Source: Polyangiaceae bacterium
Lineage (GTDB): Bacteria; Myxococcota_A; Polyangia; Polyangiales; Polyangiaceae
Length of the DNA: 64,000 bases
Direction: 5' to 3'
Assembly: GCA_022842465.1 (NCBI GenBank)
Contig: JALHPN010000012.1
Span: 1-64,000, forward strand
The notes under the pieces were generated by a model that was not told the origin of the DNA, did not search any database, and was given only the letters and a program-made list of their open reading frames with translations. A program made the translations under genes and the position numbers. Positions 1 to 64,000 of this stretch are shown piece after piece. The stretch's first letter is position 1; every line of letters begins with the position of its first letter.

Positions 1-354
1 GGGCGCTGGCTCGCCTTGGCGGCGGGCGGCGCGTTGCTCGTCGGCGCGGTCACGTCGATCGCGGCGGTGCGGTCGACCCGCATGGCGTCGGCGGAGAGCG
101 GCGCGCTCACGAACGGCGTGAGCGTGACGGACGCGCAGCCCCACGCGTCTGCGAAGGGCGCGCCGAAGGGCGCGGCGCCAGGCGCGACGTCGGGCGCGGC
201 CTTCGATCCGAACAAGGCGGAGGACGTCGACGAGGACCAGCCCTCGGTCATGGAGCTCCCCGCCTCGAGCCCTCCGAGCACCGCGCCGCGCGCGCGCGTC
301 ACGAAGCCGGGCAAGCCCGCCCCGCGACCGAAGTTCCTGAACTCGCGCGAGTGA
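1..354 (+). CDS. C-terminal tail of a membrane protein (5' end outside window)
   Basis: The reading frame is open from the first base, so the gene begins upstream of the window. What remains is one transmembrane segment (roughly the first 25 residues, rich in Ala, Gly, Val and Leu) followed by about 90 residues of low-complexity Ala/Pro/Ser/Lys sequence with no recognisable fold. Its TGA overlaps the GTG start of the next gene, so the two are probably translated together. In myxobacteria a TPR/PEGA protein is often encoded next to a membrane Ser/Thr kinase, and this could be such a kinase's C-terminal tail. That is only inference because no catalytic region is visible. Confidence 0.55.
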   Translation, partial: GRWLALAAGGALLVGAVTSIAAVRSTRMASAESGALTNGVSVTDAQPHASAKGAPKGAAPGATSGAAFDPNKAEDVDEDQPSVMELPASSPPSTAPRARVTKPGKPAPRPKFLNSRE

Positions 355-1322
355 CGATGCGGACAGCTACGGCTCTTCCGACCGCAGTGCTCGTCGCGGT
401 GGCGACGTTCGCACCCGTCCACGCGCACGCCGAGGGGCAGTCGAACGAGATGCGCGCCGAGGGGCTCTTCCGCTCCGGCGAGAAGAAGTTCGATGCAGGC
501 CAGCATGCGCTGGCCTGCCAGGACTTCGAGGCGAGCCTCAAGCTCGCGCCGAAGCTCGGGACCCTGCTCAACGTCGCTCTCTGTCACGAGACGGTCGGAA
601 AGGTCGCCTCCGCGTGGCGCGAGTTCCAGCACGCGGCGGCGTGGGCGGCGCAGAACGGCCAGAAGGACCGCCACGAGTTCGCGGTCCAGCACGTCATGGC
701 GCTCGAGACGAAGCTGCCTCGCGTGACGCTGCAGCTCCCGATCGAGCGCGCCATCGCGTCGCTCGAGGTCGACGGAGAGCCCCTGCCCGAGCAGCGGTGG
801 AACCTCCCGCTCTACCTCGACCCTGGCGAGCACGCGATCGCCGTGAGCGCGCCAGGCAAGCGTCGCGGAACGGTCACGTTTCGCGTCGTGAGCTCGCCGA
901 CCGAGCAGATCGTCGTCGTCCCTTCGCTCGCCGACGAGGGACCGGCGTCGCCGGCGATCGCGAAGGACCCCGAGCCGCCGCCGCCTAGCCCCCTCGTGCG
1001 CAACGTCGGCTGGGGCCTCCTCGCTGCTGGCGGGGCCGGGGTGGTCACGGGGGTGGTGCTGGGTGTGGTCTCGATCGCGAAGCGCGGCGACGCCGACGAC
1101 CGCTGCGTCAACGGCGCCTGCGATGCAGAGGGCGTCGAGACCCTGCAGGACGCGCAGTCGCTCGGGACGACGTCCCTCGTCGTCCTCACGGCAGGCGTCC
1201 TCCTCGGCGCCGCCGGCGGGGTCCTCGTCCACACGACCAGCGCCGCCGCGAAGCCGCGCGCCCGCCTGGGCGTCTCCCCCCTCCGCGCCGGCGCCTTCGT
1301 CGGCCTCTCCGGCTCCTTCTGA
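351..1322 (+). CDS. Secreted/envelope protein with TPR-like and PEGA-like domains
   Basis: 323 aa. An N-terminal signal peptide ends near HAHA (residues 1-27). A helical region at about 30-120 reads like one or two tetratricopeptide repeats (FRSGEKKFDAGQHALACQDF; LNVALCHETVGKVASAW). A beta-rich PEGA-like segment follows at about 125-192 (DGEPLP, LDPGEHAIAV). Two hydrophobic stretches lie near 217-242 and 274-296. The GTG at 351 overlaps the upstream TGA; an ATG at 357 is an alternative that gives the same signal peptide. The architecture is common in Myxococcota envelope proteins of unknown role. Partner and function are unknown. Confidence 0.8.
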   Translation: MTMRTATALPTAVLVAVATFAPVHAHAEGQSNEMRAEGLFRSGEKKFDAGQHALACQDFEASLKLAPKLGTLLNVALCHETVGKVASAWREFQHAAAWAAQNGQKDRHEFAVQHVMALETKLPRVTLQLPIERAIASLEVDGEPLPEQRWNLPLYLDPGEHAIAVSAPGKRRGTVTFRVVSSPTEQIVVVPSLADEGPASPAIAKDPEPPPPSPLVRNVGWGLLAAGGAGVVTGVVLGVVSIAKRGDADDRCVNGACDAEGVETLQDAQSLGTTSLVVLTAGVLLGAAGGVLVHTTSAAAKPRARLGVSPLRAGAFVGLSGSF

Positions 1323-1357
1323 CGTTCGCGTGGGACCGGGTCGACGTCACTCGTGCG

Positions 1358-2452
1358 TCAATGACTCTTGACGTACACGGTTCCGATGCTGGCTGACGAG
1401 GTGGCCCACACCACGTTGCAGGCGTCGGCGGTGACGCTGCGGAGCACGGCGGACGTCGAGGTCCAGATGCGCTCGGGCGACCCGCCGCGTTTTGGAACAC
1501 GGAAGAGCCCTCCCGAGTCGCTGAAGTAGACGTGGTCCGGTCCGAACGCGAACGCGCCGATCGCCTCCCGGTCCACGACGATGCGCTCTGCGGTGCCGTC
1601 GCGCTCGAAGGCGAGGAGGCGTCCGTTACGCACGACGCGTGACCCTGGCTCGTGAATCTCCTGGACGTAGACGCTCGACGCATCGACGCCTCGCGGTTCC
1701 AGGCGAACGGCGTCCCTCTCGTGCTCGACGACAACCCGCGCTCGCCCTCCGGTCAGCGACGCGGCTTCGATGACACCGCCGCGGCGGAGATACGGACCCC
1801 TCGCGTAGACGAGCTCAGTGTCGTCGGCGACCCACGTGTCGCCCGCGCGCGCGGTGAGGCGCGACGAAGCTCCGTCGGAGTCTCGTCTCCAGACGGTCGT
1901 CGTTCTCCGCGCGCCCGTGTCGGGAGCCATCCAGAAGACGCCCGCCGGCGTGACGGCGAAGGAGGAGGCATCGGGTCCGATCGTTTCGCGCTCGCCGGTC
2001 CCGAGATCTTCCAGAACCACGGCTCCGTACTGGAACGACCAGCCGCTCGCAGTCTTGCGAGCCAGGCCAGGCTGGAAGACGAGCTTGTCGCCGAACGGCC
2101 GGATCGGACCTCCGACGTAATCGCGGAGAGTGAGGCGTTCCGCTTCTCCTCCCGATACGCGGGCGCGGTACACGCTGCTCGTCGGCACGCGGCCCGTGAA
2201 GGAGACGTCCTCCGAGACGCCGATGATGACGCGGTCACCATCGAGGGCGAGCGAGAACGAGTCTCCCGCAGCGTGCGTGAGGATTTCGCGTTCGGAGCCG
2301 GACGCGCTGCAACGAGGCGGCGGCCGCACGTTGACCACCGCCGCGGGGATCTCCATGTCGGGCTCCTCGAGGGGGGTCACCTCATCGAGCTGGCTCTCGC
2401 CACACGCGACGAGGAGCGCGAGAAGCAGGCGGGGGTTGGGGCGGAGATTCAT
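1358..2452 (-). CDS. Predicted lipoprotein with beta-propeller-like repeats
   Basis: 364 aa. Residues 1-17 form a lipoprotein signal with lipobox LVAC, so Cys17 should be lipidated. The rest is beta-rich with recurring blocks ending in sequences such as GVFWMA, TELVYARG and DHVYFSDS, followed by GGLFRVPKRGG. This fits a six- or seven-bladed propeller of the TolB/WD40-like type. No catalytic motif is visible. The ATG at 2452 has an AGGAA about 8 nt upstream. A 26-nt hairpin lies between it and the preceding minus-strand lipoprotein gene. It probably acts at the outer membrane in binding or scaffolding; this is inferred from fold only. Confidence 0.7.
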   Translation of the reverse strand: MNLRPNPRLLLALLVACGESQLDEVTPLEEPDMEIPAAVVNVRPPPRCSASGSEREILTHAAGDSFSLALDGDRVIIGVSEDVSFTGRVPTSSVYRARVSGGEAERLTLRDYVGGPIRPFGDKLVFQPGLARKTASGWSFQYGAVVLEDLGTGERETIGPDASSFAVTPAGVFWMAPDTGARRTTTVWRRDSDGASSRLTARAGDTWVADDTELVYARGPYLRRGGVIEAASLTGGRARVVVEHERDAVRLEPRGVDASSVYVQEIHEPGSRVVRNGRLLAFERDGTAERIVVDREAIGAFAFGPDHVYFSDSGGLFRVPKRGGSPERIWTSTSAVLRSVTADACNVVWATSSASIGTVYVKSH

Positions 2453-2469
2453 GTCGATCGTTCCTTTCC

Positions 2470-2495
2470 GAGTGAGCGACTCTCGCGGCTCACTC
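2470..2495 (-). terminator. Inverted repeat, possible terminator between two lipoprotein genes
   Basis: GAGTGAGC (2470-2477) and GCTCACTC (2488-2495) are a perfect 8-bp inverted repeat with a 10-nt loop. It lies 86 nt after the stop of the upstream minus-strand gene and 18 nt before the start at 2452. No T-run follows, so it may instead be an operator or an mRNA leader structure. Confidence 0.4.
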
Positions 2496-2580
2496 TCGTG
2501 TCGCTCGACGCGGGCACGCCTCGAGGGTCAATGGTGGAGCTCGAGACAGCCGCGTCCGTACCGGCGAGCCGTGAGCCCCG

Positions 2581-3612
2581 TCAGTTCGAACCGGCGCAGT
2601 TCTCCCGCGTCGACAGCGAGCTTGCCGCGCAAATCCCCATGCTGCAGGAGAACGACGCGCACTCGTCGGAGTCCTTGCACGGAGCGCCCCCGACCTTCGC
2701 CGATGCACAGGCGCGCGAGCCTTGCGCGCCGCGGACGCAGGCGAGGCCGTGGGCGCAGTCCGACCGCGCCGCGCACGGCTCACCCATCGCGGCAAGGGAG
2801 GAACAGACGCCCGCCGTGCATCGGGTGCCGGGCGCGCATGCGGCGGTCTTGGAGCACGCGCTCCCGAGTGGCCCGAGGGCCTGGCAGGTCCCCAGCGTGT
2901 CGTCGCACCAGAACGTCCCCGGCGTGCCGATGAGTCTTGCGGTGCAATCGCCGACCGTCGTCGAGCTCTGCGCATCGCATGGTGAACCGTCCGTGGCGGG
3001 CAAGTGGGCGACGCAGCGGCCGTACAGGCAACGCGGCGCGGCCCCGGGCGCATCGGCGCAATCGTTCTCCATCGCGCACGCCGCGCCTGTGGCGGCGGTT
3101 CCCGTGGGGGCAAACAGGGTGATGAGGTCACGCACGAAGTCGGTCGCCTCCGCCGAGCTCTGGTTCAGGTCGCTGCACGTCGATGCCTGCCGCGCGATGG
3201 ACGCGACGAGACGCGCGGCGCGGTCCTGCCGGAGGGTTCCACCGCCGTCCGCAGCCGTGAACGAGAGGACGACGCCCGCGATGTTGGAAGCGACTTTGGA
3301 GGTGCACGCTGCCGCGTCGTACGCGAACGAGGCAGCCTGGCAGCAGGGGCCGATGTTCGAGCACAGCGCATCGGCGTACGCGGCAGCGAATGCCGCGACG
3401 TCCGACGCCGTCGTGGTTGCCACCGACGCCCCATCGAGGGCAACCGAACCGGTGCTGACCGCGCTGGATGCGTCTCCTCCGTCGGCTGCCGTCGGCGGCG
3501 CGTCCGGCGCTTCGTCTCGTGGGGGCGCCACGTCTGCTTCCGGCGCCGAGCACGCGACGGCGACGAGAAGGGCGGTCGGAACAGCGAAGGCGAAGCGAAC
3601 GGAGGGTTGCAT
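2581..3612 (-). CDS. Predicted lipoprotein with Cys-rich C-terminal region
   Basis: 343 aa from the ATG at 3612 (a GTG at 3630 would add six residues). The signal peptide ends in lipobox AVAC at Cys21. After a Pro/Asp-rich linker, a helical Ala-rich domain covers about residues 40-165. The remainder is Cys-rich, with repeated units such as GSACSKTAACAPGTRC, GEPCAARSDCAHGLAC and GAPCKDSDECASFSC. These resemble the disulphide-rich modules common in Myxococcota surface lipoproteins. The protein is probably exported and disulphide-bonded. No enzymatic motif is visible and the function is unknown. It sits directly upstream of another lipoprotein gene on the same strand. Confidence 0.7.
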   Translation of the reverse strand: MQPSVRFAFAVPTALLVAVACSAPEADVAPPRDEAPDAPPTAADGGDASSAVSTGSVALDGASVATTTASDVAAFAAAYADALCSNIGPCCQAASFAYDAAACTSKVASNIAGVVLSFTAADGGGTLRQDRAARLVASIARQASTCSDLNQSSAEATDFVRDLITLFAPTGTAATGAACAMENDCADAPGAAPRCLYGRCVAHLPATDGSPCDAQSSTTVGDCTARLIGTPGTFWCDDTLGTCQALGPLGSACSKTAACAPGTRCTAGVCSSLAAMGEPCAARSDCAHGLACVRGAQGSRACASAKVGGAPCKDSDECASFSCSMGICAASSLSTRENCAGSN

Positions 3613-3893
3613 CGGCCGCCGCGACTGCACCCTGCGTGCCGATCAGGAATTCCGGCACCGAACCTGGGCTGGCGGAGAAACGCCCGTCCTCGTCGTGTGC
3701 ACCGCGGCGCGCGGGTGTGCAGCGGCGTTCCCACCTGCCACTGGGCGACTCCTCTGCACCCCTCGGCGCGCCCCGTACGGGAACTTCCCAGGGCCTCCGC
3801 TGTCGGCCCCCCACGTGGATGGGCGGGGTCTCGACATGGAGGAGAGGACGTGACTTTGCACTCCCGGACGAGGATGTTGCACCATGGCCCGAC

Positions 3894-4499
3894 GTGGCGC
3901 TGCCCGACGAGCTCGAATCCAGCCTGATCGCGCGCCTCGTCGCGCGTGACGAACGGGCGTTCAACGAGCTCGTGCAGGCCTACGGCCGGCGCGTGAGCGG
4001 GCTCGTGTTCCGCATGCTCGGCAACCGCGCCGAAGCCGAGGACCTGACCCAGGAGGTCTTCGTCCAGGTCTTCAAGGCGATCGGGAGCTTTCGCGGTGAC
4101 TCGAAGCTCTCCACGTGGATCTACCGGATCGCCGTGAACCTCTGCAAAAACCGCACGAAGTACCTCCGGGTGCGGCACGCGGGCGAGCAGGACGAGCTCG
4201 AGGCGGTGGCGGAGCGCGTCCCGCTCGGCGAGGCCACCCGCGCGAACGTGGCGCAGATCGAGCGCCCGGACGAGGCGATGGCCGGCCGCCAGGTGGAGAA
4301 GATCGTGCAGGACGCGATCGCGCGCATCGACCCCACCTTCCGGGAGTGCCTCGTCCTGCGCGATGTCGAGGAGCTGAGCTACGAAGAGATCGGAGAGATC
4401 ACGGGCCTCCCCCCCGGCACGGTCAAGAGCCGCATCTTCCGTGCGCGCGCGCAGCTGAAGGAGATGGTCGAGAAGGAGCTCGGCGAGAAGATCACATGA
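3894..4499 (+). CDS. RNA polymerase sigma factor, ECF (sigma-70) family
   Basis: 201 aa from the GTG at 3894. Region 2 is clear (AFNELVQAYG...AEDLTQEVFVQVFKAI, then STWIYRIAVNLCKNR). Region 4 carries the typical helix-turn-helix (SYEEIGEITGLPPGTVKSRIFRAR). The N-terminus is uncertain: the frame stays open upstream to an ATG at 3819, which would give 226 aa, and a purine-rich GGAGGAGAGG at 3838-3847 is badly placed for either. The stop overlaps the start of the next gene (ATGA at 4496-4499), so the downstream one-TM protein is the obvious candidate regulator. The promoter targets are unknown. Confidence 0.92.
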   Translation: MALPDELESSLIARLVARDERAFNELVQAYGRRVSGLVFRMLGNRAEAEDLTQEVFVQVFKAIGSFRGDSKLSTWIYRIAVNLCKNRTKYLRVRHAGEQDELEAVAERVPLGEATRANVAQIERPDEAMAGRQVEKIVQDAIARIDPTFRECLVLRDVEELSYEEIGEITGLPPGTVKSRIFRARAQLKEMVEKELGEKIT

Positions 4500-4849
4500 G
4501 CCAGGAACCGGACGACCCGCAGAAACCTGCCGAGCTCACGGACGAGGCCCCCGAGCTCACGGACGAGGAGGCGCCCGCGCTGAAGGCGCTCCTCAAGCGC
4601 TCGCTCGCCGCGCCGGACGAGGCGCCGCCACCCTCCTCTCGCGCGTCCGAGCCGGAGGCGCCGACCGACGCCGACAAGGCGCTCCTCCTCGGCGTCCAGA
4701 GAAAGCTCCGCAAGCGCTCGAAGGGGAAGTTCTACGCGGACGGCTGGAGCACCACGCAGTCCCGCGTGAGCTATGCCCTCGTCGCGATCGTGATGCTCGT
4801 GACGATCGTGGCCGTGTACCTCGCGCTCGGCCCGACGGGCATCCACTGA
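4496..4849 (+). CDS. Single-pass membrane protein coupled to the ECF sigma factor (possible anti-sigma)
   Basis: 117 aa. The N-terminal ~80 residues are acidic and Pro/Glu-rich. A basic patch (RKLRKRSKGK) follows, and one C-terminal transmembrane helix (about 93-111, YALVAIVMLVTIVAVYLAL) ends four residues before the C-terminus side loop GPTGIH. Its ATG overlaps the TGA of the sigma gene by 4 nt, so translation is probably coupled. That arrangement is typical of sigma/anti-sigma pairs. However, there is no HxxxCxxC zinc motif of classical zinc anti-sigma domains, so the assignment as an anti-sigma factor rests on context. Confidence 0.65.
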   Translation: MSQEPDDPQKPAELTDEAPELTDEEAPALKALLKRSLAAPDEAPPPSSRASEPEAPTDADKALLLGVQRKLRKRSKGKFYADGWSTTQSRVSYALVAIVMLVTIVAVYLALGPTGIH

Positions 4850-4852
4850 CCG

Positions 4853-6064
4853 TCAGCTCGGAGGGCTGAACGAGGCCGGGAGCGGGAGCCGCGTCGTCGC
4901 GACGGCGGCGACGGCGCACGCCGTGCCGCCGAGCGCGAAGGCGGCAGGAACACCCCAGCGTGCCGCGATCGCGCCACCGACGGACGCGCCGATGCCCCAC
5001 GCCACGAAGTGGAGCATGGTGTAGAGCGCAATCATTCGCGCGCGGACGGCGTCCGGGGTCCAGAGCTGGACGAGGGCCTGGAGCGACGAGTAGGCCCCGA
5101 TCCAACCGATGCCGGCGGGTACGAAGCAGAGCGCCGCGATCGGGAAGGAGCGCACCCGCGAGAGCAGGAGGCCGCTCACGGCGAAGAACATCATCGCCGC
5201 AGGCACGAGCACGTTGGGACGGAGCCGGAGTCGGAGACGACGCAGCATCGTCGCGCCGAGCACGGCTCCGGCGCCCATCGCGCCGATCATGAGGCCGTAC
5301 TGCTGTGCGCTCGCGCCGAGCGTCGACCGCGCATACGCGGGCGTCAGGGCGTAGACGACGGAGCACCCGAGCGAGAAGGCCAGCATCGCGGTGAACGGGG
5401 ACCGCAGCTCGTCCTGGGCTCGCGCGAGCCGAAAGGGCGCGGCGAAGGCGCGGAGGACGGGCTCGTGCGGCACGAGCGCCGCCGCCGGCTCCTGTCGCTC
5501 GCGCGGGCGCCGGGCGGGGCGGAAGGTGAGGAGCGCGACGATCACGGCCGCGAACGTGGCCCCGTTGAGCAAGAACGACGTCCCCGCCCCGTAGGACGAG
5601 AGCACGAGCCCCCCGAGCGCGGGGCCGATCGCGCGCGCGAGGTTGAACGCCGCCGAGTTCAGCGCGATGGCGTCCGTCACCACCGCGCGGTCCACCATCT
5701 CCGGCACGAGCGACGCCCACGCAGGCTGCCCGATCGCCATCCCGATCCCTGCGAGGCCAGCCGCCGCGAAGAGCACCGCCGAGCTCACGTGGCCCGTCCA
5801 CGTCATGACGCCGAGACCGAGCGCGACCGTGCCCTGGGCGAGCTGCGAGACGACGACGAGGTGACGACGGTCGACGCGGTCCGCGAGGATGCCGGCCGGC
5901 AGCAGCGAGACGAGCGACGCCGTCGTGAACACCGTCGAGAGCATCGCGACGGGAAGCGGGCTGTGCGTCAGGTCGAGCATGAGCCAGCGCTCCGCCACGT
6001 CCTGCACGAACGAGCCGATCCAAGAGACGATGGACGCGAGCCAGAGCGCGCGGAAGGCCGGCAC
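4853..6064 (-). CDS. MFS transporter
   Basis: 403 aa, about 12 transmembrane helices. The N-terminus (FRALWLASIVSWIGSFVQDVAERWLML) and the loop GILADRVDRRHLV match the A-motif region of MFS drug/siderophore exporters of the EntS-like MFS_3 type. No substrate can be assigned. The GTG at 6064 gives the usual length. The frame is open upstream and reaches a CTG that overlaps the PP2C stop codon, so the true start could be up to 22 residues earlier. It follows the PP2C phosphatase gene on the same strand and ends 3 nt from the convergent sigma-factor operon. Confidence 0.88.
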   Translation of the reverse strand: MPAFRALWLASIVSWIGSFVQDVAERWLMLDLTHSPLPVAMLSTVFTTASLVSLLPAGILADRVDRRHLVVVSQLAQGTVALGLGVMTWTGHVSSAVLFAAAGLAGIGMAIGQPAWASLVPEMVDRAVVTDAIALNSAAFNLARAIGPALGGLVLSSYGAGTSFLLNGATFAAVIVALLTFRPARRPRERQEPAAALVPHEPVLRAFAAPFRLARAQDELRSPFTAMLAFSLGCSVVYALTPAYARSTLGASAQQYGLMIGAMGAGAVLGATMLRRLRLRLRPNVLVPAAMMFFAVSGLLLSRVRSFPIAALCFVPAGIGWIGAYSSLQALVQLWTPDAVRARMIALYTMLHFVAWGIGASVGGAIAARWGVPAAFALGGTACAVAAVATTRLPLPASFSPPS

Positions 6065-6126
6065 CTCGAGAGGGGCGCGCGGCCTCGCCGGTAGCGTGCC
6101 CGTCGCTGATGGATCGTGGGCCGCGC

Positions 6127-6903
6127 TCAGTGGTCGTCGACCCAGCGCGCGAGCACGACCGTGATGTTGTCCGGCCCGCCGTTCTCGTTCGCGCGCTCGA
6201 TCATCTTCGACGCGGTGAGCTTCAGGTCCGTACCGTAGCGCTGCACGATCTCGAGCATCTCGGGGTCCTCCACCGGACCCGAGAGGCCGTCCGAGCAGAG
6301 GATGTACGTGTCGTTCGCGCGCGGCGACTCGAAGCGCGTGTCGACCTTCACGGTGTCCTTCATCCCGAGCGCGCGCACGATGACGTTCTTGTGCGGAAAA
6401 TTCGCGATCTCCTCGGGCGTGAGGCGCTTCATCTTGATGTAGTCGTTGAGCAGCGAGTGGTCCTCGGTGAGCAGCTCGATCTTGTTGTCGCGGACGCGGT
6501 ACGTGCGCGAGTCGCCGACGTGAGCGAGATAGACGCCCTCCTCCACCGCGAACATCACGACGATCGTGGTGCCCATCCCGCGCTTGCCGGCGTCGCGCTG
6601 CGCCGTCTCGTAGATGCGGAGGTTCGCGAGCTTGATCCCGGTGATGAGCCGGTTCTCCTCGTACCCCTTCGAGCGGTCCATCTTGTACGGCCACGTCCGC
6701 TCGGGATCGTGCGCCGTCGCGGCGAAGAACTCCTTCAGCGAGTCGACCGCCATCTTGCTGGCGACCTCGCCCGACGCATGGCCTCCCATGCCGTCCGCGA
6801 CGACGTAGAGGCCGGAGTCCTCGATGATCGAGAAGTTGTCCTCGTTGTGCGAGCGCTTCATGCCGACGTTCGTCTCGCCGGCGACCTCGATCCTGAGTCC
6901 CAC
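6127..6903 (-). CDS. PP2C-family protein serine/threonine phosphatase
   Basis: 258 aa, complete PPM/PP2C domain. The metal-binding and catalytic motifs are all present: RSHNEDNF near the N-terminus, VVADGMGGHASGE, HVGDSRTYR, EDHSLLND, LCSDGLSG and GGPDNITVV. It should dephosphorylate Ser/Thr-phosphorylated cytosolic proteins with Mn2+/Mg2+, opposing the Hanks-type kinases common in this group. The start is GTG at 6903. A TTGACA-like element (6933-6938, minus strand) lies upstream, but the matching -10 (GACCAT) is weak. The MFS gene downstream may share its transcript. Confidence 0.95.
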   Translation of the reverse strand: MGLRIEVAGETNVGMKRSHNEDNFSIIEDSGLYVVADGMGGHASGEVASKMAVDSLKEFFAATAHDPERTWPYKMDRSKGYEENRLITGIKLANLRIYETAQRDAGKRGMGTTIVVMFAVEEGVYLAHVGDSRTYRVRDNKIELLTEDHSLLNDYIKMKRLTPEEIANFPHKNVIVRALGMKDTVKVDTRFESPRANDTYILCSDGLSGPVEDPEMLEIVQRYGTDLKLTASKMIERANENGGPDNITVVLARWVDDH

Positions 6904-6973
6904 GTTCGAATGGTCCCGAGCCGCGCGTCCCGTGTCAACGACAACTCGCGATACGGCCCGTGATCTCGCGCTT

Positions 6974-6993
6974 CAACGCGCTGTCAACGCGCT
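6974..6993. repeat. Two 9-bp direct repeats with 11-bp period
   Basis: CAACGCGCT occurs at 6974-6982 and again at 6985-6993, in the gap between two minus-strand genes. An 11-bp period puts both copies on the same helix face, as for a response-regulator or dimer operator. Chance is possible in such GC-rich DNA. Confidence 0.3.
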
Positions 6994-7016
6994 TTCCTTC
7001 GGCGCTGGCGATTGCC

Positions 7017-8078
7017 TCAGGGCGCCGCTCGGAGCGTCACGGGGACCTCGCGGAAGCGCCCGCCGCTGAACACGAGGAGCTTGATCGCCTGTCCGACGGC
7101 CCGCTTGGCGACCGCCTCGGCGAGCTGCTCCGGGGTCTCGATCGGCTGCCCGTCGATCGCCACGATCGTCTCCGGCGTCTCCGAGCTCGCCCGGAGCCCT
7201 GCCTTTTCGGCCGGGCTCCCCGGCGCGAGGCCCACGATCTTCACCCCCCGGACGTTCCCGGCGTCGCTCGGCGCGCCCCCGAGGCCGAGCCACGCGGCGG
7301 GCTGCACGGCCGTCGCGGGGGCTTTCATGAGGAACGTCCGGAGCGCGTAGACCGGGACGGCGAGGGTGACCGGCGCGCACGGCGGACCCTTCGCGGGCGC
7401 GGCCGTCGGGGCCGAGCCCCCGTTCTTGCACGTCTTGACGACGACGCCGACCACGCGACCGTTCGGCTCCAAGAGCGGGGCCCCGGGGATCGCGGGATTG
7501 CCCTTGAAGTCGACGTCGAGGAGATCCTTCAACGTCACGCCCTCGCGCGAGCGAGCGTCGACGCGGCCCTTCACCCCGAGGCTCGACGGGCCGAGCTTTC
7601 CGGCCTTCGTGGGCAAAAACGAGCGGATCTCGGCGCCGAGCGGGTCGACGTCGGTCGGCATGAGCCCGTCCAGCCAGCGGCCCGTGAGCGGGACGAGGAG
7701 CGCGAGATCCCAGCCCGCGTCCTTGTGGCCGATCCGCGCCTTCGCGAGCGATCCGTCCGCGTACCGGATCTCCGGCTGCTCGACGCCGGTGAGGGCGGAG
7801 AGCGACGTCAGGACACGCCCGTCCTTCGCGAGGACCGTCCCGACCGCGAGGGGCCGCCCCGCCTGCTCCACCTGGACGATCCCCCGTCGTGCCTCGGTGT
7901 TCGTCTCGCTCCCGCCGGCGCTCCCGGCCGGGGGCGCAGCCGCACCCGACGAGGCGGCAGGCGCGGCGTTCGTGGGGGGGAGCGAGGGCAGCGCCGGGGG
8001 CGCCGCGAGCGCAGAGGTGCGGAGCCCGACGAGTCCGGCGAGCGTGGCGAGGGCGAGGACGCGGGAACGCACGAGCAT
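7017..8078 (-). CDS. Exported HtrA/trypsin-fold protein with PDZ domain, catalytic residues lost
   Basis: 353 aa from the ATG at 8078. Signal peptide 1-22 (ends ALA), then an Ala/Pro-rich linker. Residues about 70-250 follow the HtrA chymotrypsin fold (GTVLAKDGRVLT, DGSLAKARIG, WDLALLVPL, NGRVVGVVV), and a PDZ domain covers about 260-350 (AWLGLGG, GLAPGSPAEKAGLR, IDGQPIETPEQLAEAV). The usual TNxH catalytic His is replaced (LTSLSAL) and GNSGGPL reads PGAPLL, so His and Ser are both gone while the Asp of DLALL remains. It is therefore probably a non-proteolytic periplasmic binding or regulatory protein. The start is supported by TACGCT 12 nt upstream. Confidence 0.85.
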   Translation of the reverse strand: MLVRSRVLALATLAGLVGLRTSALAAPPALPSLPPTNAAPAASSGAAAPPAGSAGGSETNTEARRGIVQVEQAGRPLAVGTVLAKDGRVLTSLSALTGVEQPEIRYADGSLAKARIGHKDAGWDLALLVPLTGRWLDGLMPTDVDPLGAEIRSFLPTKAGKLGPSSLGVKGRVDARSREGVTLKDLLDVDFKGNPAIPGAPLLEPNGRVVGVVVKTCKNGGSAPTAAPAKGPPCAPVTLAVPVYALRTFLMKAPATAVQPAAWLGLGGAPSDAGNVRGVKIVGLAPGSPAEKAGLRASSETPETIVAIDGQPIETPEQLAEAVAKRAVGQAIKLLVFSGGRFREVPVTLRAAP

Positions 8079-8090
8079 GGAGACTCGTCG

Positions 8091-8096
8091 AGCGTA
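8091..8096 (-). promoter_or_regulatory. TACGCT -10-like hexamer
   Basis: TACGCT ends 12 nt before the ATG at 8078, with no Shine-Dalgarno between. The same hexamer precedes the starts at 12166, 19010 and 61057. Confidence 0.45.
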
Positions 8097-8137
8097 GCAC
8101 CCGGCGTGCCCGCGACCGTGCTCCCCGTGGAGCGTCC

Positions 8138-8166
8138 TTGACAGGAGACCGTCATCGGTGGGAAAT
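8138..8166 (+). promoter_or_regulatory. Possible promoter for the His-rich small membrane protein
   Basis: A perfect TTGACA (8138-8143) is followed after 17 nt by GGAAAT (8161-8166). The -35 is consensus; the -10 matches only three of six positions. Confidence 0.35.
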
Positions 8167-8188
8167 CCTCGGCACGAGGGCCGGCACC

Positions 8189-8407
8189 ATGGGCGCAAGT
8201 GCAGAGAATCACGACCATTCGGATGCGCACGGGCACGATCACGGCCCGCCCCCGCCGCCCGAGCCGAAGACGCCGCTCTGGCTCACGGCCGTCGGCGCCG
8301 TTCTCTTCCTCCTCGTCGGCATGATCTGGGGCCTCGCGCCGGCCTCGACCCCCGAGAGCGCCGCGACGGCAGCCCCGTCCGCCGCCGCCGACGCCGGCGC
8401 GCGCTGA
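8189..8407 (+). CDS. Small His-rich single-pass membrane protein
   Basis: 72 aa from the ATG at 8189. The N-terminus is unusually His-rich (ENHDHSDAHGHDHG) and precedes a Pro-run. One transmembrane helix (about 30-50, LWLTAVGAVLFLLVGMIWGLA) and an Ala/Ser-rich tail follow. The His/Asp cluster could bind divalent metal, but no family is recognised. It stands alone, with a candidate promoter upstream and an inverted repeat at 8423-8446 downstream. Codon use fits the neighbours, so it is likely a real gene. Confidence 0.6.
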   Translation: MGASAENHDHSDAHGHDHGPPPPPEPKTPLWLTAVGAVLFLLVGMIWGLAPASTPESAATAAPSAAADAGAR

Positions 8408-8422
8408 TCGCACGCGGCCTTC

Positions 8423-8446
8423 GCGTTCACATCGAGGTGTGAACGC
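8423..8446. promoter_or_regulatory. Perfect 9-bp inverted repeat upstream of argH
   Basis: GCGTTCACA (8423-8431) and TGTGAACGC (8438-8446) are separated by 6 nt. It lies 15 nt after the small membrane-protein gene and 44 nt before argH. It could be a terminator of the former (no T-run) or a dimeric operator for argH. Confidence 0.45.
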
Positions 8447-8490
8447 CCGTCCTCGATGATCGCACGCGCCCGCCGTGGTAAGCGGCGCGC

Positions 8491-9951
8491 ATGAGCACTC
8501 GAGGGAACGTCGCGCGTACGTCCGCGACGGGGCAAGCGGAGATGCTGCCGGAGATCGTCGCCTGGACCTCGTCCTTGCCGCACGATCGCGCGCTCGTCCG
8601 GGAGGACCTCCTCGGCTCCGCCGCCCACGTGACGATGCTCCGCAGGGTCGGCCTGCTCGAGCTCGCCGACGCCGAGAAGCTGCGCGGCTCGCTCCTCGCC
8701 ATGTTCGCCACGGCGACCGCGGGAGAGCTCGAGCTCCCGGACGGCGAAGAAGACGTCCACATGGCGATCGAGGCGCGCCTCACGGCCGAGCTCGGCGAGA
8801 CCGGGAAGCGACTCCACACCGCACGTTCGCGCAACGATCAGGTCGCGCTCGCGCTCCGCCTCCACGTGCGCGATCAGGCCGCGCGCACGCTCGGCGAGCT
8901 CGCCGGGCTCGTCGACGAGCTCGCGGGGCGGGCGGAGCGGGAGATCGAGGTGATCCTCCCCGCGTACACCCACCGCCAGCGCGCCCAGCCAGTCTCGGCC
9001 GCCTTCCTGCTCTCGGCCTGGTGCATGCAGCTCCTCCGCGCCGGAGACGCGCTCCGCACCGCGATCGATCGCGCGAACGAGTCGCCGCTCGGCTGCGGCG
9101 CCTGCTCGGGCACGTCGCTCCCCATCGATCGCGATGTCGTCGCCGAGCTGCTCGAGTTCCGCGGGACGACCGCGAACGCGCTCGACACCATCGGCGACCG
9201 CGACTTCGCGCTCGACTGGACGTGGGCGGGGGCGCGCGTGCTGCTCGCCCTCTCGCGCCTCGCGACGGACGTGATCGACTTCACGACGAGCGAGTTCGGC
9301 TTCCTCCGCATCGGTGACGCGATCGCGGCGGGCTCCAGCATGATGCCGCAGAAGAAGAACCCCGACGTCTTCGAGCTCGTGCGCGGGAAGTCCTCGCGCG
9401 GCGTGGCGAACCTGACGGCGCTCCTCACGCTCGTGAAGGGCCTGCCCACGGGCTACGCCCGCGACCTCCAGGACGACCGTCAGTCGATCCTGGAGACGGG
9501 CCCGCTCGTCCGCGGCGCCGTCCGCGCGGCGCGGGCTGCGATGAATCACGTGACGTTCGATCCGGAGGCGTGCCTCCGCGGCGTGTCGGACGGCGCGACG
9601 CAGGCGACGGACGTGGCCGAAGCCCTCGTGCGCAAGGGCATGCCCTTCCGCGAGGCCTACCTCACGACGGGCAAGCTCGTGCACCTCGCCCGCGAGAAGA
9701 ACGTCCCGCTCGCGAAGGTCGGCCTCGACGTCGCGAAGAGCGTGCACGTGGCGTTCGACGAGGCCGTCCTCGCCGTCCTCGATCCGAAGCAGGCCGTCGC
9801 GGCGAAGAAGAGCGCGGGCGGCACGGCGCCCGAGCGCGTCCGCGAGCAGATCGCCTGGGTCCGCGCGGCGCGCTTCGAGCTCGCGGAGAAGGTCGGCAAC
9901 GTCCCCGAGCTCGACGCCCTGGCGAGGAACGTCGCCGCGGAAGCCCTCTGA
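8491..9951 (+). CDS. argH: Argininosuccinate lyase
   Basis: 486 aa, slightly longer than the usual ~460. It cleaves argininosuccinate to arginine and fumarate, the last step of arginine synthesis, in the cytosol as a homotetramer. The fumarase/aspartase-superfamily signature GSSMMPQKKNP is at about residues 281-291. Other family blocks are visible: HTARSRNDQVALALRL, AYTHRQRAQPVSAAFLLSAW and the C-terminal GTAPERVREQI. The start at 8491 is preceded by TAAGCG and no clear Shine-Dalgarno. No other arginine-pathway gene is nearby. Confidence 0.96.
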   Translation: MSTRGNVARTSATGQAEMLPEIVAWTSSLPHDRALVREDLLGSAAHVTMLRRVGLLELADAEKLRGSLLAMFATATAGELELPDGEEDVHMAIEARLTAELGETGKRLHTARSRNDQVALALRLHVRDQAARTLGELAGLVDELAGRAEREIEVILPAYTHRQRAQPVSAAFLLSAWCMQLLRAGDALRTAIDRANESPLGCGACSGTSLPIDRDVVAELLEFRGTTANALDTIGDRDFALDWTWAGARVLLALSRLATDVIDFTTSEFGFLRIGDAIAAGSSMMPQKKNPDVFELVRGKSSRGVANLTALLTLVKGLPTGYARDLQDDRQSILETGPLVRGAVRAARAAMNHVTFDPEACLRGVSDGATQATDVAEALVRKGMPFREAYLTTGKLVHLAREKNVPLAKVGLDVAKSVHVAFDEAVLAVLDPKQAVAAKKSAGGTAPERVREQIAWVRAARFELAEKVGNVPELDALARNVAAEAL

Positions 9952-9970
9952 CGCCGGCGAGCTGGCGGCC

Positions 9971-10465
9971 GTGGTGAAGCAGCGCTTCCGGTACGGGGCC
10001 TCCCTCGCGCTCGTGCTCGTCGTCGTCGTCATGTTCGGGGGCGCCGGCGCGCTCTTCTTCTTCCTCGCCAGCTCGGGTAGGTCCGTCCGTCTCTTCCCGC
10101 TCGGCGTCGAGGTGGCGGGGACGCCCGTGTACGTGCTGTCGCTCGTCTCGCTCGCGTTCGCCGCGGCGATGATCGCGGTTCGCCTCCGCGCGCATCAGCT
10201 CGGACGCCGCGAGCTCGTGATCGCGACGTCCTACGTCGAGGCGCCGAAGCACGCGTGGACGGCCGAGCGGCTCCGCGTGCGAAAGGCGGCCGTGCGTTCG
10301 AGCGCCCTCCAGAACACATTCGGCACCAAGGTGCTCGTCATCGAACGCGACGACGGCGTGAAGCTCGCGATCTCGAACAGGACCGTCGGCGAGGACGGCC
10401 TGGCCGCCGTCCTTGCATGGCTCGCCGCGGCGCCCGCCGAGGAGCGCGCGTCCTCTCGCTCATGA
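9971..10465 (+). CDS. Two-TM membrane protein with PH-like domain
   Basis: 164 aa. Two transmembrane helices (about 10-34 and 52-74) are followed by a soluble domain that begins with a turn RRELVIATSYVEAPKHAW and contains alternating beta strands (KVLVIERDDGVKLAISN, then GEDGLAAVLAWLAAAP). This is the layout of small bacterial PH-domain (bPH_2-like) membrane proteins, but the match is weak. It starts 20 nt after argH at GTG 9971 and may be cotranscribed with it. No function can be given. Confidence 0.6.
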   Translation: MVKQRFRYGASLALVLVVVVMFGGAGALFFFLASSGRSVRLFPLGVEVAGTPVYVLSLVSLAFAAAMIAVRLRAHQLGRRELVIATSYVEAPKHAWTAERLRVRKAAVRSSALQNTFGTKVLVIERDDGVKLAISNRTVGEDGLAAVLAWLAAAPAEERASSRS

Positions 10466-10482
10466 CGCACCGCGCGGCGTGG

Positions 10483-10488
10483 TAGCCT
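10483..10488 (+). promoter_or_regulatory. TAGCCT -10-like hexamer
   Basis: TAGCCT ends 6 nt before the ATG at 10495; there is no Shine-Dalgarno, so a leaderless transcript would result. Confidence 0.4.
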
Positions 10489-10494
10489 CGTGCC

Positions 10495-11358
10495 ATGCGG
10501 GGCGCGTTGCGACCGGCGGCCGTGAGCATCGCGCAGCTGGCCCTCGGGCTGGCCCTCGCCGCGTCCGGATCGCTCGGGGCCTGCGCGGCCTTCGACAGCG
10601 ACCCGACGTCGCCGGCCGATGCGGGGGCGCCGGATGACGACCTCATCCGCGAGGACATCGCGACCCCGCCCGTCGCCTTCGACACCGGCGTCGTCCCGAA
10701 CGTCGACCCCGCGAGCGGCTGCGCGACGACGGTGAAGCCTCCCACGCTCGCGTTCTGCAGCGACTTCGACGACGCCGCGGATCCGTATGCCGGTTGGTCC
10801 GAAGTCGACCCCGAGGGCGTCTACACGGCGGCCCCGCCCTTCGTCTCGCCGCCGTTCTCGGCACGGATCGCCCTCCTGAAGGGCGGCGGCAACAGCCCGG
10901 ATGCGCGCATTCGCCGTTCGGTCGGCGGCGGCGCCGTGGGCACCCGCTTCACGCTCGCCGGATCCGTGCGGATCGAGACCCCCGAGGCGGGTGTCTATCG
11001 TCACCTCGTCCGTCTCGACATGAGGAACGGCACGGGCTCCGTCTGGATCCGGCCGAACGGCGCGCTCGTCGAGTCCCGTCGCAACCCCGAAGACGCCACG
11101 AGCTCCACGTACACGAGCACGACGGGCACCGTGCCCCTCACGGACGACCGCTGGCACGCGTTCCGTCTGTTCGTCGACCTCTCGACGAACAACCGCATCG
11201 CGATCGCCGAGGTCGACGGGAAGAGCACGTCCCTCGCGCTCGGTCAGGCCAAGGTGCCGGGCGCGGTCGATGCCGTGCTCGGCCCCGCGGAGCCCAGCGT
11301 CGCCAACCAGCCTGCCGTGGTGTACTTCGACAACGTGACGGCGTTCCGCGAGCCGTGA
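10495..11358 (+). CDS. Predicted lipoprotein with concanavalin/LamG-like domain
   Basis: 287 aa. Lipoprotein signal with lipobox SLGAC (Cys30). An acidic linker (SDPTSPADAGAPDDD) follows. The rest is a beta-rich domain starting with AFCSDFDDAADPYAGW and containing WHAFRLFVDLSTNNRIAIAEVDGKS and ending VVYFDNVTAF. That pattern (a described mass of beta strands with terminal YFDNV) is typical of jelly-roll, concanavalin A-like lectin/glucanase folds in myxobacterial lipoproteins. No catalytic residues are recognised. Probably a surface carbohydrate-binding protein. Confidence 0.7.
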   Translation: MRGALRPAAVSIAQLALGLALAASGSLGACAAFDSDPTSPADAGAPDDDLIREDIATPPVAFDTGVVPNVDPASGCATTVKPPTLAFCSDFDDAADPYAGWSEVDPEGVYTAAPPFVSPPFSARIALLKGGGNSPDARIRRSVGGGAVGTRFTLAGSVRIETPEAGVYRHLVRLDMRNGTGSVWIRPNGALVESRRNPEDATSSTYTSTTGTVPLTDDRWHAFRLFVDLSTNNRIAIAEVDGKSTSLALGQAKVPGAVDAVLGPAEPSVANQPAVVYFDNVTAFREP

Positions 11359-11365
11359 CGGGCTC

Positions 11366-12166
11366 TCAGGTCGTTCGCCGCGACGCGGGGGCGCGGGAGC
11401 TCACGACGTCCCGCAGCGACGCGTCGCTGTCGTCCTGAACGGTCGACGAGCTCGGCGCGACGGGCGGCGGACGGTTCGACGTGCCGCGGTTCAGGAGCTT
11501 GCCGACGTGGCGGATGTCCTTCCCGCGGACCATGAAGACGACCATCTCGGCGAGGTTCGTCGCGTGGTCGGCGATGCGCTCGATGTACTTCGCGATCGAC
11601 TGCACGCGCGTCGCGCGGAAGATGTTCCGCGGGTTCTCCATCATGTACGTGAGGAGCTCGCGGAAGATCGTCGCGTAGTAGGCGTCGACCTTCGAGTCGC
11701 GCTCGACGATCGCCTGCGCGCGCTCGGGGTCGCCGGCCACGAAGGCGTCGAGGGCCTCGCGCAGCATCTCCTGCGCCGCCTCGGCCATGTTCACGACCTC
11801 GACGTACGGCTTCAGCGGCGGCTCCTCGTTCAGCTCGAGGACGCGCTCGCAGATGTTCACGCCGAGGTCACCCATCCGCTCGAGGTCGGTGACGACCTTG
11901 AGCGCCATCGTCACGAAGCGGAGATCGCTCGCGACGGGCTGGCGCCTCGCGAGCACCCGCAGGCAGAGATCGTCCACCTCCACCTCGAGCCTATTGATGT
12001 GGCGGTCGATGTAGAGCGTCTTCTCCGCGAGCTCGCTGTCGCGCTCGACGAGCGCCTTCATCGCCTGGCCGAGCATCTCCTCGACCTTGGCGCCCATCAT
12101 GAGGAGCATCTCGCGGATGCGGCGGAGCTCCCCTTCGTACTCTCGATCGGTGTGGACGCGCGGCAT
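11366..12166 (-). CDS. phoU: Phosphate transport system regulator PhoU
   Basis: 266 aa, typical PhoU with two repeated three-helix bundles. The metal-binding E/DxxxD patterns occur in both halves (for example VERDSELAEKTLYIDRHINRLE and VERDSKVDAYYATIFRELL), as does the conserved AKYIERIADHATNLAEMVV. An extra Pro/Ser-rich tail of about 45 residues follows. PhoU couples PstSCAB activity to PhoR so that the Pho regulon is off at high phosphate. It is the last gene of the pho-pst cluster, 40 nt after pstB, and has its own TACGCT element 10 nt before the ATG. Confidence 0.95.
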   Translation of the reverse strand: MPRVHTDREYEGELRRIREMLLMMGAKVEEMLGQAMKALVERDSELAEKTLYIDRHINRLEVEVDDLCLRVLARRQPVASDLRFVTMALKVVTDLERMGDLGVNICERVLELNEEPPLKPYVEVVNMAEAAQEMLREALDAFVAGDPERAQAIVERDSKVDAYYATIFRELLTYMMENPRNIFRATRVQSIAKYIERIADHATNLAEMVVFMVRGKDIRHVGKLLNRGTSNRPPPVAPSSSTVQDDSDASLRDVVSSRAPASRRTT

Positions 12167-12176
12167 GCGGGAGTCG

Positions 12177-12182
12177 AGCGTA
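12177..12182 (-). promoter_or_regulatory. TACGCT -10-like hexamer before phoU
   Basis: Ends 10 nt before the phoU ATG at 12166 on the minus strand. It suggests that phoU can be expressed apart from pstSCAB. Confidence 0.45.
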
Positions 12183-12206
12183 GCGCCTTCGCGACCCCGG
12201 AGGGAA

Positions 12207-13004
12207 TCAGCCGAAGCGTCCCGTGATGTAGTCCTCCGTCCGCGGATCGGAGGGCTTCGTGAAGATCACGTCGGCGTGGTCGTACTCGACGAGCTCGCCC
12301 AGGTAGAAGAAGGCCGTGAAGTCCGAGACGCGCGCGGCCTGCTGCATGCTGTGGGTGACGATCACGATCGTGTAGCGGTCGCGGAGGTCGTGGACGAGCT
12401 CCTCGATCTTCGCGGTCGCGACCGGGTCGAGCGAGGAGCAGGGCTCGTCCATCAAGAGCACCTCCGGCTCGAGCGCGAGGGAGCGCGCGATGCAGAGGCG
12501 CTGCTGCTGGCCGCCCGACAGCGCTCCGCCGGGCCGGTCGAGCGCGTCTTTCACCTCGTCCCAGAGGGCCGCCTGCCGAAGGACCTCCTCCACGACCACG
12601 GCCGGCTCGTCCGGATCGAGGCCCGAGAGGCGGAGGCCGGCGAGCACGTTGTCGCGGATCGACATCGTCGGGAACGGGTTCGGCCGCTGGAAGACCATCC
12701 CGACGCGTCGGCGGATGCGGACCGGGTCGACGTCCCGCGCGTAGATGCTCCGCCCGTCGAGGAGCACGTCGCCCCCGGCGCGCGCGCCGGGCACCACCTC
12801 GTGCATGCGGTTCAGGCAGCGGACGAAGGTGGACTTTCCGCACCCCGACGGGCCGATGACGGCGGTCACGCGATGCTCGACGAGCGGGAGCGTGATCTCG
12901 TTCAGCGCGCGCTTGTCGCCGAACCACGCCGTGAGGCCCTCCGCGCGCATCTTCGGACGCGCCTCGGAGGGGGAGGGGGAAGAAGGCGGCGTGCTCCGGG
13001 GCAT
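12207..13004 (-). CDS. pstB: Phosphate ABC transporter ATP-binding protein PstB
   Basis: 265 aa. Walker A is GPSGCGKST, the ABC signature is [16 protein letters not shown], Walker B is [13 protein letters not shown], and the H-loop is IVTHSMQQA. PstB energises high-affinity phosphate import through PstC/PstA. The ATG at 13004 lies 2 nt after the pstA stop. The N-terminal 18 residues are a Pro/Ser-rich extension before the ABC domain, and a second Met at residue 19 ([14 protein letters not shown]) is a possible alternative start. Confidence 0.97.
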
Positions 13005-13006
13005 CG

Positions 13007-13867
13007 TCAAGGCGACCCCTTCGCGGTGCCGTCGGCGCGTCGCGTGAGGCGCGACACGAGGTGGAGGAGCATCACGATGGCGACGAGGACGAGCGCGGCG
13101 GCCCAGGCTTGGGCGTGTCGGTCGTCGCTCGGCGACAGCGTATAGAAGAAGATCCGGACCTGCATCGTGGAGGTGGGCTCGAGGGGGCTGCCCGACCAGA
13201 AGTCGTTGTCGAACGCGGTGAAGAGGAGGGGGGCGGTCTCGCCGCAGACGCGCGCGATGGCGAGCAGCGTACCCGAACGGATCCCCGGCGCTGCAGTGCG
13301 GAGCACGACGTGGAGCGCGATCCGCCACCGCGGCGCGCCGAGCGCGATCGCCGCCTCGCGGAGGGAGTCGGGTACGGTCCGCGCCAGCTCGTCGGTCGTC
13401 CGCGTGACGAGCGGGAGCATCATGATCGCGAGCGCCACCGCGCCGGCGAGGCCCGAGAAGCGTCGCATCCCCACCACGAACGTCGCGTAGACGAACACGC
13501 CGACGAGGATCGACGGGACCCCTGCGAGGACGTCCGCGCAGAAGCGCACGCCGCGGGCGAGCCAGGAGTCCCGGTACTCCGCGAGGAAGAGGCCTGCGAG
13601 GATCCCGGTCGGGACGCCGAGCGCGGTCGCGAGGACGACGAGCTCGAACGTCCCGGCGACGGCGTTCGCGATCCCGCCGCCGCGCGTCGCGGCGTCGGGC
13701 AACGTCGTGAAGAACGCGAAGGACAGGGCGCCGAGCCCGCGCACCGCGACGTAGCCGAGGATCGCGACGAGCGGCAGGATCGCGAGCGCGACGGCGAGGG
13801 ACGAGAGACCGACGGCGACCTTGTCGGCCAGGCGCCGCGTGACGTAGCGGTCGGCGCGCGCGGTCAT
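13007..13867 (-). CDS. pstA: Phosphate ABC transporter permease PstA
   Basis: 286 aa, six transmembrane helices. The permease EAA-type loop [20 protein letters not shown] is at about residues 178-197, preceded by the conserved [24 protein letters not shown]. It forms the membrane channel with PstC. The ATG overlaps the pstC stop (ATGA, 13864-13867). Confidence 0.96.
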
Positions 13868-14871
13868 CGGCTCACCTCGGCGACCGCGCGTGCGAGGCGC
13901 CGCCCGCGCGAGGCGCCGCGCGCGACGAGCACGCGGGCCACGACATTGAACGCGAGTGAGAGCGCGAAGAGCAGGAGCCCGAGCTCCGCGAGCGCCGCGA
14001 CGTGGAGCTCGCTCGTCGCGTGCGCGAACTCGTTGGCGAGGACGCTCGCGAGCGTGTAGCCGGGGGAGAACAGCGAGCTCCCGATCTCGGCGCGGCTGCC
14101 GACGACCATCGCGACCGCCATGGTCTCGCCGACGGCGCGACCGAAGCCGAGGAGCACCGCCCCCGAGAGCCCCGAGCGCGCATGCGGGAGGACGATGCGC
14201 TTCACGACCTCCCAGCGCGTCGCCCCGAGCGCGAGCCCACCCTCGCGGAGCTCCGTCGGGACCGCGCGGAGCACCTCGCGCGAGATCGTCGCGATGGTCG
14301 GGATGACCATGATCGCGAGCACGAGGCCTGCGCAGAAGAGCCCTAGCCCGAGCTTCGGACCGCGGAAGAAGGCGATCGAGCCGAGGTGCGCCTCGAGCGC
14401 GGGCTCGATCACCGTGCGGAGGAGCGGCGCCAGCACGAGCGCCCCCCAGAGCCCGTAGACGACGCTCGGGATCGCCGCCAGGAGATCCACGAGGAACCCC
14501 ACCGGGCGCCGCAGCGCGGGCGGTCCGAGGTCGGACTGGAACAGCGCGACCCCGAGGCCGACGGGGATCGCGAGGAGCAGCGCGAGGCCTGCCGTGACCG
14601 CCGTCCCGTAGACGAACGGGAGCGCGCCGAGCTCGCCGCTCACGGGGTCCCACGTGCGGCCGACGACGAACGCAGGACCGAAGCGAGCGAGGCTCGGGAG
14701 CGCGAGATGGAGCACCGCCCCCGTGATGGAGGCGAGGACGACGGCGAGCAGCGTCGCAGCGCTCGCCCCGAGGAGCTCGAACGCGCGATCCGCCGTCACG
14801 AGCGGGGGCTCCGCGCTCGGCACGGGCGCAGAGCCCTCCGGGCTCCGCGGGCGCGCGACGTCCGTCGTCAT
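13864..14871 (-). CDS. pstC: Phosphate ABC transporter permease PstC
   Basis: 335 aa, six transmembrane helices preceded by a ~30-residue cytoplasmic Pro-rich N-terminus. Family blocks include [55 protein letters not shown] and the EAA loop [20 protein letters not shown]. It pairs with PstA. The ATG at 14871 is 2 nt after the pstS stop and its own stop overlaps pstA, consistent with one polycistronic message. Confidence 0.96.
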
Positions 14872-14873
14872 CG

Positions 14874-15974
14874 TCAGCCTCCCAGCGCCCGCGGCGCCGC
14901 GGCGAAGACGATGGGCCGGCCGCCGGCGCGGAGCTCGCGGAGCACGCTCTCTGCCCGGAGGACGAGCTCGGGCGGGAGCTCCGCGTAGTCGAGCGGGCGC
15001 GCGTAGCGCTGGCCGTCGTGGACGGCCCACCAGAGGAACTGGGCCAAGGCGGCGCCGCGCTCGGGATCGCGGGCATCACGCGGCAAGACGACGTAGGAGA
15101 GCGCCGTGATCGGGTAGGCCGCCGGATCGGTCGTGTCGACGAGGCGGATCGGCGTGTCCCGCGCGGCGCCCGGATCGAGGAGGACCGCGGCCCGCGCGGC
15201 GTGGTCGAGCGCCTCGAGGGTCGGCGTCACGAACGCGCCGGCTCGGTTCTGCACGGACGCGACGGGCAGGCCGGCGAGATGGGCGTGGGAGACCTCCACG
15301 TAGCCGATCGTGAAGGGCGTCACCTTCACGTGGGCGGCCACGCCTTCGCTGCCCTTCACCCCCACGCCGGTCGGGAAGCGAGGCGTCGTACCGGCGCCCA
15401 CCTTCGATCGCCACGCCGCGCTCGTCCGGGAGAGATAGGAGGTGAAGGCCGCGCTCGTGCCGCTCCCGTCGGCGCGATGGACGACCGTGATGGGCTCCGC
15501 CGGGAGCGCACGGCCCTCGTTAGCCTCCCGGATCCGCGCATCGTCCCAGCGGGTGACCGTGCCGAGGAAGACGTCCGCGACGAGGTCCGCGGTGAGGCGG
15601 AGCGGCGCGGCGCCCGGCAAGTTGTAGGTCACCGCGACCGCGCCGATCGTCGTCGGGACGTGGAGCACCGAGTCCTTGCAGCGCGCGAGCTCTCCTTCGC
15701 TGAGCGGCTCGTCGGTCGCGCCGAAGTCGACGACGCCGTCGGACACCTGGCGGACGCCTGCGCCGGAGCCGACGGACTGGTAGTTGATGCGCACCTTCGG
15801 ATCGAGCTTCGCGTACTCGGCCGACCAGCGGGCGTAGAGCGGATACGGCAGCGTCGCGCCGGCGCCGTTGATGACCCGCATCGAGTCCGCGTTGCTCTTC
15901 GAGCAGGCCGACGCGATCGCGACGGCGGAGAGGACGACGAGCCCGAGCAGGAGCCAGCGGAGGCTGCTCTTCAA
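14874..15974 (-). CDS. pstS: Phosphate-binding lipoprotein PstS
   Basis: 366 aa from a TTG at 15974 that overlaps the phoR TGA (TTGA). Residues 1-24 form a lipoprotein signal ending ASAC. The mature protein starts with the PstS pattern INGAGATLPYPLYARW, followed by YQSVGSGAGVRQVSDGVVDFGATDEP and later VHRADGSGTSAAFTSYLS, the phosphate-binding loops. It delivers phosphate to PstCAB at the outer face of the inner membrane. The length is slightly greater than the Escherichia coli protein, as usual for lipidated forms. Confidence 0.96.
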   Translation of the reverse strand: MKSSLRWLLLGLVVLSAVAIASACSKSNADSMRVINGAGATLPYPLYARWSAEYAKLDPKVRINYQSVGSGAGVRQVSDGVVDFGATDEPLSEGELARCKDSVLHVPTTIGAVAVTYNLPGAAPLRLTADLVADVFLGTVTRWDDARIREANEGRALPAEPITVVHRADGSGTSAAFTSYLSRTSAAWRSKVGAGTTPRFPTGVGVKGSEGVAAHVKVTPFTIGYVEVSHAHLAGLPVASVQNRAGAFVTPTLEALDHAARAAVLLDPGAARDTPIRLVDTTDPAAYPITALSYVVLPRDARDPERGAALAQFLWWAVHDGQRYARPLDYAELPPELVLRAESVLRELRAGGRPIVFAAAPRALGG

Positions 15975-17416
15975 GCCGCGGTCTCCCGCGCCTCGCGCGC
16001 GAGATCGTCGGTCGACCCTCGCTCGCGGACGCGTGTGCTCCCGTCGGGGAGCTTCATCTCGAAGGTGGTGCCCTTGCCGACGGCGCTGTGCACGACGATG
16101 GTGCCGCCCATCGACTCGACGAGGTGCTTGACGATCGAGAGGCCGAGGCCGGTGCCGCCCATCTCGCGCGACCGGCCCGCGTCGACGCGGTAGAAGCGCT
16201 CGAAGAGCCGCGGGAGGTGCTTCTCTTCGATGCCGAGGCCGTCGTCGGAGACGCGGAGCACGAGGCCGCGGGCGCCCTCCCCCGTCTCGCCGGCGAGCGT
16301 GACGGTGCATCCCTCGGGGCAGTACTTGACCGCGTTGTCGACGAGGTTCGTCAAGACCTGCTCGATCGCGCGGCGATCGAGATCGGCGACGAGCCCCTTC
16401 GGAGCGACGAGCCGCAGCCCCACGCGCTTCTTCTCGGCGCGCTCGCGGAACATCCCGAGGAGGTGCGCGGCGAACGGCTCGAACGCGAAGCGCTCCGGGC
16501 GGAGGCGGAGCTCGCGCGACTCGATGCGCGAGAGGTCGAGCAGGTCCTCGATGAGGCGCTGGAGGCGGGCCGCGTTCCGCTCGATGATGCCCAGGAAGCG
16601 CTTCGCGCCCTCGGGGTCCTTCTCGAGCGCCATGTCGAGGGTCTCGGCCGCGGAGAGGATGGCCGTGACCGGCGTGCGGAGCTCGTGCGAGACGTTGGCC
16701 ACGAAGTCACGACGGAGCGACTCGAGACGGCGTACGTCGGTGACGTCGAAGAAGACCGCGAGGAGCCCGCCGGCGTCGTCCTTCGCGGCCGCGCCGAGCT
16801 GCGTGAAGGCGCCGCTCACGAGGAGGCGGCGGGGCTTCAGGCCTCCGAGCTCGATCTCGCCCGAGCACGTCGAGCGCGTCTGCCTCGCGCGATCGAGGAG
16901 CTCCTTCAGCTCCGCGTGGCGCACGACCTCGAGGAGGGGTTGGCCGACCACGTCCGCGCTGAGGAGGAGCATCTCGCGGAGCGACGGGTTCATGAGCGCG
17001 ACCTTCCCGTCGCGATCGAGGAGGAGCACCCCCTCCTGCATCCCGTTCAGGATCCGGCTGACGAGGTCGCGCTCGGTGCGGAGCTCGCCCACGGTCTTCG
17101 ACAGGCTCCCCGCGAGCTGGTCGAAGGCGGCCCCGAGGTCGCCGACGTCCTCGTCCTTCGTCACGCGCGCGCGCACGGAGAGATCTCCGTCGTGCATGCG
17201 CTGCGCGGCGGCGGTCAGCGGGCGCACGGTCTCGTCGAACCAGCGCATCGTCAGCTCGGAGAGGACGAAGCTCGCGCCGAAGCCGGCGCCGAGCGAGACG
17301 AGGAGGGCCGTCACCGTCCGTACGTCGTGACCGACGAGCGTGAGGGCCACGTAGACACACGACGACACCACGACCGCGATCGCGAAGAGGAGGCGGACGC
17401 GGATCCGGGCTCTCAC
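15971..17416 (-). CDS. phoR: Phosphate regulon sensor histidine kinase PhoR
   Basis: 481 aa from the GTG at 17416, which overlaps the phoB TGA. Two transmembrane helices (about 8-28 and 34-56) are followed by HAMP (57-110), PAS (about 115-228), HisKA with the phospho-acceptor His244 in FVANVSHELRTP, and HATPase_c (NLVDNAVKYCPEG; DDGLGIEEKHLPRLFERFYRVD; GGTGLGLSIVKHL). Almost no periplasmic loop is present, as in other PhoR proteins that sense through PstSCAB/PhoU. It phosphorylates PhoB. Confidence 0.95.
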   Translation of the reverse strand: MRARIRVRLLFAIAVVVSSCVYVALTLVGHDVRTVTALLVSLGAGFGASFVLSELTMRWFDETVRPLTAAAQRMHDGDLSVRARVTKDEDVGDLGAAFDQLAGSLSKTVGELRTERDLVSRILNGMQEGVLLLDRDGKVALMNPSLREMLLLSADVVGQPLLEVVRHAELKELLDRARQTRSTCSGEIELGGLKPRRLLVSGAFTQLGAAAKDDAGGLLAVFFDVTDVRRLESLRRDFVANVSHELRTPVTAILSAAETLDMALEKDPEGAKRFLGIIERNAARLQRLIEDLLDLSRIESRELRLRPERFAFEPFAAHLLGMFRERAEKKRVGLRLVAPKGLVADLDRRAIEQVLTNLVDNAVKYCPEGCTVTLAGETGEGARGLVLRVSDDGLGIEEKHLPRLFERFYRVDAGRSREMGGTGLGLSIVKHLVESMGGTIVVHSAVGKGTTFEMKLPDGSTRVRERGSTDDLAREARETAA

Positions 17417-18111
17417 CCGGTGGCCTCTTCGGGGTTGTCGGCGAAGCGGTACCCGACGCCACGCACGGTCTCGATGTAGTCGCCGCAGACCCCGAGCTTC
17501 TCGCGGAGCCGCTTCACGTGCGTGTCCACCGTGCGCGTCGTGATGTCGGCGTCGATGCCCCAGACGTCGCTCAGGAGCGCCGCGCGCGTCTGGACGCGGT
17601 TCCTGCGGTCGTAGAGGGTGACGAGGAGCTTGAACTCGAGCGCCGTGAGCTCGAGCTCCGCCTCGCCGGTCCACACGCGGTGCGCGCCGCGATCGATGCG
17701 GAGGTGACCGAACTGGATCGTGGCAGCCACCTCCTGCTCGCTGCTCGAGCGTCGGAGGATGGCCTGGATGCGGAGGAGGAGCTCCCGCACGCTGAAGGGC
17801 TTCACGACGTAGTCGTCCGCGCCGAGCTCGAAGCCGACGACGCGATCGATCTCCTCACCCTTCGCGGTGAGCATGACGACCTGCGCGTTCTTCGTCAGCG
17901 GGTCGGTCTTCAGGGTCTTGCAGATCTCCGTCCCGGGGATGTCGGGGAGCATCAGGTCGAGCAGGACGAGGTCCGGCTTCTTCTCCCGCGCGATCCGCAG
18001 CCCCTCTTCTCCCCTCCCGGCGACGAAGACCTTGTGGCCCTTCTCGCGGAGGTTGTAGTCGAGGATCTGCTGGATGTCGGCTTCGTCCTCGATGATCAGG
18101 ATTCGCGCCAT
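17413..18111 (-). CDS. phoB: Response regulator PhoB (OmpR/PhoB family)
   Basis: 232 aa. Receiver domain at 1-120 with acidic pocket Glu8/Asp9 and phospho-acceptor Asp52 (LVLLDLMLPDIPG), Lys in MLTAKGEE. A winged-helix effector domain covers about 135-228 (LTALEFKLLVTLYDRRNRVQTRAALL, TRTVDTHVKRLREKLG, VRGVGYRF). It activates Pho genes when phosphorylated. The ATG at 18111 is preferred; a GTG immediately upstream (18114) is possible. As the first gene of the operon it puts phoBR upstream of pstSCAB. Confidence 0.96.
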   Translation of the reverse strand: MARILIIEDEADIQQILDYNLREKGHKVFVAGRGEEGLRIAREKKPDLVLLDLMLPDIPGTEICKTLKTDPLTKNAQVVMLTAKGEEIDRVVGFELGADDYVVKPFSVRELLLRIQAILRRSSSEQEVAATIQFGHLRIDRGAHRVWTGEAELELTALEFKLLVTLYDRRNRVQTRAALLSDVWGIDADITTRTVDTHVKRLREKLGVCGDYIETVRGVGYRFADNPEEATG

Positions 18112-18122
18112 CACTCGCGGAT

Positions 18123-18152
18123 ACTCTAGTCGTGTGACGAACGTGTGTCATG
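18123..18152 (-). promoter_or_regulatory. phoB promoter with overlapping 11-bp direct repeats (PHO-box-like)
   Basis: On the minus strand ATGACA (18146-18151) and TAGAGT (18123-18128) are spaced by exactly 17 nt, and the phoB ATG follows 11 nt later. Overlapping the -35, two 11-bp units on the plus strand (CGTGTGACGAA, 18131-18141; CGTGTGTCATG, 18142-18152) agree at 7 of 11 positions. That is the layout of a PhoB-type operator with autoregulation; sequence identity to the Escherichia coli PHO box is only partial. Confidence 0.5.
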
Positions 18153-18195
18153 CGAGGGGGAACCAGGTAGCGCTCGTGGGGACGCGCGGCTGACC

Positions 18196-18960
18196 ATGCT
18201 CTCGGGCGCTCGCGTCGTCGTCGTCGTCCCCGCCTTCCAGGAGGAGAGGCACGTGGGGGACGTCATCCGGACGATGCCCCCCTTCGTCGATCGGATCGTG
18301 CTCGTCGACGACGCGAGCACCGATCGGACGGTGGCGCGCGCGAGAGAGGCCGAGCCCGGCGCGCGGCTCGACGTCGTGCGGCACGGACGCCGTCGTGGCG
18401 TCGGCGCGGTCATCGCCTCGGGGTACCGGCGCGCCCTCGAGGAGCCCGGCAACCCCAACGACGCGCTCTGCGTCATGGCCGGCGACGGCCAGATGTGCCC
18501 GGACGACCTCGAAGCGATCGCGCGGCCCGTCGTGGAGCGCCGAGCGGACTACGTGAAGGGCGAGCGCTTCTCCTCGCCCGGCGTCCGCGCAGCGATGGGG
18601 CTCCCGCGGTGGATCGGTGGGCACGTCTTCTCCACCCTCACCGCCCTCGCGGTCGGCCAGCGCTTGACCGACAGCCAGTGCGGCTACACCGCCCTCGCCC
18701 GCTCTGCCGCGGCGCGCCTCGACCTCGACGGGCTCTGGCCGAGCTTCGGCTACCCGAACGATCTCCTCGGGCAGCTCGCCGCGCGGGGCCTCGTCGTCGC
18801 CGAGGTCCCCGTGCGGCCCGTCTACGGCACCGAGGAGAGCAAGCTCCGCCTCCGCCACCTGCCGCCGATCGCCTTCCTCATCGGCCGGGCGGGTGTCCGC
18901 CGGATTCGCTCGGAATTCCGAGGGGTCGAGCCCCCCGGGAGGCGTCATCCGAAAGGGTGA
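18196..18960 (+). CDS. Glycosyltransferase family 2 (dolichyl-phosphate-mannose-synthase-like)
   Basis: 254 aa from the ATG at 18196 (a GTG at 18145 would add 17 residues that overlap the phoB promoter). GT-A fold motifs: VVVVPAFQEERHVGDVI at the N-terminus, IVLVDDASTDRT, and CVMAGDGQMCPDDL with the DxD-like DG. The C-terminal half (GHVFSTLTALAVGQRLTDSQCGYTAL) matches GT2 enzymes that transfer sugar to a polyprenyl phosphate. No C-terminal transmembrane pair is present. The sugar is unknown. Confidence 0.88.
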   Translation: MLSGARVVVVVPAFQEERHVGDVIRTMPPFVDRIVLVDDASTDRTVARAREAEPGARLDVVRHGRRRGVGAVIASGYRRALEEPGNPNDALCVMAGDGQMCPDDLEAIARPVVERRADYVKGERFSSPGVRAAMGLPRWIGGHVFSTLTALAVGQRLTDSQCGYTALARSAAARLDLDGLWPSFGYPNDLLGQLAARGLVVAEVPVRPVYGTEESKLRLRHLPPIAFLIGRAGVRRIRSEFRGVEPPGRRHPKG

Positions 18961-18995
18961 CACGGCGGCGAAGGGACTCTCTCGGGTTTTCGACG

Positions 18996-19001
18996 TACGC
19001 T
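18996..19001 (+). promoter_or_regulatory. TACGCT -10-like hexamer
   Basis: Ends 8 nt before the GTG at 19010, supporting that start over longer in-frame options that overlap the preceding gene. Confidence 0.45.
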
Positions 19002-19009
19002 GTAGAGAC

Positions 19010-19555
19010 GTGCGAACGCCTCGCCCCCACGCTTCCGCTCGCGGCATCGGCACCCTCATCGGCAACGGGTGGCTCCGCGAGTCGCCGAAGAACCGCGCGC
19101 CCGCGTTCTGGCAGGTGCGGAGCCGCTCGGCACTGCGGAAGTGCATGTTCATGAACGTGCCGCGCGAGCTCCTCGAGGCGCTGCCCGAGGGAGCGCTCGC
19201 GCCCTCGACCCCACCGCGCATCGTCGCTCCGACCGCGACGCCGCCCTTCGCCGACGACGGACACGTGAAGCGCCGGGACCCCCAGCGCGACGTCCGCATG
19301 ATGCCTGCGGTCGATCCTCAGCTCGCCCGCCGCGTCGCGCGCGAGCAGCAGCGCCGCGCCGAGAAGCCCGAGATCTGGGAGACGCCCGTCGCCGTCGGCG
19401 TCCTCCTCATGGTCGCGCCGCCGATCGGCCTCGCCGCGCTCTGGTCGAGCAAGCGCTACTCGGGCGACGCGCGCTGGGCGCTCACGATCATGACCGCGCT
19501 GATGATGTGCCTCGGCGCCGCCGTCGCGATCACGGCGATGTCGCTCCGCTTCTGA
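19010..19555 (+). CDS. Unknown protein with two C-terminal transmembrane helices
   Basis: 181 aa from the GTG at 19010. The first ~120 residues are soluble and basic (RTPRPHASARG; LRESPKNRAPAFWQVRSRSALRK). The C-terminus has two hydrophobic helices (about 128-150, VAVGVLLMVAPPIGLAALW; 158-178, LTIMTALMMCLGAAVAITAM). No family is recognised. The frame is open upstream into the glycosyltransferase gene, but TACGCT 8 nt before this GTG favours the short form. It converges on purB with a 10-nt gap. Confidence 0.6.
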   Translation: MRTPRPHASARGIGTLIGNGWLRESPKNRAPAFWQVRSRSALRKCMFMNVPRELLEALPEGALAPSTPPRIVAPTATPPFADDGHVKRRDPQRDVRMMPAVDPQLARRVAREQQRRAEKPEIWETPVAVGVLLMVAPPIGLAALWSSKRYSGDARWALTIMTALMMCLGAAVAITAMSLRF

Positions 19556-19565
19556 TCCCGAGCGC

Positions 19566-20861
19566 TCAGGCGAGCGCGCGCTCGACGATGCCGGGCACGT
19601 GCCGGAGCGCGTGCTCGACGTCGAAGAGCTCCTCGAGCTTCGCGCGTGGGATGCGCTTCGACACGTCGGCGTCCGCCCCGAGGTTGTCCGAGAAGCGGCC
19701 GTCACCCTGCCACGCGCGCATCGCGTTGCGCTGCACGAGGACGTAGGCCTCCTGGCGCGCCATGCCCGACTCCACGAGGGCGAGGAGCACCGCCTCCGAG
19801 AAGTAGAGCTCGTTCGCGCGCGCCATGTTCTCGGCGAGGCGGGCGGGGTAGACGACGAGCCCTTCGACGAGGCTCTTCGAGCGGACGAGCATGAAGGCGA
19901 GCGTCGACGTCGCGTCGGGCGCCATCATGCGCTCGACCGAGGAGTGCGAGATGTCCCGCTCGTGCCAGAGGGCGACGTTCTCGAGCGCGGGGATCGCCGC
20001 GGCGCGGACGATGCGGGCGAGGCCGCAGAGGTTCTCGCTCAGGATCGGATTCCGCTTGTGGGGCATCGCGCTCGAGCCCTTCTGCCCGACCGTGAACGCC
20101 TCCTCGGCCTCCCCGACCTCGGACCGTTGCCAGTGACGCACGTTCGTCGCGAGCCGCTCGATGCCGGCCGCGACGAGCGCCATCGCGCAGAAGAGCTCGG
20201 CGTGGCGATCGCGCGGCACGATCTGCGTGCTCACGGTCTCCGCGCGGAGCCCGAGCGCCCCGAGCGCCTTCGCCTCGATCTCGGGGGAGAGGTGGGCGTA
20301 GGTGCCGACCGCGCCGGCGATCTTCCCCACCGCGACCGCCTCGCGTGCCGCTCGGAGGCGCGCTCGTCCGCGGCGCATCTCGGCGTGGTGCCCCGCGAGC
20401 GCGAGCCCGAACGTGACGGGCTCGGCGTGGATGCCGTGGCTCCTGCCGATCATGGGCGTCTTCGCGTGCTCGCGAGCGCGCTTCGCGAGCGCCTCGAGGA
20501 GGTCGTCCGTGCGGAGGACGAGCTCGTCGGTCGCGTCGCGGAGGAGGATCGCGAGCGAGGTGTCGAGGACGTCGCTCGACGTCATCCCGCGGTGGAGCCA
20601 GCGCGCGTCGGCCCCCGCGAGCTCCTCGACGTGCGTGAGGAAGGCGATGACGTCGTGCTTCGTCGTCCGCTCGATCTCGTCGATCCGCGCGACGTCGAGC
20701 ACGAGCTTCTTCTCGCGGATGCGCCCGGCCGTCCCGCTCGGGACGAGACCGGCGGCCTCCATCGCCTCGCAGGCTGCGAGCTCCACCTCGAGCCAGACCT
20801 GGAAGCGGCGCTCGGGGGACCAGAGGGCGGCGAACGAAGGCGGCGTATACCGGGGGATCAT
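19566..20861 (-). CDS. purB: Adenylosuccinate lyase
   Basis: 431 aa, the usual bacterial length. It acts twice in purine synthesis, splitting SAICAR and adenylosuccinate with release of fumarate. The superfamily signature [15 protein letters not shown] lies at about residues 260-275, with the catalytic-His block [11 protein letters not shown] and the N-terminal [18 protein letters not shown] typical of PurB. The start is ATG 20861. TAGACA, 10 nt upstream, is a weak -10 candidate that lies inside the divergent ATPase leader. Confidence 0.97.
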
Positions 20862-20897
20862 GACGCGGCGATGTCTAGCACGCGCTCGCCGTGGGAG

Positions 20898-20903
20898 TAT
20901 GCT
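20898..20903 (+). promoter_or_regulatory. TATGCT -10-like hexamer
   Basis: Ends 9 nt before the ATG at 20913. It argues for that start rather than the in-frame ATG at 20871. Confidence 0.45.
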
Positions 20904-20912
20904 CGCGCCGCC

Positions 20913-22187
20913 ATGGCTCGCGCGCTCACCGCTCACGACGTGTTCACGCCCGGCGCCTTCCCCGAGCACACGTACGTCGCGCGCACCGACGAAGACCTCG
21001 AGGCGCGCCTCCGCTTCGGGCTCGGGACGCGCGGTCAGATCGTCAGCCTCTCCGGGCCCTCGAAATCGGGGAAGACCGTCCTCGTCGAGAAGGTCGTCGG
21101 CACCGATCGCCTCGTGACCGTCGTCGGCGCCGGGATCCGCGACGCCGAGCAGATCTGGGCGCGCGCGCTCGACGCGCTCGACATGCCGGCGGACACGATC
21201 ACGACGAGCGGCGCGGAGGCACGCACCGCCTATCGCGGTCAGGCGCGCGGCTCGATTGGCGCCGCCGCGCTCGTGCGCGCGGAGGGCACCGCCGGGCTCG
21301 AGCACCGCGCGAGCAAGCTCGCGAGCGAGGCCGAGCGCAAGGCGCGGCGCGGCCTCGAGCAGGTCATCGAGGAGATCGGCGAGAGCGACGACGTGCTCCT
21401 CGTCGACGACTTCCACTACATGCCGCGCGACGTGCAGAGCGACGTCGCGAAGCAGCTGAAGGAGGCGGCACGACGAGGCGTGAGGATCGTGACGGCGCAG
21501 GTGCCTCATCGCGCGGACGACGTCGTCCGCGCGAACGCCGAGCTCCGCGGGCGCGTGACGGCGATCGACGTCGGGTACTGGCCCTCCGCCGATCTCGTGA
21601 GGATCGCGGAGGCGGGCTTCTCCGCGCTCGACGTCGAGCTCTCTCCGACCTCGGCGCGGAGCCTCGCGGACGAGGCCGCCGGCTCGCCCCAGCTCATGCA
21701 GGCGCTCTGCCTCTACGCCTGCTTCGTCCTCGGAACGACCGAGAAGCAGGCGAAGCGCAGCGCAAAGCGGCTCGACGCGAAGGATCTCGAGAAGACGTGC
21801 CGACTCACCGCGACGGTCTGCGACTTTCGCTCGCTCGTCGACGTCCTCGACCCCGGCCCTCGTGCGAGGGGCGCCGAGCGGAAGACGTATCGCTTCCGGA
21901 GCGGCGGCGTCGGGGACGTGTACCGCGCGGTCCTCCGGGCGATCGCCGGCGAGCCCCGCGCGCTCTCCTTCTCGTACGACGAGCTCGCCGCGCGCGTGAA
22001 GGCGCTCTGCGACGGCGAGAGCCCGCCTGGCTCGAGCCTCTTCGCCGCCTGCGCGCACATGCAGAGGCTCGCCGAGGACCACCTGCCGACCTCGCGCGTG
22101 CTCGAGTGGGACGACACCGAGCACGTGCTCGAGATCCCGGACCCGTACTTCCTCTTCTACTTGCGCTGGTCCGACCGCCTCGCCTGA
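20913..22187 (+). CDS. P-loop ATPase (archaeal-ATPase/STAND-like)
   Basis: 424 aa from the ATG at 20913. Walker A GPSKSGKT lies at residues 48-55 and Walker [10 protein letters not shown] at about 161-169. A lid region ([19 protein letters not shown]) follows. The C-terminus (about 330-424) looks like a winged helix ending in [15 protein letters not shown], a pattern typical of STAND-like or archaeal-type ATPases with a C-terminal sensor or DNA-binding wing. No effector domain such as a nuclease, TIR or protease is fused. The role is unknown; signalling or stress/defence are possible. It is divergent from purB with a 51-bp gap. Confidence 0.7.
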
Positions 22188-22189
22188 TC

Positions 22190-24340
22190 TCAGGCGCTCC
22201 AGAAGCGGCGCCCGCGGCGCGCGGCGTCGACCAGCGCGGGCGCGGGCGTGAAGCGCGCGCCGTGGCGCTGCTCGAGGGCGCGCGTGCGCCGGAGGACCTC
22301 GTCCGCGCCGAGGACGTCGACGTAGCGGAAGGGGCCGCCGCGGAACGCCGGGAAGCCGAGGCCGAGGACGGCGCCGAGATCGCCGTCGCGGGCGCTCGCG
22401 AGGACGCCCTCGTCGAGACACCGAAGCGCCTCGTTGACGAGCGCGAGGGCGCACCTCGCCTGGATCTCCTCCGGCTTCGGGCCGCCGTGCGGGCGGGGAG
22501 CCACGCCGAGCGCGCGGTACGTCGTGTCGTCGACGCGCCGCTCGGCGCGCACGCCGCGCCCGTAGAGGTAGAAGCCGCGCCCGTTCTTCCGGCCCTTGCG
22601 ATCGTCCAGGCGGAGCGCTTCGATGGCGTCCGGCGCGCGGAGGCGCCCGCCGAACGCCTCGTGGAGGAGAGCGGCGACGTGGCCGACGAGATCGATCCCG
22701 AGCTCGTCGGCGAGGTGGAGCGGGCCCAGCGGGAAGCCCCACGCGACGAGCGCCTCGTCGACGACCTCGACCGGCACACCCTCGGCCACGAGACGGACGG
22801 CCTCGTGGAGGAAGGGCGCGAGCGTGCGCGTCGTGTAGAACCCAGGGCCGTCCGCGACGACGATGACCGTCTTGCCGAGGTCGCGTCCGAAGCGCACCGC
22901 GGTCGCGAGGGCGGCGTCGCTCGTGCGCGGACCGCGGACGACCTCGACGAGCGGCACCCTCGTCACCGGCGCGAAGAAGTGCATACCGAGGACGCGCTCG
23001 GGCCGCCGGGCCTCCTCCGCGATGCGGGCGACGGGGATGGCGGCGGTGCTCGAGGCGATCACGGCCTCGTCGCGGACGCGCTCTTCGACGTTCCGGAGGA
23101 CCTCGTGCTTCAGGGCGAGGTCCTCGAAGACCGCCTCGACGACGAGGTCGGACGCGCGGAGGCCGGTGTACGCCGTCGTGCTGGTCACGCGCGCGAGCGC
23201 GCGCGCGTGGTCGCGCGAGGAGAGAAGGCGCTTGTCTCGGCGGCCGTCGAGGTGCTCGCGCACGTAGCGGAGGCCGCGACCGAGCGCGACCTCCTCGCGC
23301 TCCTTGAGTCGAACGACGACCCCACGCTCCGCGGAGATCGCCGCGACCCCGGCGCCGATGAGCCCGGCGCCGACGACGGCCACACGAGCTGCGGCGACGT
23401 CCGCGGCCGTCGCCGCCGCGCGCGCGGCCGCCTCCGCGGAGGCGAGCTCCGCGAGGCGATGGGCCGACTCGCTGACGACGAGCTCGCCGAAGCGCTTCAC
23501 CTCGAGGTCGGCCGCAGCCTTCCAGCCGCGAGCCGCCCACCGCTCGAGCACGTCGAGGACGGCGTCCGGGGCGGGGTAGTGACCGCGCGTGCGCGCGGAC
23601 GACGCGATGCGCGCGCGGCGGAGGGCGATCGTGCGGCCGACGCCCGTGCCGTCGAGGAGCCAGCGATGGACGCGCGGCATCGCGCGATCGCCGAACCCCG
23701 GCTCCCTCCCGACGAGGCCGCGCGCCGTGAGGCACGCCGCTTCGAGCGCGATCGAGCTCGCGACGACGTGGTCCACGAGGCCGAGGGCACGCGCGCGCTC
23801 GGCGGGGATCGCGCGGCCGGTGAGGCCCATGTCGAGCGCGACGGCGAGCCCGGCGCGCCGCGCGACGCGGAGGAGCCCGTTGCCGGCCGGCACGACGCCG
23901 AGCTTCACCCCGGGGAGCCCGACGCTAGCGTCGCGCTGATCGGTGATCACGATGCGGGCGCAGGCGAGCGCGAGCTCGTAGGAGGTGCCCGACAGGGGCC
24001 CGGTCGCGAGCGCGACGACGGGTTTGTTCGCGCGCGCGAGGGCGACGAGACGGCGCGAGGCACGTGTCGCGAAGCGCGTCGCGTCGTCGGCGAAGCGCAG
24101 CGAAGCGACGAGCTCGATCTGGGCCCGCGCGTCGTCGGCGGGAAGGACCGAGCTGGTCACGACGACCGCGCGAACGCGCACGTCCGAGAGCGCGGCATCG
24201 ATCGCGGAGAAGACCTCGTCCGCGAGGGCGTGCCCACCCTGGATCGTGAGCACCGCCACCCCGTCGTCTCGGACCTCGCGGCGTACGCGGAGGGGGCGCA
24301 CGAGAGGCTTCGACGGCTCGGCGATCGACGTCTGCGTCAT
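22190..24340 (-). CDS. fadJ: Fatty-acid oxidation multifunctional protein: enoyl-CoA hydratase/3-hydroxyacyl-CoA dehydrogenase
   Basis: 716 aa. The N-terminal crotonase domain is at about 20-250, the Rossmann NAD domain begins near 320 ([16 protein letters not shown]), and two 3HCDH C-terminal domains follow ([37 protein letters not shown]). It catalyses hydration and NAD-dependent oxidation in beta-oxidation. In the crotonase part the first catalytic Glu is present (TSYELALAC), but the second, in the usual LPExKLG block, is Gly ([15 protein letters not shown]), so hydratase activity may be reduced or changed. Its ATG overlaps the stop of the thiolase gene, so the two form a fadI-fadJ operon. 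Confidence 0.93.
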
Positions 24341-25665
24341 GCCGCCTCCAGGACGACCGACCCGCCGAGGCCGCCCGCGGCGCACGCCGTGGCGAGACCG
24401 AGCTTCCCGCCTCGCCGGCGGAGCTCGTGGGCGAGGCCGAGGAGGAGACGCGCGCCCGTCGCGCCGAAGGGATGACCGAGGGCGATCGAGCCGCCGTTCA
24501 CGTTGAGCCTGGCCTCGTCGACCTCGCCGATCCGCGTCGCCCGTCCGAGCTTCTCCTCCGCGAACCGACGCGAGGTGAACGCCTGTATGTTGCACAGGAC
24601 CTGCGCTGCGAACGCCTCGTGCATCTCGACGAGATCCATGTCGGCCAGGGTGACCCCCGCGCGATCGAGGGCGAGTGGCGTGGCGTAGGCGGGGCCCATC
24701 AGGAGGCCTTCCGCCGGCGAGAGCGCGGCGTAGCCCCACGAGCGAAGCCACGCGATCGGGCGGAGGCCGAGCTCCTTCACCTTCGCCTCGGAGGCGAGGA
24801 GGAGCGCGCTCGCGCCGTCCGTGAGCGCCGACGAGCTCGCCGCGGTGACGGTGCCGTGCTCGGGATCGAACACAGGCGGGAGCTTCGCGTACGCGTCGAG
24901 GTCTCCGCTCTTCCGGACGACGTTGTCTCGCACCGTCGGGCGATCTTCCGCGGGGGGGGTGACGACGCGCATCACCTCGTCGTCGTACACGCCTCGCTCC
25001 CACGCCGCCGATGCGCGGACGTGGCTCCGATGGGCGAGCTCGTCCTGCGACCTCCGGGAGATGCCCATGTCCTTCGCCATCCGCTCGGCGTGCTCGCCCA
25101 TCGTGAGGCCGGTCGAGGCCTCGCGGAGGGCGGGAGGGACCGGGAGCAGATCCCGCGCCGAGAGGTGCGCGAACGATCGCGCCTTGTCCGTCAGCGACCG
25201 GGCGCGGCTCGCGGAGGCGAGCGCCGTCGCGAGCGGCCGCGAGACGGTGACGGGGACGTCGCTCGCGCTGTCGACGCCGCCGACGATCGCGAGGTCGTGG
25301 GCGCCGGTGAGGATCGCCTCGGCCGCGCTCGTCGTCGCCTGGAGCGAGCTCGCGCAGGCGCGGACGACGGTGAACGCGTCCGTCGTGTCCGGTAGGCTCG
25401 CCCCGAAGACGATCTCCCGCGCGATGTTGGGCGTCCGCGGGCTCGGCACCGCCTGCCCGAACACGAGCAGCGACAGCGCCCGCGGATCCACGTCGGCGCG
25501 CGCGACGAGCTCGCGGACGACGAGGCTCCCGAGGTCGACGGGCGACAGGTCCTTGAACGCCGTCCCCTGCCGCATGAAGGGCGTCCGCAGCCCGGCGACC
25601 AACGCGATCCGATCGCCCGCGTCGGCCGAGCCCGCGTTCCATCGCCGCGTCCGTGCGATCGTCAT
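24337..25665 (-). CDS. fadI: Acetyl-CoA C-acyltransferase (thiolase, FadI-type)
   Basis: 442 aa from the ATG at 25665. The nucleophilic Cys lies in VRACASSLQATTSA (near residue 105), the His in LVEMHEAFAAQVLCNI, and the second Cys in ATACAAGGLGGSVV near the C-terminus, with GGSIALGHPFGATGAR. Together with the coupled downstream fadJ it completes the last steps of fatty-acid beta-oxidation by cleaving 3-ketoacyl-CoA. The length matches FadI better than FadA. No acyl-CoA dehydrogenase or FadR-like regulator is nearby. Confidence 0.94.
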   Translation of the reverse strand: MTIARTRRWNAGSADAGDRIALVAGLRTPFMRQGTAFKDLSPVDLGSLVVRELVARADVDPRALSLLVFGQAVPSPRTPNIAREIVFGASLPDTTDAFTVVRACASSLQATTSAAEAILTGAHDLAIVGGVDSASDVPVTVSRPLATALASASRARSLTDKARSFAHLSARDLLPVPPALREASTGLTMGEHAERMAKDMGISRRSQDELAHRSHVRASAAWERGVYDDEVMRVVTPPAEDRPTVRDNVVRKSGDLDAYAKLPPVFDPEHGTVTAASSSALTDGASALLLASEAKVKELGLRPIAWLRSWGYAALSPAEGLLMGPAYATPLALDRAGVTLADMDLVEMHEAFAAQVLCNIQAFTSRRFAEEKLGRATRIGEVDEARLNVNGGSIALGHPFGATGARLLLGLAHELRRRGGKLGLATACAAGGLGGSVVLEAA

Positions 25666-25864
25666 CGCCCGACCCTTGGATCGGCCGCGCCGCCCCGTCA
25701 AGAAGACGGCGAGAAACGAGAGGTTCGGCCCCTGCGCCTTCGCGCAGCCGAGGGCCTGCGGCAACCGGGGCCACCCCACCAGGCTCGGCTTGTGCTAACG
25801 CACTCGGCGTCCCCCTGGTCACGTCCCCACCGTCCGTGGGGCCCCACCTGCACGAGGAAACCCG

Positions 25865-26302
25865 ATGTCTCTCGTCGACGTGCTCACCGATGCTTCGAAG
25901 AAGCCCCAGATCGTCAAGGACTGCTGCACGCTGATCGACGAGGAAGTGAAGGACAAGGGCGGCATCTCCGGGCTCGCGATCAAGGCGGGCTACGGCGCGG
26001 TGAAGGGCATCAAGCCCGGCTTCGTCGAGCACGCGGTCGAGGACCTCCTCCCCGAGTTCGCGAAGGCCCTCGACCCGCTCTACGGTGAGGCGAAGGCGAA
26101 CGACAAGGCGATCGGGGATTTCTTCAGCGCGAACGCGGGTCGCGTCGCGGATGCGCTCCTCGCGATCACCGACGGCAAGGCGCAGCGCGCGAAGAGCGGC
26201 GTCGCCAAGGGCGCCTACGACAAGCTCCGCGGCTCCGCGAAGAAGAACGTCGAGCAGGCCGCGCCGCGCCTCGGCAAGCTGATCGAGAAGTACGGCGCCT
26301 GA
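25865..26302 (+). CDS. DUF6918-like conserved protein
   Basis: 145 aa, all-helical, no signal peptide. The N-terminus MSLVDVLTDASKKPQIVKDC, followed by LIDEEVKDKGGISGLAIKAGYGAVKGIKPGFV, fits a small family of unknown function (DUF6918) that I recall from Actinobacteria; the name is from memory. A good Shine-Dalgarno (GAGGAAA) lies 5 nt before the ATG, unlike most neighbours. The 199-nt gap upstream holds a leader but no other gene. The TGA is directly followed by the next reading frame. Confidence 0.65.
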   Translation: MSLVDVLTDASKKPQIVKDCCTLIDEEVKDKGGISGLAIKAGYGAVKGIKPGFVEHAVEDLLPEFAKALDPLYGEAKANDKAIGDFFSANAGRVADALLAITDGKAQRAKSGVAKGAYDKLRGSAKKNVEQAAPRLGKLIEKYGA

Positions 26303-26355
26303 GCGTCGCGCGCGCGCGAGAGCTCGCTCCGGCGCTCCTCGCTCGGTCGGGGCTC

Positions 26356-27807
26356 TTGGCGCTGGTCGTGTCCTGCGGTGGGGGCCGCGAGACCGCGGCC
26401 ACGGCGCGCCCGCCTTCGGGTGACGTCGTGGCTCTCGCGGACGCGGTGCCCGCGAAGGCCGCCTCGTCGTCGGGCCCCATCGTGGCGACGTACGACGTCG
26501 TCTACGACGCGAGCGCGGGGCGGCTCGTGATCGAGGCGACCGCGTCGGCGGGATCGGGCGGGAGCTTCGCGGTCGACCGCGGCGCGGAGCCGTACGTGCG
26601 CGAGCTCGTCGCGTTCGACGCGCGTGGGCCGCAGGGCAGGGGGGAGCGCCGCGGCGCGTCCTTCGAGGTGCCGGCGTGCGCGCGGGCGGCCTGCCGGATC
26701 CGCTACACCTTCGCGCTGAGGGACGCCGCGCGGGCGCTCGACGATCTCGACCTCGCGAGCGAGGAGGGCGCGATCCTCGAGGCCCCGCCGTCGGCGTGGC
26801 TCCTCGCACCGGCGGGCCAGGACCGCACGGCCCGCGTCCGCGTCCGCGTGAAGACGCCTCCGGGGTCGCGCTTCGCGACCGGCCTGTACCCGTCGGCGGA
26901 CGAGCCTGGCGCGTGGGACGTGTCGCTCGACGATCTCGTCCGCGCGCCCTACAGCGCCTTCGGTCCGCTCCGCGGGCGTGTGCTCGACGTGGGCGGAGCG
27001 AAGGTGGAGCTCGCGCTCGCGCCGGGCAAGCTCACGGTCTCGGACGAAGAGATCGCTTCCTGGACGACGACGACCGGCGCGGCGCTCGCCGGCTACCTCG
27101 GCCGCTTTCCTCTCCCGCGCGCGCTCGTCCTCGTCGTGCCGGGGACGGGGCCCTGGGTCGGCGTGGGCCGAACGCTCGCGGGCGGCGGCGGATCCATCTT
27201 CATGCGCCTCGGCGACGCGGCCACGACGAGGCATCTCTCGGAGGACTGGGTCATGGTCCACGAGATGATCCATCTCGCCTTCCCTTCCGTCGCGCGCGAG
27301 CACGACTGGGCGGAGGAGGGGCTCGCGACGTACCTCGAGCCGATCGTCCGTGCGCGCGCGGGGCTCGTCACGCCCGAGGCCGCGTGGGCGGGGCTCGTCG
27401 CGGGGCTTCCGCAGGGACTCCCCCGCGCGGGCGATCGCGGGCTCGATCGGACGCCGACGTGGGGACGCACCTACTGGGGTGGCGCGCTCTTCTGGCTCCT
27501 CGCGGACGTTGGGCTGCGGAGAGCGACGGGGAACGCGAAGGGCCTCGAGCACGCCATCCGCGGGCTCGTCGACGCCGGCGCGACGAACGCGACACGTCGC
27601 GATCTCGACGACGCGCTCGCGATCGCCGACGGAGCGGTGGGCGTCTCGGTGCTCGTCCCGCTCCATCGCGCGATGGGGACGTCACCGCACCCGGTCGATC
27701 TCGCCGCGCTCTTCGCGGACCTCGGCGTCGTGACGAGCGGGACGACGGTCCGCTTCGACGACGGAGCGCCGTCCGCCGCGATCCGCCGCGCGATCACGGC
27801 GCGGTGA
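26356..27807 (+). CDS. Predicted lipoprotein zinc metalloprotease (gluzincin, M61/M1-like)
   Basis: 483 aa from the TTG at 26356. HEMIH at about residues 302-306 with a downstream Glu (HDWAEEGLATYLEP) forms the HExxH...E zinc site of gluzincins. The N-terminal half is beta-rich, as in M61 glycyl aminopeptidases. The sequence LVVSCGGG is a lipobox, but from this TTG the signal would be only six residues. The frame is open back to a CTG overlapping the previous TGA (26299), which gives a proper signal (SVARARELAPALLARSGLL), so the true start is probably there or at another unusual codon. It likely acts in the envelope on peptides. Confidence 0.8.
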   Translation: MALVVSCGGGRETAATARPPSGDVVALADAVPAKAASSSGPIVATYDVVYDASAGRLVIEATASAGSGGSFAVDRGAEPYVRELVAFDARGPQGRGERRGASFEVPACARAACRIRYTFALRDAARALDDLDLASEEGAILEAPPSAWLLAPAGQDRTARVRVRVKTPPGSRFATGLYPSADEPGAWDVSLDDLVRAPYSAFGPLRGRVLDVGGAKVELALAPGKLTVSDEEIASWTTTTGAALAGYLGRFPLPRALVLVVPGTGPWVGVGRTLAGGGGSIFMRLGDAATTRHLSEDWVMVHEMIHLAFPSVAREHDWAEEGLATYLEPIVRARAGLVTPEAAWAGLVAGLPQGLPRAGDRGLDRTPTWGRTYWGGALFWLLADVGLRRATGNAKGLEHAIRGLVDAGATNATRRDLDDALAIADGAVGVSVLVPLHRAMGTSPHPVDLAALFADLGVVTSGTTVRFDDGAPSAAIRRAITAR

Positions 27808-27892
27808 CGCCACGCGCGCCCCGAGCGGCGGCGTGACCTCGACGAGCGCGGCGGCGCGGTTCGAGATCGCGGGCCAGGCGCCAGACTCCCGC

Positions 27893-29128
27893 TCACTCGT
27901 CACGGGCGAGGATCTCCCGGGCGACGAGGTGTCCGATCCGCTCGACGAACGGGTCCGCCACCGTGGCGTAGTCGTAGAGATCGTCGTTCAGGGTCTCGTC
28001 GTCGTTCGTGTACATGGCGATCGCGACGAACGCCGAGCGCTTCGTGGTCTCGTCGACGATGTACGAGCTCACGACGGTGAAGCCGTAGGCGCGCCCCGAC
28101 TTGCCGTACGTCGCGATCGACGCATCAGGCATCGCCGCTGCCACCGCGGCATGGAGCGGCTTCAGCTGCGCGTCGAGCGCACGAGGCGGCCGCGGGAGGC
28201 CTCGGGGGCTCGTCTCGCTCGGGAGCATGCGGAGGATGCCGAGCAGCGCCGCGCGATCGCTCGTCGAGATGCGCGGGGCACGCTGCTCGTCGAGGAGATC
28301 GGGTCGCGTCACGGCCACGAGCAGGTCCTGCAGATCGCGCAGGCCGATCCGGTTCTTCTCGGAGAAGTCGAGCGGCTCGGGCACGAGGTGCCCGCGCGGA
28401 TCGACGTGCGCGACGCCGACGCGGAGGCCGGCGATCGGCGGCAGCGGAGCGATCGGGCCGCCGCGGCTCGAGACGCGGGTCGGCCCGCCGTCACCGAGGA
28501 GCCACATGCCGGGCGCGGTGGGGCCTCTGCCGTCCCCGACGCGATGGACCACGCGCGTCGAGGTGAGCCCCCATCGCGCGATGCGCGCGCCGAGCTCCTC
28601 TCGGCCCACCAGCTCGAAGAGCCGGTTGTACGCGTCGTTGTCGGAGACGACGAGCGCGCGCTCGAGATCTTGGCGCAGCGTGACCTCGAGCGCCGACGTG
28701 CGCCCGCGCAGGTCCTCGTAGCGGATCGGCGTGTCGAGGCCGGCGTCGGGTCGCTCGCGGCGCAGCTCCTCGAGCTTCTCGAGCGCGGCGACCGCGCCGC
28801 AGAGCTTCACCGCGCTCGCGGGGTAGAAGTACTCCGCGTCGACCCGGAACCCGTGACGCGCGATCGACGGCGGCTGCCCCGGCATCGAGGGGACGGACAC
28901 GAGGATCTGAACCCGCCGCCGCTCGGCGTCCTCGAGCGTGGGCGAGAGCTCGGGATCCCGACGGAGCACGTCGACGAAGTCGGCGTAGCGGCCCGGCGGC
29001 GCGACCTCCTCGGCGACGTCGCGCGCGGGGGCGGCCGCGGGGCGATCGAGCGAGCACGCGACCGCGAGACCGACGGCGGACACGGCGGCGGCCCGCGCGA
29101 GGCGAGCGAGGAGGACGAGAGCGGACAC
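27893..29128 (-). CDS. Serine beta-lactamase/D,D-peptidase-fold lipoprotein
   Basis: 411 aa from the GTG at 29128, which has AAGGAG upstream. Lipobox LAVAC lies near residue 24. Class-A-type active-site motifs are visible: SAVK (SxxK, in YFYPASAVKL), SDN (ALVVSDNDAYNRLF) and KSG (TYGKSGRAYGF). The omega-loop ExxLN of true class A beta-lactamases is not evident, so this may be a peptidoglycan D,D-peptidase or esterase rather than a resistance enzyme. It should sit at the membrane facing the periplasm. It is divergent from an acyltransferase gene. Confidence 0.78.
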   Translation of the reverse strand: MSALVLLARLARAAAVSAVGLAVACSLDRPAAAPARDVAEEVAPPGRYADFVDVLRRDPELSPTLEDAERRRVQILVSVPSMPGQPPSIARHGFRVDAEYFYPASAVKLCGAVAALEKLEELRRERPDAGLDTPIRYEDLRGRTSALEVTLRQDLERALVVSDNDAYNRLFELVGREELGARIARWGLTSTRVVHRVGDGRGPTAPGMWLLGDGGPTRVSSRGGPIAPLPPIAGLRVGVAHVDPRGHLVPEPLDFSEKNRIGLRDLQDLLVAVTRPDLLDEQRAPRISTSDRAALLGILRMLPSETSPRGLPRPPRALDAQLKPLHAAVAAAMPDASIATYGKSGRAYGFTVVSSYIVDETTKRSAFVAIAMYTNDDETLNDDLYDYATVADPFVERIGHLVAREILARDE

Positions 29129-29210
29129 TCCTTCGATCGTGACGACAGCGCGCCCGTCGTACAAGGGCTGGTCGACGACGAACGCGTCGGGGCCCGTTGC
29201 AGCGCGCAAC

Positions 29211-30293
29211 ATGCGACGCTACACCGCACGCGTGGCCCTGGAGCGCGCGATGTCCCGCCACCGCGCGTTCCTCGACCGCGCGCGGTATCCGTCCTTCGAC
29301 GGGCTCCGCGCGCTCTCGATCGTGCCCGTCGTCTTCCACCACGCGACGCCGCGCGTGCTCGACGGCGTCCTCGGGCGCGGGCCGCTCGGGGTCGACCTCT
29401 TCTTCGCGATCAGCGGCTTCCTCATCACGACGCTCCTCCTCCGTGAGCGCGAGGCAGGTGGCGTCCGGCTCGGCGCGTTCTTCGTCCGCCGCGCGCTCCG
29501 GATCTTCCCGCTCTACTACGTCGTGCTGGCGCTCTTCGTGCTCCACGCCGTCTTCGTGCGCGAGCCCGGCCCCGCGCGCGAGCACTTCCTCCGGAGCCTG
29601 CCCCTCCACGCGACGTACACGTCGAACTGGCTCCTCGACACGGACGTGCCCCACCCGATCGTCTTCGGGTTCGGATGGTCCCTCGCCACGGAGGAGCAGT
29701 TCTACGCCGTCTGGCCCGTCGTGCTCCGGTTCGTGCGCCGCCTGCGCGTCGCGGCGCTCGTGATGCTGCTCTTCCTCGCGCTCGACGTCGTAGCGGAGCG
29801 CTGGGCTCCGGCGGGAGGAGGGCTCGCGTGGCGCATGGCGCGGAGCATCGCGACGCCGATCTGCCTCGGAGCGCTCCTCGCGCTGGTCGTGCGCAGGCCG
29901 CTCGGCTTCCGCGTGACCGAGCTCGTGCTCGGCCGTCCGGCGAGCTCGCTCGTCGCGCTCGGGATCCTCGTCCTCGCCGCGGCGCTCGGCTGGCCGCTCG
30001 TCGTCGCCCACCTCGCGATGGTGGCGCTCGTGGGCGCCTGCGCGATCACGCCGTCGCAGGTCCTCGCGCCGCTCCTCGAGAGCACGCTGCTCTGCCGCAT
30101 CGGCGCCGTGAGCTACGGGATCTATCTCCTCAACGTCCCCGCCGTCGTCCTCGTGAAGCGCGCCCTCGGCGAGGACGCGCCCCTCGTCCTCGTGTTCGCG
30201 CTCGCGTTCGCGCTGAGCTTCGCGCTCGCGACCCTCGCCCATCGGCTCGTCGAGCGCCCGTTCGACGCCTGGCGCGCGCGCCTCCGCGCGTGA
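29211..30293 (+). CDS. Acyltransferase family 3 (OafA/YrhL-like) membrane protein
   Basis: 360 aa, about ten transmembrane helices. N-terminal family signature FDGLRALSIVPVVFHH with the conserved catalytic-type His, then GVDLFFAISGFLIT, RRALRIFPLYYVVL, and WSLATEEQFYAVWPVVL. Such proteins transfer acyl (often acetyl) groups to extracytoplasmic glycans, peptidoglycan or lipids. The ATG at 29211 follows the divergent lipoprotein by 82 nt. The acceptor is unknown; the nearby glycan genes are plausible partners. Confidence 0.9.
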   Translation: MRRYTARVALERAMSRHRAFLDRARYPSFDGLRALSIVPVVFHHATPRVLDGVLGRGPLGVDLFFAISGFLITTLLLREREAGGVRLGAFFVRRALRIFPLYYVVLALFVLHAVFVREPGPAREHFLRSLPLHATYTSNWLLDTDVPHPIVFGFGWSLATEEQFYAVWPVVLRFVRRLRVAALVMLLFLALDVVAERWAPAGGGLAWRMARSIATPICLGALLALVVRRPLGFRVTELVLGRPASSLVALGILVLAAALGWPLVVAHLAMVALVGACAITPSQVLAPLLESTLLCRIGAVSYGIYLLNVPAVVLVKRALGEDAPLVLVFALAFALSFALATLAHRLVERPFDAWRARLRA

Positions 30294-30297
30294 GGCT

Positions 30298-32187
30298 TCA
30301 GGGCGTGAGGTGGAGGATGGTGCCGAGCCCGCCGACGGCCCACGCGTCGGAGGGACCGTTCGCCCAGACCCCGTTCAGCGTGTTCGCGGTGACGCCAGCC
30401 GCCCGCGTGTCGATGCTCCAGCCGTTGCCGTCGAAGTGGACGATGCGTCCCGCGTTGCCAACGGCCCACGCGTCCGACGCCGAGCGCGCGAAGATCCCGT
30501 TGTACTGACCGTTGTTGTAGGGGGACGGGAAGGGCGCGACCGCGGCGCCGTTCCACCGCTTGAGGCTCGGCAACGTCGTCCCGAACCAGACGTCGCCAGC
30601 GGCGGTGCCCGAGACGGAGATCGTGGTGGACTGTCCGTCGTTGAGCGTGGAGTCGAACTTGGTCCACGTGCCGTTCGCGAGGTGAGCCCCTCGCCCCGCC
30701 GCGTCGACGACCCACACGTCGCCGGGGCTCGCGGTGAAGACGGACCGGGCCCAGACACCGATGTTCGGGCCGTTCGCGCCGGCGAGCACCGTCCACGTGT
30801 TGCCGTCGAAGCGCGCGGCGTAGTCCTTGTAGAGCCCGTTGCCGGCGAAGGCGGCGCCGACGACCCAGACGTCGTTCGGTCCGGTGCCCCAGACGTCGCT
30901 GATGCCGGCGACGGATCCGAGCGGGTTCGACTTCGTCCACTTGGCGCCGTCGTAGTGGAGGATCTCCGGCGTCCCGATCGTGCCCGTCACGGCGTAGATG
31001 TTCGTCGCGCTCGTTCCCCAGATCGCCTGGACGTCGCGGATGGTCCCGGAGGCCGAGGGGCTCCACGTGTTGCCGTCCCAGTGGAGGATCGTCCCCCCCA
31101 TCCCGACGGCCCACACGTCGTTCGCGCCCGAGCCCCAGACCCTGCGGAGCGGCTGGTTCGTCGGCGACGCGACGACCTTCCACGTCACGGGACCGCCGCC
31201 CTGGCACACGCCGCCCGCGCAGACCTGACCGCCCGCGCACGGGGCGGAGGTGCTCCAGTCGGTGCAGCCCGACGGCTTGACCTCGCAGGTCGCGACGCCG
31301 CTCGGCGTGCACTGCTTCACGCCGGCGGTGCACTGGTTCACGCACTGCGCGAGGCACTTGCCGCCCGAGCACGAGGTGCCGTTCGTACAAGGCGTCGGCG
31401 CGTCCCAGTCGGTGCAACCCGACGGCTTCATCACGCACTTCGCCACGCCGTTCGAGATGCCGGCGCACTGCTCGGCGTCGAGCGTGCACTGGTTCGTGCA
31501 CTGGCTCACGCACTGCGCGGCCGAGCACGACTTCCCGGCGGCGCAGGGCGCGGGCGTGTCCCAGTCGGTGCAGCCGGACGGCTTGACCACGCACGTGGCG
31601 ATGCCGTTGCCGATCCCCGCGCATTGCTTCGAGCCCGCGGCGCACTGATTCGCGCACTGCGCGACGCACTGGCCGCCGGAGCACGCGAGGCCCGCGGCGC
31701 ACGCGGCGGCGACGCTCCAGTCCGTGCAGCCCGTGGGCTTCGTCTCGCACGTCGCGATCCCGGAGCCGCTACAGACCTTCGTGCCCACGGTGCACTGGTT
31801 CGTGCACTGCGAGACGCACGCGCCGCCGGAGCACACCTGCGAACCCGTGCAGGCGACCGGCGCCGCCCACGCGGTGCAGCCGGACGCCTGCTTCGCGCAG
31901 ACGGACACGCCGTTCGCGGTCGCCGAGCACTGCACGGCGCCCTCGGTGCACGCGTTCGTGCACGTGGCGCCCGAGCTCCCAGACGATCCCGACGAGCTCC
32001 CGGAGGCTCCCGAGCTCCCCGAGCTCGTCGCCCCGTCGTCGCCTGGTGCGATCGCACCGCCGTCGCCCGAGGTGGGGAGGGTATCGCTCGTCGCGTCGGG
32101 CGGCGTCTCCGACCCGCACGCGACGGCGAGCACGACGAGACCCAACCCGGCGACGATCGCCGGTGCACGAAGGAAGGAAGCGGGCAT
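30298..32187 (-). CDS. Lipoprotein with five Cys-rich repeats and C-terminal beta-propeller-like domain
   Basis: 629 aa. Lipobox AVAC at Cys24. A Ser/Gly linker (about 54-75) is followed by five tandem repeats of 50-52 residues (76-331), each with eight Cys and the block PSGCTDW or a variant. The C-terminal 300 residues contain WG-SGANDVWAVG-type repeats (ANDVWAVGMGGTILHWDG, PNDVWVVGA, GDVWVVDA, SDAWAVGNAGRIVHFDG, SDAWAVGGLGTILHL) of a beta-propeller. A strong Shine-Dalgarno (AGGAGGGGG) precedes the ATG. Probably a surface-exposed binding or adhesion protein; the ligand is unknown. Confidence 0.8.
   Translation of the reverse strand: MPASFLRAPAIVAGLGLVVLAVACGSETPPDATSDTLPTSGDGGAIAPGDDGATSSGSSGASGSSSGSSGSSGATCTNACTEGAVQCSATANGVSVCAKQASGCTAWAAPVACTGSQVCSGGACVSQCTNQCTVGTKVCSGSGIATCETKPTGCTDWSVAAACAAGLACSGGQCVAQCANQCAAGSKQCAGIGNGIATCVVKPSGCTDWDTPAPCAAGKSCSAAQCVSQCTNQCTLDAEQCAGISNGVAKCVMKPSGCTDWDAPTPCTNGTSCSGGKCLAQCVNQCTAGVKQCTPSGVATCEVKPSGCTDWSTSAPCAGGQVCAGGVCQGGGPVTWKVVASPTNQPLRRVWGSGANDVWAVGMGGTILHWDGNTWSPSASGTIRDVQAIWGTSATNIYAVTGTIGTPEILHYDGAKWTKSNPLGSVAGISDVWGTGPNDVWVVGAAFAGNGLYKDYAARFDGNTWTVLAGANGPNIGVWARSVFTASPGDVWVVDAAGRGAHLANGTWTKFDSTLNDGQSTTISVSGTAAGDVWFGTTLPSLKRWNGAAVAPFPSPYNNGQYNGIFARSASDAWAVGNAGRIVHFDGNGWSIDTRAAGVTANTLNGVWANGPSDAWAVGGLGTILHLTP
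31195..31962 (-). repeat. Five tandem ~153-nt repeats coding the eight-Cys modules
   Basis: Each unit codes C-x3-C-x6-C-x7/9-C-x6-C-x8-C-x5-C-x4-C (residues 76-127, 128-177, 178-229, 230-281 and 282-331 of the lipoprotein). Units differ by 50 versus 52 residues through a two-residue indel after the third Cys. Confidence 0.85.
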
Positions 32188-32364
32188 GAGACCCCCTCCT
32201 ACGTCCCCGAGTCCGCAACCCTCCCCGTCTCTGCGCGGTCTCTACACCGCAGGGGCCCGACCCTCGGAACCCCAGAACGCCGAAAGCCGCGCCACCCCTC
32301 CCGGGCACCGCGGCCATCGCCAACCCATCCTCGTGGGGGAGCTCGAGGGGAGAAGGGGGGGAAG

Positions 32365-32386
32365 GGGGGGAAGCGAAGCTCCCCCC
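32365..32386 (-). terminator. Hairpin downstream of tRNA-Lys
   Basis: On the minus strand GGGGGGAGC and GCT followed by a C-run close over a TTC loop (32386 to 32365). It begins 13 nt after the tRNA 3' end. A long C-tract rather than a T-tract follows. Confidence 0.5.
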
Positions 32387-32399
32387 TCGAACAAGAAAG

Positions 32400-32472
32400 T
32401 GGGCCAACCGGGACTTGAACCCGAAACCAATGGATTAAGAGTCCACTGCTCTACCAATTGAGCTATTGGCCC
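32400..32472 (-). tRNA. tRNA-Lys (anticodon CTT)
   Basis: 73 nt without encoded CCA. Acceptor stem GGGCCAA/TTGGCCC is perfect, D arm GCTC/GAGC, anticodon loop CTCTTAA with anticodon CTT in a five-pair stem, T arm with the TTCAAGT loop, and discriminator A. It decodes AAG. It has its own promoter and lies between unrelated protein genes. Confidence 0.96.
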
Positions 32473-32485
32473 TGAGGAGGACGGC

Positions 32486-32514
32486 GATTTACGAAACGGG
32501 GCGCCGCATGTCAA
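32486..32514 (-). promoter_or_regulatory. Sigma-70 type promoter of tRNA-Lys
   Basis: Perfect TTGACA (32509-32514, minus strand), 17-nt spacer, then TAAATC (32486-32491). The mature tRNA begins 13 nt after the -10. This is the best consensus promoter in the window. Confidence 0.8.
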
Positions 32515-32529
32515 GAACATCTCTCGCGG

Positions 32530-33192
32530 ATGCCGATCGTTTCGTTCGACGCTAAGCTCCGCGACCGCATGCTCGGGCTCTATCGGAAGCTCCTCGGACA
32601 CCCCTTCGTCTACGACCAGGTGCGGCCGCGCGTGGTCGGGGGGATCGACATGGGCCCGCTCTACCGCGGTCTCGACGGCGAGGCCGCGCGCTCGGTGCTC
32701 GACGTGGGCTGCGGGACGGGCGACGCCCTGAACCACCTCTCCGGCTACGAGCGCTACCTCGGCATCGACACCGATCCGATCGCGATCGCGGCGGCCCGCG
32801 CGCGTCATGGCGCGAAGCCGAACGTCCGCTTCGAGGAGCGCTTGCTCGAAGAGCGGGACATCGACGAGCTCGCCCCCACGGGCGTGGTCCTCGCCGGCGT
32901 GCTCCATCACCTCGACAACGACGCGGGCGAGGCGGTGCTGCGGCTCGCGGCGAAGAGCCCGCGGCTCGTCCGCATCGTGACGAGCGACATCGTCTTCCTC
33001 CCCGGGATGGTGTTCAACAACGTGCTCGCGATGATGGATCGCGGCCGCTACTGCCGTCACCCCGACGCGTATGCCGCGCTGGCGCGTCGCGCGGGCCTCG
33101 AGGTCGAGCGCGGCGAGCTGATGCGCTCGTCACCGGACAACGAGCGGGTGCAGTACTACGTGATGTCCCTCCGTCCGCGCCGGCCCGCATGA
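32530..33192 (+). CDS. Class I SAM-dependent methyltransferase
   Basis: 220 aa. SAM-binding motif I is SVLDVGCGTGDALNHL (about 55-70), followed by YLGIDTDPIAIAAARAR. A post-I region VLAGVLHHLDND acts as motif II/III. The substrate is unknown. The gene starts a plus-strand series (methyltransferase, galE, glycosyltransferase) with a 4-nt overlap to galE, so a sugar or lipid-linked sugar is a reasonable guess. Confidence 0.85.
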   Translation: MPIVSFDAKLRDRMLGLYRKLLGHPFVYDQVRPRVVGGIDMGPLYRGLDGEAARSVLDVGCGTGDALNHLSGYERYLGIDTDPIAIAAARARHGAKPNVRFEERLLEERDIDELAPTGVVLAGVLHHLDNDAGEAVLRLAAKSPRLVRIVTSDIVFLPGMVFNNVLAMMDRGRYCRHPDAYAALARRAGLEVERGELMRSSPDNERVQYYVMSLRPRRPA

Positions 33193-34166
33193 AGGTCCTC
33201 GTCACGGGGGGCGCCGGGTACATCGGCTCGCACATGGTGCGGACGCTGATCGACCGCGGCCATGGCGTCGTCGTGGTCGACGATCTCTCGAGCGGCCATC
33301 GCGACGCGGTCGCGGCGGAGGCCGCCTTCGTCGAGGCGGACGTGGCCGACGGGGTGCGGATGCTCGCCCTCCTCCGCGAGCACGGCGTCGAGGCCGTCCT
33401 CCACTTCGCCGGCAAGATCCGCGTGGACGAGTCCGTCGTCGATCCCGCGACGTACTGGCGTGGGAACGTCACCGCGTCGCTCGCGCTCCTCGGCGCGGTG
33501 CTCGAGGCGAAGGTCCCGTCGTTCGTCTTCTCGTCCACCGCGGCCGTCTACGGCGACCCGGAGACGGTGCCGATCCCCGAAGACCACCCGACGCGGCCGG
33601 TGAACCCGTACGGCGACAGCAAGCTCACCGTCGAGCGCATCCTGTCTTCCTACGGCGTCGCGCACGGGCTCCGGTGGGCGGCGCTCCGGTACTTCAACGC
33701 GGCCGGCGCGAACGCCGGCGCTGGGCTCGGCGAGCGGCACGACCCCGAGTCCCACCTCATCCCGATCGTCCTCGACGTCGCGCTCGGCCGGCGGGAGAAG
33801 GTCTCGATCTACGGGACGGACTGGCCGACGCCGGACGGCACGTGCGTGCGCGACTACATCCACGTGTGCGATCTCGCCGACGCCCATCTCGCCGCGCTCG
33901 AGCACCTGACGAAGGGAGGGGAGAGCGGCGCCTTCAACCTCGGGACCGGGCGTGGCGCGTCGGTCCGCGAGGTGGTGGAGGTCGTCCGCGAGGTCACGGG
34001 CAAGGCCGTCCTCGCCGTCTCGGCCCCGCGTCGCGCCGGGGATCCGCCCGAGCTCGTCGCCGGCGTGGAGAGGGCCGCCCGCATCCTCGGGTGGCGCGCG
34101 AAGCAGAGCGACCTCCGCACGATCGTCGCCGATGCGTGGCTGGCCCGCGCGCGGCTCCCGGGCTAG
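33189..34166 (+). CDS. galE: UDP-glucose 4-epimerase
   Basis: 325 aa. Extended SDR with the N-terminal NAD motif GGAGYIGSHMV, the catalytic Ser in SSTAAVYGDPE, YxxxK in NPYGDSKLTVE, and the GalE blocks RYFNAAGA and TPDGTCVRDYIHVCDLADAHLAAL. It interconverts UDP-glucose and UDP-galactose and supplies sugar nucleotides to the surrounding glycan genes. Its ATG overlaps the methyltransferase stop. Confidence 0.95.
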   Translation: MKVLVTGGAGYIGSHMVRTLIDRGHGVVVVDDLSSGHRDAVAAEAAFVEADVADGVRMLALLREHGVEAVLHFAGKIRVDESVVDPATYWRGNVTASLALLGAVLEAKVPSFVFSSTAAVYGDPETVPIPEDHPTRPVNPYGDSKLTVERILSSYGVAHGLRWAALRYFNAAGANAGAGLGERHDPESHLIPIVLDVALGRREKVSIYGTDWPTPDGTCVRDYIHVCDLADAHLAALEHLTKGGESGAFNLGTGRGASVREVVEVVREVTGKAVLAVSAPRRAGDPPELVAGVERAARILGWRAKQSDLRTIVADAWLARARLPG

Positions 34167-34179
34167 AAGGGGGCCGCGC

Positions 34180-35319
34180 ATGCCGAGGCCCGAGCTCTCG
34201 CTCGTCATCCCGATCTACAACGAGGAGGAGGTCCTTCCTCAGCTCGACGGACGGGTGCGCGAGCTCTTGACGACGCTCGGGCTCGACGCGGAGGTCGTGT
34301 TCGTGAACGACGGCTCGCGGGACCGCTCGATGGATCTCCTCCGCGGCATGGCGACGCGCGAGCCTCGGTACAAGGTCGTCGGCTTCGCGCGGAACTTCGG
34401 GCACCAGCGCGCGATCACCGCGGGCATCGATCACGCGCGGGGCAGGGCCGTCGTCGTGATGGACGCCGACCTCCAAGACCCTCCCGAGGTCATCCTCGAG
34501 ATGGTGCAGAAGTGGCGCGAGGGCTTCGACGTCGTCTACGGGCGCCGCCGCAAGCGCGACGGGGAGACGGCGTTCAAGCTCCTCACCGCGAAGATCTTCT
34601 ACCGCCTCTTCGCCGCGATGATCCCGATCCAGGTGCCGCTCGACACGGGCGACTTCCGGCTGATGAGCCGGCGTGTCGTCCTCGCGATGCGCGAGCTCCG
34701 GGAGACGCACCTCTTCGTCCGGGGCCTCGTGTCGTGGGTCGGCTTCCGCCAGTGCGCGGTCGAGTACGATCGCGCGGCGCGCGCAGCCGGCGAGACCAAG
34801 TACCCGCTCAAGAAGATGATCTCGTTCGCGCTCGACGGCATCGCGTCGTTCAGCGTGCTCCCGCTCCGCTTCGCGACGTACCTCGGCCTCCTCGTCGGCT
34901 TCGCGAGCGTCCTCTACGCGACGGCGGCGGTCCTCACGTTCGTCGTCGGCCGCACGGTGCCGGGCTGGACCACGACGGTCGTCCTCGTCTCCTTCCTCTT
35001 CAGCGTTCAGCTGCTCGTGACGGGCGTGCTCGGCGAGTACGTCGGCCGCATCTACGAGCAGGTGAAGGGCCGGCCGCTCTACGTCGTCGGCGAGCGGCTG
35101 AACCTCGAGCGCAAGAAGAAGCGGAAGAAGAAGCCGCGCCCGTCCCAGCGGGAGACCTCCGAGGTCACGGTGGTCCCCGCCGTCCCCGCTCCCGCTCCGC
35201 CCGTGCCCGTGCCCGTGCCCGTGCCCGTGCCCGACCCCGTCGGTCCCACGATCCAGGGCGTGCCGACCCCGATCGGCCTCGGCCCGGTCGTCGCGAAGCC
35301 CGACCGTCACGACGCCTGA
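34180..35319 (+). CDS. Glycosyltransferase family 2, GtrB/DPM1-like with C-terminal TM pair
   Basis: 379 aa. GT-A motifs: LSLVIPIYNEEEVL at the N-terminus, VVFVNDGSRDRS, and VVVMDADLQDPPEV with the DxD. Two transmembrane helices (about 235-255 and 265-290) follow, as in bactoprenol-phosphate glycosyltransferases. The C-terminal 70 residues are unusual: a Lys/Arg run (ERKKKRKKKPR), then Pro/Val repeats coded by a (CCCGTG)5 microsatellite. The ATG at 34180 has GAAGGGGG upstream and lies 13 nt after galE. It probably charges undecaprenyl phosphate with a sugar. Confidence 0.92.
   Translation: MPRPELSLVIPIYNEEEVLPQLDGRVRELLTTLGLDAEVVFVNDGSRDRSMDLLRGMATREPRYKVVGFARNFGHQRAITAGIDHARGRAVVVMDADLQDPPEVILEMVQKWREGFDVVYGRRRKRDGETAFKLLTAKIFYRLFAAMIPIQVPLDTGDFRLMSRRVVLAMRELRETHLFVRGLVSWVGFRQCAVEYDRAARAAGETKYPLKKMISFALDGIASFSVLPLRFATYLGLLVGFASVLYATAAVLTFVVGRTVPGWTTTVVLVSFLFSVQLLVTGVLGEYVGRIYEQVKGRPLYVVGERLNLERKKKRKKKPRPSQRETSEVTVVPAVPAPAPPVPVPVPVPVPDPVGPTIQGVPTPIGLGPVVAKPDRHDA
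35200..35229 (+). repeat. (CCCGTG)5 hexanucleotide microsatellite in coding sequence
   Basis: Five perfect copies of CCCGTG code Pro-Val repeats in the C-terminal tail of the GtrB-like protein. Because the unit is 6 bp, copy-number change stays in frame and would only alter linker length. Confidence 0.9.
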
Positions 35320-35370
35320 GCCCACGCGACCGGGGCCAACGCCGTCGCAGGAGCGCACGCGCGCGTGAGC

Positions 35371-35376
35371 TAGTCT
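35371..35376 (+). promoter_or_regulatory. TAGTCT -10-like hexamer
   Basis: Ends 6 nt before the ATG at 35383, with no Shine-Dalgarno in between. Confidence 0.4.
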
Positions 35377-35382
35377 CCTCGC

Positions 35383-36852
35383 ATGAACGCGCCCGCGGAG
35401 CCGAGCACGCCGCCCCCGGCGCGTCCGCGGATCGTGATCGCCGGCGCGACGGGCTACGTCGGCCGCGCGCTCGTCGCCGCGCTCGTCCCCGACCACGACG
35501 TCATCGCCCTCACGCGTGACGCGCGCGGTCGGACCTCGACGGAGACGACGACCTGGCGCTCGTGCGACCTCTTCAGCCTCCGCGACGCCGAGGCCGCGCT
35601 CGCGGGCGCCGACGCCGCGTTCTACCTCGTCCACTCGATGATGCCCTCGGCGCGCCTCACGCAGGGCCGCTTCGACGACATGGACCTCATCTGCGCCGAC
35701 AACTTCGCGCGCGCGGCGAAATCGAACGGCCTCCGTCACATCGTCTACCTCGGCGGCCTCCTCCCGCCGCCGGAGGACAGCGAGCTCTCACGCCACCTCG
35801 AGAGCCGCCACGAGGTGGAGGTGACGCTCGGCTCGCACGGCGTCCCGGTGACGTCCCTCCGCGCGGGTCTCGTCGTGGGCGCCGGCGGCTCTTCGTTCGA
35901 GATGATGGCGCGGCTCGTCGGCCGCCTCCCGATCATGGTGGGCCCGCGGTGGATGCGGTCGAAGTCGCAGGCCGTCGCGCTGTCCGACGTGATCACGCTC
36001 CTCCGCTTCGCGCTCGCGCACCCGGAGCTCGCGGGCAAGGCGTACGACATCGGCTGCCCGGACGTCCTCTCGTACGCCGACACGCTCCGCGTCGCGGGCT
36101 CCGTCCTCGGCCGCCACACGCGCGTCCTCACGCTCCCGGTTCGGACGGCGAAGCTCTCGCTCCTCTGGGTGACCGTGATCACCGGCACGCCGTCGTCGCT
36201 CGTGCGGCCGCTCGTCGAGAGCCTGCAGCACGATCTGGTCGCGCGCGACGGGATGGTCCTCGCGAAGCTGGCGGGCCTCGAGCCGATGCCGCTCCGCGAG
36301 GCGATCGCGCGCGCCGTCGCGGAGGGCACCGACCGTGCGGTGAAGAAGCGCCCGCCGCAGAGGGCGAAGGAGGCGCGCGCGGAGCCTCCGTCGCACGTCC
36401 GATCCGTCCAGCGGCTCCCCTTGCCGCCCGGTCGCGACGCCACGTGGGTCGCGAAGGAGTACATGCGCTGGCTCCCGCAGTTCATGGCGCCGATCCTCCG
36501 CGTCGACGTCGACGAGGAGCAGGTCTGCCGGTTCTACATCGGCTGGGTGAAGACGCCCTTGCTCGTCCTCGCCTTCGCGCCCGAGCGGAGCACGGAGACG
36601 AGGCAGCTCTTCCGCGTCCGCGGCGGCCTCCTCACCCGCGTCCTCCCGGGCACGCGCCCGCGCCTCGAGTTCCGCGCCGTCCTGGACGGCAAGTGGATCC
36701 TCGCCGCGATCCACGACTTCGTCCCGAGCCTGCCCTGGTACGTGTATACTGCAACGCAGGCGATCGCCCACCTCTGGGTGATGAACGGCTTCCGCCGACA
36801 CCTGGAGAGCCTGGCGAGGCGCGCGATCGACGTGCGTGAGCACGCGACCTAG
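35383..36852 (+). CDS. NAD(P)-binding SDR protein fused to a DUF2867-like domain
   Basis: 489 aa. N-terminal atypical SDR with GATGYVGRALVAAL (about 20-33) and further Rossmann elements (AFYLVHSMMPSARLTQGRF, VYLGGLLPP, VTSLRAGLVVG). From about residue 345 a second domain resembles DUF2867 (LPQFMAPILRVDVDEEQVCRF and RLEFRAVLDGKWILAAIHDF with a C-terminal PWYVYTATQAIAHLWVM). Homologues are broadly distributed and not characterised. It may act on a polyketide-like or lipid substrate, but nothing here shows it. Confidence 0.82.
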   Translation: MNAPAEPSTPPPARPRIVIAGATGYVGRALVAALVPDHDVIALTRDARGRTSTETTTWRSCDLFSLRDAEAALAGADAAFYLVHSMMPSARLTQGRFDDMDLICADNFARAAKSNGLRHIVYLGGLLPPPEDSELSRHLESRHEVEVTLGSHGVPVTSLRAGLVVGAGGSSFEMMARLVGRLPIMVGPRWMRSKSQAVALSDVITLLRFALAHPELAGKAYDIGCPDVLSYADTLRVAGSVLGRHTRVLTLPVRTAKLSLLWVTVITGTPSSLVRPLVESLQHDLVARDGMVLAKLAGLEPMPLREAIARAVAEGTDRAVKKRPPQRAKEARAEPPSHVRSVQRLPLPPGRDATWVAKEYMRWLPQFMAPILRVDVDEEQVCRFYIGWVKTPLLVLAFAPERSTETRQLFRVRGGLLTRVLPGTRPRLEFRAVLDGKWILAAIHDFVPSLPWYVYTATQAIAHLWVMNGFRRHLESLARRAIDVREHAT

Positions 36853-36855
36853 ACT
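36850..36855 (+). promoter_or_regulatory. TAGACT -10-like hexamer before the Uma2 pseudogene
   Basis: Ends 7 nt before the ATG at 36863, so the broken gene keeps the promoter layout of its intact neighbours. It overlaps the stop of the SDR gene. Confidence 0.35.
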
Positions 36856-36862
36856 GCCTGTC

Positions 36863-37297
36863 ATGTCCGGCGGCGCAGCAAGGGGACCGGCCTCGTACGC
36901 GTCGCCGAGGTCGTCCTGGGCGTCCTCTACGTCAGTCCACGGCGGGCGACACCCCACGCCGCGGCGACGAGCGCGATCGGCGAAGAGCTCGGTCCGCCGT
37001 TCAAGCGTGGGCGCGGCGGTCCGGGGGGGGTGGATCCTGCTCGACGAGCCGGAGCTCCACCTCGGCGCCGACATCCTCGTGCCTGACCTGGCGGGGTGGC
37101 GGCGGGAGCGCCTTCCGCACGTGCCCGACGCGCCGTTCCTGGACCTTTCGCCCGACTGGGCGTGCGAGGTGCTGTCCGCTCGCGCGCAGCGCCTCGACCG
37201 CATGAAGGACCAGCGCGCCCGCCTGGAGCCGTTCGACGCGATCGAGCTCGAGCTCGGCGTCTTCTGGGCCGACGTCGTGCTCGGGCCGGACGAGTGA
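36863..37297 (+). pseudogene. Degraded Uma2-family endonuclease gene (frameshift and internal deletion)
   Basis: Compared with the intact relative at 52037-52618, two frames are needed. The N-terminal part (VAEVVLGVLYVSPRRATPHA... GEELGPPFKRGRGGPGG) reads in one frame up to a run of eight G (37023-37030), and WILLDEPELHLGADILVPDLAGWRRE continues in another; seven G would restore the frame. Near the end, CEVLSARAQRLDRMKD jumps directly to EPFDAIELEL, so the ~50 residues that hold the nuclease-core half (usually IYADAGV...WLVDP) are deleted. The first residues after the ATG are also out of frame. It is therefore not functional. Confidence 0.8.
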
Positions 37298-37299
37298 CA

Positions 37300-37327
37300 C
37301 CCCGGGCGTAGGGCGCGACGCCTGGGG
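37300..37327 (+). terminator. Strong hairpin after the Uma2 pseudogene
   Basis: CCCCGGGCGT (37300-37309) pairs with ACGCCTGGGG (37318-37327) over ten positions (one G-T), loop of 8 nt. It begins 2 nt after the pseudogene stop. It probably terminates transcription from upstream before the next membrane-protein gene; no T-run. Confidence 0.55.
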
Positions 37328-37337
37328 AGCGGTCGAG

Positions 37338-37343
37338 TATAGT
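37338..37343 (+). promoter_or_regulatory. TATAGT -10-like hexamer
   Basis: Ends 12 nt before the ATG at 37356, directly after a hairpin. It is the closest match to TATAAT among the start-proximal hexamers. Confidence 0.5.
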
Positions 37344-37355
37344 CCTCGCCCTTCG

Positions 37356-39203
37356 ATGCGCCGCGTACGCGCGGGTGGCCCCCGCCGCCTCTTCTTCCTG
37401 CTCGTCTTCGTTCCGCTCCTGTGCGTGTTCCCGTACCTGCGTGGCGTGAACAACCCGAACGAGTACGTGCGGGTCTTCACGGCGATGAGCATCGTCGAGA
37501 AGGGCACCTTCCGGATCGACGAGCCCGTTCAGCTCTGGGGCTGGGTCAACGACATGGCGAAGGTCCCCTCGAAGGAGGACGGCCAGGCGCACTACTTCAT
37601 GGTGAAGGCGCCCGGGTCCGTCTACCTCGGGCTCCCGGGCTACGCGATCTTCGCGAAGGTCGTCGCGCCGCTCCTCGGGCACCACTACCCCACGGCGGAG
37701 ACGCCCCAGGAGGAGCGCCTCTGGTGGCTCCGGATGAGCACGTGGGCGCTCCGGCTCTTCGGCTCGCAGATCCCGTGCTTTCTCTTCCTCGTCTGGTTCG
37801 AGCGCTACCTGCGTGACTTCTCGCGCGACGCCGCCATCCGCTACGCCGCCGTCGCCGCGTGCGGGCTCGGGACGAACTACCTCGCCTACACGCACATGTT
37901 CGCGAGCCACGCGCAGTACGCCGCGTGCGCGTTCCTCTCCTTCGCGATGACGGAGCGCGAGATGCGCCTCTCCCGCTCTGACTCGCGGGTCCGTCGCCCT
38001 CGCTTCGCGTTCCTCGCGGGCTTCTTCACGAGCGCGTGCGTGACGCTCGAGTACCACGCGCTCTTCCTCGCGATCATCCTCTCGCTCTTCGGCGCGTTCG
38101 TCTTCTGGCGCCCGAAGCAGCTCGCGGCGTTCGCGCTCGGCGGCCTCGTGAACGTGCCGGGCGTCATGTACTTCCACTGGCGCGCATACGGGAACCCGCT
38201 CACGCCGGGCCACCAGATGCTCGAGACGCAAAAATTCGCGATCGAGCACCAGACGGGCCTCTGGGGCGTCGTCTGGCCGACGTGGGAGCACCTCCGGGCG
38301 CTCGCGATCGACCCCGGGTTCGGCTTCTTCGGGATGAGCCCGTTCATGTGGATCGGCCTCCTCGGCGTGCCGCTCCTCCTCCTCTCGCCGGGGGCCGCGC
38401 CGCGCCGCGCGCGCACGATCCGCGTCGCGACGTTCGTGTGGTTTCTCTGCGGGCTCGATCTCTTCCTCGTCAACGCGGGCATCATCGAGTGGCGCGCGGG
38501 CTGGACGGTGGGCCCGCGCTACCTCGCGGCCTGCCCGCCCTTCTTCGCGTTCGGCGCCGTGATGTGCCTCGAGCGGCTGTCTTTGGGCGCGCGCCCTCGC
38601 CGCGCCGTCGCGCGCGGGGTCGCGGGCGGGCTCGCCCTCGCGAGCGTCGTCACGATCGGCACCGTGGGCCTCCTCTACGACACGCTCCCCGAGTCGATCG
38701 CGCGGCCGTTCGCGCAGTTCGCGGTGCCGCTGATGTGGACGGGCATCGTCCCGCACCACATCGGCGAGTGGTTCGGCTGGAACGGGATCTTGCCGTGGTA
38801 CCTCGCCTGCGCCGCGATGCTCGCCGCGCCCATCCTGGCGGGCCTCTTCGTCGGCGCGCGGGAGGAGCGGCGCCCGCTCTGGATCGCGCGCGCGGTGATG
38901 TTCGCGGGCGCGTTCGCGATCGGCATGGCACCCGGCGTCTCGAAGCCGGAGGACGGCACCGAGCTCTTCGTCCTCCATCGCGACACGCAAGGGATCCGGC
39001 AGGTGTGGGAGCCGCCGGATCGCGACCGCGTGTCGGTCCTCCGCCACGAGGCCGAGCGCTACAACGGCCGCGGCAAGGGCCCGTGCCTCTGGCTCCGCCT
39101 CGCCGACTACGAGCGCATCCTCGGCAACCCCTTCGCCGCCGCGAACGACGAGCGGCGCGCGGGAGGCGTGACGCGCGCGCGCTGCCCGAAGAGCTGGTTC
39201 TAG
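37356..39203 (+). CDS. Polytopic membrane protein, GT-C-like (unknown glycosyltransferase candidate)
   Basis: 615 aa with ten or more hydrophobic helices and an extracytoplasmic C-terminal part. After TM1 a loop has GVNNPNEYVRVFTAMSIVEKGTF and DEPVQLWGWVNDMAKVPSKE, a layout typical of GT-C lipid-linked-sugar transferases (first loop with acidic residues and a second SKEDGQAHYFMVKAPGS). No family name can be assigned. The gene is followed 1 nt later by another polytopic protein gene, and both are probably one operon. It likely adds a sugar to a lipid-linked glycan on the periplasmic face. Confidence 0.72.
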   Translation: MRRVRAGGPRRLFFLLVFVPLLCVFPYLRGVNNPNEYVRVFTAMSIVEKGTFRIDEPVQLWGWVNDMAKVPSKEDGQAHYFMVKAPGSVYLGLPGYAIFAKVVAPLLGHHYPTAETPQEERLWWLRMSTWALRLFGSQIPCFLFLVWFERYLRDFSRDAAIRYAAVAACGLGTNYLAYTHMFASHAQYAACAFLSFAMTEREMRLSRSDSRVRRPRFAFLAGFFTSACVTLEYHALFLAIILSLFGAFVFWRPKQLAAFALGGLVNVPGVMYFHWRAYGNPLTPGHQMLETQKFAIEHQTGLWGVVWPTWEHLRALAIDPGFGFFGMSPFMWIGLLGVPLLLLSPGAAPRRARTIRVATFVWFLCGLDLFLVNAGIIEWRAGWTVGPRYLAACPPFFAFGAVMCLERLSLGARPRRAVARGVAGGLALASVVTIGTVGLLYDTLPESIARPFAQFAVPLMWTGIVPHHIGEWFGWNGILPWYLACAAMLAAPILAGLFVGAREERRPLWIARAVMFAGAFAIGMAPGVSKPEDGTELFVLHRDTQGIRQVWEPPDRDRVSVLRHEAERYNGRGKGPCLWLRLADYERILGNPFAAANDERRAGGVTRARCPKSWF

Positions 39204-39204
39204 G

Positions 39205-40803
39205 GTGCCTCGCCTCCGCGCCCTCGTCTCTCGCGTCCAGGCAGCGGCGCTGAGGCACCCCGCGTTCTCGGCCGTCTTCGGCGCGTTCGTCCTCGCGGCG
39301 GCGTTCTTCGGCGTCGCGTATCCGCTCGGCCCGGGGCAGGACGCGCACTACCACTTCTGGAACGCGTTCGTGACGAGGCGCCTCTGGACGGGCGACGCGT
39401 ACTACCGCGCGCTCTACGAGACGGTGAACCCGCTCGACTCGAACACGCTCCTCTACACGTTCCTCTTCCCGTTCGAGCTCGTCCTGCCGCCGCTGACGGC
39501 GTGGCGGGTGGGGTTCACGCTCTACTACCTCCTCGGGTATCCCGTCGCGTGCGCGGTGGCGCTCCGGCTCCTCCGCCGCCCTCTCTGGGGCGCGCTCCTC
39601 GCGTTCCCGCTCGCGTACGCGGTGAAGACGTTCTCGCAGGGCGGGTATCTCCCGTTCGTGTCGGGGGCGCCGCTGATGGTGCTGGCCGTCGCGTTGATGC
39701 ACCGGATCAACGAGGGGACCGCGACGCGGCGTATGCAGGTGGCGTGTGCGGCGATCGTCGCGGCGTCGTTCATCGCGCACGCCCATGCGTACGCGTGGAC
39801 GATGTTCCTCCTCGCGACGCTCACGGTCGTGGCGATCCTGCTCGTCCTCGTCCCGGGCGTCTTCTTCGCGCCGAAGGCGTCCCTGAAGCGAGCCATCTTC
39901 CTCGGCCTCCGCGCGCTCGTCGTCGTGCTGCCGTCGCTTCTTCTCTTCGCGGCCTGGTGGGTGCGGACCCATCACGGATCGCACGCCTCGGCGGGCTGGC
40001 AGCTCCGGCCGAACGACATGGCGCTCCTCGTGAAGGTGAGCAACCTCTGGGCGCTCCTCGCGCACGTACAAGGTGATCGTGAGCTCGGCTTCGTTCTCGG
40101 CCTCGGGATCGTCGTCTTCGGCTGCCTCGCCCTCGGGCGCCGTCGCCGCGAGACGGGCGTTCCCACAGTCGAGATCGCCGTCGTCGTCACGTTCGTGTCG
40201 TGGTGGCTCCTCCCCGCCGACGTCAGCGGCCAGATGGTCGCCGACCGCCACTTCGATCTGACGATCTGGCTTCTGCCGCTCGCGGTCTACGCCGGCGAGG
40301 CGCCCGGCGGGCGGCTCCGCCATGCGCTCGCGGTGAGCCTCCTCGTCGCCTACTCGTGGCTCCGGCTCGCGCACTACGGCGAGTACATGCGGCGCCTGCA
40401 GGATGAGTACGCCGGCATGCTGGCGCTCGCGAAGGATTGCCCTCGTCCGCGCGGCGAGCTCGCGTACGTGACCTGGAGCACCGCCAACGCCCGCTGGTAC
40501 GGCAAGGGCCTCCACCAGACCCACGAGACCTTCGCCGCGATGTGCGCGCTCGACACGCCGGTCTACGACCGCGTGTATCCGCACAACCTGCTGCCGCTCC
40601 GGTATCGCGGCGACCTTCCGGTCCCCATCACGATCGTCGTCGGCCCCCCCGCGCGCTTCTGGACGAACCCCCAGCTCTCGGGCTTCGACTACGTTCTCGT
40701 GCAAGGGTGGCAGCCGACGGACGCTGAGGTCGGCGCCGCGCCGCCGACCTGGCAACGCCTCGGGCAGCGGGGCGTCTGGAGTCTGTGGCGCCACGTGAGG
40801 TGA
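39205..40803 (+). CDS. Polytopic membrane protein, paralogue of 53436-55052
   Basis: 532 aa, about ten transmembrane helices, GTG start at 39205. It is clearly paralogous to the protein at 53436-55052: shared blocks include PLGPGQDxHYH, [27 protein letters not shown] and SQGGYxPFxSxAP, with a conserved C-terminal YxxGLHQTHETxAAxCxLDTPVYD-type motif. The His-rich loop after TM1 and a cytosolic or periplasmic C-terminal domain fit GT-C-like enzymes, but no family is recognised. It follows the 615-aa polytopic gene and ends 83 nt before a convergent lipoprotein gene. Confidence 0.75.
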   Translation: MPRLRALVSRVQAAALRHPAFSAVFGAFVLAAAFFGVAYPLGPGQDAHYHFWNAFVTRRLWTGDAYYRALYETVNPLDSNTLLYTFLFPFELVLPPLTAWRVGFTLYYLLGYPVACAVALRLLRRPLWGALLAFPLAYAVKTFSQGGYLPFVSGAPLMVLAVALMHRINEGTATRRMQVACAAIVAASFIAHAHAYAWTMFLLATLTVVAILLVLVPGVFFAPKASLKRAIFLGLRALVVVLPSLLLFAAWWVRTHHGSHASAGWQLRPNDMALLVKVSNLWALLAHVQGDRELGFVLGLGIVVFGCLALGRRRRETGVPTVEIAVVVTFVSWWLLPADVSGQMVADRHFDLTIWLLPLAVYAGEAPGGRLRHALAVSLLVAYSWLRLAHYGEYMRRLQDEYAGMLALAKDCPRPRGELAYVTWSTANARWYGKGLHQTHETFAAMCALDTPVYDRVYPHNLLPLRYRGDLPVPITIVVGPPARFWTNPQLSGFDYVLVQGWQPTDAEVGAAPPTWQRLGQRGVWSLWRHVR

Positions 40804-40824
40804 GGGGTCTACAAGCTCCACGAG

Positions 40825-40869
40825 CGCGCCTGAGCAGACCTCGCACAAGGCGTAGTCTGTTCAGGCGCG
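40825..40869. terminator. 15-bp hairpin, likely bidirectional terminator
   Basis: CGCGCCTGAGCAGAC (40825-40839) pairs with GTCTGTTCAGGCGCG (40855-40869) over all 15 positions (one G-T), loop of 15 nt. It lies between converging genes ending at 40803 (plus) and 40886 (minus). It also marks the edge of the low-GC lipoprotein gene. Confidence 0.6.
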
Positions 40870-40885
40870 TCGTGAGCACCATGCG

Positions 40886-43800
40886 TCAGTCGGGAACGAA
40901 TACGACGTCCCGGAAGTACAGGTAGTTGTAATATGAGCTTTGCGGACATGTACCGATCGGTCCGTATACTCCTCCGCCATTACCAACCGACTGGAGGTGA
41001 CGAAATGAGATCACGGTCGCCATCCCCGGCCGTGCGGCATAGAGCCACGTGCGCGAGGGCGGCACGCCGCTGTCGCCGTCGGAGGCAACGCTGCCTTGCC
41101 CGTCGACATCGATCCCCGCATTTACAGAGACCGTGTACTCGGTTTCGGCCCGGATTGGCAGTGGTCGATCCAATGCGACCTCGACCCAGCCGACCTTGTT
41201 CGTTCGGGGGAACGTCGCGGTCGCCAGGAGTCGATGGTCCGGCCCCCAGACCTTGCCGACGTGCGGACCGCCCTCGGGCTTACCGGCGGAGTTGGCGGCT
41301 TGGTAGAACTTCACGGCCGTTATGGTGCCATTCACGTCCGACGTGAACCGCGACCCCAGCTCGTACCCCTCGTCCACCGGCGCGAAGTGATCGACGTAGT
41401 CTGTCGACGCGTGGTAGAGCGACTGAGCTCGCGAGTATACGATGTCGCGAAAGTAGTCCGTATTTAGATAGGAGCTTGTCGGTCGCGTAGTCAGGAACGG
41501 TGAGGACGTATTGAACGTTCCATAGACACCGTTCGGAGTCCCTGGCACCGAGACCAGCCCATTGGTCGAAGCCGTCGCAAGCCCGGTGTACTCGTAGGGG
41601 TACACATAGTTGGAGTGATTCGACCCCGAATTGACGCCGATCACGTACTCCGTGCCAGTAGCCAACGGCACGGGCGGAATGTTCTGCTGCTGCCAACCTG
41701 CCACGCTGCTGCCATCTTCGTTGGTGAACTGCGCCGTGGCCATGACGGCGTTGTCCGAGACGCGCCACACCATGCCGTAGTGCGTACCGGTCTCGCCAGC
41801 AGCTCGATAGTAACGCAGGGCGTTCAGCTGACCTTCGGTCGTCACGCTGAAACGCATCCCGAGCATGTACGCCGTGCCGCTCGAGGCCGTGCTGGCAGAC
41901 GGCGTCGGAGAGGCGTGGAACGACTCCGCAAAGGGAACGAAGTTGACGTCGATCATGTAGTTGTCGTTGCCCTCCGAGGTGCTCGGCAACGCAGAAACGG
42001 AGCCAGATACCGAAACGGAGCCGGAACCGTCGGGATCGGTTTGCAGCGGGCCGCGTCGCAGGGGTGTGTCGAACCCGCCGGGAAGGTACGGGGCCGCTTC
42101 ACCCGAGGGCGCGACGAAGGCTGCGACCATCGTCGTGTTCGCCGGCACGGTGACCGGCGCAAGAAGCTCCTGTTCCTGCCAGCCGCCATGCTTCCCGGCC
42201 GCGGGGAAATCGGCGCGACCGACGCGAACGCCGCCGGTCGTCCAGACATAGGCCGTGCGGGCGCTAGACTCGGCGCGTCGGAAGAGGCGAAGCCTGGTGA
42301 TCGCCCCCGCGACATCCGACTTGAAGCGCACGCCGAGCTGGCGCGCGGTGGGGTTAGGATCGTCGAGAGAAGGTGTCTCGTCCGGCATCAGGGCGAGGCC
42401 CGCACCGTACGGCGTCGCGCCCGCCGCCGAGCTGAAGGTCAAGCTCGCTGCCGAAGACAGCGTGAAGGTCGCGGTGGCAGGCGTGAAGACGCGTGTCGGA
42501 GAGATCGGTCTCACCTCGTACTGCCCGCCTGCGAGCTTGGGGAAGGTGAACCCGCCCGACGCGTCCGCGCGCACACTCAAGTGCACGGTCCGCCCAGGCG
42601 ACGACCCCTCGATGCCAGTCAGGAGAACGACGCTGTTCGCGCCGTCCACCCCGAGCGTGCCCGAAGCGGCGTATGCCGTAGCGTAGGAGGCGACGACCGT
42701 GCGCTCGTAGTCGGGCGCAGTCACCCCAGCCGCTACTTTCAGTCGACCGTACCAGCTGCCTTCGATCTCCTCGACGGAGAACGCCACGCTGGAGCCATCG
42801 ACGAGGACGGAGGAAAGGGTAGCCGAGCCAACCTCGATTGGCATGAGGAGCGATTGATCTCGAAGAACGTTCTTCATGACAAAGGAGGCCTGACCATTGG
42901 AGTACGTGAACGACCCCATCGTCACGTCGGCTCGCGCCGCCCAGTGGGTGAGAAAATCGCGCGGCGCGACGACCGGAACTCCGTGGGCCCGTGCGAGGTC
43001 GAGGAACTGGAGACCGTAGGGTCGAATCCCGCCAGCAGCATCGGACCAGTGTAGGCTATGAAAGAGGGGGTTGTGTACGGTCGCGTAACGCCAAAATCCT
43101 TCGGCCATTGAAACTTCGAAGCGTCGTGCTGCAACCGAAACAGGCCATCCGGTGGAGCCGCTATTCACAAAAAACTGAACATCATCCTCGATCGTCGTAT
43201 TGTGCTCGTAGAGATCAATAATAGACTGAGATCCACTGCTAGCACACACGTCCAGCATTTTCATTGGAACAGCCGCACCGGTCATCATCCCAAAAGTCCG
43301 CGGAAAGGAGATGTAGCTCGAGTCAAGACGGTCTCCCGGGTACGATCCAAATGGGGAGGCTAAGAGCTTTGCTTGTGCGGCCGGGTAGTTTTCATATGGC
43401 ATCCCGCCGTCGTTGTCCGACGCCCCCGTCGAGGTCCAGCGCCCCGTGTGCATGCGCGTCGTCGTCGGAACGGCAACGTTGTGAGGCGCGACAGCATACT
43501 GCGTCATGTACATGTCGCGCTGGTCATTGAGTCCGGTCTGGCCAGTTTTGCCGTACTGCATCTCGTCATAAGTGTAGTGATGCTCATCGGCAATGTTGTA
43601 ATGGATCCCAATCTCGTGAGCGCCGGCGTCGGCGGTAGATAGAGTTGCCGCCATGGACGGTGTCATCGCAACCATAGTAAGCGGATTGTCATTCACGAAC
43701 CCGTAGAACGCTGCGTTGCCGCCTGCACGACGCACCTCCTCTGCTTGCAGCTGGACGCGCGCTTTGTGGGGGTCACCGCCATGTGTACAGCCATCGCTCG

Positions 43801-45010
43801 ACAGCGTTACCATGCTGCGTATGCCATCTGGGAAGTACCAAAGTCTCGGAAGGGGCAGCGTACTTCGCAGGCCCCACCTAAGAATGTTCCCGAGGAACCG
43901 CGCCTGCTCGTCTGCCTGTGGAATGTCGTTTGCAAAATCTGATGTGCGTCCCCTGAACTCGGAACGCCACTGGTTGTTCCAGTTGAGTCCAGTGTTGACG
44001 TTGGCGAACATCTGCGCAGGCCTATCGCTCGCAGTAATGTTTTCATCAGCGGCGTAATGTGTTGATCGGACGAGATAGTGGGAGTAATTTGCGATGCCGG
44101 CTTGCCATGGGTTTCCCTGGCGCGTCAGTGCGATGCTTTCGGCCAAATTGTAGGTGAAGAGTGTGGCGCGTCCACCCGAGGCATGCTGATAGTGCGCCAC
44201 GGCGGGTGACGGCTGAAGTCCACTGGTTTCGAGATCTGCCAAAACTTGAGTTCCAGTGAGCGCCGTTACTCGACGCGCAGCACTGTGAATTCCGAGAGGC
44301 GCTGTTGTGAGTCCCTGGACGGCGGGGTGGGTCGTCCGGAGCCGGACAGCGCTTGTTGTGCAAAACGAGCACTCCATGCCGGTGCTTCCGGTGTCTCCGT
44401 CTGGAAAGTTATCGGACTTGCACTCGGCCCTGAGCCGCTTTCCAGTCGCTGGATTGATGTCTTCGGCTGCGCGAATGACCTGAGAGCCTGCGCAGAGATG
44501 CCGAGTTGGCGTTGCACCGACATACGGACACACATGCGAGTCGGTCGAAGTTCCTGTGTACGAAACATTGAACACGTCCGAATAGAACGTGCTCGTCGAG
44601 GCGACCTTCGGTCGGAACGCGACGAGGTGGCCTCCGTTCGTGACGAAGTCGCGGAACAGCGTCTCCTCCGTCGGCGTGATCGTGATGGCCGGGAGGATGA
44701 CAGTCGCATGCGTCGCGAGGCAGGTTCCCGTGAGCGCGCTCAACTCCGCCGTGGTGAAGGACTTGTATCCCTCGGTCTTGAGGATTTCAGCGATGAAGGA
44801 TGGGTAGAGATTGGCGCTGTTCGTCGCAGAAACAGTGTCGAGCACCACGAGGATGGGGCTTCCGTCACCGCAGACTCCGCTTGTCTGCTTGCGTGTCGTT
44901 TCAGGCTCACTCGTGAAGATTGTGCCCGATTCGGTGCAAGCCACCGCGACCGCAAGAACCGACGCAAAGGAAGCCCGCCGTATCCACCGGCGGGCGCGTT
45001 CGTTGACCAT
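40886..45010 (-). CDS. Giant lipoprotein: NodB-like domain plus three DUF4082-like repeats
   Basis: 1374 aa. Lipobox AVAC at Cys25. Residues about 50-385 are a domain I do not recognise (VLDTVSATNSANLYPSFIAEILKTEGY). At about 398-690 a polysaccharide-deacetylase (NodB)-like fold is suggested by VTLSSDGCTHGG and AGAHEIGIHYN. A carboxypeptidase-like/fibronectin-type stretch covers about 775-865. Three ~150-residue DUF4082-like repeats (from about 870, 1035 and 1215, each with LGxRFxSDVxGxIxxxxFYR-type starts) end the protein. DUF4082 occurs in extracellular carbohydrate-active proteins. The central part is markedly AT-richer than neighbours, suggesting transfer. It probably modifies or binds extracellular glycan. 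Confidence 0.75.
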   Translation of the reverse strand: MVNERARRWIRRASFASVLAVAVACTESGTIFTSEPETTRKQTSGVCGDGSPILVVLDTVSATNSANLYPSFIAEILKTEGYKSFTTAELSALTGTCLATHATVILPAITITPTEETLFRDFVTNGGHLVAFRPKVASTSTFYSDVFNVSYTGTSTDSHVCPYVGATPTRHLCAGSQVIRAAEDINPATGKRLRAECKSDNFPDGDTGSTGMECSFCTTSAVRLRTTHPAVQGLTTAPLGIHSAARRVTALTGTQVLADLETSGLQPSPAVAHYQHASGGRATLFTYNLAESIALTRQGNPWQAGIANYSHYLVRSTHYAADENITASDRPAQMFANVNTGLNWNNQWRSEFRGRTSDFANDIPQADEQARFLGNILRWGLRSTLPLPRLWYFPDGIRSMVTLSSDGCTHGGDPHKARVQLQAEEVRRAGGNAAFYGFVNDNPLTMVAMTPSMAATLSTADAGAHEIGIHYNIADEHHYTYDEMQYGKTGQTGLNDQRDMYMTQYAVAPHNVAVPTTTRMHTGRWTSTGASDNDGGMPYENYPAAQAKLLASPFGSYPGDRLDSSYISFPRTFGMMTGAAVPMKMLDVCASSGSQSIIDLYEHNTTIEDDVQFFVNSGSTGWPVSVAARRFEVSMAEGFWRYATVHNPLFHSLHWSDAAGGIRPYGLQFLDLARAHGVPVVAPRDFLTHWAARADVTMGSFTYSNGQASFVMKNVLRDQSLLMPIEVGSATLSSVLVDGSSVAFSVEEIEGSWYGRLKVAAGVTAPDYERTVVASYATAYAASGTLGVDGANSVVLLTGIEGSSPGRTVHLSVRADASGGFTFPKLAGGQYEVRPISPTRVFTPATATFTLSSAASLTFSSAAGATPYGAGLALMPDETPSLDDPNPTARQLGVRFKSDVAGAITRLRLFRRAESSARTAYVWTTGGVRVGRADFPAAGKHGGWQEQELLAPVTVPANTTMVAAFVAPSGEAAPYLPGGFDTPLRRGPLQTDPDGSGSVSVSGSVSALPSTSEGNDNYMIDVNFVPFAESFHASPTPSASTASSGTAYMLGMRFSVTTEGQLNALRYYRAAGETGTHYGMVWRVSDNAVMATAQFTNEDGSSVAGWQQQNIPPVPLATGTEYVIGVNSGSNHSNYVYPYEYTGLATASTNGLVSVPGTPNGVYGTFNTSSPFLTTRPTSSYLNTDYFRDIVYSRAQSLYHASTDYVDHFAPVDEGYELGSRFTSDVNGTITAVKFYQAANSAGKPEGGPHVGKVWGPDHRLLATATFPRTNKVGWVEVALDRPLPIRAETEYTVSVNAGIDVDGQGSVASDGDSGVPPSRTWLYAARPGMATVISFRHLQSVGNGGGVYGPIGTCPQSSYYNYLYFRDVVFVPD

Positions 45011-45102
45011 CTGACGTCCTGACGCCGCGCATCCGTTCGACCAGGTGTCGGTTCGAAGAGCGGTGCGCGGCGCGGCCGAGGGTACGGCGGAAGGAACGGC
45101 TC

Positions 45103-45128
45103 CGCTATCCGTGGCCCCACGGATGGCG
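45103..45128 (-). terminator. 12-bp hairpin between membrane-protein gene and giant lipoprotein gene
   Basis: CGCTATCCGTGG (45103-45114) and CCACGGATGGCG (45117-45128) pair throughout (one T-G) with a 2-nt gap. It lies downstream of the minus-strand gene ending at 45192 and 93 nt before the giant gene start, so it may end the first transcript. Confidence 0.5.
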
Positions 45129-45191
45129 CAGCCCCCCACCCACCCGCTCGCGTGTATATCGCTCAGGGAGAAATGCGGCGCGCTGTCACAG

Positions 45192-46715
45192 TCACGCGAA
45201 CAGGCGCAACCATCCGCCGCGCCCGAAGCGCTTCCACCCGCTGGCCACCGCTTCCCACCCCAGGAGCAGCAGGATGAACAAACCAAACACGTGGAAGCAC
45301 GAGTAGCAGGTCATTCCGCCGTCGGAGTAGATGAGGAAGGGCGTGATCGAGAGCGGCGTGGAGAAGAGGAGGAGCTTCACCTCGGTCCACCGGCGCGTGA
45401 CGAGGAGGAGCAGGAGGAGCGGTACGCACGCGAGACCGACGAGGCCGCCCGAGAGGTAGTAGTGCTTCTCCGCCGTCGCGAGGCCCACGGGGGTCGTTCG
45501 CTCGAGGATGCGCTCGATGCGCTTCTCGAGGATGTCGACGTACCACTTCGGGTCTCGCTTGATGTCTCCGACGACCTTCCTGCGAATGAGGTCGTGGTAG
45601 CCCGGCGTCTCGAAGAACATCACCGGGTAGACCTTCGCCTCGTCCCAGTGCCGAGGCTGGATGAGGAAGGGCACGAACGTGATGTCCGGGTGCATTCGCT
45701 GGAGCGCCGGCAGCGTGTAGCGATACGCCGTGAGGTCCTGCCACTCGTAGCCGTACTTCGTGTCGAAATCGCCGAGACCGCACCACACGGGGTGCCAGAA
45801 TTCGTGCGCGTACTCGCGGGGACCGTTGTAGGCCGAGCCGCCGACCCGGCTCACGGTCTCGGCCGCGCGGACGAACTTCTTCTCGAGGTACGAGACGGAG
45901 GCTTTCGACCCGACCCAGACCGTGACGAGCATCACGAGGATGGCCGCGCCGCGGACCTTCCACGGCCGCCACCCCATCGTGAGGAAGATCAGCATCGCGC
46001 CGGCGAGCATCGTCGTCGGCTCGGAGCGGAAGTTCCGGACGATCGCCATCAACACGCCCGTGGCCGCCGCCGCGGCCCAGGGGTACCAGCTCGGCGCGCG
46101 GAGGCGTTTGTCGAACAGAGGCAGATGGATCGCCAGAAAAAGGATCATGGTCGTGATCGACCACGAGAAGACGTTCTCCTGGAGATACGTCACGAAGAGC
46201 TGGAAGGGATTCGACCCGAGCAGCCATACGAGCAGCGCGCCCCGCCACGTCCACCCCACCGCCCAGGCGGAGAAAAACAGCGCGCACAGCGCGAACGTGA
46301 AGGCGTAGCGGTTCGCAGGCTTCACCGATGGGGTGACCGCGTCATGACGCTGCCAGGCGTCGACGAAGTAGAGGAACGTCCGTCCGCGATCGCCGGAGCG
46401 GAACGTCGTCCCCTCGTCCTGGAAGAGCGTCTTCGGCCCCTCTTGCAGGATGCGCTGGGCCTCCGCCTTCGTGTCGGCCTTGATCGGAGCCTTGGTCGCG
46501 ACCGGATAGAGCCCGAGGTGCCAGAGGAAGAAGAAGAACTTGCGGTCTTCGTTGAGACCGGTGGAGGCCGTCACGCGCTGCGAGCTGTCGATCTTCGCGG
46601 TCGGCTTCGCGAAGCCGCGCTGCCAGGAGACGATGCTGAACAGGCCCACGACGAGCACGAGGACGCGCCACCCCCGTCGCAAGGCCCTCGGGTTCAGTCG
46701 CTCGAACAGCCTCAT
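45192..46715 (-). CDS. Polytopic membrane protein of the glycan cluster
   Basis: 507 aa, about ten transmembrane helices. The first periplasmic loop is long (residues about 32-130) and contains RKFFFFLWHLGLYPV and QDEGTTFRSGDRGRTFLYFVDAW. Later blocks FRSEPTTMLAGAMLIFLT and PREYAHEFWHPVWCGLGDFDTKYGYEWQDLTAY look GT-C-like, and a Cys/His-containing CYSCFHVFGLFILLLLGW lies near the C-terminus. No family is recognised. Its ATG overlaps the stop of the upstream glycosyltransferase gene (4 nt), so the pair is likely to act together on a lipid-linked sugar. Confidence 0.72.
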   Translation of the reverse strand: MRLFERLNPRALRRGWRVLVLVVGLFSIVSWQRGFAKPTAKIDSSQRVTASTGLNEDRKFFFFLWHLGLYPVATKAPIKADTKAEAQRILQEGPKTLFQDEGTTFRSGDRGRTFLYFVDAWQRHDAVTPSVKPANRYAFTFALCALFFSAWAVGWTWRGALLVWLLGSNPFQLFVTYLQENVFSWSITTMILFLAIHLPLFDKRLRAPSWYPWAAAAATGVLMAIVRNFRSEPTTMLAGAMLIFLTMGWRPWKVRGAAILVMLVTVWVGSKASVSYLEKKFVRAAETVSRVGGSAYNGPREYAHEFWHPVWCGLGDFDTKYGYEWQDLTAYRYTLPALQRMHPDITFVPFLIQPRHWDEAKVYPVMFFETPGYHDLIRRKVVGDIKRDPKWYVDILEKRIERILERTTPVGLATAEKHYYLSGGLVGLACVPLLLLLLVTRRWTEVKLLLFSTPLSITPFLIYSDGGMTCYSCFHVFGLFILLLLGWEAVASGWKRFGRGGWLRLFA

Positions 46716-47443
46716 GACCTACGAAGGGTGCCCCGCAGCGTGAGGAGCTGGGCGACGTTCGCGCGGATGTTCCGTACGTTGTTGACCTTCGATTCGCCGT
46801 GAGCCCGGGGCCTCACGGTCGTCGGGATGCTGACGATGCGGTAACCGGCTCGATGGACGCGGAGGATCATCTCCATCACGATCCCCCAGCCGCGACCCGT
46901 GGAGCGGAGCGGAATCGCCTGGAGCACGCTCCGCCGGAGCATGAACACCCCCTGGAAGCGCGGCATCTTCCCGATGACGACGCGGTAGAGGGCGCGCTCG
47001 ATGGCGGAGAGCGCCTTGCCGACGCTGTCCTGCCGCCGAGGCAGGTACCCAAGGACGAGGTCGCGGTCCTCCACGTTCCGCCGCAGGTCTGCGAGGATGC
47101 TCGGCGGGAACTGACCGTCCGCCGGAAAGAAGGAGAGGAACGTGCCGCGCGCCGCGTCCAAGCCCGTCCGGTAGACGCCCCCGAGGCCGAGGTTCTCGGC
47201 GTGATGGATCACGCGAACACGCGCGTTGCCGGCCGCGAGCTCGTCCGCGGTGCGCTCCGTACCGTCGTTGCTACCGTCATCGATGATGAGGACCTCATAG
47301 GGCTTTCCGAGCGCCTCGAGCTCCTGCACGACGTCGAGCACGAACCCTTCGATCGACTTGGCCTCGTTCCACGCGAAGACGCACACCGTCGTATCGAGAG
47401 GTGCACCATTCCCGTCGGTCGATGCGTCAGCGCCGGAGGCCAT
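46712..47443 (-). CDS. Glycosyltransferase family 2, polyprenyl-phosphate type
   Basis: 243 aa from the ATG at 47443. Motifs: TVCVFAWNEAKSIEGFV, VLIIDDGSNDGT, and TFLSFFPADGQFPPSIL (Asp-Gly in the metal-binding position). The C-terminal RPRAHGESKVNNVRNI matches DPM1-like enzymes, which make polyprenyl-phosphate sugars used by GT-C transferases. No transmembrane pair. It overlaps the polytopic protein gene at 45192-46715 by 4 nt and is divergent from the sugar dehydrogenase with 66 nt between. Confidence 0.9.
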   Translation of the reverse strand: MASGADASTDGNGAPLDTTVCVFAWNEAKSIEGFVLDVVQELEALGKPYEVLIIDDGSNDGTERTADELAAGNARVRVIHHAENLGLGGVYRTGLDAARGTFLSFFPADGQFPPSILADLRRNVEDRDLVLGYLPRRQDSVGKALSAIERALYRVVIGKMPRFQGVFMLRRSVLQAIPLRSTGRGWGIVMEMILRVHRAGYRIVSIPTTVRPRAHGESKVNNVRNIRANVAQLLTLRGTLRRS

Positions 47444-47484
47444 ACGGACAGTGCCCCCTGGTAGCGCGGTTCCGCCTTTTCGAC

Positions 47485-47490
47485 TAGCCT
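47485..47490 (+). promoter_or_regulatory. TAGCCT -10-like hexamer
   Basis: Ends 19 nt before the ATG at 47510; the longest spacing of the set, still without a convincing Shine-Dalgarno. Confidence 0.35.
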
Positions 47491-47509
47491 CCACCTCCCT
47501 CCGGGACTC

Positions 47510-48832
47510 ATGAAACACCTCCACGAGCGCATCGCTTCTCGCGCCGCCACCGTCGGCGTCATCGGTCTCGGCTACGTCGGCCTGTCGGTGGCTTCCGCCC
47601 TCGCCGCGACCGGATTTCGGGTCATCGGCGTCGACATCAAGCTCGATCGCGTCGCCCGGATCAACTCCGGGGAGTGCCCCATCGAGGGCAAGGAGCCCGA
47701 GCTCCCCGAGCTCATCGCCTCCGTCGCGAAGTCGAAGAAGCTGGTCGCGACGGCCGACTACGCCGACCTCGCCGAGTGCGATGTCGTCCTCATCGACGTC
47801 GACACGCCGGTCGCCACCGATCACCGCCCGCGCTTCGAGGCGCTCCGCGCCGCGTGCCGCGAGCTCGGAAAGGTCCTCAAGCAGGGCGCCCTCGTGATCG
47901 TCGAGTCGACGATCGCGCCGGGCACCTGCACCACCGTCGTCGCGCCGATCCTCGAGAAGGCGAGCGGGAAGAAGCTGAACGACGGCTTCTTCCTCGGCCA
48001 CTGCCCCGAGCGCGTCATGCCGGGCCGTTTGCTCAAGAACCTCCGCGAGCTCTCGCGCGTCTGCGGCGGCTCCACGCCGGAGACGAGCGACGCGATGGTC
48101 GCCCTCTATCGCTCGATCGTCCAGGGCAAGCTCGACAAGAGCGACTGCGTCACCGCCGAGCTCGTGAAGACGGCCGAGAACACCTACCGCGACGTGAACA
48201 TCGCCTTCGCGAACGAGCTCGGGCTCATCTGCGAGGCCGTCGGTGCCGACTTCCGGCGTGTCCGCGACCTCGTGAACGAGTCGCCCGGCCGTAACGTGCT
48301 CCTCGCGGGCGCCGGCGTCGGCGGGCACTGTATCCCGAAGGATCCGTGGCTCCTCGTCCACGGCGTCGAGGGCTTCACCCCGCGCCTCATCGCCGCGGCG
48401 CGCTCGGTCAACGAGTCGATGCCCCTCCACATGGCGCGTCTCGTCGAGGATGCGCTCGAGGAGGTCGGCAAGAGCGTCTTCGGAACGAAGCTCGCGATCC
48501 TCGGCTACGCGTACCTCGAGAACTCGGACGACTGCCGGAACAGCCCGTCGGCTGCCCTCATCGAGCACCTCGAGGACTGGGGCGCGAGCGTCGTCGTCCA
48601 CGATCCGTGGGTGCCCGAGTATGCGAAGCCCATCGACGAGGTCCTCCGCGCCTGCGACGCGGCCGTCATCATGGTCTCGCACGACGAGTACAGGTCGCTC
48701 GACCTCGCGGCGATGAAGAAGCTCCTCGCCACGCCGGTGCTCGTCGACGGCAGGCACGTCGTCGACGGTGCCGACGCGAAGAAGGCCGGTCTCGTCTTCC
48801 GTGGTCTCGCGCGCGGCCGCGACAACGCCTGA
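47510..48832 (+). CDS. Nucleotide-sugar 6-dehydrogenase (UDP-GlcNAc/UDP-ManNAc type)
   Basis: 440 aa. N-terminal NAD domain GVIGLGYVGLSVASALA, the SxxPxxT-type block VIVESTIAPGTC, the middle-domain block TAENTYRDVNIAFANELGLICE, and the catalytic Cys in GVGGHCIPKDP near residue 274. FLGHCPERVMPGRLLKNLRELSRVCGG is characteristic of WecC/WbpA-type enzymes rather than plain UDP-glucose dehydrogenase. It oxidises C6 of a UDP-HexNAc to the uronic acid. Followed 18 nt later by an epimerase with an AAGGAA Shine-Dalgarno. Confidence 0.93.
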   Translation: MKHLHERIASRAATVGVIGLGYVGLSVASALAATGFRVIGVDIKLDRVARINSGECPIEGKEPELPELIASVAKSKKLVATADYADLAECDVVLIDVDTPVATDHRPRFEALRAACRELGKVLKQGALVIVESTIAPGTCTTVVAPILEKASGKKLNDGFFLGHCPERVMPGRLLKNLRELSRVCGGSTPETSDAMVALYRSIVQGKLDKSDCVTAELVKTAENTYRDVNIAFANELGLICEAVGADFRRVRDLVNESPGRNVLLAGAGVGGHCIPKDPWLLVHGVEGFTPRLIAAARSVNESMPLHMARLVEDALEEVGKSVFGTKLAILGYAYLENSDDCRNSPSAALIEHLEDWGASVVVHDPWVPEYAKPIDEVLRACDAAVIMVSHDEYRSLDLAAMKKLLATPVLVDGRHVVDGADAKKAGLVFRGLARGRDNA

Positions 48833-48850
48833 AACGAAGGAACCTCCGCC

Positions 48851-49819
48851 ATGGACACGCAGCAGATCGAAGGCAAGCGGATCTTCATCACGGGCGGCGC
48901 CGGCTTCATCGGCTCGACCCTGACGGGGCTTCTCTACGAGAAGAACCAGATCGTCGTGTTCGACAACTTCGCGCGCGATTCGATCAAGGACAAACCGTAC
49001 AAGGATCACAAGAACCTCACCCTCATCAAGGGTGACGTCCTCGACGGCCCCGCCGTCGCGCAGGCGATGAAGGGCGCGGACATGGTCGTCCACTGCGCCG
49101 CCATCGCCGGCATCGACACGGTGACGAAGAGCCCCGTCCGCACGCTCCGCGTGAACATGCTCGGCTCCGCCAACGTGCTCGACGCGGCCGCCGCGCAGGG
49201 CAAGCTCGATCGCGTCGTCTGCTTCTCGACGAGCGAGGTCTACGGCTCGCACGCCTTCCGCGTGTCGGAGGCGGACGACACGACCGTCGGGGCCGTCGGC
49301 GAGCCGCGCTGGTCCTACGCCGTCGGCAAGCTCGCCGAGGAGCACCTCGCGATCATGTACCACCGCGAGCAGGGGCTCCCGACGGTGGTCGTCCGCCCCT
49401 TCAACGTCTACGGCCCCGGCCAGGTCGGCGAAGGCGCGATCCGGAACTTCATCCTCCGCGCGCTCGCGAACGAGCCGATCCAGATCTACGGCGACGGCTC
49501 GCAGATCCGCGCCTGGTGCTACGTCGACGACATGGTCGACTGCGTCATGCGCTGCCTCGCGCACCCGAAGGCCGTCGGCGAGTCGTTCAACGTCGGCAAC
49601 GAGCGCGCGGTCGCGACGACCGTGGGCCTCGCCGAGATGTGCGTCCGCGTGCTCGGCTCGACGTCGACGATCTCGCACGTCGAGCGGAACGCCGCCGACG
49701 TCCAGCTCCGCGTCCCCAAGACGACGAAGGGCAAGGAGCTCATCGGCTTCGTCGCGAAGGTCGGCCTCGAGGAAGGGATCCGCCGCACCGGCGAGTTCTA
49801 CAAGGCTCAGGCGCGATGA
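48851..49819 (+). CDS. NAD-dependent nucleotide-sugar epimerase/dehydratase
   Basis: 322 aa. Extended SDR: IFITGGAGFIGSTL, catalytic Ser region CFSTSEVYGSH, YxxxK in SYAVGKLAEEHLA, and the substrate block RPFNVYGPGQVGEG followed by IQIYGDGSQIRAWCYVDDMVD. It most resembles UDP-sugar 4-epimerases or decarboxylases of surface-polysaccharide clusters. It probably works on the product of the preceding dehydrogenase. Its stop overlaps the aminotransferase start by 4 nt. Confidence 0.9.
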   Translation: MDTQQIEGKRIFITGGAGFIGSTLTGLLYEKNQIVVFDNFARDSIKDKPYKDHKNLTLIKGDVLDGPAVAQAMKGADMVVHCAAIAGIDTVTKSPVRTLRVNMLGSANVLDAAAAQGKLDRVVCFSTSEVYGSHAFRVSEADDTTVGAVGEPRWSYAVGKLAEEHLAIMYHREQGLPTVVVRPFNVYGPGQVGEGAIRNFILRALANEPIQIYGDGSQIRAWCYVDDMVDCVMRCLAHPKAVGESFNVGNERAVATTVGLAEMCVRVLGSTSTISHVERNAADVQLRVPKTTKGKELIGFVAKVGLEEGIRRTGEFYKAQAR

Positions 49820-50961
49820 TCCGCATCACGGTCCCGTCGATCGAGGAAGACGACCTCGCGGCGGTCCGCGAGACGCTCCAGTCGGGCTTCCTCGTCCAGG
49901 GGCCGCGGGTGAAGGCGTTCGAGGACGCGATGGCGGCCGAGGTCGGGACGAAGAACGTAGTCGCGGTCACGAACTGCACCGCGGCGCTGCATCTCGCGCT
50001 CCTCGCGATCGGCGTCGTCCCGGGGGACCTCGTGCTCGTCACGGCGTACTCGTGGATCACGACCGCGAACGTGATCGAGCTGTGCGGAGCGCAGCCGGTC
50101 TTCGTCGACGTCGATCCGAAGACGTTCAACATGGATCCCGCCGCGCTCGAGCGGCGCCTCGCGGAGCTCGCGAACCTCGGCGAGACGCGGAAGCGCCTCA
50201 AGGCCGTCCTCCCGGTCCACACGTTCGGCCAGATGGCCGACGTCGACGCGCTCGGATCCATCGCGGCGAAGGCGGGGATCCCGATGATCGAGGACGCCGC
50301 GTGCGCCCTCGGCGCGACGTGGAACGGCAAGCGGGCCGGCTCGGTCGGCCTCGTGGGCGCCTTCAGCTTCCACCCCCGGAAGGCGATCACGACGGGGGAG
50401 GGCGGCGCCCTCACGACGAACGACGACGCGCTCGCGCGCACGCTCCGCGCGCTCCGGAACCACGGCCAGGATCCGACGCCCGAGCCGGGCGCGACGGACC
50501 CGTTCGTGATGCCTGGCCACAACACGCGCATGACCGAGATGCAGGGCGCGATGGGCGTCACGCAGATGAAGAAGCTCGCGCGCATCGTCACGGCGCGGAA
50601 GCGGCTCGCCGCGCGCTACGACGAGCGGTTCCGCGGCTCGAACGTGACGCCGCCGCACGTCCCCGCCGGGAGCGGCCACGTCTACCAGTCCTACGTCACG
50701 CTCCTCCCCGAGGCGGCCGCGGCCGCACGCCCGGCGATCCTCGCGAAGCTGAAGGAGCGCGGCGTCGAGGCGACGATCGGCACCTGGCACATGCCGCTGA
50801 CGCAGTACTTCCGCACGAAGTACGGCTACCGCAAGGGGGACTTCCCCGCCTCCGACGACGTCTTCGCCCGCGCGCTCACGCTCCCCTTGTTCGAGGCGAT
50901 GACGGACGCGCAGGTCGACGAGGTCGCGAGCACGCTCCTCGACGTCGTCTCGAGCGTGTGA
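49816..50961 (+). CDS. DegT/DnrJ/EryC1-family sugar aminotransferase (first copy)
   Basis: 381 aa. PLP enzyme with VTNCTAALHLALLAIGV, the Asp block MIEDAACALGATW, and the PLP-Lys in GAFSFHPRKAITTGEGG. C-terminal HVYQSYVTLL and GTWHMPLTQYF support the family. It should aminate a keto-sugar nucleotide at C3 or C4. ATG overlaps the epimerase stop; the gene's own stop overlaps the DNA glycosylase start (GTGA), an unexpected coupling. A second family member lies at 58284-59414. Confidence 0.93.
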   Translation: MIRITVPSIEEDDLAAVRETLQSGFLVQGPRVKAFEDAMAAEVGTKNVVAVTNCTAALHLALLAIGVVPGDLVLVTAYSWITTANVIELCGAQPVFVDVDPKTFNMDPAALERRLAELANLGETRKRLKAVLPVHTFGQMADVDALGSIAAKAGIPMIEDAACALGATWNGKRAGSVGLVGAFSFHPRKAITTGEGGALTTNDDALARTLRALRNHGQDPTPEPGATDPFVMPGHNTRMTEMQGAMGVTQMKKLARIVTARKRLAARYDERFRGSNVTPPHVPAGSGHVYQSYVTLLPEAAAAARPAILAKLKERGVEATIGTWHMPLTQYFRTKYGYRKGDFPASDDVFARALTLPLFEAMTDAQVDEVASTLLDVVSSV

Positions 50962-52034
50962 TCACGCGGCGCGATCTCGCGCGCTTCGCCGTCGCGCGGA
51001 GCCTCTTCCCGCAGACGACGCTCCTCCGCGCCGTGGCGAAGCTCGGCTTCGTCCAGGCCGATCCGATCCGGGCCCCGGCGCGGGCGCAGGATCTGACGCT
51101 TCGTCATCGCGTGAAGGACTACCGCGCCGGCGATCTCGAGCGGAAGTACCCCCGTCTCCCGATCGAGGAGGACTTCTTCGTCAACTATGGGTTCCTCCCG
51201 CGCGCGACGCAGGCCCTCATGCATCCACGCGCCGCGCGCTCGAAGTGGACGCGCGTCCGCCAGCGCGACGCCGACGACGTGCTCGCGTTCGTCAGGGAGC
51301 GAGGCGTCGTGCACCCGCGCGAGGTCGATGCGCACTTCCAGCACGGGCGCGTCACCAACTGGTTCGGGGGCACGTCGAGCGCGAGCACGCAGCTCCTCGA
51401 CGACATGCACTACCGCGGGCTCCTCCGCGTCGCGGGGCGCGAGGGCGGTACGCGCACGTACGCCGTCCGTGAGCCGCACGAGGCGGCGCCCAATCCGGAC
51501 GTCGCGCTCGACACGCTCGTCGACGTCATCGTCGATCTCTACGCGCCGCTCCCTGAGAGGAGCCTCGGCGAGCTCGTCGCGTTCCTCCGGCGCGGGGTCC
51601 CGCAGTGGGCCACGCGCCGTCGCGCGGCGCTCGCGCGGGCGAAGGAGCGGCTGCCGAGCGCCTCCGAGGGCGGCGTCACCTGGCTCTGGCCGGCAGGCGA
51701 GGACCCCGCGAGCAAGCGCCACGTGATCGACGACGAGGTCCGCCTCCTCGCGCCCTTCGATCCGATCGTGTGGGATCGCCGGCGCTTCGAGCTCCTCTGG
51801 GGCTGGGCGTACCGCTTCGAGGCGTACACCCCGGCCTCGAAGCGCGTGCGCGGCTACTACGCGCTGCCGCTCCTCTGGCGCGGCGAGGTGATCGGCTGGG
51901 GGAACGCTGCGGTCATCGAGGGCGCCGTCCAGCTCGACCTCGGCTACGTCCGCGGCGCGCCACCGGCGGGGATTCCGTTCCGGCGCGCCCTCGACGCGGA
52001 GCGCGCGCGGCTCGCGACGTTCCTCGGCCTTTGA
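50958..52034 (+). CDS. AlkZ/YcaQ-family DNA glycosylase-like protein
   Basis: 358 aa from a GTG that overlaps the aminotransferase stop. The family hallmark Q-x-D is in GFVQADPIRAPARAQDL (about residue 30-45), and winged-helix repeats follow (Pfam HTH_42 type). The block RHVIDDEVRLLAPFDPIVWDRRRFELLWGWAYRFEAY is typical of the YcaQ C-terminus. Relatives in enterobacteria and Streptomyces unhook interstrand DNA crosslinks. A repair enzyme translationally coupled to sugar-biosynthesis genes is unusual. Confidence 0.85.
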   Translation: MITRRDLARFAVARSLFPQTTLLRAVAKLGFVQADPIRAPARAQDLTLRHRVKDYRAGDLERKYPRLPIEEDFFVNYGFLPRATQALMHPRAARSKWTRVRQRDADDVLAFVRERGVVHPREVDAHFQHGRVTNWFGGTSSASTQLLDDMHYRGLLRVAGREGGTRTYAVREPHEAAPNPDVALDTLVDVIVDLYAPLPERSLGELVAFLRRGVPQWATRRRAALARAKERLPSASEGGVTWLWPAGEDPASKRHVIDDEVRLLAPFDPIVWDRRRFELLWGWAYRFEAYTPASKRVRGYYALPLLWRGEVIGWGNAAVIEGAVQLDLGYVRGAPPAGIPFRRALDAERARLATFLGL

Positions 52035-52036
52035 CG

Positions 52037-52618
52037 CTACGTCCGGGGCGGAGTGGCCGACGCCCAGAGGCTCGCCAGTTCGAGCTCGACCGCGTCGAAC
52101 GGCTCGGCCCTCACCATGGCCTCACCCTGGAACGTCCCCAGGAGGAGCCAGCGTGTCTCCACCCGTCGGAAGACCTCGAGCGTCCGGAGGAGCGGGTCGA
52201 CGAGCCAGGCGTGCGCGACACCGGCGTCGGCGTAGATCGGCATCTTCTCCGCGCGATCCGTCGCGGCCCTCGACGGGCTCAGGACCTCGCAGATCCAGTC
52301 GGGAACAGCTTCGAAGTACGCCGTCTCCGGAAGAGCCGGCATCGCCTCGACGCGCCAACCGCCGACGTCCGGCACGACGATGTCACCCGATCGGAAGTGC
52401 AACTCGGGCTCGTCGAGGATCCACCAGCCGCCGGGTCCGCCTCGACCGCGACTGAACGGAGGACTGAGCTCCCCCCCGAGCCTCGACGCCGCGAGCGCGT
52501 GCGCGGGCGCGGGCCGTGGGCTCGTGTGGAGCACGCCGTGCAAGATCTCGGCGACCACATGGGCCGGCGCCGCGAGGACATCGTCGTACGTGGCACGCCG
52601 CCGCGCGCGATCGGCCAT
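52037..52618 (-). CDS. Uma2-family protein (restriction-endonuclease-like fold), intact copy
   Basis: 193 aa. The core reads WILDEPELHFRSGDIVVPDVGGWR, then DWICEVLSPSRAATDRAEKMPIYADAGVAHAWLVDP, with Asp/Glu/Lys residues in PD-(D/E)xK-like positions. Uma2 proteins (DUF820) are abundant in some lineages, and the biological role is not established. The ATG at 52618 is 6 nt after a TACGGT element. It ends 3 nt from the convergent DNA glycosylase gene. Two broken relatives lie at 36863-37297 and 60480-61057. Confidence 0.85.
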   Translation of the reverse strand: MADRARRRATYDDVLAAPAHVVAEILHGVLHTSPRPAPAHALAASRLGGELSPPFSRGRGGPGGWWILDEPELHFRSGDIVVPDVGGWRVEAMPALPETAYFEAVPDWICEVLSPSRAATDRAEKMPIYADAGVAHAWLVDPLLRTLEVFRRVETRWLLLGTFQGEAMVRAEPFDAVELELASLWASATPPRT

Positions 52619-52624
52619 GGGAAG

Positions 52625-52630
52625 ACCGTA
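52625..52630 (-). promoter_or_regulatory. TACGGT -10-like hexamer
   Basis: Ends 6 nt before the Uma2 ATG at 52618 on the minus strand. Confidence 0.4.
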
Positions 52631-52651
52631 CCACGCGATCCCGAGGCGCGC

Positions 52652-53365
52652 TCAGCCCCGCCTGCGGAGCTCCCACATCTGGCGGAGCATCTCGCTCCCG
52701 TGCTTCACGGGCCGCACCGTCGACGCACGCTTCGACTCCTCGAGCGTCACCGGGAGCTCCACGATCGTCTCGCCGGCGCGCTCGGCGGCGTGGCACAGCT
52801 CCGTCGTGTAGAAGAAGCCGCGCGACTCGACCCGCGGGGCGATCTCGGCCGCGAGGTCGAGCCGCACGAAGACGCTCCCCTGCGAGTCGCCGACGCGCAT
52901 CCCGAGGAGCGCGCGCCGCGCGAGGCGGTACGCCTGGCTCATCGCCCAGCGCTGCGCCCCGCGGCCGACGGCGCTGTCCGGGTGGGCCTTCGATCCCATG
53001 AGGATCCGCGAGGAGCCGCGCTCGAGGTGCATGGTCGCGGCGTCGAGATCCGAGAACCCGAAGGGGAGATCGGCCGCGGTCAGCACGGCCCACGTCGTCT
53101 CCGACGGTCCGTGCTTCGCGAGCGCCTCGACGAAACCACGGTGATACGCATGGCCGATCCCGGCGCGGTCCTCCTTGAAGGCCGCCACCCCGTCGTGCTT
53201 CGCGAGCTCCTGCGCGATCGTCCACGAGGTATCGCGGCTCCCGTTCTCGAGGAGGAGGATCTCGGCGCCCTCGAATCGCCCGAGATGGTCTCGGAGCCGT
53301 GCCACGTTGGCCGCGAGCACCGTCTGCTCGTTGTGGACGGGCAGGAAGTAGACGAGCTTCGACAT
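52652..53365 (-). CDS. Glycosyltransferase family 2
   Basis: 237 aa from the ATG at 53365. N-terminal LVYFLPVHNEQTVLAANV, ILLLENGSRDTSWTI, and VLTAADLPFGFSDLDAA in place of the usual DxD (here AADLP). A basic loop (MGSKAHPDSAVGRGAQRW) and YTTELCHAAERAGETIVELPVTLEE follow, as in DPM-like transferases. It stands alone on the minus strand, divergent from the paralogous polytopic protein gene; both have start-proximal TANNNT elements. Confidence 0.85.
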   Translation of the reverse strand: MSKLVYFLPVHNEQTVLAANVARLRDHLGRFEGAEILLLENGSRDTSWTIAQELAKHDGVAAFKEDRAGIGHAYHRGFVEALAKHGPSETTWAVLTAADLPFGFSDLDAATMHLERGSSRILMGSKAHPDSAVGRGAQRWAMSQAYRLARRALLGMRVGDSQGSVFVRLDLAAEIAPRVESRGFFYTTELCHAAERAGETIVELPVTLEESKRASTVRPVKHGSEMLRQMWELRRRG

Positions 53366-53379
53366 CGTCGGTGCCGGGC

Positions 53380-53385
53380 ACTCTA
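53380..53385 (-). promoter_or_regulatory. TAGAGT -10-like hexamer
   Basis: Ends 14 nt before the ATG at 53365. TAGAGT is also the -10 of phoB. Confidence 0.4.
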
Positions 53386-53419
53386 CCTCATGTCGCGGCT
53401 CGGGATCCCGCCTCTGGTG

Positions 53420-53425
53420 TATGCT
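53420..53425 (+). promoter_or_regulatory. TATGCT -10-like hexamer
   Basis: Ends 10 nt before the ATG at 53436, which supports that start over the in-frame upstream codon at 53421. Confidence 0.45.
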
Positions 53426-53435
53426 CCGGCGCCTC

Positions 53436-55052
53436 ATGACGGGGAGCACCACGGCGCATGCGCTCATCGCGGTGGCGAGGCGGAACCCGGTCTTCGCGGC
53501 CGCCTTTGCGGCGTTCGTCCTCTGGGCGTACTGGCTCTCCGCGAAGGCGCCGCTCGGCCCCGGACAGGACCAGCACTACCACCTGATGAGCGCGTCCATC
53601 ACGGCCCGCTGGTGGCTGGGCGACGGGAATGTCCGTGCGCTCTACAAGTTCATCAACCCCCTCGACGCGAACACGTTCGTCTACACGTTCCTGTTCCCGT
53701 TCGAAGCGGCGCTCGGCCCGCTGAACGCTTGGCGTGTCGGCTTCACGACGCTGTACTTCGTGGGCTACCCGCTCGCGTGCCTCGTGGCGCTCCGCCTCCT
53801 CCGGCGGCCACTCTGGGGAGCGCTCCTCGCGTTCCCCATGGCGTACGTGAAGAGCTGGTCGCAGGGCGGCTACATGCCCTTCATCTCCGCCGCGCCGTTC
53901 TTCGTCCTCGCGATCGCGCTCATGCACCGGCTCCTCGAGGACCGGACCGTCCGCCGGAGCCAAATGGCATGGCTCATGGCGGTAACCTCGCTCGCCTTCG
54001 TCGCTCATGCGCACGTCTTCACGTGGCTCATGGTGATCCTGGCGACCTTCACGCTCGTCGTGCTCGTGCGAGAGCTCTTCCTCGGTGTCCCTCAGCGCGG
54101 CGTCGCGGCCGTGCGCTCCGCGTTCTGGCTCGGGACGCGTGCCCTGGTCGTCGTTCTCCCGTCCCTAGCGTTTTTCGGATCCTGGTACTGGCGCACGCAC
54201 AACGGTGCGGACGCCGCGCACGGAACGGTCAAGTGGGAGGCCGTCCACACGACCTTCTACGACAAGCACTTGAACTTCATCGCGGGCCTGGTCCACGTCA
54301 AGAAGGACGAAGAGTACGGCTGGCTCGCGGTCCTCATGGCGGTCGCGCTCAGCCTCTTCCTCCTCTCGGGACGACGTGAGCGACGCGAGCTGCCGACGCC
54401 CGAGATCGCGATCACGCTGTCGTTCATCTCGTTCTTCGCTCTCCCTTCCGGCATCGGTCACCAATCACTCGGGTTCCGGCACGTCGACTTCGTCGCGTGG
54501 CTCCTGCCGCTCGTCGTCATCCCTGCGATCCCGCGCTCGCGCGTACGCGCAGGGTTCGTGCTCGTCGTGACGCTGGTGTTCTCGTGGGCGCGCTTCGACT
54601 GGCTCGCGATGCACATGATCGATCTCCAGAAGGAGCTCGCCGGCCTGATGCAGATGGCAAAGCCGTGTCCAGAGCCGAATCAGGAGCTCGCGTACGTGAC
54701 GATCGCTCCGAGCTCCGAGGTCTGGCACGGGATGGCGCTCCACCAGGCGCACGAGACCTATGCTGCGATCTGTCAGCTCGACACGCCCGTCTATGATCCT
54801 ACCGAATACCCGCACAACCTCCTTCCCGTCCGCTACCGAGGGAAGCCGCCGGCCCCGGTCACCGTTCTCGTGAACAACACCGGTTGGTGGACGCATCCGA
54901 AGCTCTTCGAGAAGTTCGACCTCGTGATGGTGCGGGGCTGGAAGCCGAGTCCGCACGAGCTCGAAGAGGCGTCGAAGGTGGGCATGCGCATCCGCGTGTG
55001 GAAGGAGTGGCAGCTCTGGGCGAAGAAGCCCGACCTCTCCAAGGTGCCCTGA
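53436..55052 (+). CDS. Polytopic membrane protein, paralogue of 39205-40803
   Basis: 538 aa from the ATG at 53436. About ten transmembrane helices in the same order as the 532-aa protein at 39205-40803, with matching blocks [47 protein letters not shown] and [13 protein letters not shown], and the C-terminal [23 protein letters not shown]. The two genes lie 14 kb apart with different neighbours. It is followed 2 nt after its stop by an acyltransferase gene. Probably a GT-C-like transferase or polymer-modifying enzyme; inference only. Confidence 0.75.
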
Positions 55053-55054
55053 CG

Positions 55055-55633
55055 ATGAGCGACCCCGACGACGATCTCCTCCCTTTCGCGCGCGCGAGCC
55101 AGGACCTCACCGGGCCGGCCGACGAGGTCGACACGTTCCGGCGGCTCGTCCGCGGGGTACGCCGCCTCCTGGTCGACAAGCGCACGAAGTTCGCGCGCGT
55201 CCTGCCCTTCGGGGACTACTTCGTCGACCGCTGGGACAAGGCGAAGCTCCTCGGCTTCGGGGAGGGGACGAACGTCTACGACTCGTGCCTCGTCCTCGGC
55301 GACGTGAAGGTCGGCAAGCGCTGCTGGATCGGCCCCTTCACGATCCTCGACGGATCGGGCGGCCTCGAGATCGGAGACGACTGCACCATCTCCGCGGGCG
55401 TCCACGTCTACTCGCACGACAACGTCGCGCAGACGCTGGATCCGTCGCGGCCGATCGAGCGATCGCCGGTGAAGATCGGATCGAACGTGTACCTCGGGCC
55501 CCACGCGATCGTCGCGCGCGGGGTGACGATCGGGGACCGCGTCGTCGTGGGGGCGCACTCGCTCGTGAAGGACGACGTGGCGAGCGGGATGAAGGTCGCG
55601 GGGATCCCCGCGAGGGTCATCGGCGCGGTCTAG
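55055..55633 (+). CDS. Left-handed beta-helix (hexapeptide-repeat) acyltransferase
   Basis: 192 aa. Hexapeptide repeats cover about 75-185 ([61 protein letters not shown], then a terminal [10 protein letters not shown]). The layout resembles maltose/galactoside acetyltransferases. It could be the N-acetyltransferase of a diamino-sugar route (WbpD/WlbB-like role), but the sequence is closer to O-acetyltransferases. ATG 2 nt after the paralogue gene stop, so cotranscription is likely. Confidence 0.88.
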
Positions 55634-55662
55634 GCTCCTTGGGCAATGCTCGTTCGATCCGG

Positions 55663-55668
55663 TACACT
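55663..55668 (+). promoter_or_regulatory. TACACT -10-like hexamer
   Basis: Ends 14 nt before the ATG at 55683. Confidence 0.35.
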
Positions 55669-55682
55669 CCGTCAGCCAAGTC

Positions 55683-55964
55683 ATGAAACGACGACGGACC
55701 CCAGACGAGGCGACGGTCCGCGACGCGCGCGGGCGTGTCTGGACGGTGACGGTCACCGACGTCGACCAAGACGACGACCTCATGCCTTGGCTCGACATGA
55801 CGCCCGACGAGCGGGTCGCGCTCATCGGCGAGTGCGTGCTCGACGGACTACGCACGAAGGGAAAACGTGGAGTTCCCCGACTTCGAAGAGTTCATCGCGT
55901 CACTCAACGCGCATCGCGTTCGCTACCTCATCGTGGGAGCGTACGCAGTCGGCTTCCACGCTAG
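55683..55964 (+). CDS. Small protein upstream of nucleotidyltransferase (possible antitoxin)
   Basis: 93 aa. It starts MKRRRTPDEATVRDARGRVW and has an acidic middle (DVDQDDDLMPWLDMTPDERVALIGECVLDGL). The last ~32 residues overlap the start of the nucleotidyltransferase gene in another frame and are basic. The arrangement (short gene, then an MNT/AbiEii-like gene) resembles a toxin-antitoxin pair. I recognise no named antitoxin family, so the role is from context. Confidence 0.5.
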   Translation: MKRRRTPDEATVRDARGRVWTVTVTDVDQDDDLMPWLDMTPDERVALIGECVLDGLRTKGKRGVPRLRRVHRVTQRASRSLPHRGSVRSRLPR

Positions 55965-56397
55965 ACCGCGCGCGACGAAGGACATCGACGTCCTGGTCGA
56001 TCGGACGCCCGCGAACGCTCGACGTGTCGTTGCGACCCTCCGGGATTTTCTCGGCGCGTCCGCACCCAACATCACCGAGGCGAAGCTCCGGGATCCTCGA
56101 ACCCTGATCGTCCTCGGCGTGCCGCCGGTTCGCATCGACGTCCTGACGAGCATCGACGGAGTCCTCTCCTTCGCGGCCGCATGGAAGCGCCGCGCCGAAG
56201 GGCGTTATGGCGCCACGCCGACGTACTTCCTGTCCCTTTCGGATCTGATCGCAGCCAAGGCCGCGACCGGCCGGCCCCAGGACCTCGCCGATCTCGACGT
56301 CCTCCAGCGCGTCGCCGCTCGTACTACGCCCCCTCGGCGGCCGACGAAGGCTCGGGCTCCGCGAGCGGCTCGCGCTTCAAGGCCAGGTAGGGGATGA
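55867..56397 (+). CDS. AbiEii/DUF6036-like nucleotidyltransferase
   Basis: 176 aa from the GTG at 55867. DNA-polymerase-beta-type nucleotidyltransferase motifs: VRYLIVGAYAVGFHARPRAT, the metal-binding DxD in KDIDVLVDR, and the third carboxylate in VRIDVLT. The C-terminal LSDLIAAKAATGRPQDLADL is typical of AbiEii-related proteins, which modify tRNA ends as toxins. It overlaps the preceding small gene by 98 nt and the convergent flippase-like gene by 74 nt. Confidence 0.78.
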   Translation: MEFPDFEEFIASLNAHRVRYLIVGAYAVGFHARPRATKDIDVLVDRTPANARRVVATLRDFLGASAPNITEAKLRDPRTLIVLGVPPVRIDVLTSIDGVLSFAAAWKRRAEGRYGATPTYFLSLSDLIAAKAATGRPQDLADLDVLQRVAARTTPPRRPTKARAPRAARASRPGRG

Positions 56398-57331
56398 AGC
56401 CGAGGAGGTACGGCGCGATCGTGCCGAGCAGGTAGACGTTGAACACCGTCGCGCCGCCGGAGAGGCCGATCGCGTCGAAGAGCTTGTCGAACGCGACGTG
56501 CCCGACCCCGAGGCCGGAGGGCGAGATCGGGAGGATGAGCGTCATGATGCCGAGCGGGTAGACCGTCGCCATCTCGCCGAAGCCGACGTCGTGGCCGATG
56601 AGGGCGCGGACGAGGACGGTGAAGAACCCGATCCCGAGCGCGTGGATCCCGAGCGAGAAGACCAGCGCGCGGACGAGCGTCCCCGGCGCCGCCGAGACGA
56701 GCCGGAGGGCGGAGACGACCTGGCCGAGGAGCTTCGCGAGCTTCGACGTGCCAGAGGTGTACATCGCGATCTTCGCGCCCGCCTTGTTCATGACGAGGAG
56801 GAAGAGCGCGAGGCCCACCGCCGTCCCCACCCCGAGGGCGACCACGCTCACGGCGAGCGGGCGCATCAGCGGCCGCGACCAGATCTCCTCGCCGCGGACG
56901 AGGACGACCGCGCTCCCGAAGAGCACGAGCCCGATGAGGCCGAGGAGCCGCTCGAGGAACACGATGAGCAGGATCGTCGGTCGCGCCTCGGGCTTCGCGT
57001 CCCGCGCCACGTAGAGCGCCTTGACGACGTCGCCACCCACGTTCCCGGGGATGACCACGTTGAAGAACAGCGCCGACAGCTGCAGCTGGAGGAGGCGACC
57101 GAAGCGAGGCCGCACGTCCACGAGCGTCAGCAGCGTCCGCCAGCGGAGCGTCCCGAGCAGGGTGGCGAAGACGAAGACCGCGAGATCCATCGCCACCAGC
57201 GTGGGCGACCGGAGCATCTGGCGGAGCGCGCCGAAATCGAGGTTCCCCGAGCGGACGAGCCACGTGAGGAGCACGACGGCGACCGTGACCTTGGCCCCGA
57301 AGAGCACCAGATTCTTCGCGCGCCCGCTCAC
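56324..57331 (-). CDS. AglD/MprF-type integral membrane protein (LPG_synthase_TM)
   Basis: 335 aa, about eight transmembrane helices. Motifs FNVVIPGNVGGDVVKALYVA and LFLERLLGLIGLVLFGSA (the latter near residue 125) and LILPISPSGLGVGHVAF match the UPF0104/AglD family, which includes the flippase half of lysyl-PG synthase and archaeal glycan enzymes. It may move a lipid-linked sugar across the membrane. GTG start at 57331. The C-terminal tail (REPLAEPEPSSAAEGA) overlaps the convergent nucleotidyltransferase gene. Confidence 0.87.
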   Translation of the reverse strand: MSGRAKNLVLFGAKVTVAVVLLTWLVRSGNLDFGALRQMLRSPTLVAMDLAVFVFATLLGTLRWRTLLTLVDVRPRFGRLLQLQLSALFFNVVIPGNVGGDVVKALYVARDAKPEARPTILLIVFLERLLGLIGLVLFGSAVVLVRGEEIWSRPLMRPLAVSVVALGVGTAVGLALFLLVMNKAGAKIAMYTSGTSKLAKLLGQVVSALRLVSAAPGTLVRALVFSLGIHALGIGFFTVLVRALIGHDVGFGEMATVYPLGIMTLILPISPSGLGVGHVAFDKLFDAIGLSGGATVFNVYLLGTIAPYLLGFIPYLALKREPLAEPEPSSAAEGA

Positions 57332-57401
57332 GTCCGGGCATTACCAGGGGCCGCCGGCGCTGGCAAAGCCTGCCGCGCTCGCCGGGGTCGACGCCCGAAG
57401 G

Positions 57402-57407
57402 TAGAGT
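57402..57407 (+). promoter_or_regulatory. TAGAGT -10-like hexamer
   Basis: Ends 6 nt before the ATG at 57414. Confidence 0.4.
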
Positions 57408-57413
57408 TCGAGG

Positions 57414-57614
57414 ATGGACAGCGTCGTCGACCTCGGCAATCCGCAGAGCGAGCCCACCGACGAGGAGCTGACGGCCCTGTCGGCGCGGGCGTTCGAGGGC
57501 GTCCGTGCCTCTCACGAGGCCGTCCTCCGCCGGCTTCGAGGCCGAATCGCCGAGGAGCGCGCAGCGGCCCTGCTCGCCCTCGCGGAGGCGAGCGCGCCTC
57601 CGGCAGCGCGATGA
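57414..57614 (+). CDS. Small acidic-helical protein, probable partner of zeta-like toxin
   Basis: 66 aa, predicted fully helical (EELTALSARAFEGVRASHEAVLRRL, then RIAEERAAALLALAEA). Its TGA overlaps the ATG of the zeta-like gene by 4 nt (57611-57614), the usual order antitoxin then toxin. It has no DNA-binding motif I can name. The call as an antitoxin is from context. Confidence 0.6.
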   Translation: MDSVVDLGNPQSEPTDEELTALSARAFEGVRASHEAVLRRLRGRIAEERAAALLALAEASAPPAAR

Positions 57615-58234
57615 GGCCGGTCCTTCTCGTCATCGCCGGGCCGAACGGTGCCGGGAAGACGACCGTCACGACGAAGCTGCGCGAGGAGCGCTGGAGCGAG
57701 GGGGTCGAGTACCTGAACCCGGACGAGATCGCGCGCGATCGCTTCGGCGACTGGAACTCGCCTCGGGCCGTGCTCGACGCAGCGCGTTGGACCGAGGAGC
57801 GTCGCGAGGAGCTCCTGCGCGCGGGCTCGGGGATCGCTTTCGAGACGGTGCTCTCGACGTTCGGCAAGGTGGACTTCGTTCGGCGCGCCAAGGAGGCCGG
57901 CTACTTCGTCCGCGTCTTCTTCGTCGGCACCTCCGACCCACGCATCAACGCCGCGCGCGTCGCGGGCCGTGTCATGGCGGGCGGACACACCGTGCCCATC
58001 GAGAAGATCGTCAGCCGCTACGTCGGCTCGATGGCGAATCTCTCGCCGATCATCCGCCTCGCCGACCGGGTCTACGTCTACGACAACTCCGTCGACGGCG
58101 AGTCCGCGCGCCTCTCCGCGAGGACGGAGGACGGGCTCTTGCGGAAGATCTACGGGCCCCTGCCGGAGTGGGTGGGCGAAGCCGTGCTGTCGCTCGCGAG
58201 GCATCCCGCCTTCGTGGACGGACGAGACGCGTAG
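57611..58234 (+). CDS. Zeta-toxin-family P-loop kinase
   Basis: 207 aa. Walker A GPNGAGKTT at residues 10-18; LNPDEIARDRFGDW in the position of the zeta substrate-binding region; GIAFETVLSTF and VRVFFVGTSDPRINAARVAGRVMAGGHTVP typical of zeta-like ATPases that phosphorylate UDP-GlcNAc or other small substrates. The related toxins deplete UDP-GlcNAc, which is the precursor used by the neighbouring genes. It is coupled to the small gene before it. Confidence 0.85.
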   Translation: MRPVLLVIAGPNGAGKTTVTTKLREERWSEGVEYLNPDEIARDRFGDWNSPRAVLDAARWTEERREELLRAGSGIAFETVLSTFGKVDFVRRAKEAGYFVRVFFVGTSDPRINAARVAGRVMAGGHTVPIEKIVSRYVGSMANLSPIIRLADRVYVYDNSVDGESARLSARTEDGLLRKIYGPLPEWVGEAVLSLARHPAFVDGRDA

Positions 58235-58283
58235 CCCTCGCGGGCCCGCGCGCCGGTTGTGGCGCGAAAGCGTGGTTTTCGCT

Positions 58284-59414
58284 ATGAACGAGGCCCCCAT
58301 GCCCGTTCCCTTCATCGACCTCTCGCGGCTGGTCTCGCGCATCCGCGAAGACGTGCTCCCCGCCTGGACCGAGTGCCTCGACAAGTGCGAGTTCGTGGGC
58401 GGCCCCCGCGTCGCCACGCTCGAGAAGAAGCTCGCCACCACGCTCGGCGTCCCCCACGTCGTCTCGTGCGCGAACGGCACCGACGCCGTCCTCGTCGCGC
58501 TCCAGGCCGTCGGCGTGAAGCGGGGGATGAAGGTCGCGCTCCCGAACCTCACGTTCTGGGCGACGTTCGAGGCGGTCGCGCAGCTCGGGGCGATCCCCGT
58601 CCTCGTCGACGTGAACGAGACGGACCTCCAGCTCGACCTCGATCAGCTGAAGTCCGCCTACGACGCGCACCGCTTCGACGCCGTCATCATGGTCCACCTC
58701 TACGGCTGGACGTCGGCGCGGCTCGGCGAGATCCGTGCGTTCTGCAAGGAGCGCAAGCTCCCCCTCGTGGAGGACGGCGCGCAGTGCTTCGGCGTCGAGA
58801 CGTGCGGCGAGCCCGTCCTCGCCGCGAGCCAGATCGCGACGCTCTCGTTCTACCCGGCGAAGGTCGTCGGCGGCGCCATGGACGGCGGCGCGGTGACGAT
58901 GGCGTCGGCGGAGCACGAGAAGTTCGTCCGCTCGATCTGCAACCACGGCCGCTCGGACCACTACTCGTATGCCCACGTCGGCTGGAACTCGCGCATGGGC
59001 GGGATCAACGCCGCCTTCCTGAACCGCGTCATGGACGAGGTCCCCGCGATCATGGAGTCGCGCCGGAAGGGCGCCGCCTTCTACCGGGCCCGCCTCGCCG
59101 ATCAGAAGAAGATCCGCGTCTACGGCCCGCCGGACGGGGTCGTGGAGAACGGGTACCTGAACGTCCTCACCGTCGAGGGAAAGAAGGGGCAGGAGGTCGT
59201 CGACGCCTTGAAGAAGGCGGGCATCGGCGCCGCGCGCACGTACCCCGAGACGATGGACGCGCAGCCGCCGGCGAAGGACGCCGGCACGATCGTGCACGGG
59301 GACATGAAGGTCTCCCGCGCGATGTGCGAGCGCGTCGTCAACCTTCCGCTCTTCTACGGCATCCGTGAAGACGAGTGCGAGCAGGCCGTGCGCGCCCTCC
59401 TCGAGGTGATCTGA
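58284..59414 (+). CDS. DegT/DnrJ/EryC1-family sugar aminotransferase (second copy, WbpE-like)
   Basis: 376 aa. VPFIDLSRLVSRIREDVLPAW at the N-terminus, CANGTDAVLVALQAVGVK, LVEDGAQCFGVET, and the PLP-Lys in LSFYPAKVVGGAMDGGAV. RYPE-type C-terminal block is TYPETMDAQPP. It overlaps the Gfo/Idh/MocA gene (TGATG), so the pair should convert a 3-keto sugar nucleotide to the 3-amino form, as WbpB/WbpE do. It is distinct from the aminotransferase at 49816-50961, having a shorter and more WbpE-like sequence. Confidence 0.92.
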   Translation: MNEAPMPVPFIDLSRLVSRIREDVLPAWTECLDKCEFVGGPRVATLEKKLATTLGVPHVVSCANGTDAVLVALQAVGVKRGMKVALPNLTFWATFEAVAQLGAIPVLVDVNETDLQLDLDQLKSAYDAHRFDAVIMVHLYGWTSARLGEIRAFCKERKLPLVEDGAQCFGVETCGEPVLAASQIATLSFYPAKVVGGAMDGGAVTMASAEHEKFVRSICNHGRSDHYSYAHVGWNSRMGGINAAFLNRVMDEVPAIMESRRKGAAFYRARLADQKKIRVYGPPDGVVENGYLNVLTVEGKKGQEVVDALKKAGIGAARTYPETMDAQPPAKDAGTIVHGDMKVSRAMCERVVNLPLFYGIREDECEQAVRALLEVI

Positions 59415-60475
59415 TGGCTCCCGGAAATCGCGTGAAGATCATCCTCATCGGCCTCGGCCGGATGGGGCGGAACCACTTTCGCATCCTGAAGGACACGCCG
59501 GGCTTCGAGCTCGTGGCGGTGGTCGACGGGAAGGCGACGCCGCCTTCGCCCGCGGATCTCGGGGGCGCGAAGTTCGTGCGCGACGTCGCCGAGCTCGACG
59601 ACGCGTCCTACGACGCGGCCGTCATCGCGACGCCGACCGGGACGCACCACGCCGTCGCGCTCGGGCTCATCGCGAAGGGCAAGCACCTCCTCGTCGAGAA
59701 GCCGCTCGCCAGCACGTACGCGCAGGGCGCGGAGATCCTGGACGCGGCGCAGAAGAAGGGCATCAGGCTCGTCGTCGGCCACGTGGAGCGCTTCAATCCG
59801 GCGGTCCGGAAGCTCCGCGAGATCATCAAGGAGGGCTTCCTCGGGACGCCGATCCACTTCGCGTTCACGCGCGTCGGCGGGTACCCGGACACGCTCGTCC
59901 AGGGCAACAACGTCATCCTCGATCTCGCGGTGCACGACATCGACGTGCTCCGGAGCGTCGTCGGACCGCTCAAGCTCGAACACTCGATGTGCCACGTGAC
60001 GTGGCGCGAGGGGGTGTTCGACACGGCGGAGATCTTCCTCGCCTCCGCGAGCGGCGCGAGCGCCACGGTGCACGTGAACTGGATCACCCCGACGAAGATC
60101 CGCAGCATCCGCGTGACCGGCACGCGGGGCGTCTGCTTCGTCGACTACATCCTCCAGACCTGCGATCTCATGGGCGGGAGCCTCCTCAAGCAGGTGGAGC
60201 CGTCGAGCTCGAGCTTCGACATCATCCAGGAGCACTACCGCACGAGCGACAAGATCCAGTTCGGCGTGCAGAAGGTGGAGCCCCTGAAGGTGCAGGCGAT
60301 GCAGTTCCACCAGTTCTTGACCACGGGCGAGACCGGGGAGCTGTGCACGGGCCGGGACGCCCTCGCGGCCGTCCTCCTCGCGGAGCGCGCGGTCCAGGTC
60401 GAGCAGACCCGCACGAAGCCGAACTCGCTCCCTCCGATGGACAAGCTTCCGGCTCCCGACGACGACTGGATCTGA
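59414..60475 (+). CDS. Gfo/Idh/MocA-family dehydrogenase, UDP-GlcNAc 3-dehydrogenase type
   Basis: 353 aa. IILIGLGRMGRNHFRIL (NAD), LLVEKPLA (the EKP motif), VGHVERFNPAVRKL and VILDLAVHDIDVLR. The last two blocks are characteristic of UDP-N-acetylglucosamine 3-dehydrogenases. It would oxidise C3 of UDP-GlcNAc or its uronic acid with NAD+, giving the substrate for the coupled aminotransferase. Start ATG overlaps the preceding stop. A Glu/Ser-rich C-terminus of about 20 residues lies beyond the usual end. Confidence 0.88.
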   Translation: MAPGNRVKIILIGLGRMGRNHFRILKDTPGFELVAVVDGKATPPSPADLGGAKFVRDVAELDDASYDAAVIATPTGTHHAVALGLIAKGKHLLVEKPLASTYAQGAEILDAAQKKGIRLVVGHVERFNPAVRKLREIIKEGFLGTPIHFAFTRVGGYPDTLVQGNNVILDLAVHDIDVLRSVVGPLKLEHSMCHVTWREGVFDTAEIFLASASGASATVHVNWITPTKIRSIRVTGTRGVCFVDYILQTCDLMGGSLLKQVEPSSSSFDIIQEHYRTSDKIQFGVQKVEPLKVQAMQFHQFLTTGETGELCTGRDALAAVLLAERAVQVEQTRTKPNSLPPMDKLPAPDDDWI

Positions 60476-60479
60476 CGCG

Positions 60480-61057
60480 TCAGGTCGCCGCGAGCGGATC
60501 GCGATAGACCTCGTCCAGCGGCAAGGCGCATCCGATCGAAGCGAGGGGGGCGACCGCGCCGGCCTCGGCGATGTGCCGCGACCAGGTTCCGTCCGCCTCG
60601 CGTCGCACGACCTCGATCTCGCGCCGGTCGTGCGCGACGAGGACGATCTCCTCGAGCGACGCGATCCGGAGGTAGTGCCGGAGCTTCTCCCCGCGATCGT
60701 AGGCCTCCGTCGAAGGGCTCAGCACCTCCACGACGACGCGGGGGTTCGACACGGTGTGACCCTTCGGATCTTCGGGATCGAGCTCGAGCTTCCCGCAGAC
60801 GACCGTGACGTCGGGGTACGTCCCGAGCCCCGTCTCGAGGACGCGCACCCGCAGGTCCGCCGTGGAGACCCGGCAGCGCTGCCCGGTGAGGTGGACGTGG
60901 AGGAGTGCCAAGACGTTCCCGGCGATGGCCGCGTGGTCCGGGGTGCCCCCCGACATCGCCCACACGCTCCCGTCGAGGAACTGTGCTTGGTGCCGGAGTC
61001 CGCCTCGAGGAGGAGGTACTCCGCGAAGGTGAACCGGTGGTGCGCGACGCCTCCCAT
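60480..61057 (-). pseudogene. Uma2-family gene with a single-base frameshift
   Basis: Starting at the ATG at 61057 the protein reads MGGVAHHRFTFAEYLLLEAD and then SGTKH before going out of frame. FLDGSVWAMSGGTPDHAAIAG and the rest of the Uma2 core (YPDVTVVCGKLEL, VVVEVLSPSTEAYDRGEKLRHYL) continue in another frame to the stop at 60480. Restoring one base between the codons of KH and FLDG (near 60982) would give a continuous ~192-aa protein. It could be a recent mutation or an assembly error. TACGCT lies 9 nt before the start. Confidence 0.78.
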
Positions 61058-61066
61058 GGCCCAGCA

Positions 61067-61095
61067 AGCGTAGCGTGCCCGTGGCAGGGCGTGAA
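61067..61095 (-). promoter_or_regulatory. TTCACG-17-TACGCT promoter before the frameshifted Uma2 gene
   Basis: TTCACG (61090-61095), 17-nt spacer, TACGCT (61067-61072), then 9 nt to the ATG on the minus strand. It shows that the recurrent hexamer can sit at the right distance from a -35-like element. Confidence 0.5.
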
Positions 61096-61126
61096 CTCGC
61101 GGGGCCCCGGGGCGGCCGAGTTGGGG

Positions 61127-61132
61127 TAGGCT
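61127..61132 (+). promoter_or_regulatory. TAGGCT -10-like hexamer
   Basis: Ends 14 nt before the GTG at 61147. Confidence 0.35.
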
Positions 61133-61146
61133 CCCGGCCGCGAAAC

Positions 61147-61689
61147 GTGGCCGTGGGGAACCGACTCGTCCAGGAGTGGCGGAAGCTTCGCCCTTACTTC
61201 TCGCTCCTCGATTTCGAGGAGAAGCCGACCACGCGCGTCGCGTGGCTCGTGCGCGGGGTCGTGTTCGCGGTGGCGGCGTGGCTCCTCTGGGGGCGCCTCG
61301 TCTCGGCGTCGCGGCCGCTCCTCTCCGCGCGGCCGCTCCCGACGATCCCCACCGCGGAGGTGGAGGACTACCGGTTCCGCCTCCCGGAGCGGACGCGGCG
61401 CGAGATCTTCACGAAGATCGCCGCCGCCGAGAACGCCGAGCGGCAGCGCGCGATCCGGGAGAAGACGTGGGTGCTCCCGGGCTACCCCGAGGGCCACCAG
61501 TGGTCGCGTGAGGACGACCGCGGGCACTACGAGCGCGTCGCGCTCCGGAACCTCGCCGTCGAGTACCGGGTCTCGCTCACGCAGATGTACCTCATCCTCG
61601 ACGAAGGGATCCGCGCGCGCTGGCCCGGCCCCGACGGCAACCCGCTCCCGGGAACGAGCCCCGCGCTCGATCCGCGGACGGGGTGGTGA
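61147..61689 (+). CDS. Unknown single-pass membrane protein, coupled to YfhO-like gene
   Basis: 180 aa from the GTG at 61147 (another GTG at 61153). One transmembrane helix near residues 32-50 (VAWLVRGVVFAVAAWLLWG), then a soluble domain with LPERTRREIFTKIAAAENAERQRAIREK and REDDRGHYERVALRNLAVEYRVSLTQMYLILDEGI. No family is recognised. Its stop overlaps the possible starts of the next gene, so the two likely form a functional pair. Confidence 0.65.
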   Translation: MAVGNRLVQEWRKLRPYFSLLDFEEKPTTRVAWLVRGVVFAVAAWLLWGRLVSASRPLLSARPLPTIPTAEVEDYRFRLPERTRREIFTKIAAAENAERQRAIREKTWVLPGYPEGHQWSREDDRGHYERVALRNLAVEYRVSLTQMYLILDEGIRARWPGPDGNPLPGTSPALDPRTGW

Positions 61690-61694
61690 GCGCG

Positions 61695-63677
61695 ATGAAC
61701 CGAGCGAAGCGGATCGCGTACGACGTGTTCGGCCGCGCGATGACGATGCGCTGGACGGATCGCCTCGCGGCGCTGACGCTCGCGCGCTTCGTCCTCTGGA
61801 TCACGATCGCGGTCTTTTCCCACGAGGGCATCCTCACCGACCCCTGGAAGCTCGCGGACTGGATGGATGACCACCAGTTCTACGCGTGGGAGGAGTCGGA
61901 CCGGATGACGCTCCTCCGCTGGCACCAGCTGCCGGCGTGGAACCCGTACTGGTGCGGCGGGACGATCGGCATCGGCGCGCCGGAGGACCCGTTCCTCGGG
62001 CCCGATTTCCTCTTCCGCCTGATCTTCGGCGTCGCGCACGGGCGGCGCTTCGCGATCGTCTTCCTCGTCATCATGGGGTTCGAGGGGACGTACCGGCTCT
62101 GCCGGCGCCTCGACTCGACCGCGCTCGCGTCCGTGGCCGCCGCGCTCCTCTACGGGACGTGCGACAAGTTCGTGAGCTTCATCCACGACGGCTGGGTGAA
62201 CTTCCTCGGCTTCGAGCTGATCCCGTGGGTGGTCCTCTGCCTCGTCAACGGGCTCTCGTCGTGGCGCTGGAGGCTGCTCGGGGGGTTCTTCTTCGGGTGG
62301 ATCGTGATGTCGGCCGGGACGTATCCGACGCCGTTCACGCTGCTCGTCGTGGGGTACTTCACGGTCGCCCTGTCCATTCGCGGGCTCCTGACCCGCGAGC
62401 CGCGGGCGTGGCTCCTCCCGTGGCTCAGCGCAGCGACGATCGGCCTCGTCGCGCTCGGCGTGTGCTTCGCGAAGCTCGTCCCGACGTTGTCGTTCCTCTC
62501 CCAGTTCCCGCGCGTGTTCACGCCGGTCGAGACGCACGCGGCGACGGAGATCTTCACGGGCTTCTGGGTCCGCTACGGCGCCTTCGCGGTCCTCGCGCTC
62601 GTCGGCGTGGTGACGGCGGACGTCGCGGCGGGGATCTGCGTTGGCGGCGCGATGCTCTTCTTCGCGCTCGCGATGGGGGACTTCGGCGAGCTCTCACCCT
62701 TCCACCTCCTCAAGTCGCTCCCGCTCTTCAAGCAGCTCCGCTTCCCGGACCGGTACACGGTCATCGTCCTCTTCTTCACCTCGATCGCCGCCGCGCGCGG
62801 CATCTCGCGCCTCGAGGACGCGCTCCCGTCGATGCTGCGCGCGACGTGGGACACGCTCGACGCTGCGCTCCGGTCGCCGGGGCGCGTGCTCCGCTGGCTG
62901 ATCCGCAAGCTGCCGAAGCGCCTCCAGCGCGAGGAGGCGGAGATCGCGAAGCGCGGGCCGCTGCCCATGCCCGAGGAGATCGGCTGGCTCGCGATCGGCC
63001 TCGCCGCGTGGCTCGCCTACGACCGCGGTCGTCCGCTCGTCGAGGAGGTCGTCACCGGCGTCCGGATCCGACCCGGCACCATGTACGTCCAGGAGGCGCC
63101 CCGGAGGTACGACGGCGAGTTCAAGCAGCACCGCGGCAACCGTCGCGACGCTCACGTCTTCCCGCCGATGAACATGGGGACGATCTACTGCGTCGCGGGC
63201 AACCCCCTCCCGGAGTCCCCGCGGCTACGGGGCGATCTCGCCGCGGAGGAGTACCCGGAGGATCCGGCGAAGGCGACCGTGAAGCGGCTCGCGTGGTCGC
63301 CCAACGCGATCGATCTCGAGGTCGACGCGAAGGAGCCCGCGCGCATCTTCGTGAACCAGAACTGGGCCCCTGCGTGGCGCTCGGACGTCGGCCAGGTGAA
63401 GAGCGTCGACAAGCTGCTCGCCGTGGACGTGCCGGCGGGGAAGCACACCGTGCATCTCGCCTACAGCGACCGGTTTCTCTTCTTCTGTCTCTTCGTGTCG
63501 GCAGCGTCGCTCCTCGGCCTCGCCTACGTCTTCGGCCGCGACGGCGTCCGCTGGGTCCGCGCCGAGGCGACGGCGTGGACGACGATGCCGTGGTGGCCCG
63601 ATCAAGTGGACGGCGCGGACGCCATCCCTCCAGCCGAGCCGCCCTCCGCCGCCGACGAGCCCGATCGTCAGGGGTGA
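61695..63677 (+). CDS. YfhO-like polytopic membrane protein
   Basis: 660 aa from the ATG at 61695 (GTG at 61686 or 61683 are possible and overlap the upstream stop). About twelve transmembrane helices in the first ~430 residues, with the first-loop pattern WNPYWCGGTIGIGAPEDPFLGP characteristic of YfhO/GT-C proteins, then a C-terminal extracytoplasmic beta domain ending with SDRFLFFCLFVSAASLLGLAYVF as a final helix. YfhO-like proteins take part in glycosylation of lipoteichoic acid or other lipids in other bacteria. The role here is inferred from the glycan context. Confidence 0.8.
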   Translation: MNRAKRIAYDVFGRAMTMRWTDRLAALTLARFVLWITIAVFSHEGILTDPWKLADWMDDHQFYAWEESDRMTLLRWHQLPAWNPYWCGGTIGIGAPEDPFLGPDFLFRLIFGVAHGRRFAIVFLVIMGFEGTYRLCRRLDSTALASVAAALLYGTCDKFVSFIHDGWVNFLGFELIPWVVLCLVNGLSSWRWRLLGGFFFGWIVMSAGTYPTPFTLLVVGYFTVALSIRGLLTREPRAWLLPWLSAATIGLVALGVCFAKLVPTLSFLSQFPRVFTPVETHAATEIFTGFWVRYGAFAVLALVGVVTADVAAGICVGGAMLFFALAMGDFGELSPFHLLKSLPLFKQLRFPDRYTVIVLFFTSIAAARGISRLEDALPSMLRATWDTLDAALRSPGRVLRWLIRKLPKRLQREEAEIAKRGPLPMPEEIGWLAIGLAAWLAYDRGRPLVEEVVTGVRIRPGTMYVQEAPRRYDGEFKQHRGNRRDAHVFPPMNMGTIYCVAGNPLPESPRLRGDLAAEEYPEDPAKATVKRLAWSPNAIDLEVDAKEPARIFVNQNWAPAWRSDVGQVKSVDKLLAVDVPAGKHTVHLAYSDRFLFFCLFVSAASLLGLAYVFGRDGVRWVRAEATAWTTMPWWPDQVDGADAIPPAEPPSAADEPDRQG

Positions 63678-63854
63678 TTCCGCGCCAGGTTCGGTGAAGC
63701 ATCGGCAGGACTGAGGCAGGTCGTCGCCTCGCAGTTCGCGACCGAGGTCGTCGCATTCTACCTCTCGAGGCTCGAACCGCTTCGTCGGCCTGACGGTTGG
63801 ACCCGACGTCGCCCGGTCGGGCGCCGGTGGCACCGCTCGTGCTGGGGCGTCCGC

Positions 63855-64000
63855 ATGCGCGTTCTCCTCGTCTACCCGGAGCTGCCGCCGACCTACTGGG
63901 GCTTTCAGCACAGCCTCGCGCTGATCGGTCGCCGCGCGACCCTGCCGCCGCTCGGTCTGATCTCGGTCGCGGCGCTTCTCCCGCCGACGTGGGAGATCCG
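63855..64000 (+). CDS. B12-binding/radical-SAM protein, N-terminus only (window edge)
   Basis: The first 48 residues are in the window: MRVLLVYPELPPTYWGFQHS, followed by ALIGRRATLPPLGLISVAALLP. This start is characteristic of B12-binding-domain radical SAM proteins (DUF4070 group). The radical SAM CxxxCxxC motif lies outside the window. The ATG at 63855 lacks a clear Shine-Dalgarno. The 177-nt gap before it has only a weak 6-bp inverted repeat (63810-63823). Confidence 0.7.
   Translation, partial: MRVLLVYPELPPTYWGFQHSLALIGRRATLPPLGLISVAALLPPTWEI

Follow-up and report, generated by a model that had tools for sequence, protein, structure and literature searches.

TANNNT hexamers set against start codons suggest leaderless or short-leader transcription in a Polyangiaceae genome

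In the 64,000-nucleotide stretch of a Polyangiaceae genome analysed here (the window), hexamers of the form TANNNT recur shortly before start codons, and this raises the question of whether they are promoter elements from which leaderless or short-leader messages would be transcribed. An initial annotation had named 17 such hexamers. All 17 were found on the right strand, with the first T 12–25 nt 5' of the named start. The starts were compared with those of our own caller, which judges a start only by coding potential and the type of start codon and is blind to upstream motifs. Twelve of the 17 were identical to the caller's choice (8078, 12166, 19010, 18111, 53365, 20913, 10495, 47510, 35383, 37356, 52618 and 61147), with small margins at 20913, 52618 and 61147. 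The other five were not confirmed: no gene was called from 61057, 57414, 55683 or 36863, and 53421 was favoured over 53436 with a margin of 0.6. The hexamers at the confirmed starts, apart from those of phoU and phoB given below, are:

8091–8096, minus strand: TACGCT, at −18 of ATG 8078 (trypsin-like/PDZ protein)
10483–10488, plus strand: TAGCCT, first T at −12 of ATG 10495
18996–19001, plus strand: TACGCT, at −14 of GTG 19010
20898–20903, plus strand: TATGCT, at −15 of ATG 20913 (start margin 0.1)
35371–35376, plus strand: TAGTCT, first T at −12 of ATG 35383
37338–37343, plus strand: TATAGT, at −18 of ATG 37356
47485–47490, plus strand: TAGCCT, at −25 of ATG 47510
52625–52630, minus strand: TACGGT, at −12 of ATG 52618 (Uma2 protein; start margin 0.0)
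53380–53385, minus strand: TAGAGT, at −20 of ATG 53365
61127–61132, plus strand: TAGGCT, at −20 of GTG 61147 (start margin 0.0)

At three of the 12 confirmed starts (53365, 61147 and 47510) the hexamer lies beyond −18, outside the −12 to −18 peak. The named starts had been described as having no evident Shine-Dalgarno sequence, and direct reading bore this out at 16 of the 17 (no GGAG, GAGG, AGGA or AAGG at −18 to −5); the exception is 57414, with a borderline AAGG. Among the 55 usable genes of the window, nine carry TANNNT at −12 to −18, against 0, 0, 0 and 0 in four shifted windows.

The genome count against shifted controls, which had been proposed as a check, also showed enrichment. TANNNT with its first T at −12 to −18 was found before 137 of 978 sampled genes (14.0%), compared with 17, 13, 8 and 9 in the shifted windows. 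The edge of the distribution is sharp: the peak is at −12/−13, and 28 matches at −12 stand against 3 at −11. In addition, a G occurs two bases 5' of the hexamer in 85 of the 137 cases. It seems from these counts that, in the sampled parts of the genome, about one gene in eight has a promoter immediately adjoining the start codon; the message of such a gene would begin with the first codon or a few letters before it. Very probably, then, TANNNT is the −10 element of housekeeping-type promoters set against start codons, from which RNA polymerase would begin transcription with the start codon's first base or 1–6 nt before it. Messages of this kind, with no leader or almost none, would presumably be translated without Shine-Dalgarno pairing. 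70S initiation is known for leaderless messages of other bacteria, and translation of the messages predicted here may likewise be initiated on 70S ribosomes.

Signals of the −35 kind agree with this reading. TTGAC was found 17 times at −41 to −35 before start codons and 0 times at −34 to −28, with 2.7 expected, which gives an edge at −35. Downstream of TTGAC, NANNNT follows at 17–18 nt in seven cases (about 0.9 expected); this is the sigma-70-type arrangement of a −35 element 17–18 nt before the −10. Only 2 of the 17 TTGAC matches come from the held-out sequence. Additionally, TG was enriched at −23/−22 from the hexamer, that is, at the −35 place (27 versus 9.8 expected, pooled), while the held-out set alone was borderline (7 versus 3.5, p 0.065). 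We also considered a mutual exclusion of the TTGAC and TANNNT classes, and none of the 17 had both, which was not significant (p 0.077). An example of the TTGAC class in the window:

6910–6915, minus strand: GACCAT, a weak −10, at −12 of GTG 6903 and 17 nt after TTGACA
6933–6938, minus strand: TTGACA, exactly at −35 of GTG 6903, the start of a PP2C gene (6127–6903)

The TTGACA of this gene is also found at −36 to −38 in loci L049–L052.

Another place where the position of a promoter can be read from the sequence is the gene for a PhoB-like regulator:

17413–18111, minus strand: phoB-like response regulator gene (Response_reg, Trans_reg_C), predicted leaderless
18118–18123, minus strand: TATCCG, probable true −10, at −12 of phoB ATG 18111 and 15 nt after the second repeat
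18123–18128, minus strand: TAGAGT, the hexamer named at first, at −17 of ATG 18111
18134–18149, minus strand: Pho-box-like direct repeat GACAC-N6-GTCAC with 11-bp period, upstream of phoB

We examined 31 phoB loci: L231 and 30 that were cut out on the basis of matches, which occurred in 108 of the 144 genomes. In 22 of the 24 orthologs having the repeat, a TA lies 15 nt after the second repeat, and 20 of these 22 TAs are 12–15 nt 5' of the ATG. The start codons align across the orthologs, and the distance between TA and repeat is constant even where the distance to the ATG varies. TAGAGT is present in near relatives and absent from other genera. The −10 of phoB is therefore probably TATCCG at −12 and not TAGAGT at −17; the start at 18111 and the presence of TAGAGT were both confirmed, and it is as a conserved −10 that the named hexamer probably fails. 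The geometry, two repeats with an 11-bp period and a −10 at fixed distance, is that of a PhoB-type promoter as predicted from sequence. Of three E. coli promoters retrieved, phoA alone served to calibrate it: in that of phoB the repeat was unmatched, and in that of pstS the match fell on a different box further upstream. The strict Pho-box pattern has a single match in the genome itself, at phoB.

The hexamer could instead act in translation, as an A/U-rich contact for the ribosome or S1 or as a structure-free patch, and be no promoter at all. The placement of the signal before start codons would suit this, and S1-domain proteins are encoded, but we consider it improbable. Motifs with these letters reordered show no comparable enrichment (5–18 matches, versus 54 for TANNNT, in 308 divergent genes), and the TTGAC edge lies 23 nt further upstream, which is the classical spacing. 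In phoB the TA keeps to an activator-box-like repeat and not to the ATG. Overlapping operon genes, which need translation but no promoter, are nearly without the signal (1 of 126). This last count bears on the statement that operon-internal genes lack the hexamer, which held for overlapping pairs and failed for genes after gaps of 11–40 nt, where 26 of 104 carry TANNNT. It is contradicted by phoU, one of the genes originally named, which itself lies behind pstB in an operon:

12177–12182, minus strand: TACGCT, at −16 of ATG 12166 (phoU), in the gap after pstB

The phoU hexamer is not conserved; TANNNT was present at −12 to −18 in 5 of the 29 relatives looked at.

A still less probable explanation is that the hexamers are promoters and the true start codons lie downstream, behind ordinary leaders. 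Many genes do have in-frame alternatives, and three starts in the window have margins of 0.1 or less. However, the peak and the edge persist in the 268 genes that have no second in-frame start within 45 nt (13 at −12, 14 at −13, 1 at −11), and the phoB starts are aligned among orthologs. Shine-Dalgarno 4-mers are also rarer in TANNNT genes than in the others (18 of 137 versus 305 of 841), at or below the level of shifted windows (153, 175 and 173 of 978). Before operon-internal genes they are enriched (99 of 192 versus 28, 32 and 43), which suggests that the anti-Shine-Dalgarno works; a search for the 16S 3' end gave no 16S match in the assembly itself or in six relatives. As for chance or composition, TA is commoner in upstream than in coding sequence, but a gathering of A/T-rich words where the G+C content drops ahead of genes can practically be dismissed. 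In the discovery sample (707 genes called and 683 used; genes less than 110 nt from a stretch end excluded) TANNNT exceeded the shifted upstream windows 12-fold, and among 448 gapped three-base patterns at −18 to −12 it had the highest z-score; in the held-out 400 kb it was again enriched (44 of 295 genes; controls 5, 4, 5 and 2).

From the TANNNT edge, the −35 edge, the loss of Shine-Dalgarno motifs and the phoB geometry we infer, as the initial annotation had, leaderless or short-leader transcription from promoters set against start codons. TANNNT promoters with longer leaders, sought at −60 to −19, were not above reordered motifs (39 versus 15–54). In a post hoc comparison the first T was at −12 in 28 of 137 matches here, 12 of 48 in other Polyangiaceae and 14 of 25 in other Myxococcota samples, and the spread to −18 may exceed that of other Myxococcota. 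An enrichment of GTG at −12/−13 in the discovery sample (23 of 47 versus 8 of 46) was discarded, as the held-out set did not reproduce it (4 of 19 versus 4 of 25). Start codons are generally preceded by C (70% in the −12 to −14 class, 56% in other genes); the contrast between the two groups was not replicated on its own (p 0.22), so C was not taken to mark the start site. Stop codons overlapped the hexamer in six cases, in which no trend is claimed. As a positive control, a Deinococcus deserti plasmid gave 10 versus 2.5 in its first 106 genes, and the control was weak when enlarged (13 of 217 genes, against a mean of 9.2 in the shifted controls).

Tentatively, the start codon might be a common default transcription start in Polyangiaceae, with three promoter types abutting it, a ribosome that accepts leaders of zero and of 1–6 nt, promoters in operon gaps of 11–40 nt, and phoU and phoB swapping between promoter-adjacent and Shine-Dalgarno-led forms among neighbouring genera. 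One type could then be driven by TANNNT, one by TTGAC together with a weak −10, and one could depend on an activator bound at a Pho box. Regulators and natural products abound in myxobacteria, and a literature search for leaderless messages in myxobacteria found no paper, judged at the level of search results. Should about one in eight genes indeed have a promoter against the start codon, adjustments would be needed in these bacteria to the annotation of start codons, to promoter prediction and to cloning with Shine-Dalgarno-containing leaders. phoB shows a route that needs no RNA: a conserved activator site fixes the promoter, from which the position of the start codon is read off. The mixture of zero and short leaders poses a testable question, namely how strict leaderless initiation is outside Actinobacteria.

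The E. coli phoA promoter is PhoB-dependent and likewise has two repeats with an 11-bp period and a −10 (TATAGT) at +15 from the second repeat, but its start codon is about 52 nt past the −10, whereas here the distance is 12–15 nt in 20 of 22 orthologs. In 2011 Myxococcota were filed under delta-proteobacteria. The promoter-adjacent or leaderless arrangement is already known from other bacteria, as the main text of Zheng et al., 2011 (PMC3160421) sets out; its TA-led genes lack a Shine-Dalgarno sequence and carry a TANNNT whose first T precedes the start by about 12 nt. Correspondingly, TANNNT about 12 nt before the start is enriched here, and the same genes are Shine-Dalgarno-poor. Table 2 of that article gives TA-led genes in 8 of 33 delta-proteobacterial genomes, on average 15.8% (5.7–20.6); Sorangium, Myxococcus, Anaeromyxobacter and Haliangium have no occurrence in its main text. 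Compared with that text, the −35 edge and the Pho-box anchor are additional in the present genome. In Mycobacterium tuberculosis about a quarter of genes are leaderless (Cortes et al., 2013; PMC3898074). According to the part of that article drawn on here, a TANNNT −10 is centred 7–12 bp before transcription starts, which were measured there and are predicted from sequence here; CGN or SRN often precedes the −10, like the G two bases before our hexamer, and no −35 motif was found, unlike in the present genome, which shows a weak TG in the −35 position and the TTGAC class. In Deinococcus, as the cited part of PMC12340547 describes, TANNNT 6–7 bp before the ORF is assumed to give leaderless mRNA; in D. 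radiodurans this concerns nearly one third of genes, compared with about one eighth by the strict motif in the present genome.

Gene starts were chosen by a purpose-written gene caller that scored nothing but coding potential and the type of start codon. The discovery sample of 852,350 bases was made up of the window and 40 further stretches from its assembly; 707 genes were called in it, and the 683 lying far enough from stretch ends were used. All 17 TANNNT hexamers named in the initial annotation were found in place in the window sequence; 12 of its 17 starts coincided with the caller's and five were not matched. TANNNT with its first T at -12 to -18 from the start codon (TA-led genes) occurred in 9 of the 55 usable genes of the window and in none in each of four shifted control windows. 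In the discovery sample it had the top z-score among 448 gapped three-base patterns at -18 to -12 (95 seen, 10 expected). By position of the first T there were 19 genes at -12, 28 at -13, 15 at -14 and 13 at -15, with a tail farther out and a sharp drop near the start (2 at -11, 3 in total at -10 to -7).

Predictions were fixed in advance for a held-out sample of 400 kb, previously unused; the model applied to it had been trained on discovery data alone. TANNNT preceded 44 of 295 genes (shifted windows: 5, 4, 5 and 2), with 9 at -12 and 1 at -11, but 3 at -10. In the pooled samples 137 of 978 genes were TA-led against a shifted-window mean of 11.75, a net share of about 12.8%, and the proposed positional enrichment holds for the sampled genes of this genome. 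Among 308 divergent genes, TANNNT was found 54 times at -18 to -6, and the same letters reordered 5-18 times. When only the 268 genes lacking any further in-frame start within 45 nt were counted, the tail out to -18 was still there, so wrong starts are not its main cause; the tail may represent leaders of 1-6 nt.

Judged from sequence, TANNNT before starts looks like a promoter element. Shine-Dalgarno four-mers were present in 18 of 137 TA-led genes versus 305 of 841 others, G stood two bases upstream of the hexamer in 85 of the 137, and TG at the expected -35 place was seen 27 times versus 9.8 (pooled; borderline in the held-out set alone). The claim that operon-internal genes lack the hexamer was only partly right, since it suits overlapping pairs but not gaps of 11-40 nt.

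Genes with the hexamer by gene arrangement
Overlapping operon pairs: 1/126
Gap 0-10 nt: 5/68
Gap 11-40 nt: 26/104
Gap 41-100 nt: 21/121
Gap >100 nt: 14/179
Divergent: 65/350

A search for TTGAC, made after pooling and independently of TANNNT, found it at -41 to -35 in 17 of 978 genes (2.7 expected), 15 of them from the discovery sample. Six lay exactly at -35, none occurred at -34 to -28, and none of the 17 genes was TA-led. NANNNT followed 17-18 nt downstream seven times (about 0.9 expected). Counts were 8 versus 1.9 in other Polyangiaceae samples and 6 versus 1.9 in other Myxococcota. One example lies in the window, and its TTGACA is also found at -36 to -38 in four loci from relatives (L049-L052):

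6127-6903, minus strand: PP2C gene, TTGACA at -35, GACCAT at -12

The best named matches of ArgH were Labilithrix and Polyangiaceae MAGs (74-77% identity), so the source organism is probably a member of the Polyangiaceae. A 16S rRNA search gave no match in its assembly or in G020, G032, G056, G059, G073 and G078, perhaps owing to a limit of the search or of the stretches it covered; three of these six relatives are single contigs, expected to contain the gene. Relatives were analysed with the same caller, mostly at 40-100 kb per sample; any single small sample is weak evidence.

TANNNT at -12 to -18 in relatives (control mean)
Same genus: G073 12/82 (0.0); G004 3/28 (1.2)
Same family: G056 10/75 (1.2); G032 9/61 (2.0); G020 8/75 (1.8)
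Named Polyangiaceae: 6/73 (1.8)
Same order: G088 13/55 (2.8); G098 4/77 (4.0); G103 3/22 (0.5)
Same class: G119 1/31 (0.8)
Other Myxococcota: G123 9/86 (1.5); G102 9/78 (1.8); G128 4/63 (0.8); G084 2/58 (4.5); G108 1/67 (3.0); named Myxococcaceae 3/55 (0.5)

No enrichment was seen at these positions in E. coli, 5/79 (7.5), or Bacilli, 13/249 (40.8). The D. deserti plasmids gave 10/106 (2.5) at first and 13/217 (9.2) when enlarged, and are therefore a weak positive control. The share exactly at -12 was smaller in this genome and other Polyangiaceae than in samples from other Myxococcota (post hoc, p 0.0009); it did not differ between this genome and D. deserti (p 0.16).

Several other features of the window were recorded. 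Of two Uma2 genes, 52037-52618 looks whole; 60480-61057 (minus strand), whose Pfam match begins at profile position 25, looks frame-broken or affected by a sequence error, because the annotated start 61057 is in another frame. At 55683-56397 (plus strand) a nucleotidyltransferase gene of DUF6036/AbiEii-like type (55867-56397) comes after a 93-aa ORF that has no Pfam match. Together they possibly make up a type IV toxin-antitoxin-like pair; because the two frames overlap, the 93-aa ORF may not be real. Between 40001 and 48000 G+C drops to 0.635-0.649, and 42575-45191 is without called genes; this is possibly a foreign stretch, or genes were missed by the caller.

Of the phosphate genes of the window, phoB and phoU were compared across relatives.

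11366-18111, minus strand: apparent operon phoB-phoR-pstS-pstC-pstA-pstB-phoU

Pfam backs phoB and phoU, phoR as a histidine kinase and pstB as an ABC ATPase; the pst genes for the permeases and the binding protein are named from gene order and tblastn neighbours. A direct repeat, GnCA(C/T) with an 11-bp period, was found upstream of the start in 24 of 31 phoB orthologs, and in 22 of these TA stood 15 nt past the start of the second repeat, the remaining two being off-register repeat matches. The T of this TA lay at -12 (8 orthologs), -13 (3), -14 (3), -15 (6), -20 (1) or -38 (1). L284 and L285, the phoB orthologs of two related genera, have no Pho-like repeat before phoB and carry an SD-like GGAGG there. 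In the window, TATCCG at -12 occupies the conserved +15 place. The TAGAGT noted initially is present at -17, overlapping TATCCG; it recurs in near relatives but is absent from other genera, and so is probably not the conserved -10. Before phoU, TANNNT was found at -12 to -18 in 5 of 29 relatives (starts extrapolated from alignments), a pattern that shows turnover of the hexamer at this gene. E. coli phoA has TATAGT at the same +15 spacing from the second repeat, although its start codon lies about 52 nt beyond. The repeat pattern gave no match in E. coli phoB and matched an upstream box in pstS, so the spacing calibration depends on phoA.

Among the papers listed in literature searches, none dealt with leaderless messages in myxobacteria. 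Nakagawa 2017 cautions that A/T signals of this type need not always mean leaderless messages. The signal type itself is already known from other bacteria: Zheng 2011 (PMC3160421) describes the same signal, with such genes in 8 of 33 delta-proteobacterial genomes, Cortes 2013 (PMC3898074) measured it in M. tuberculosis, and a 2025 paper (PMC12340547) describes it in Deinococcus.
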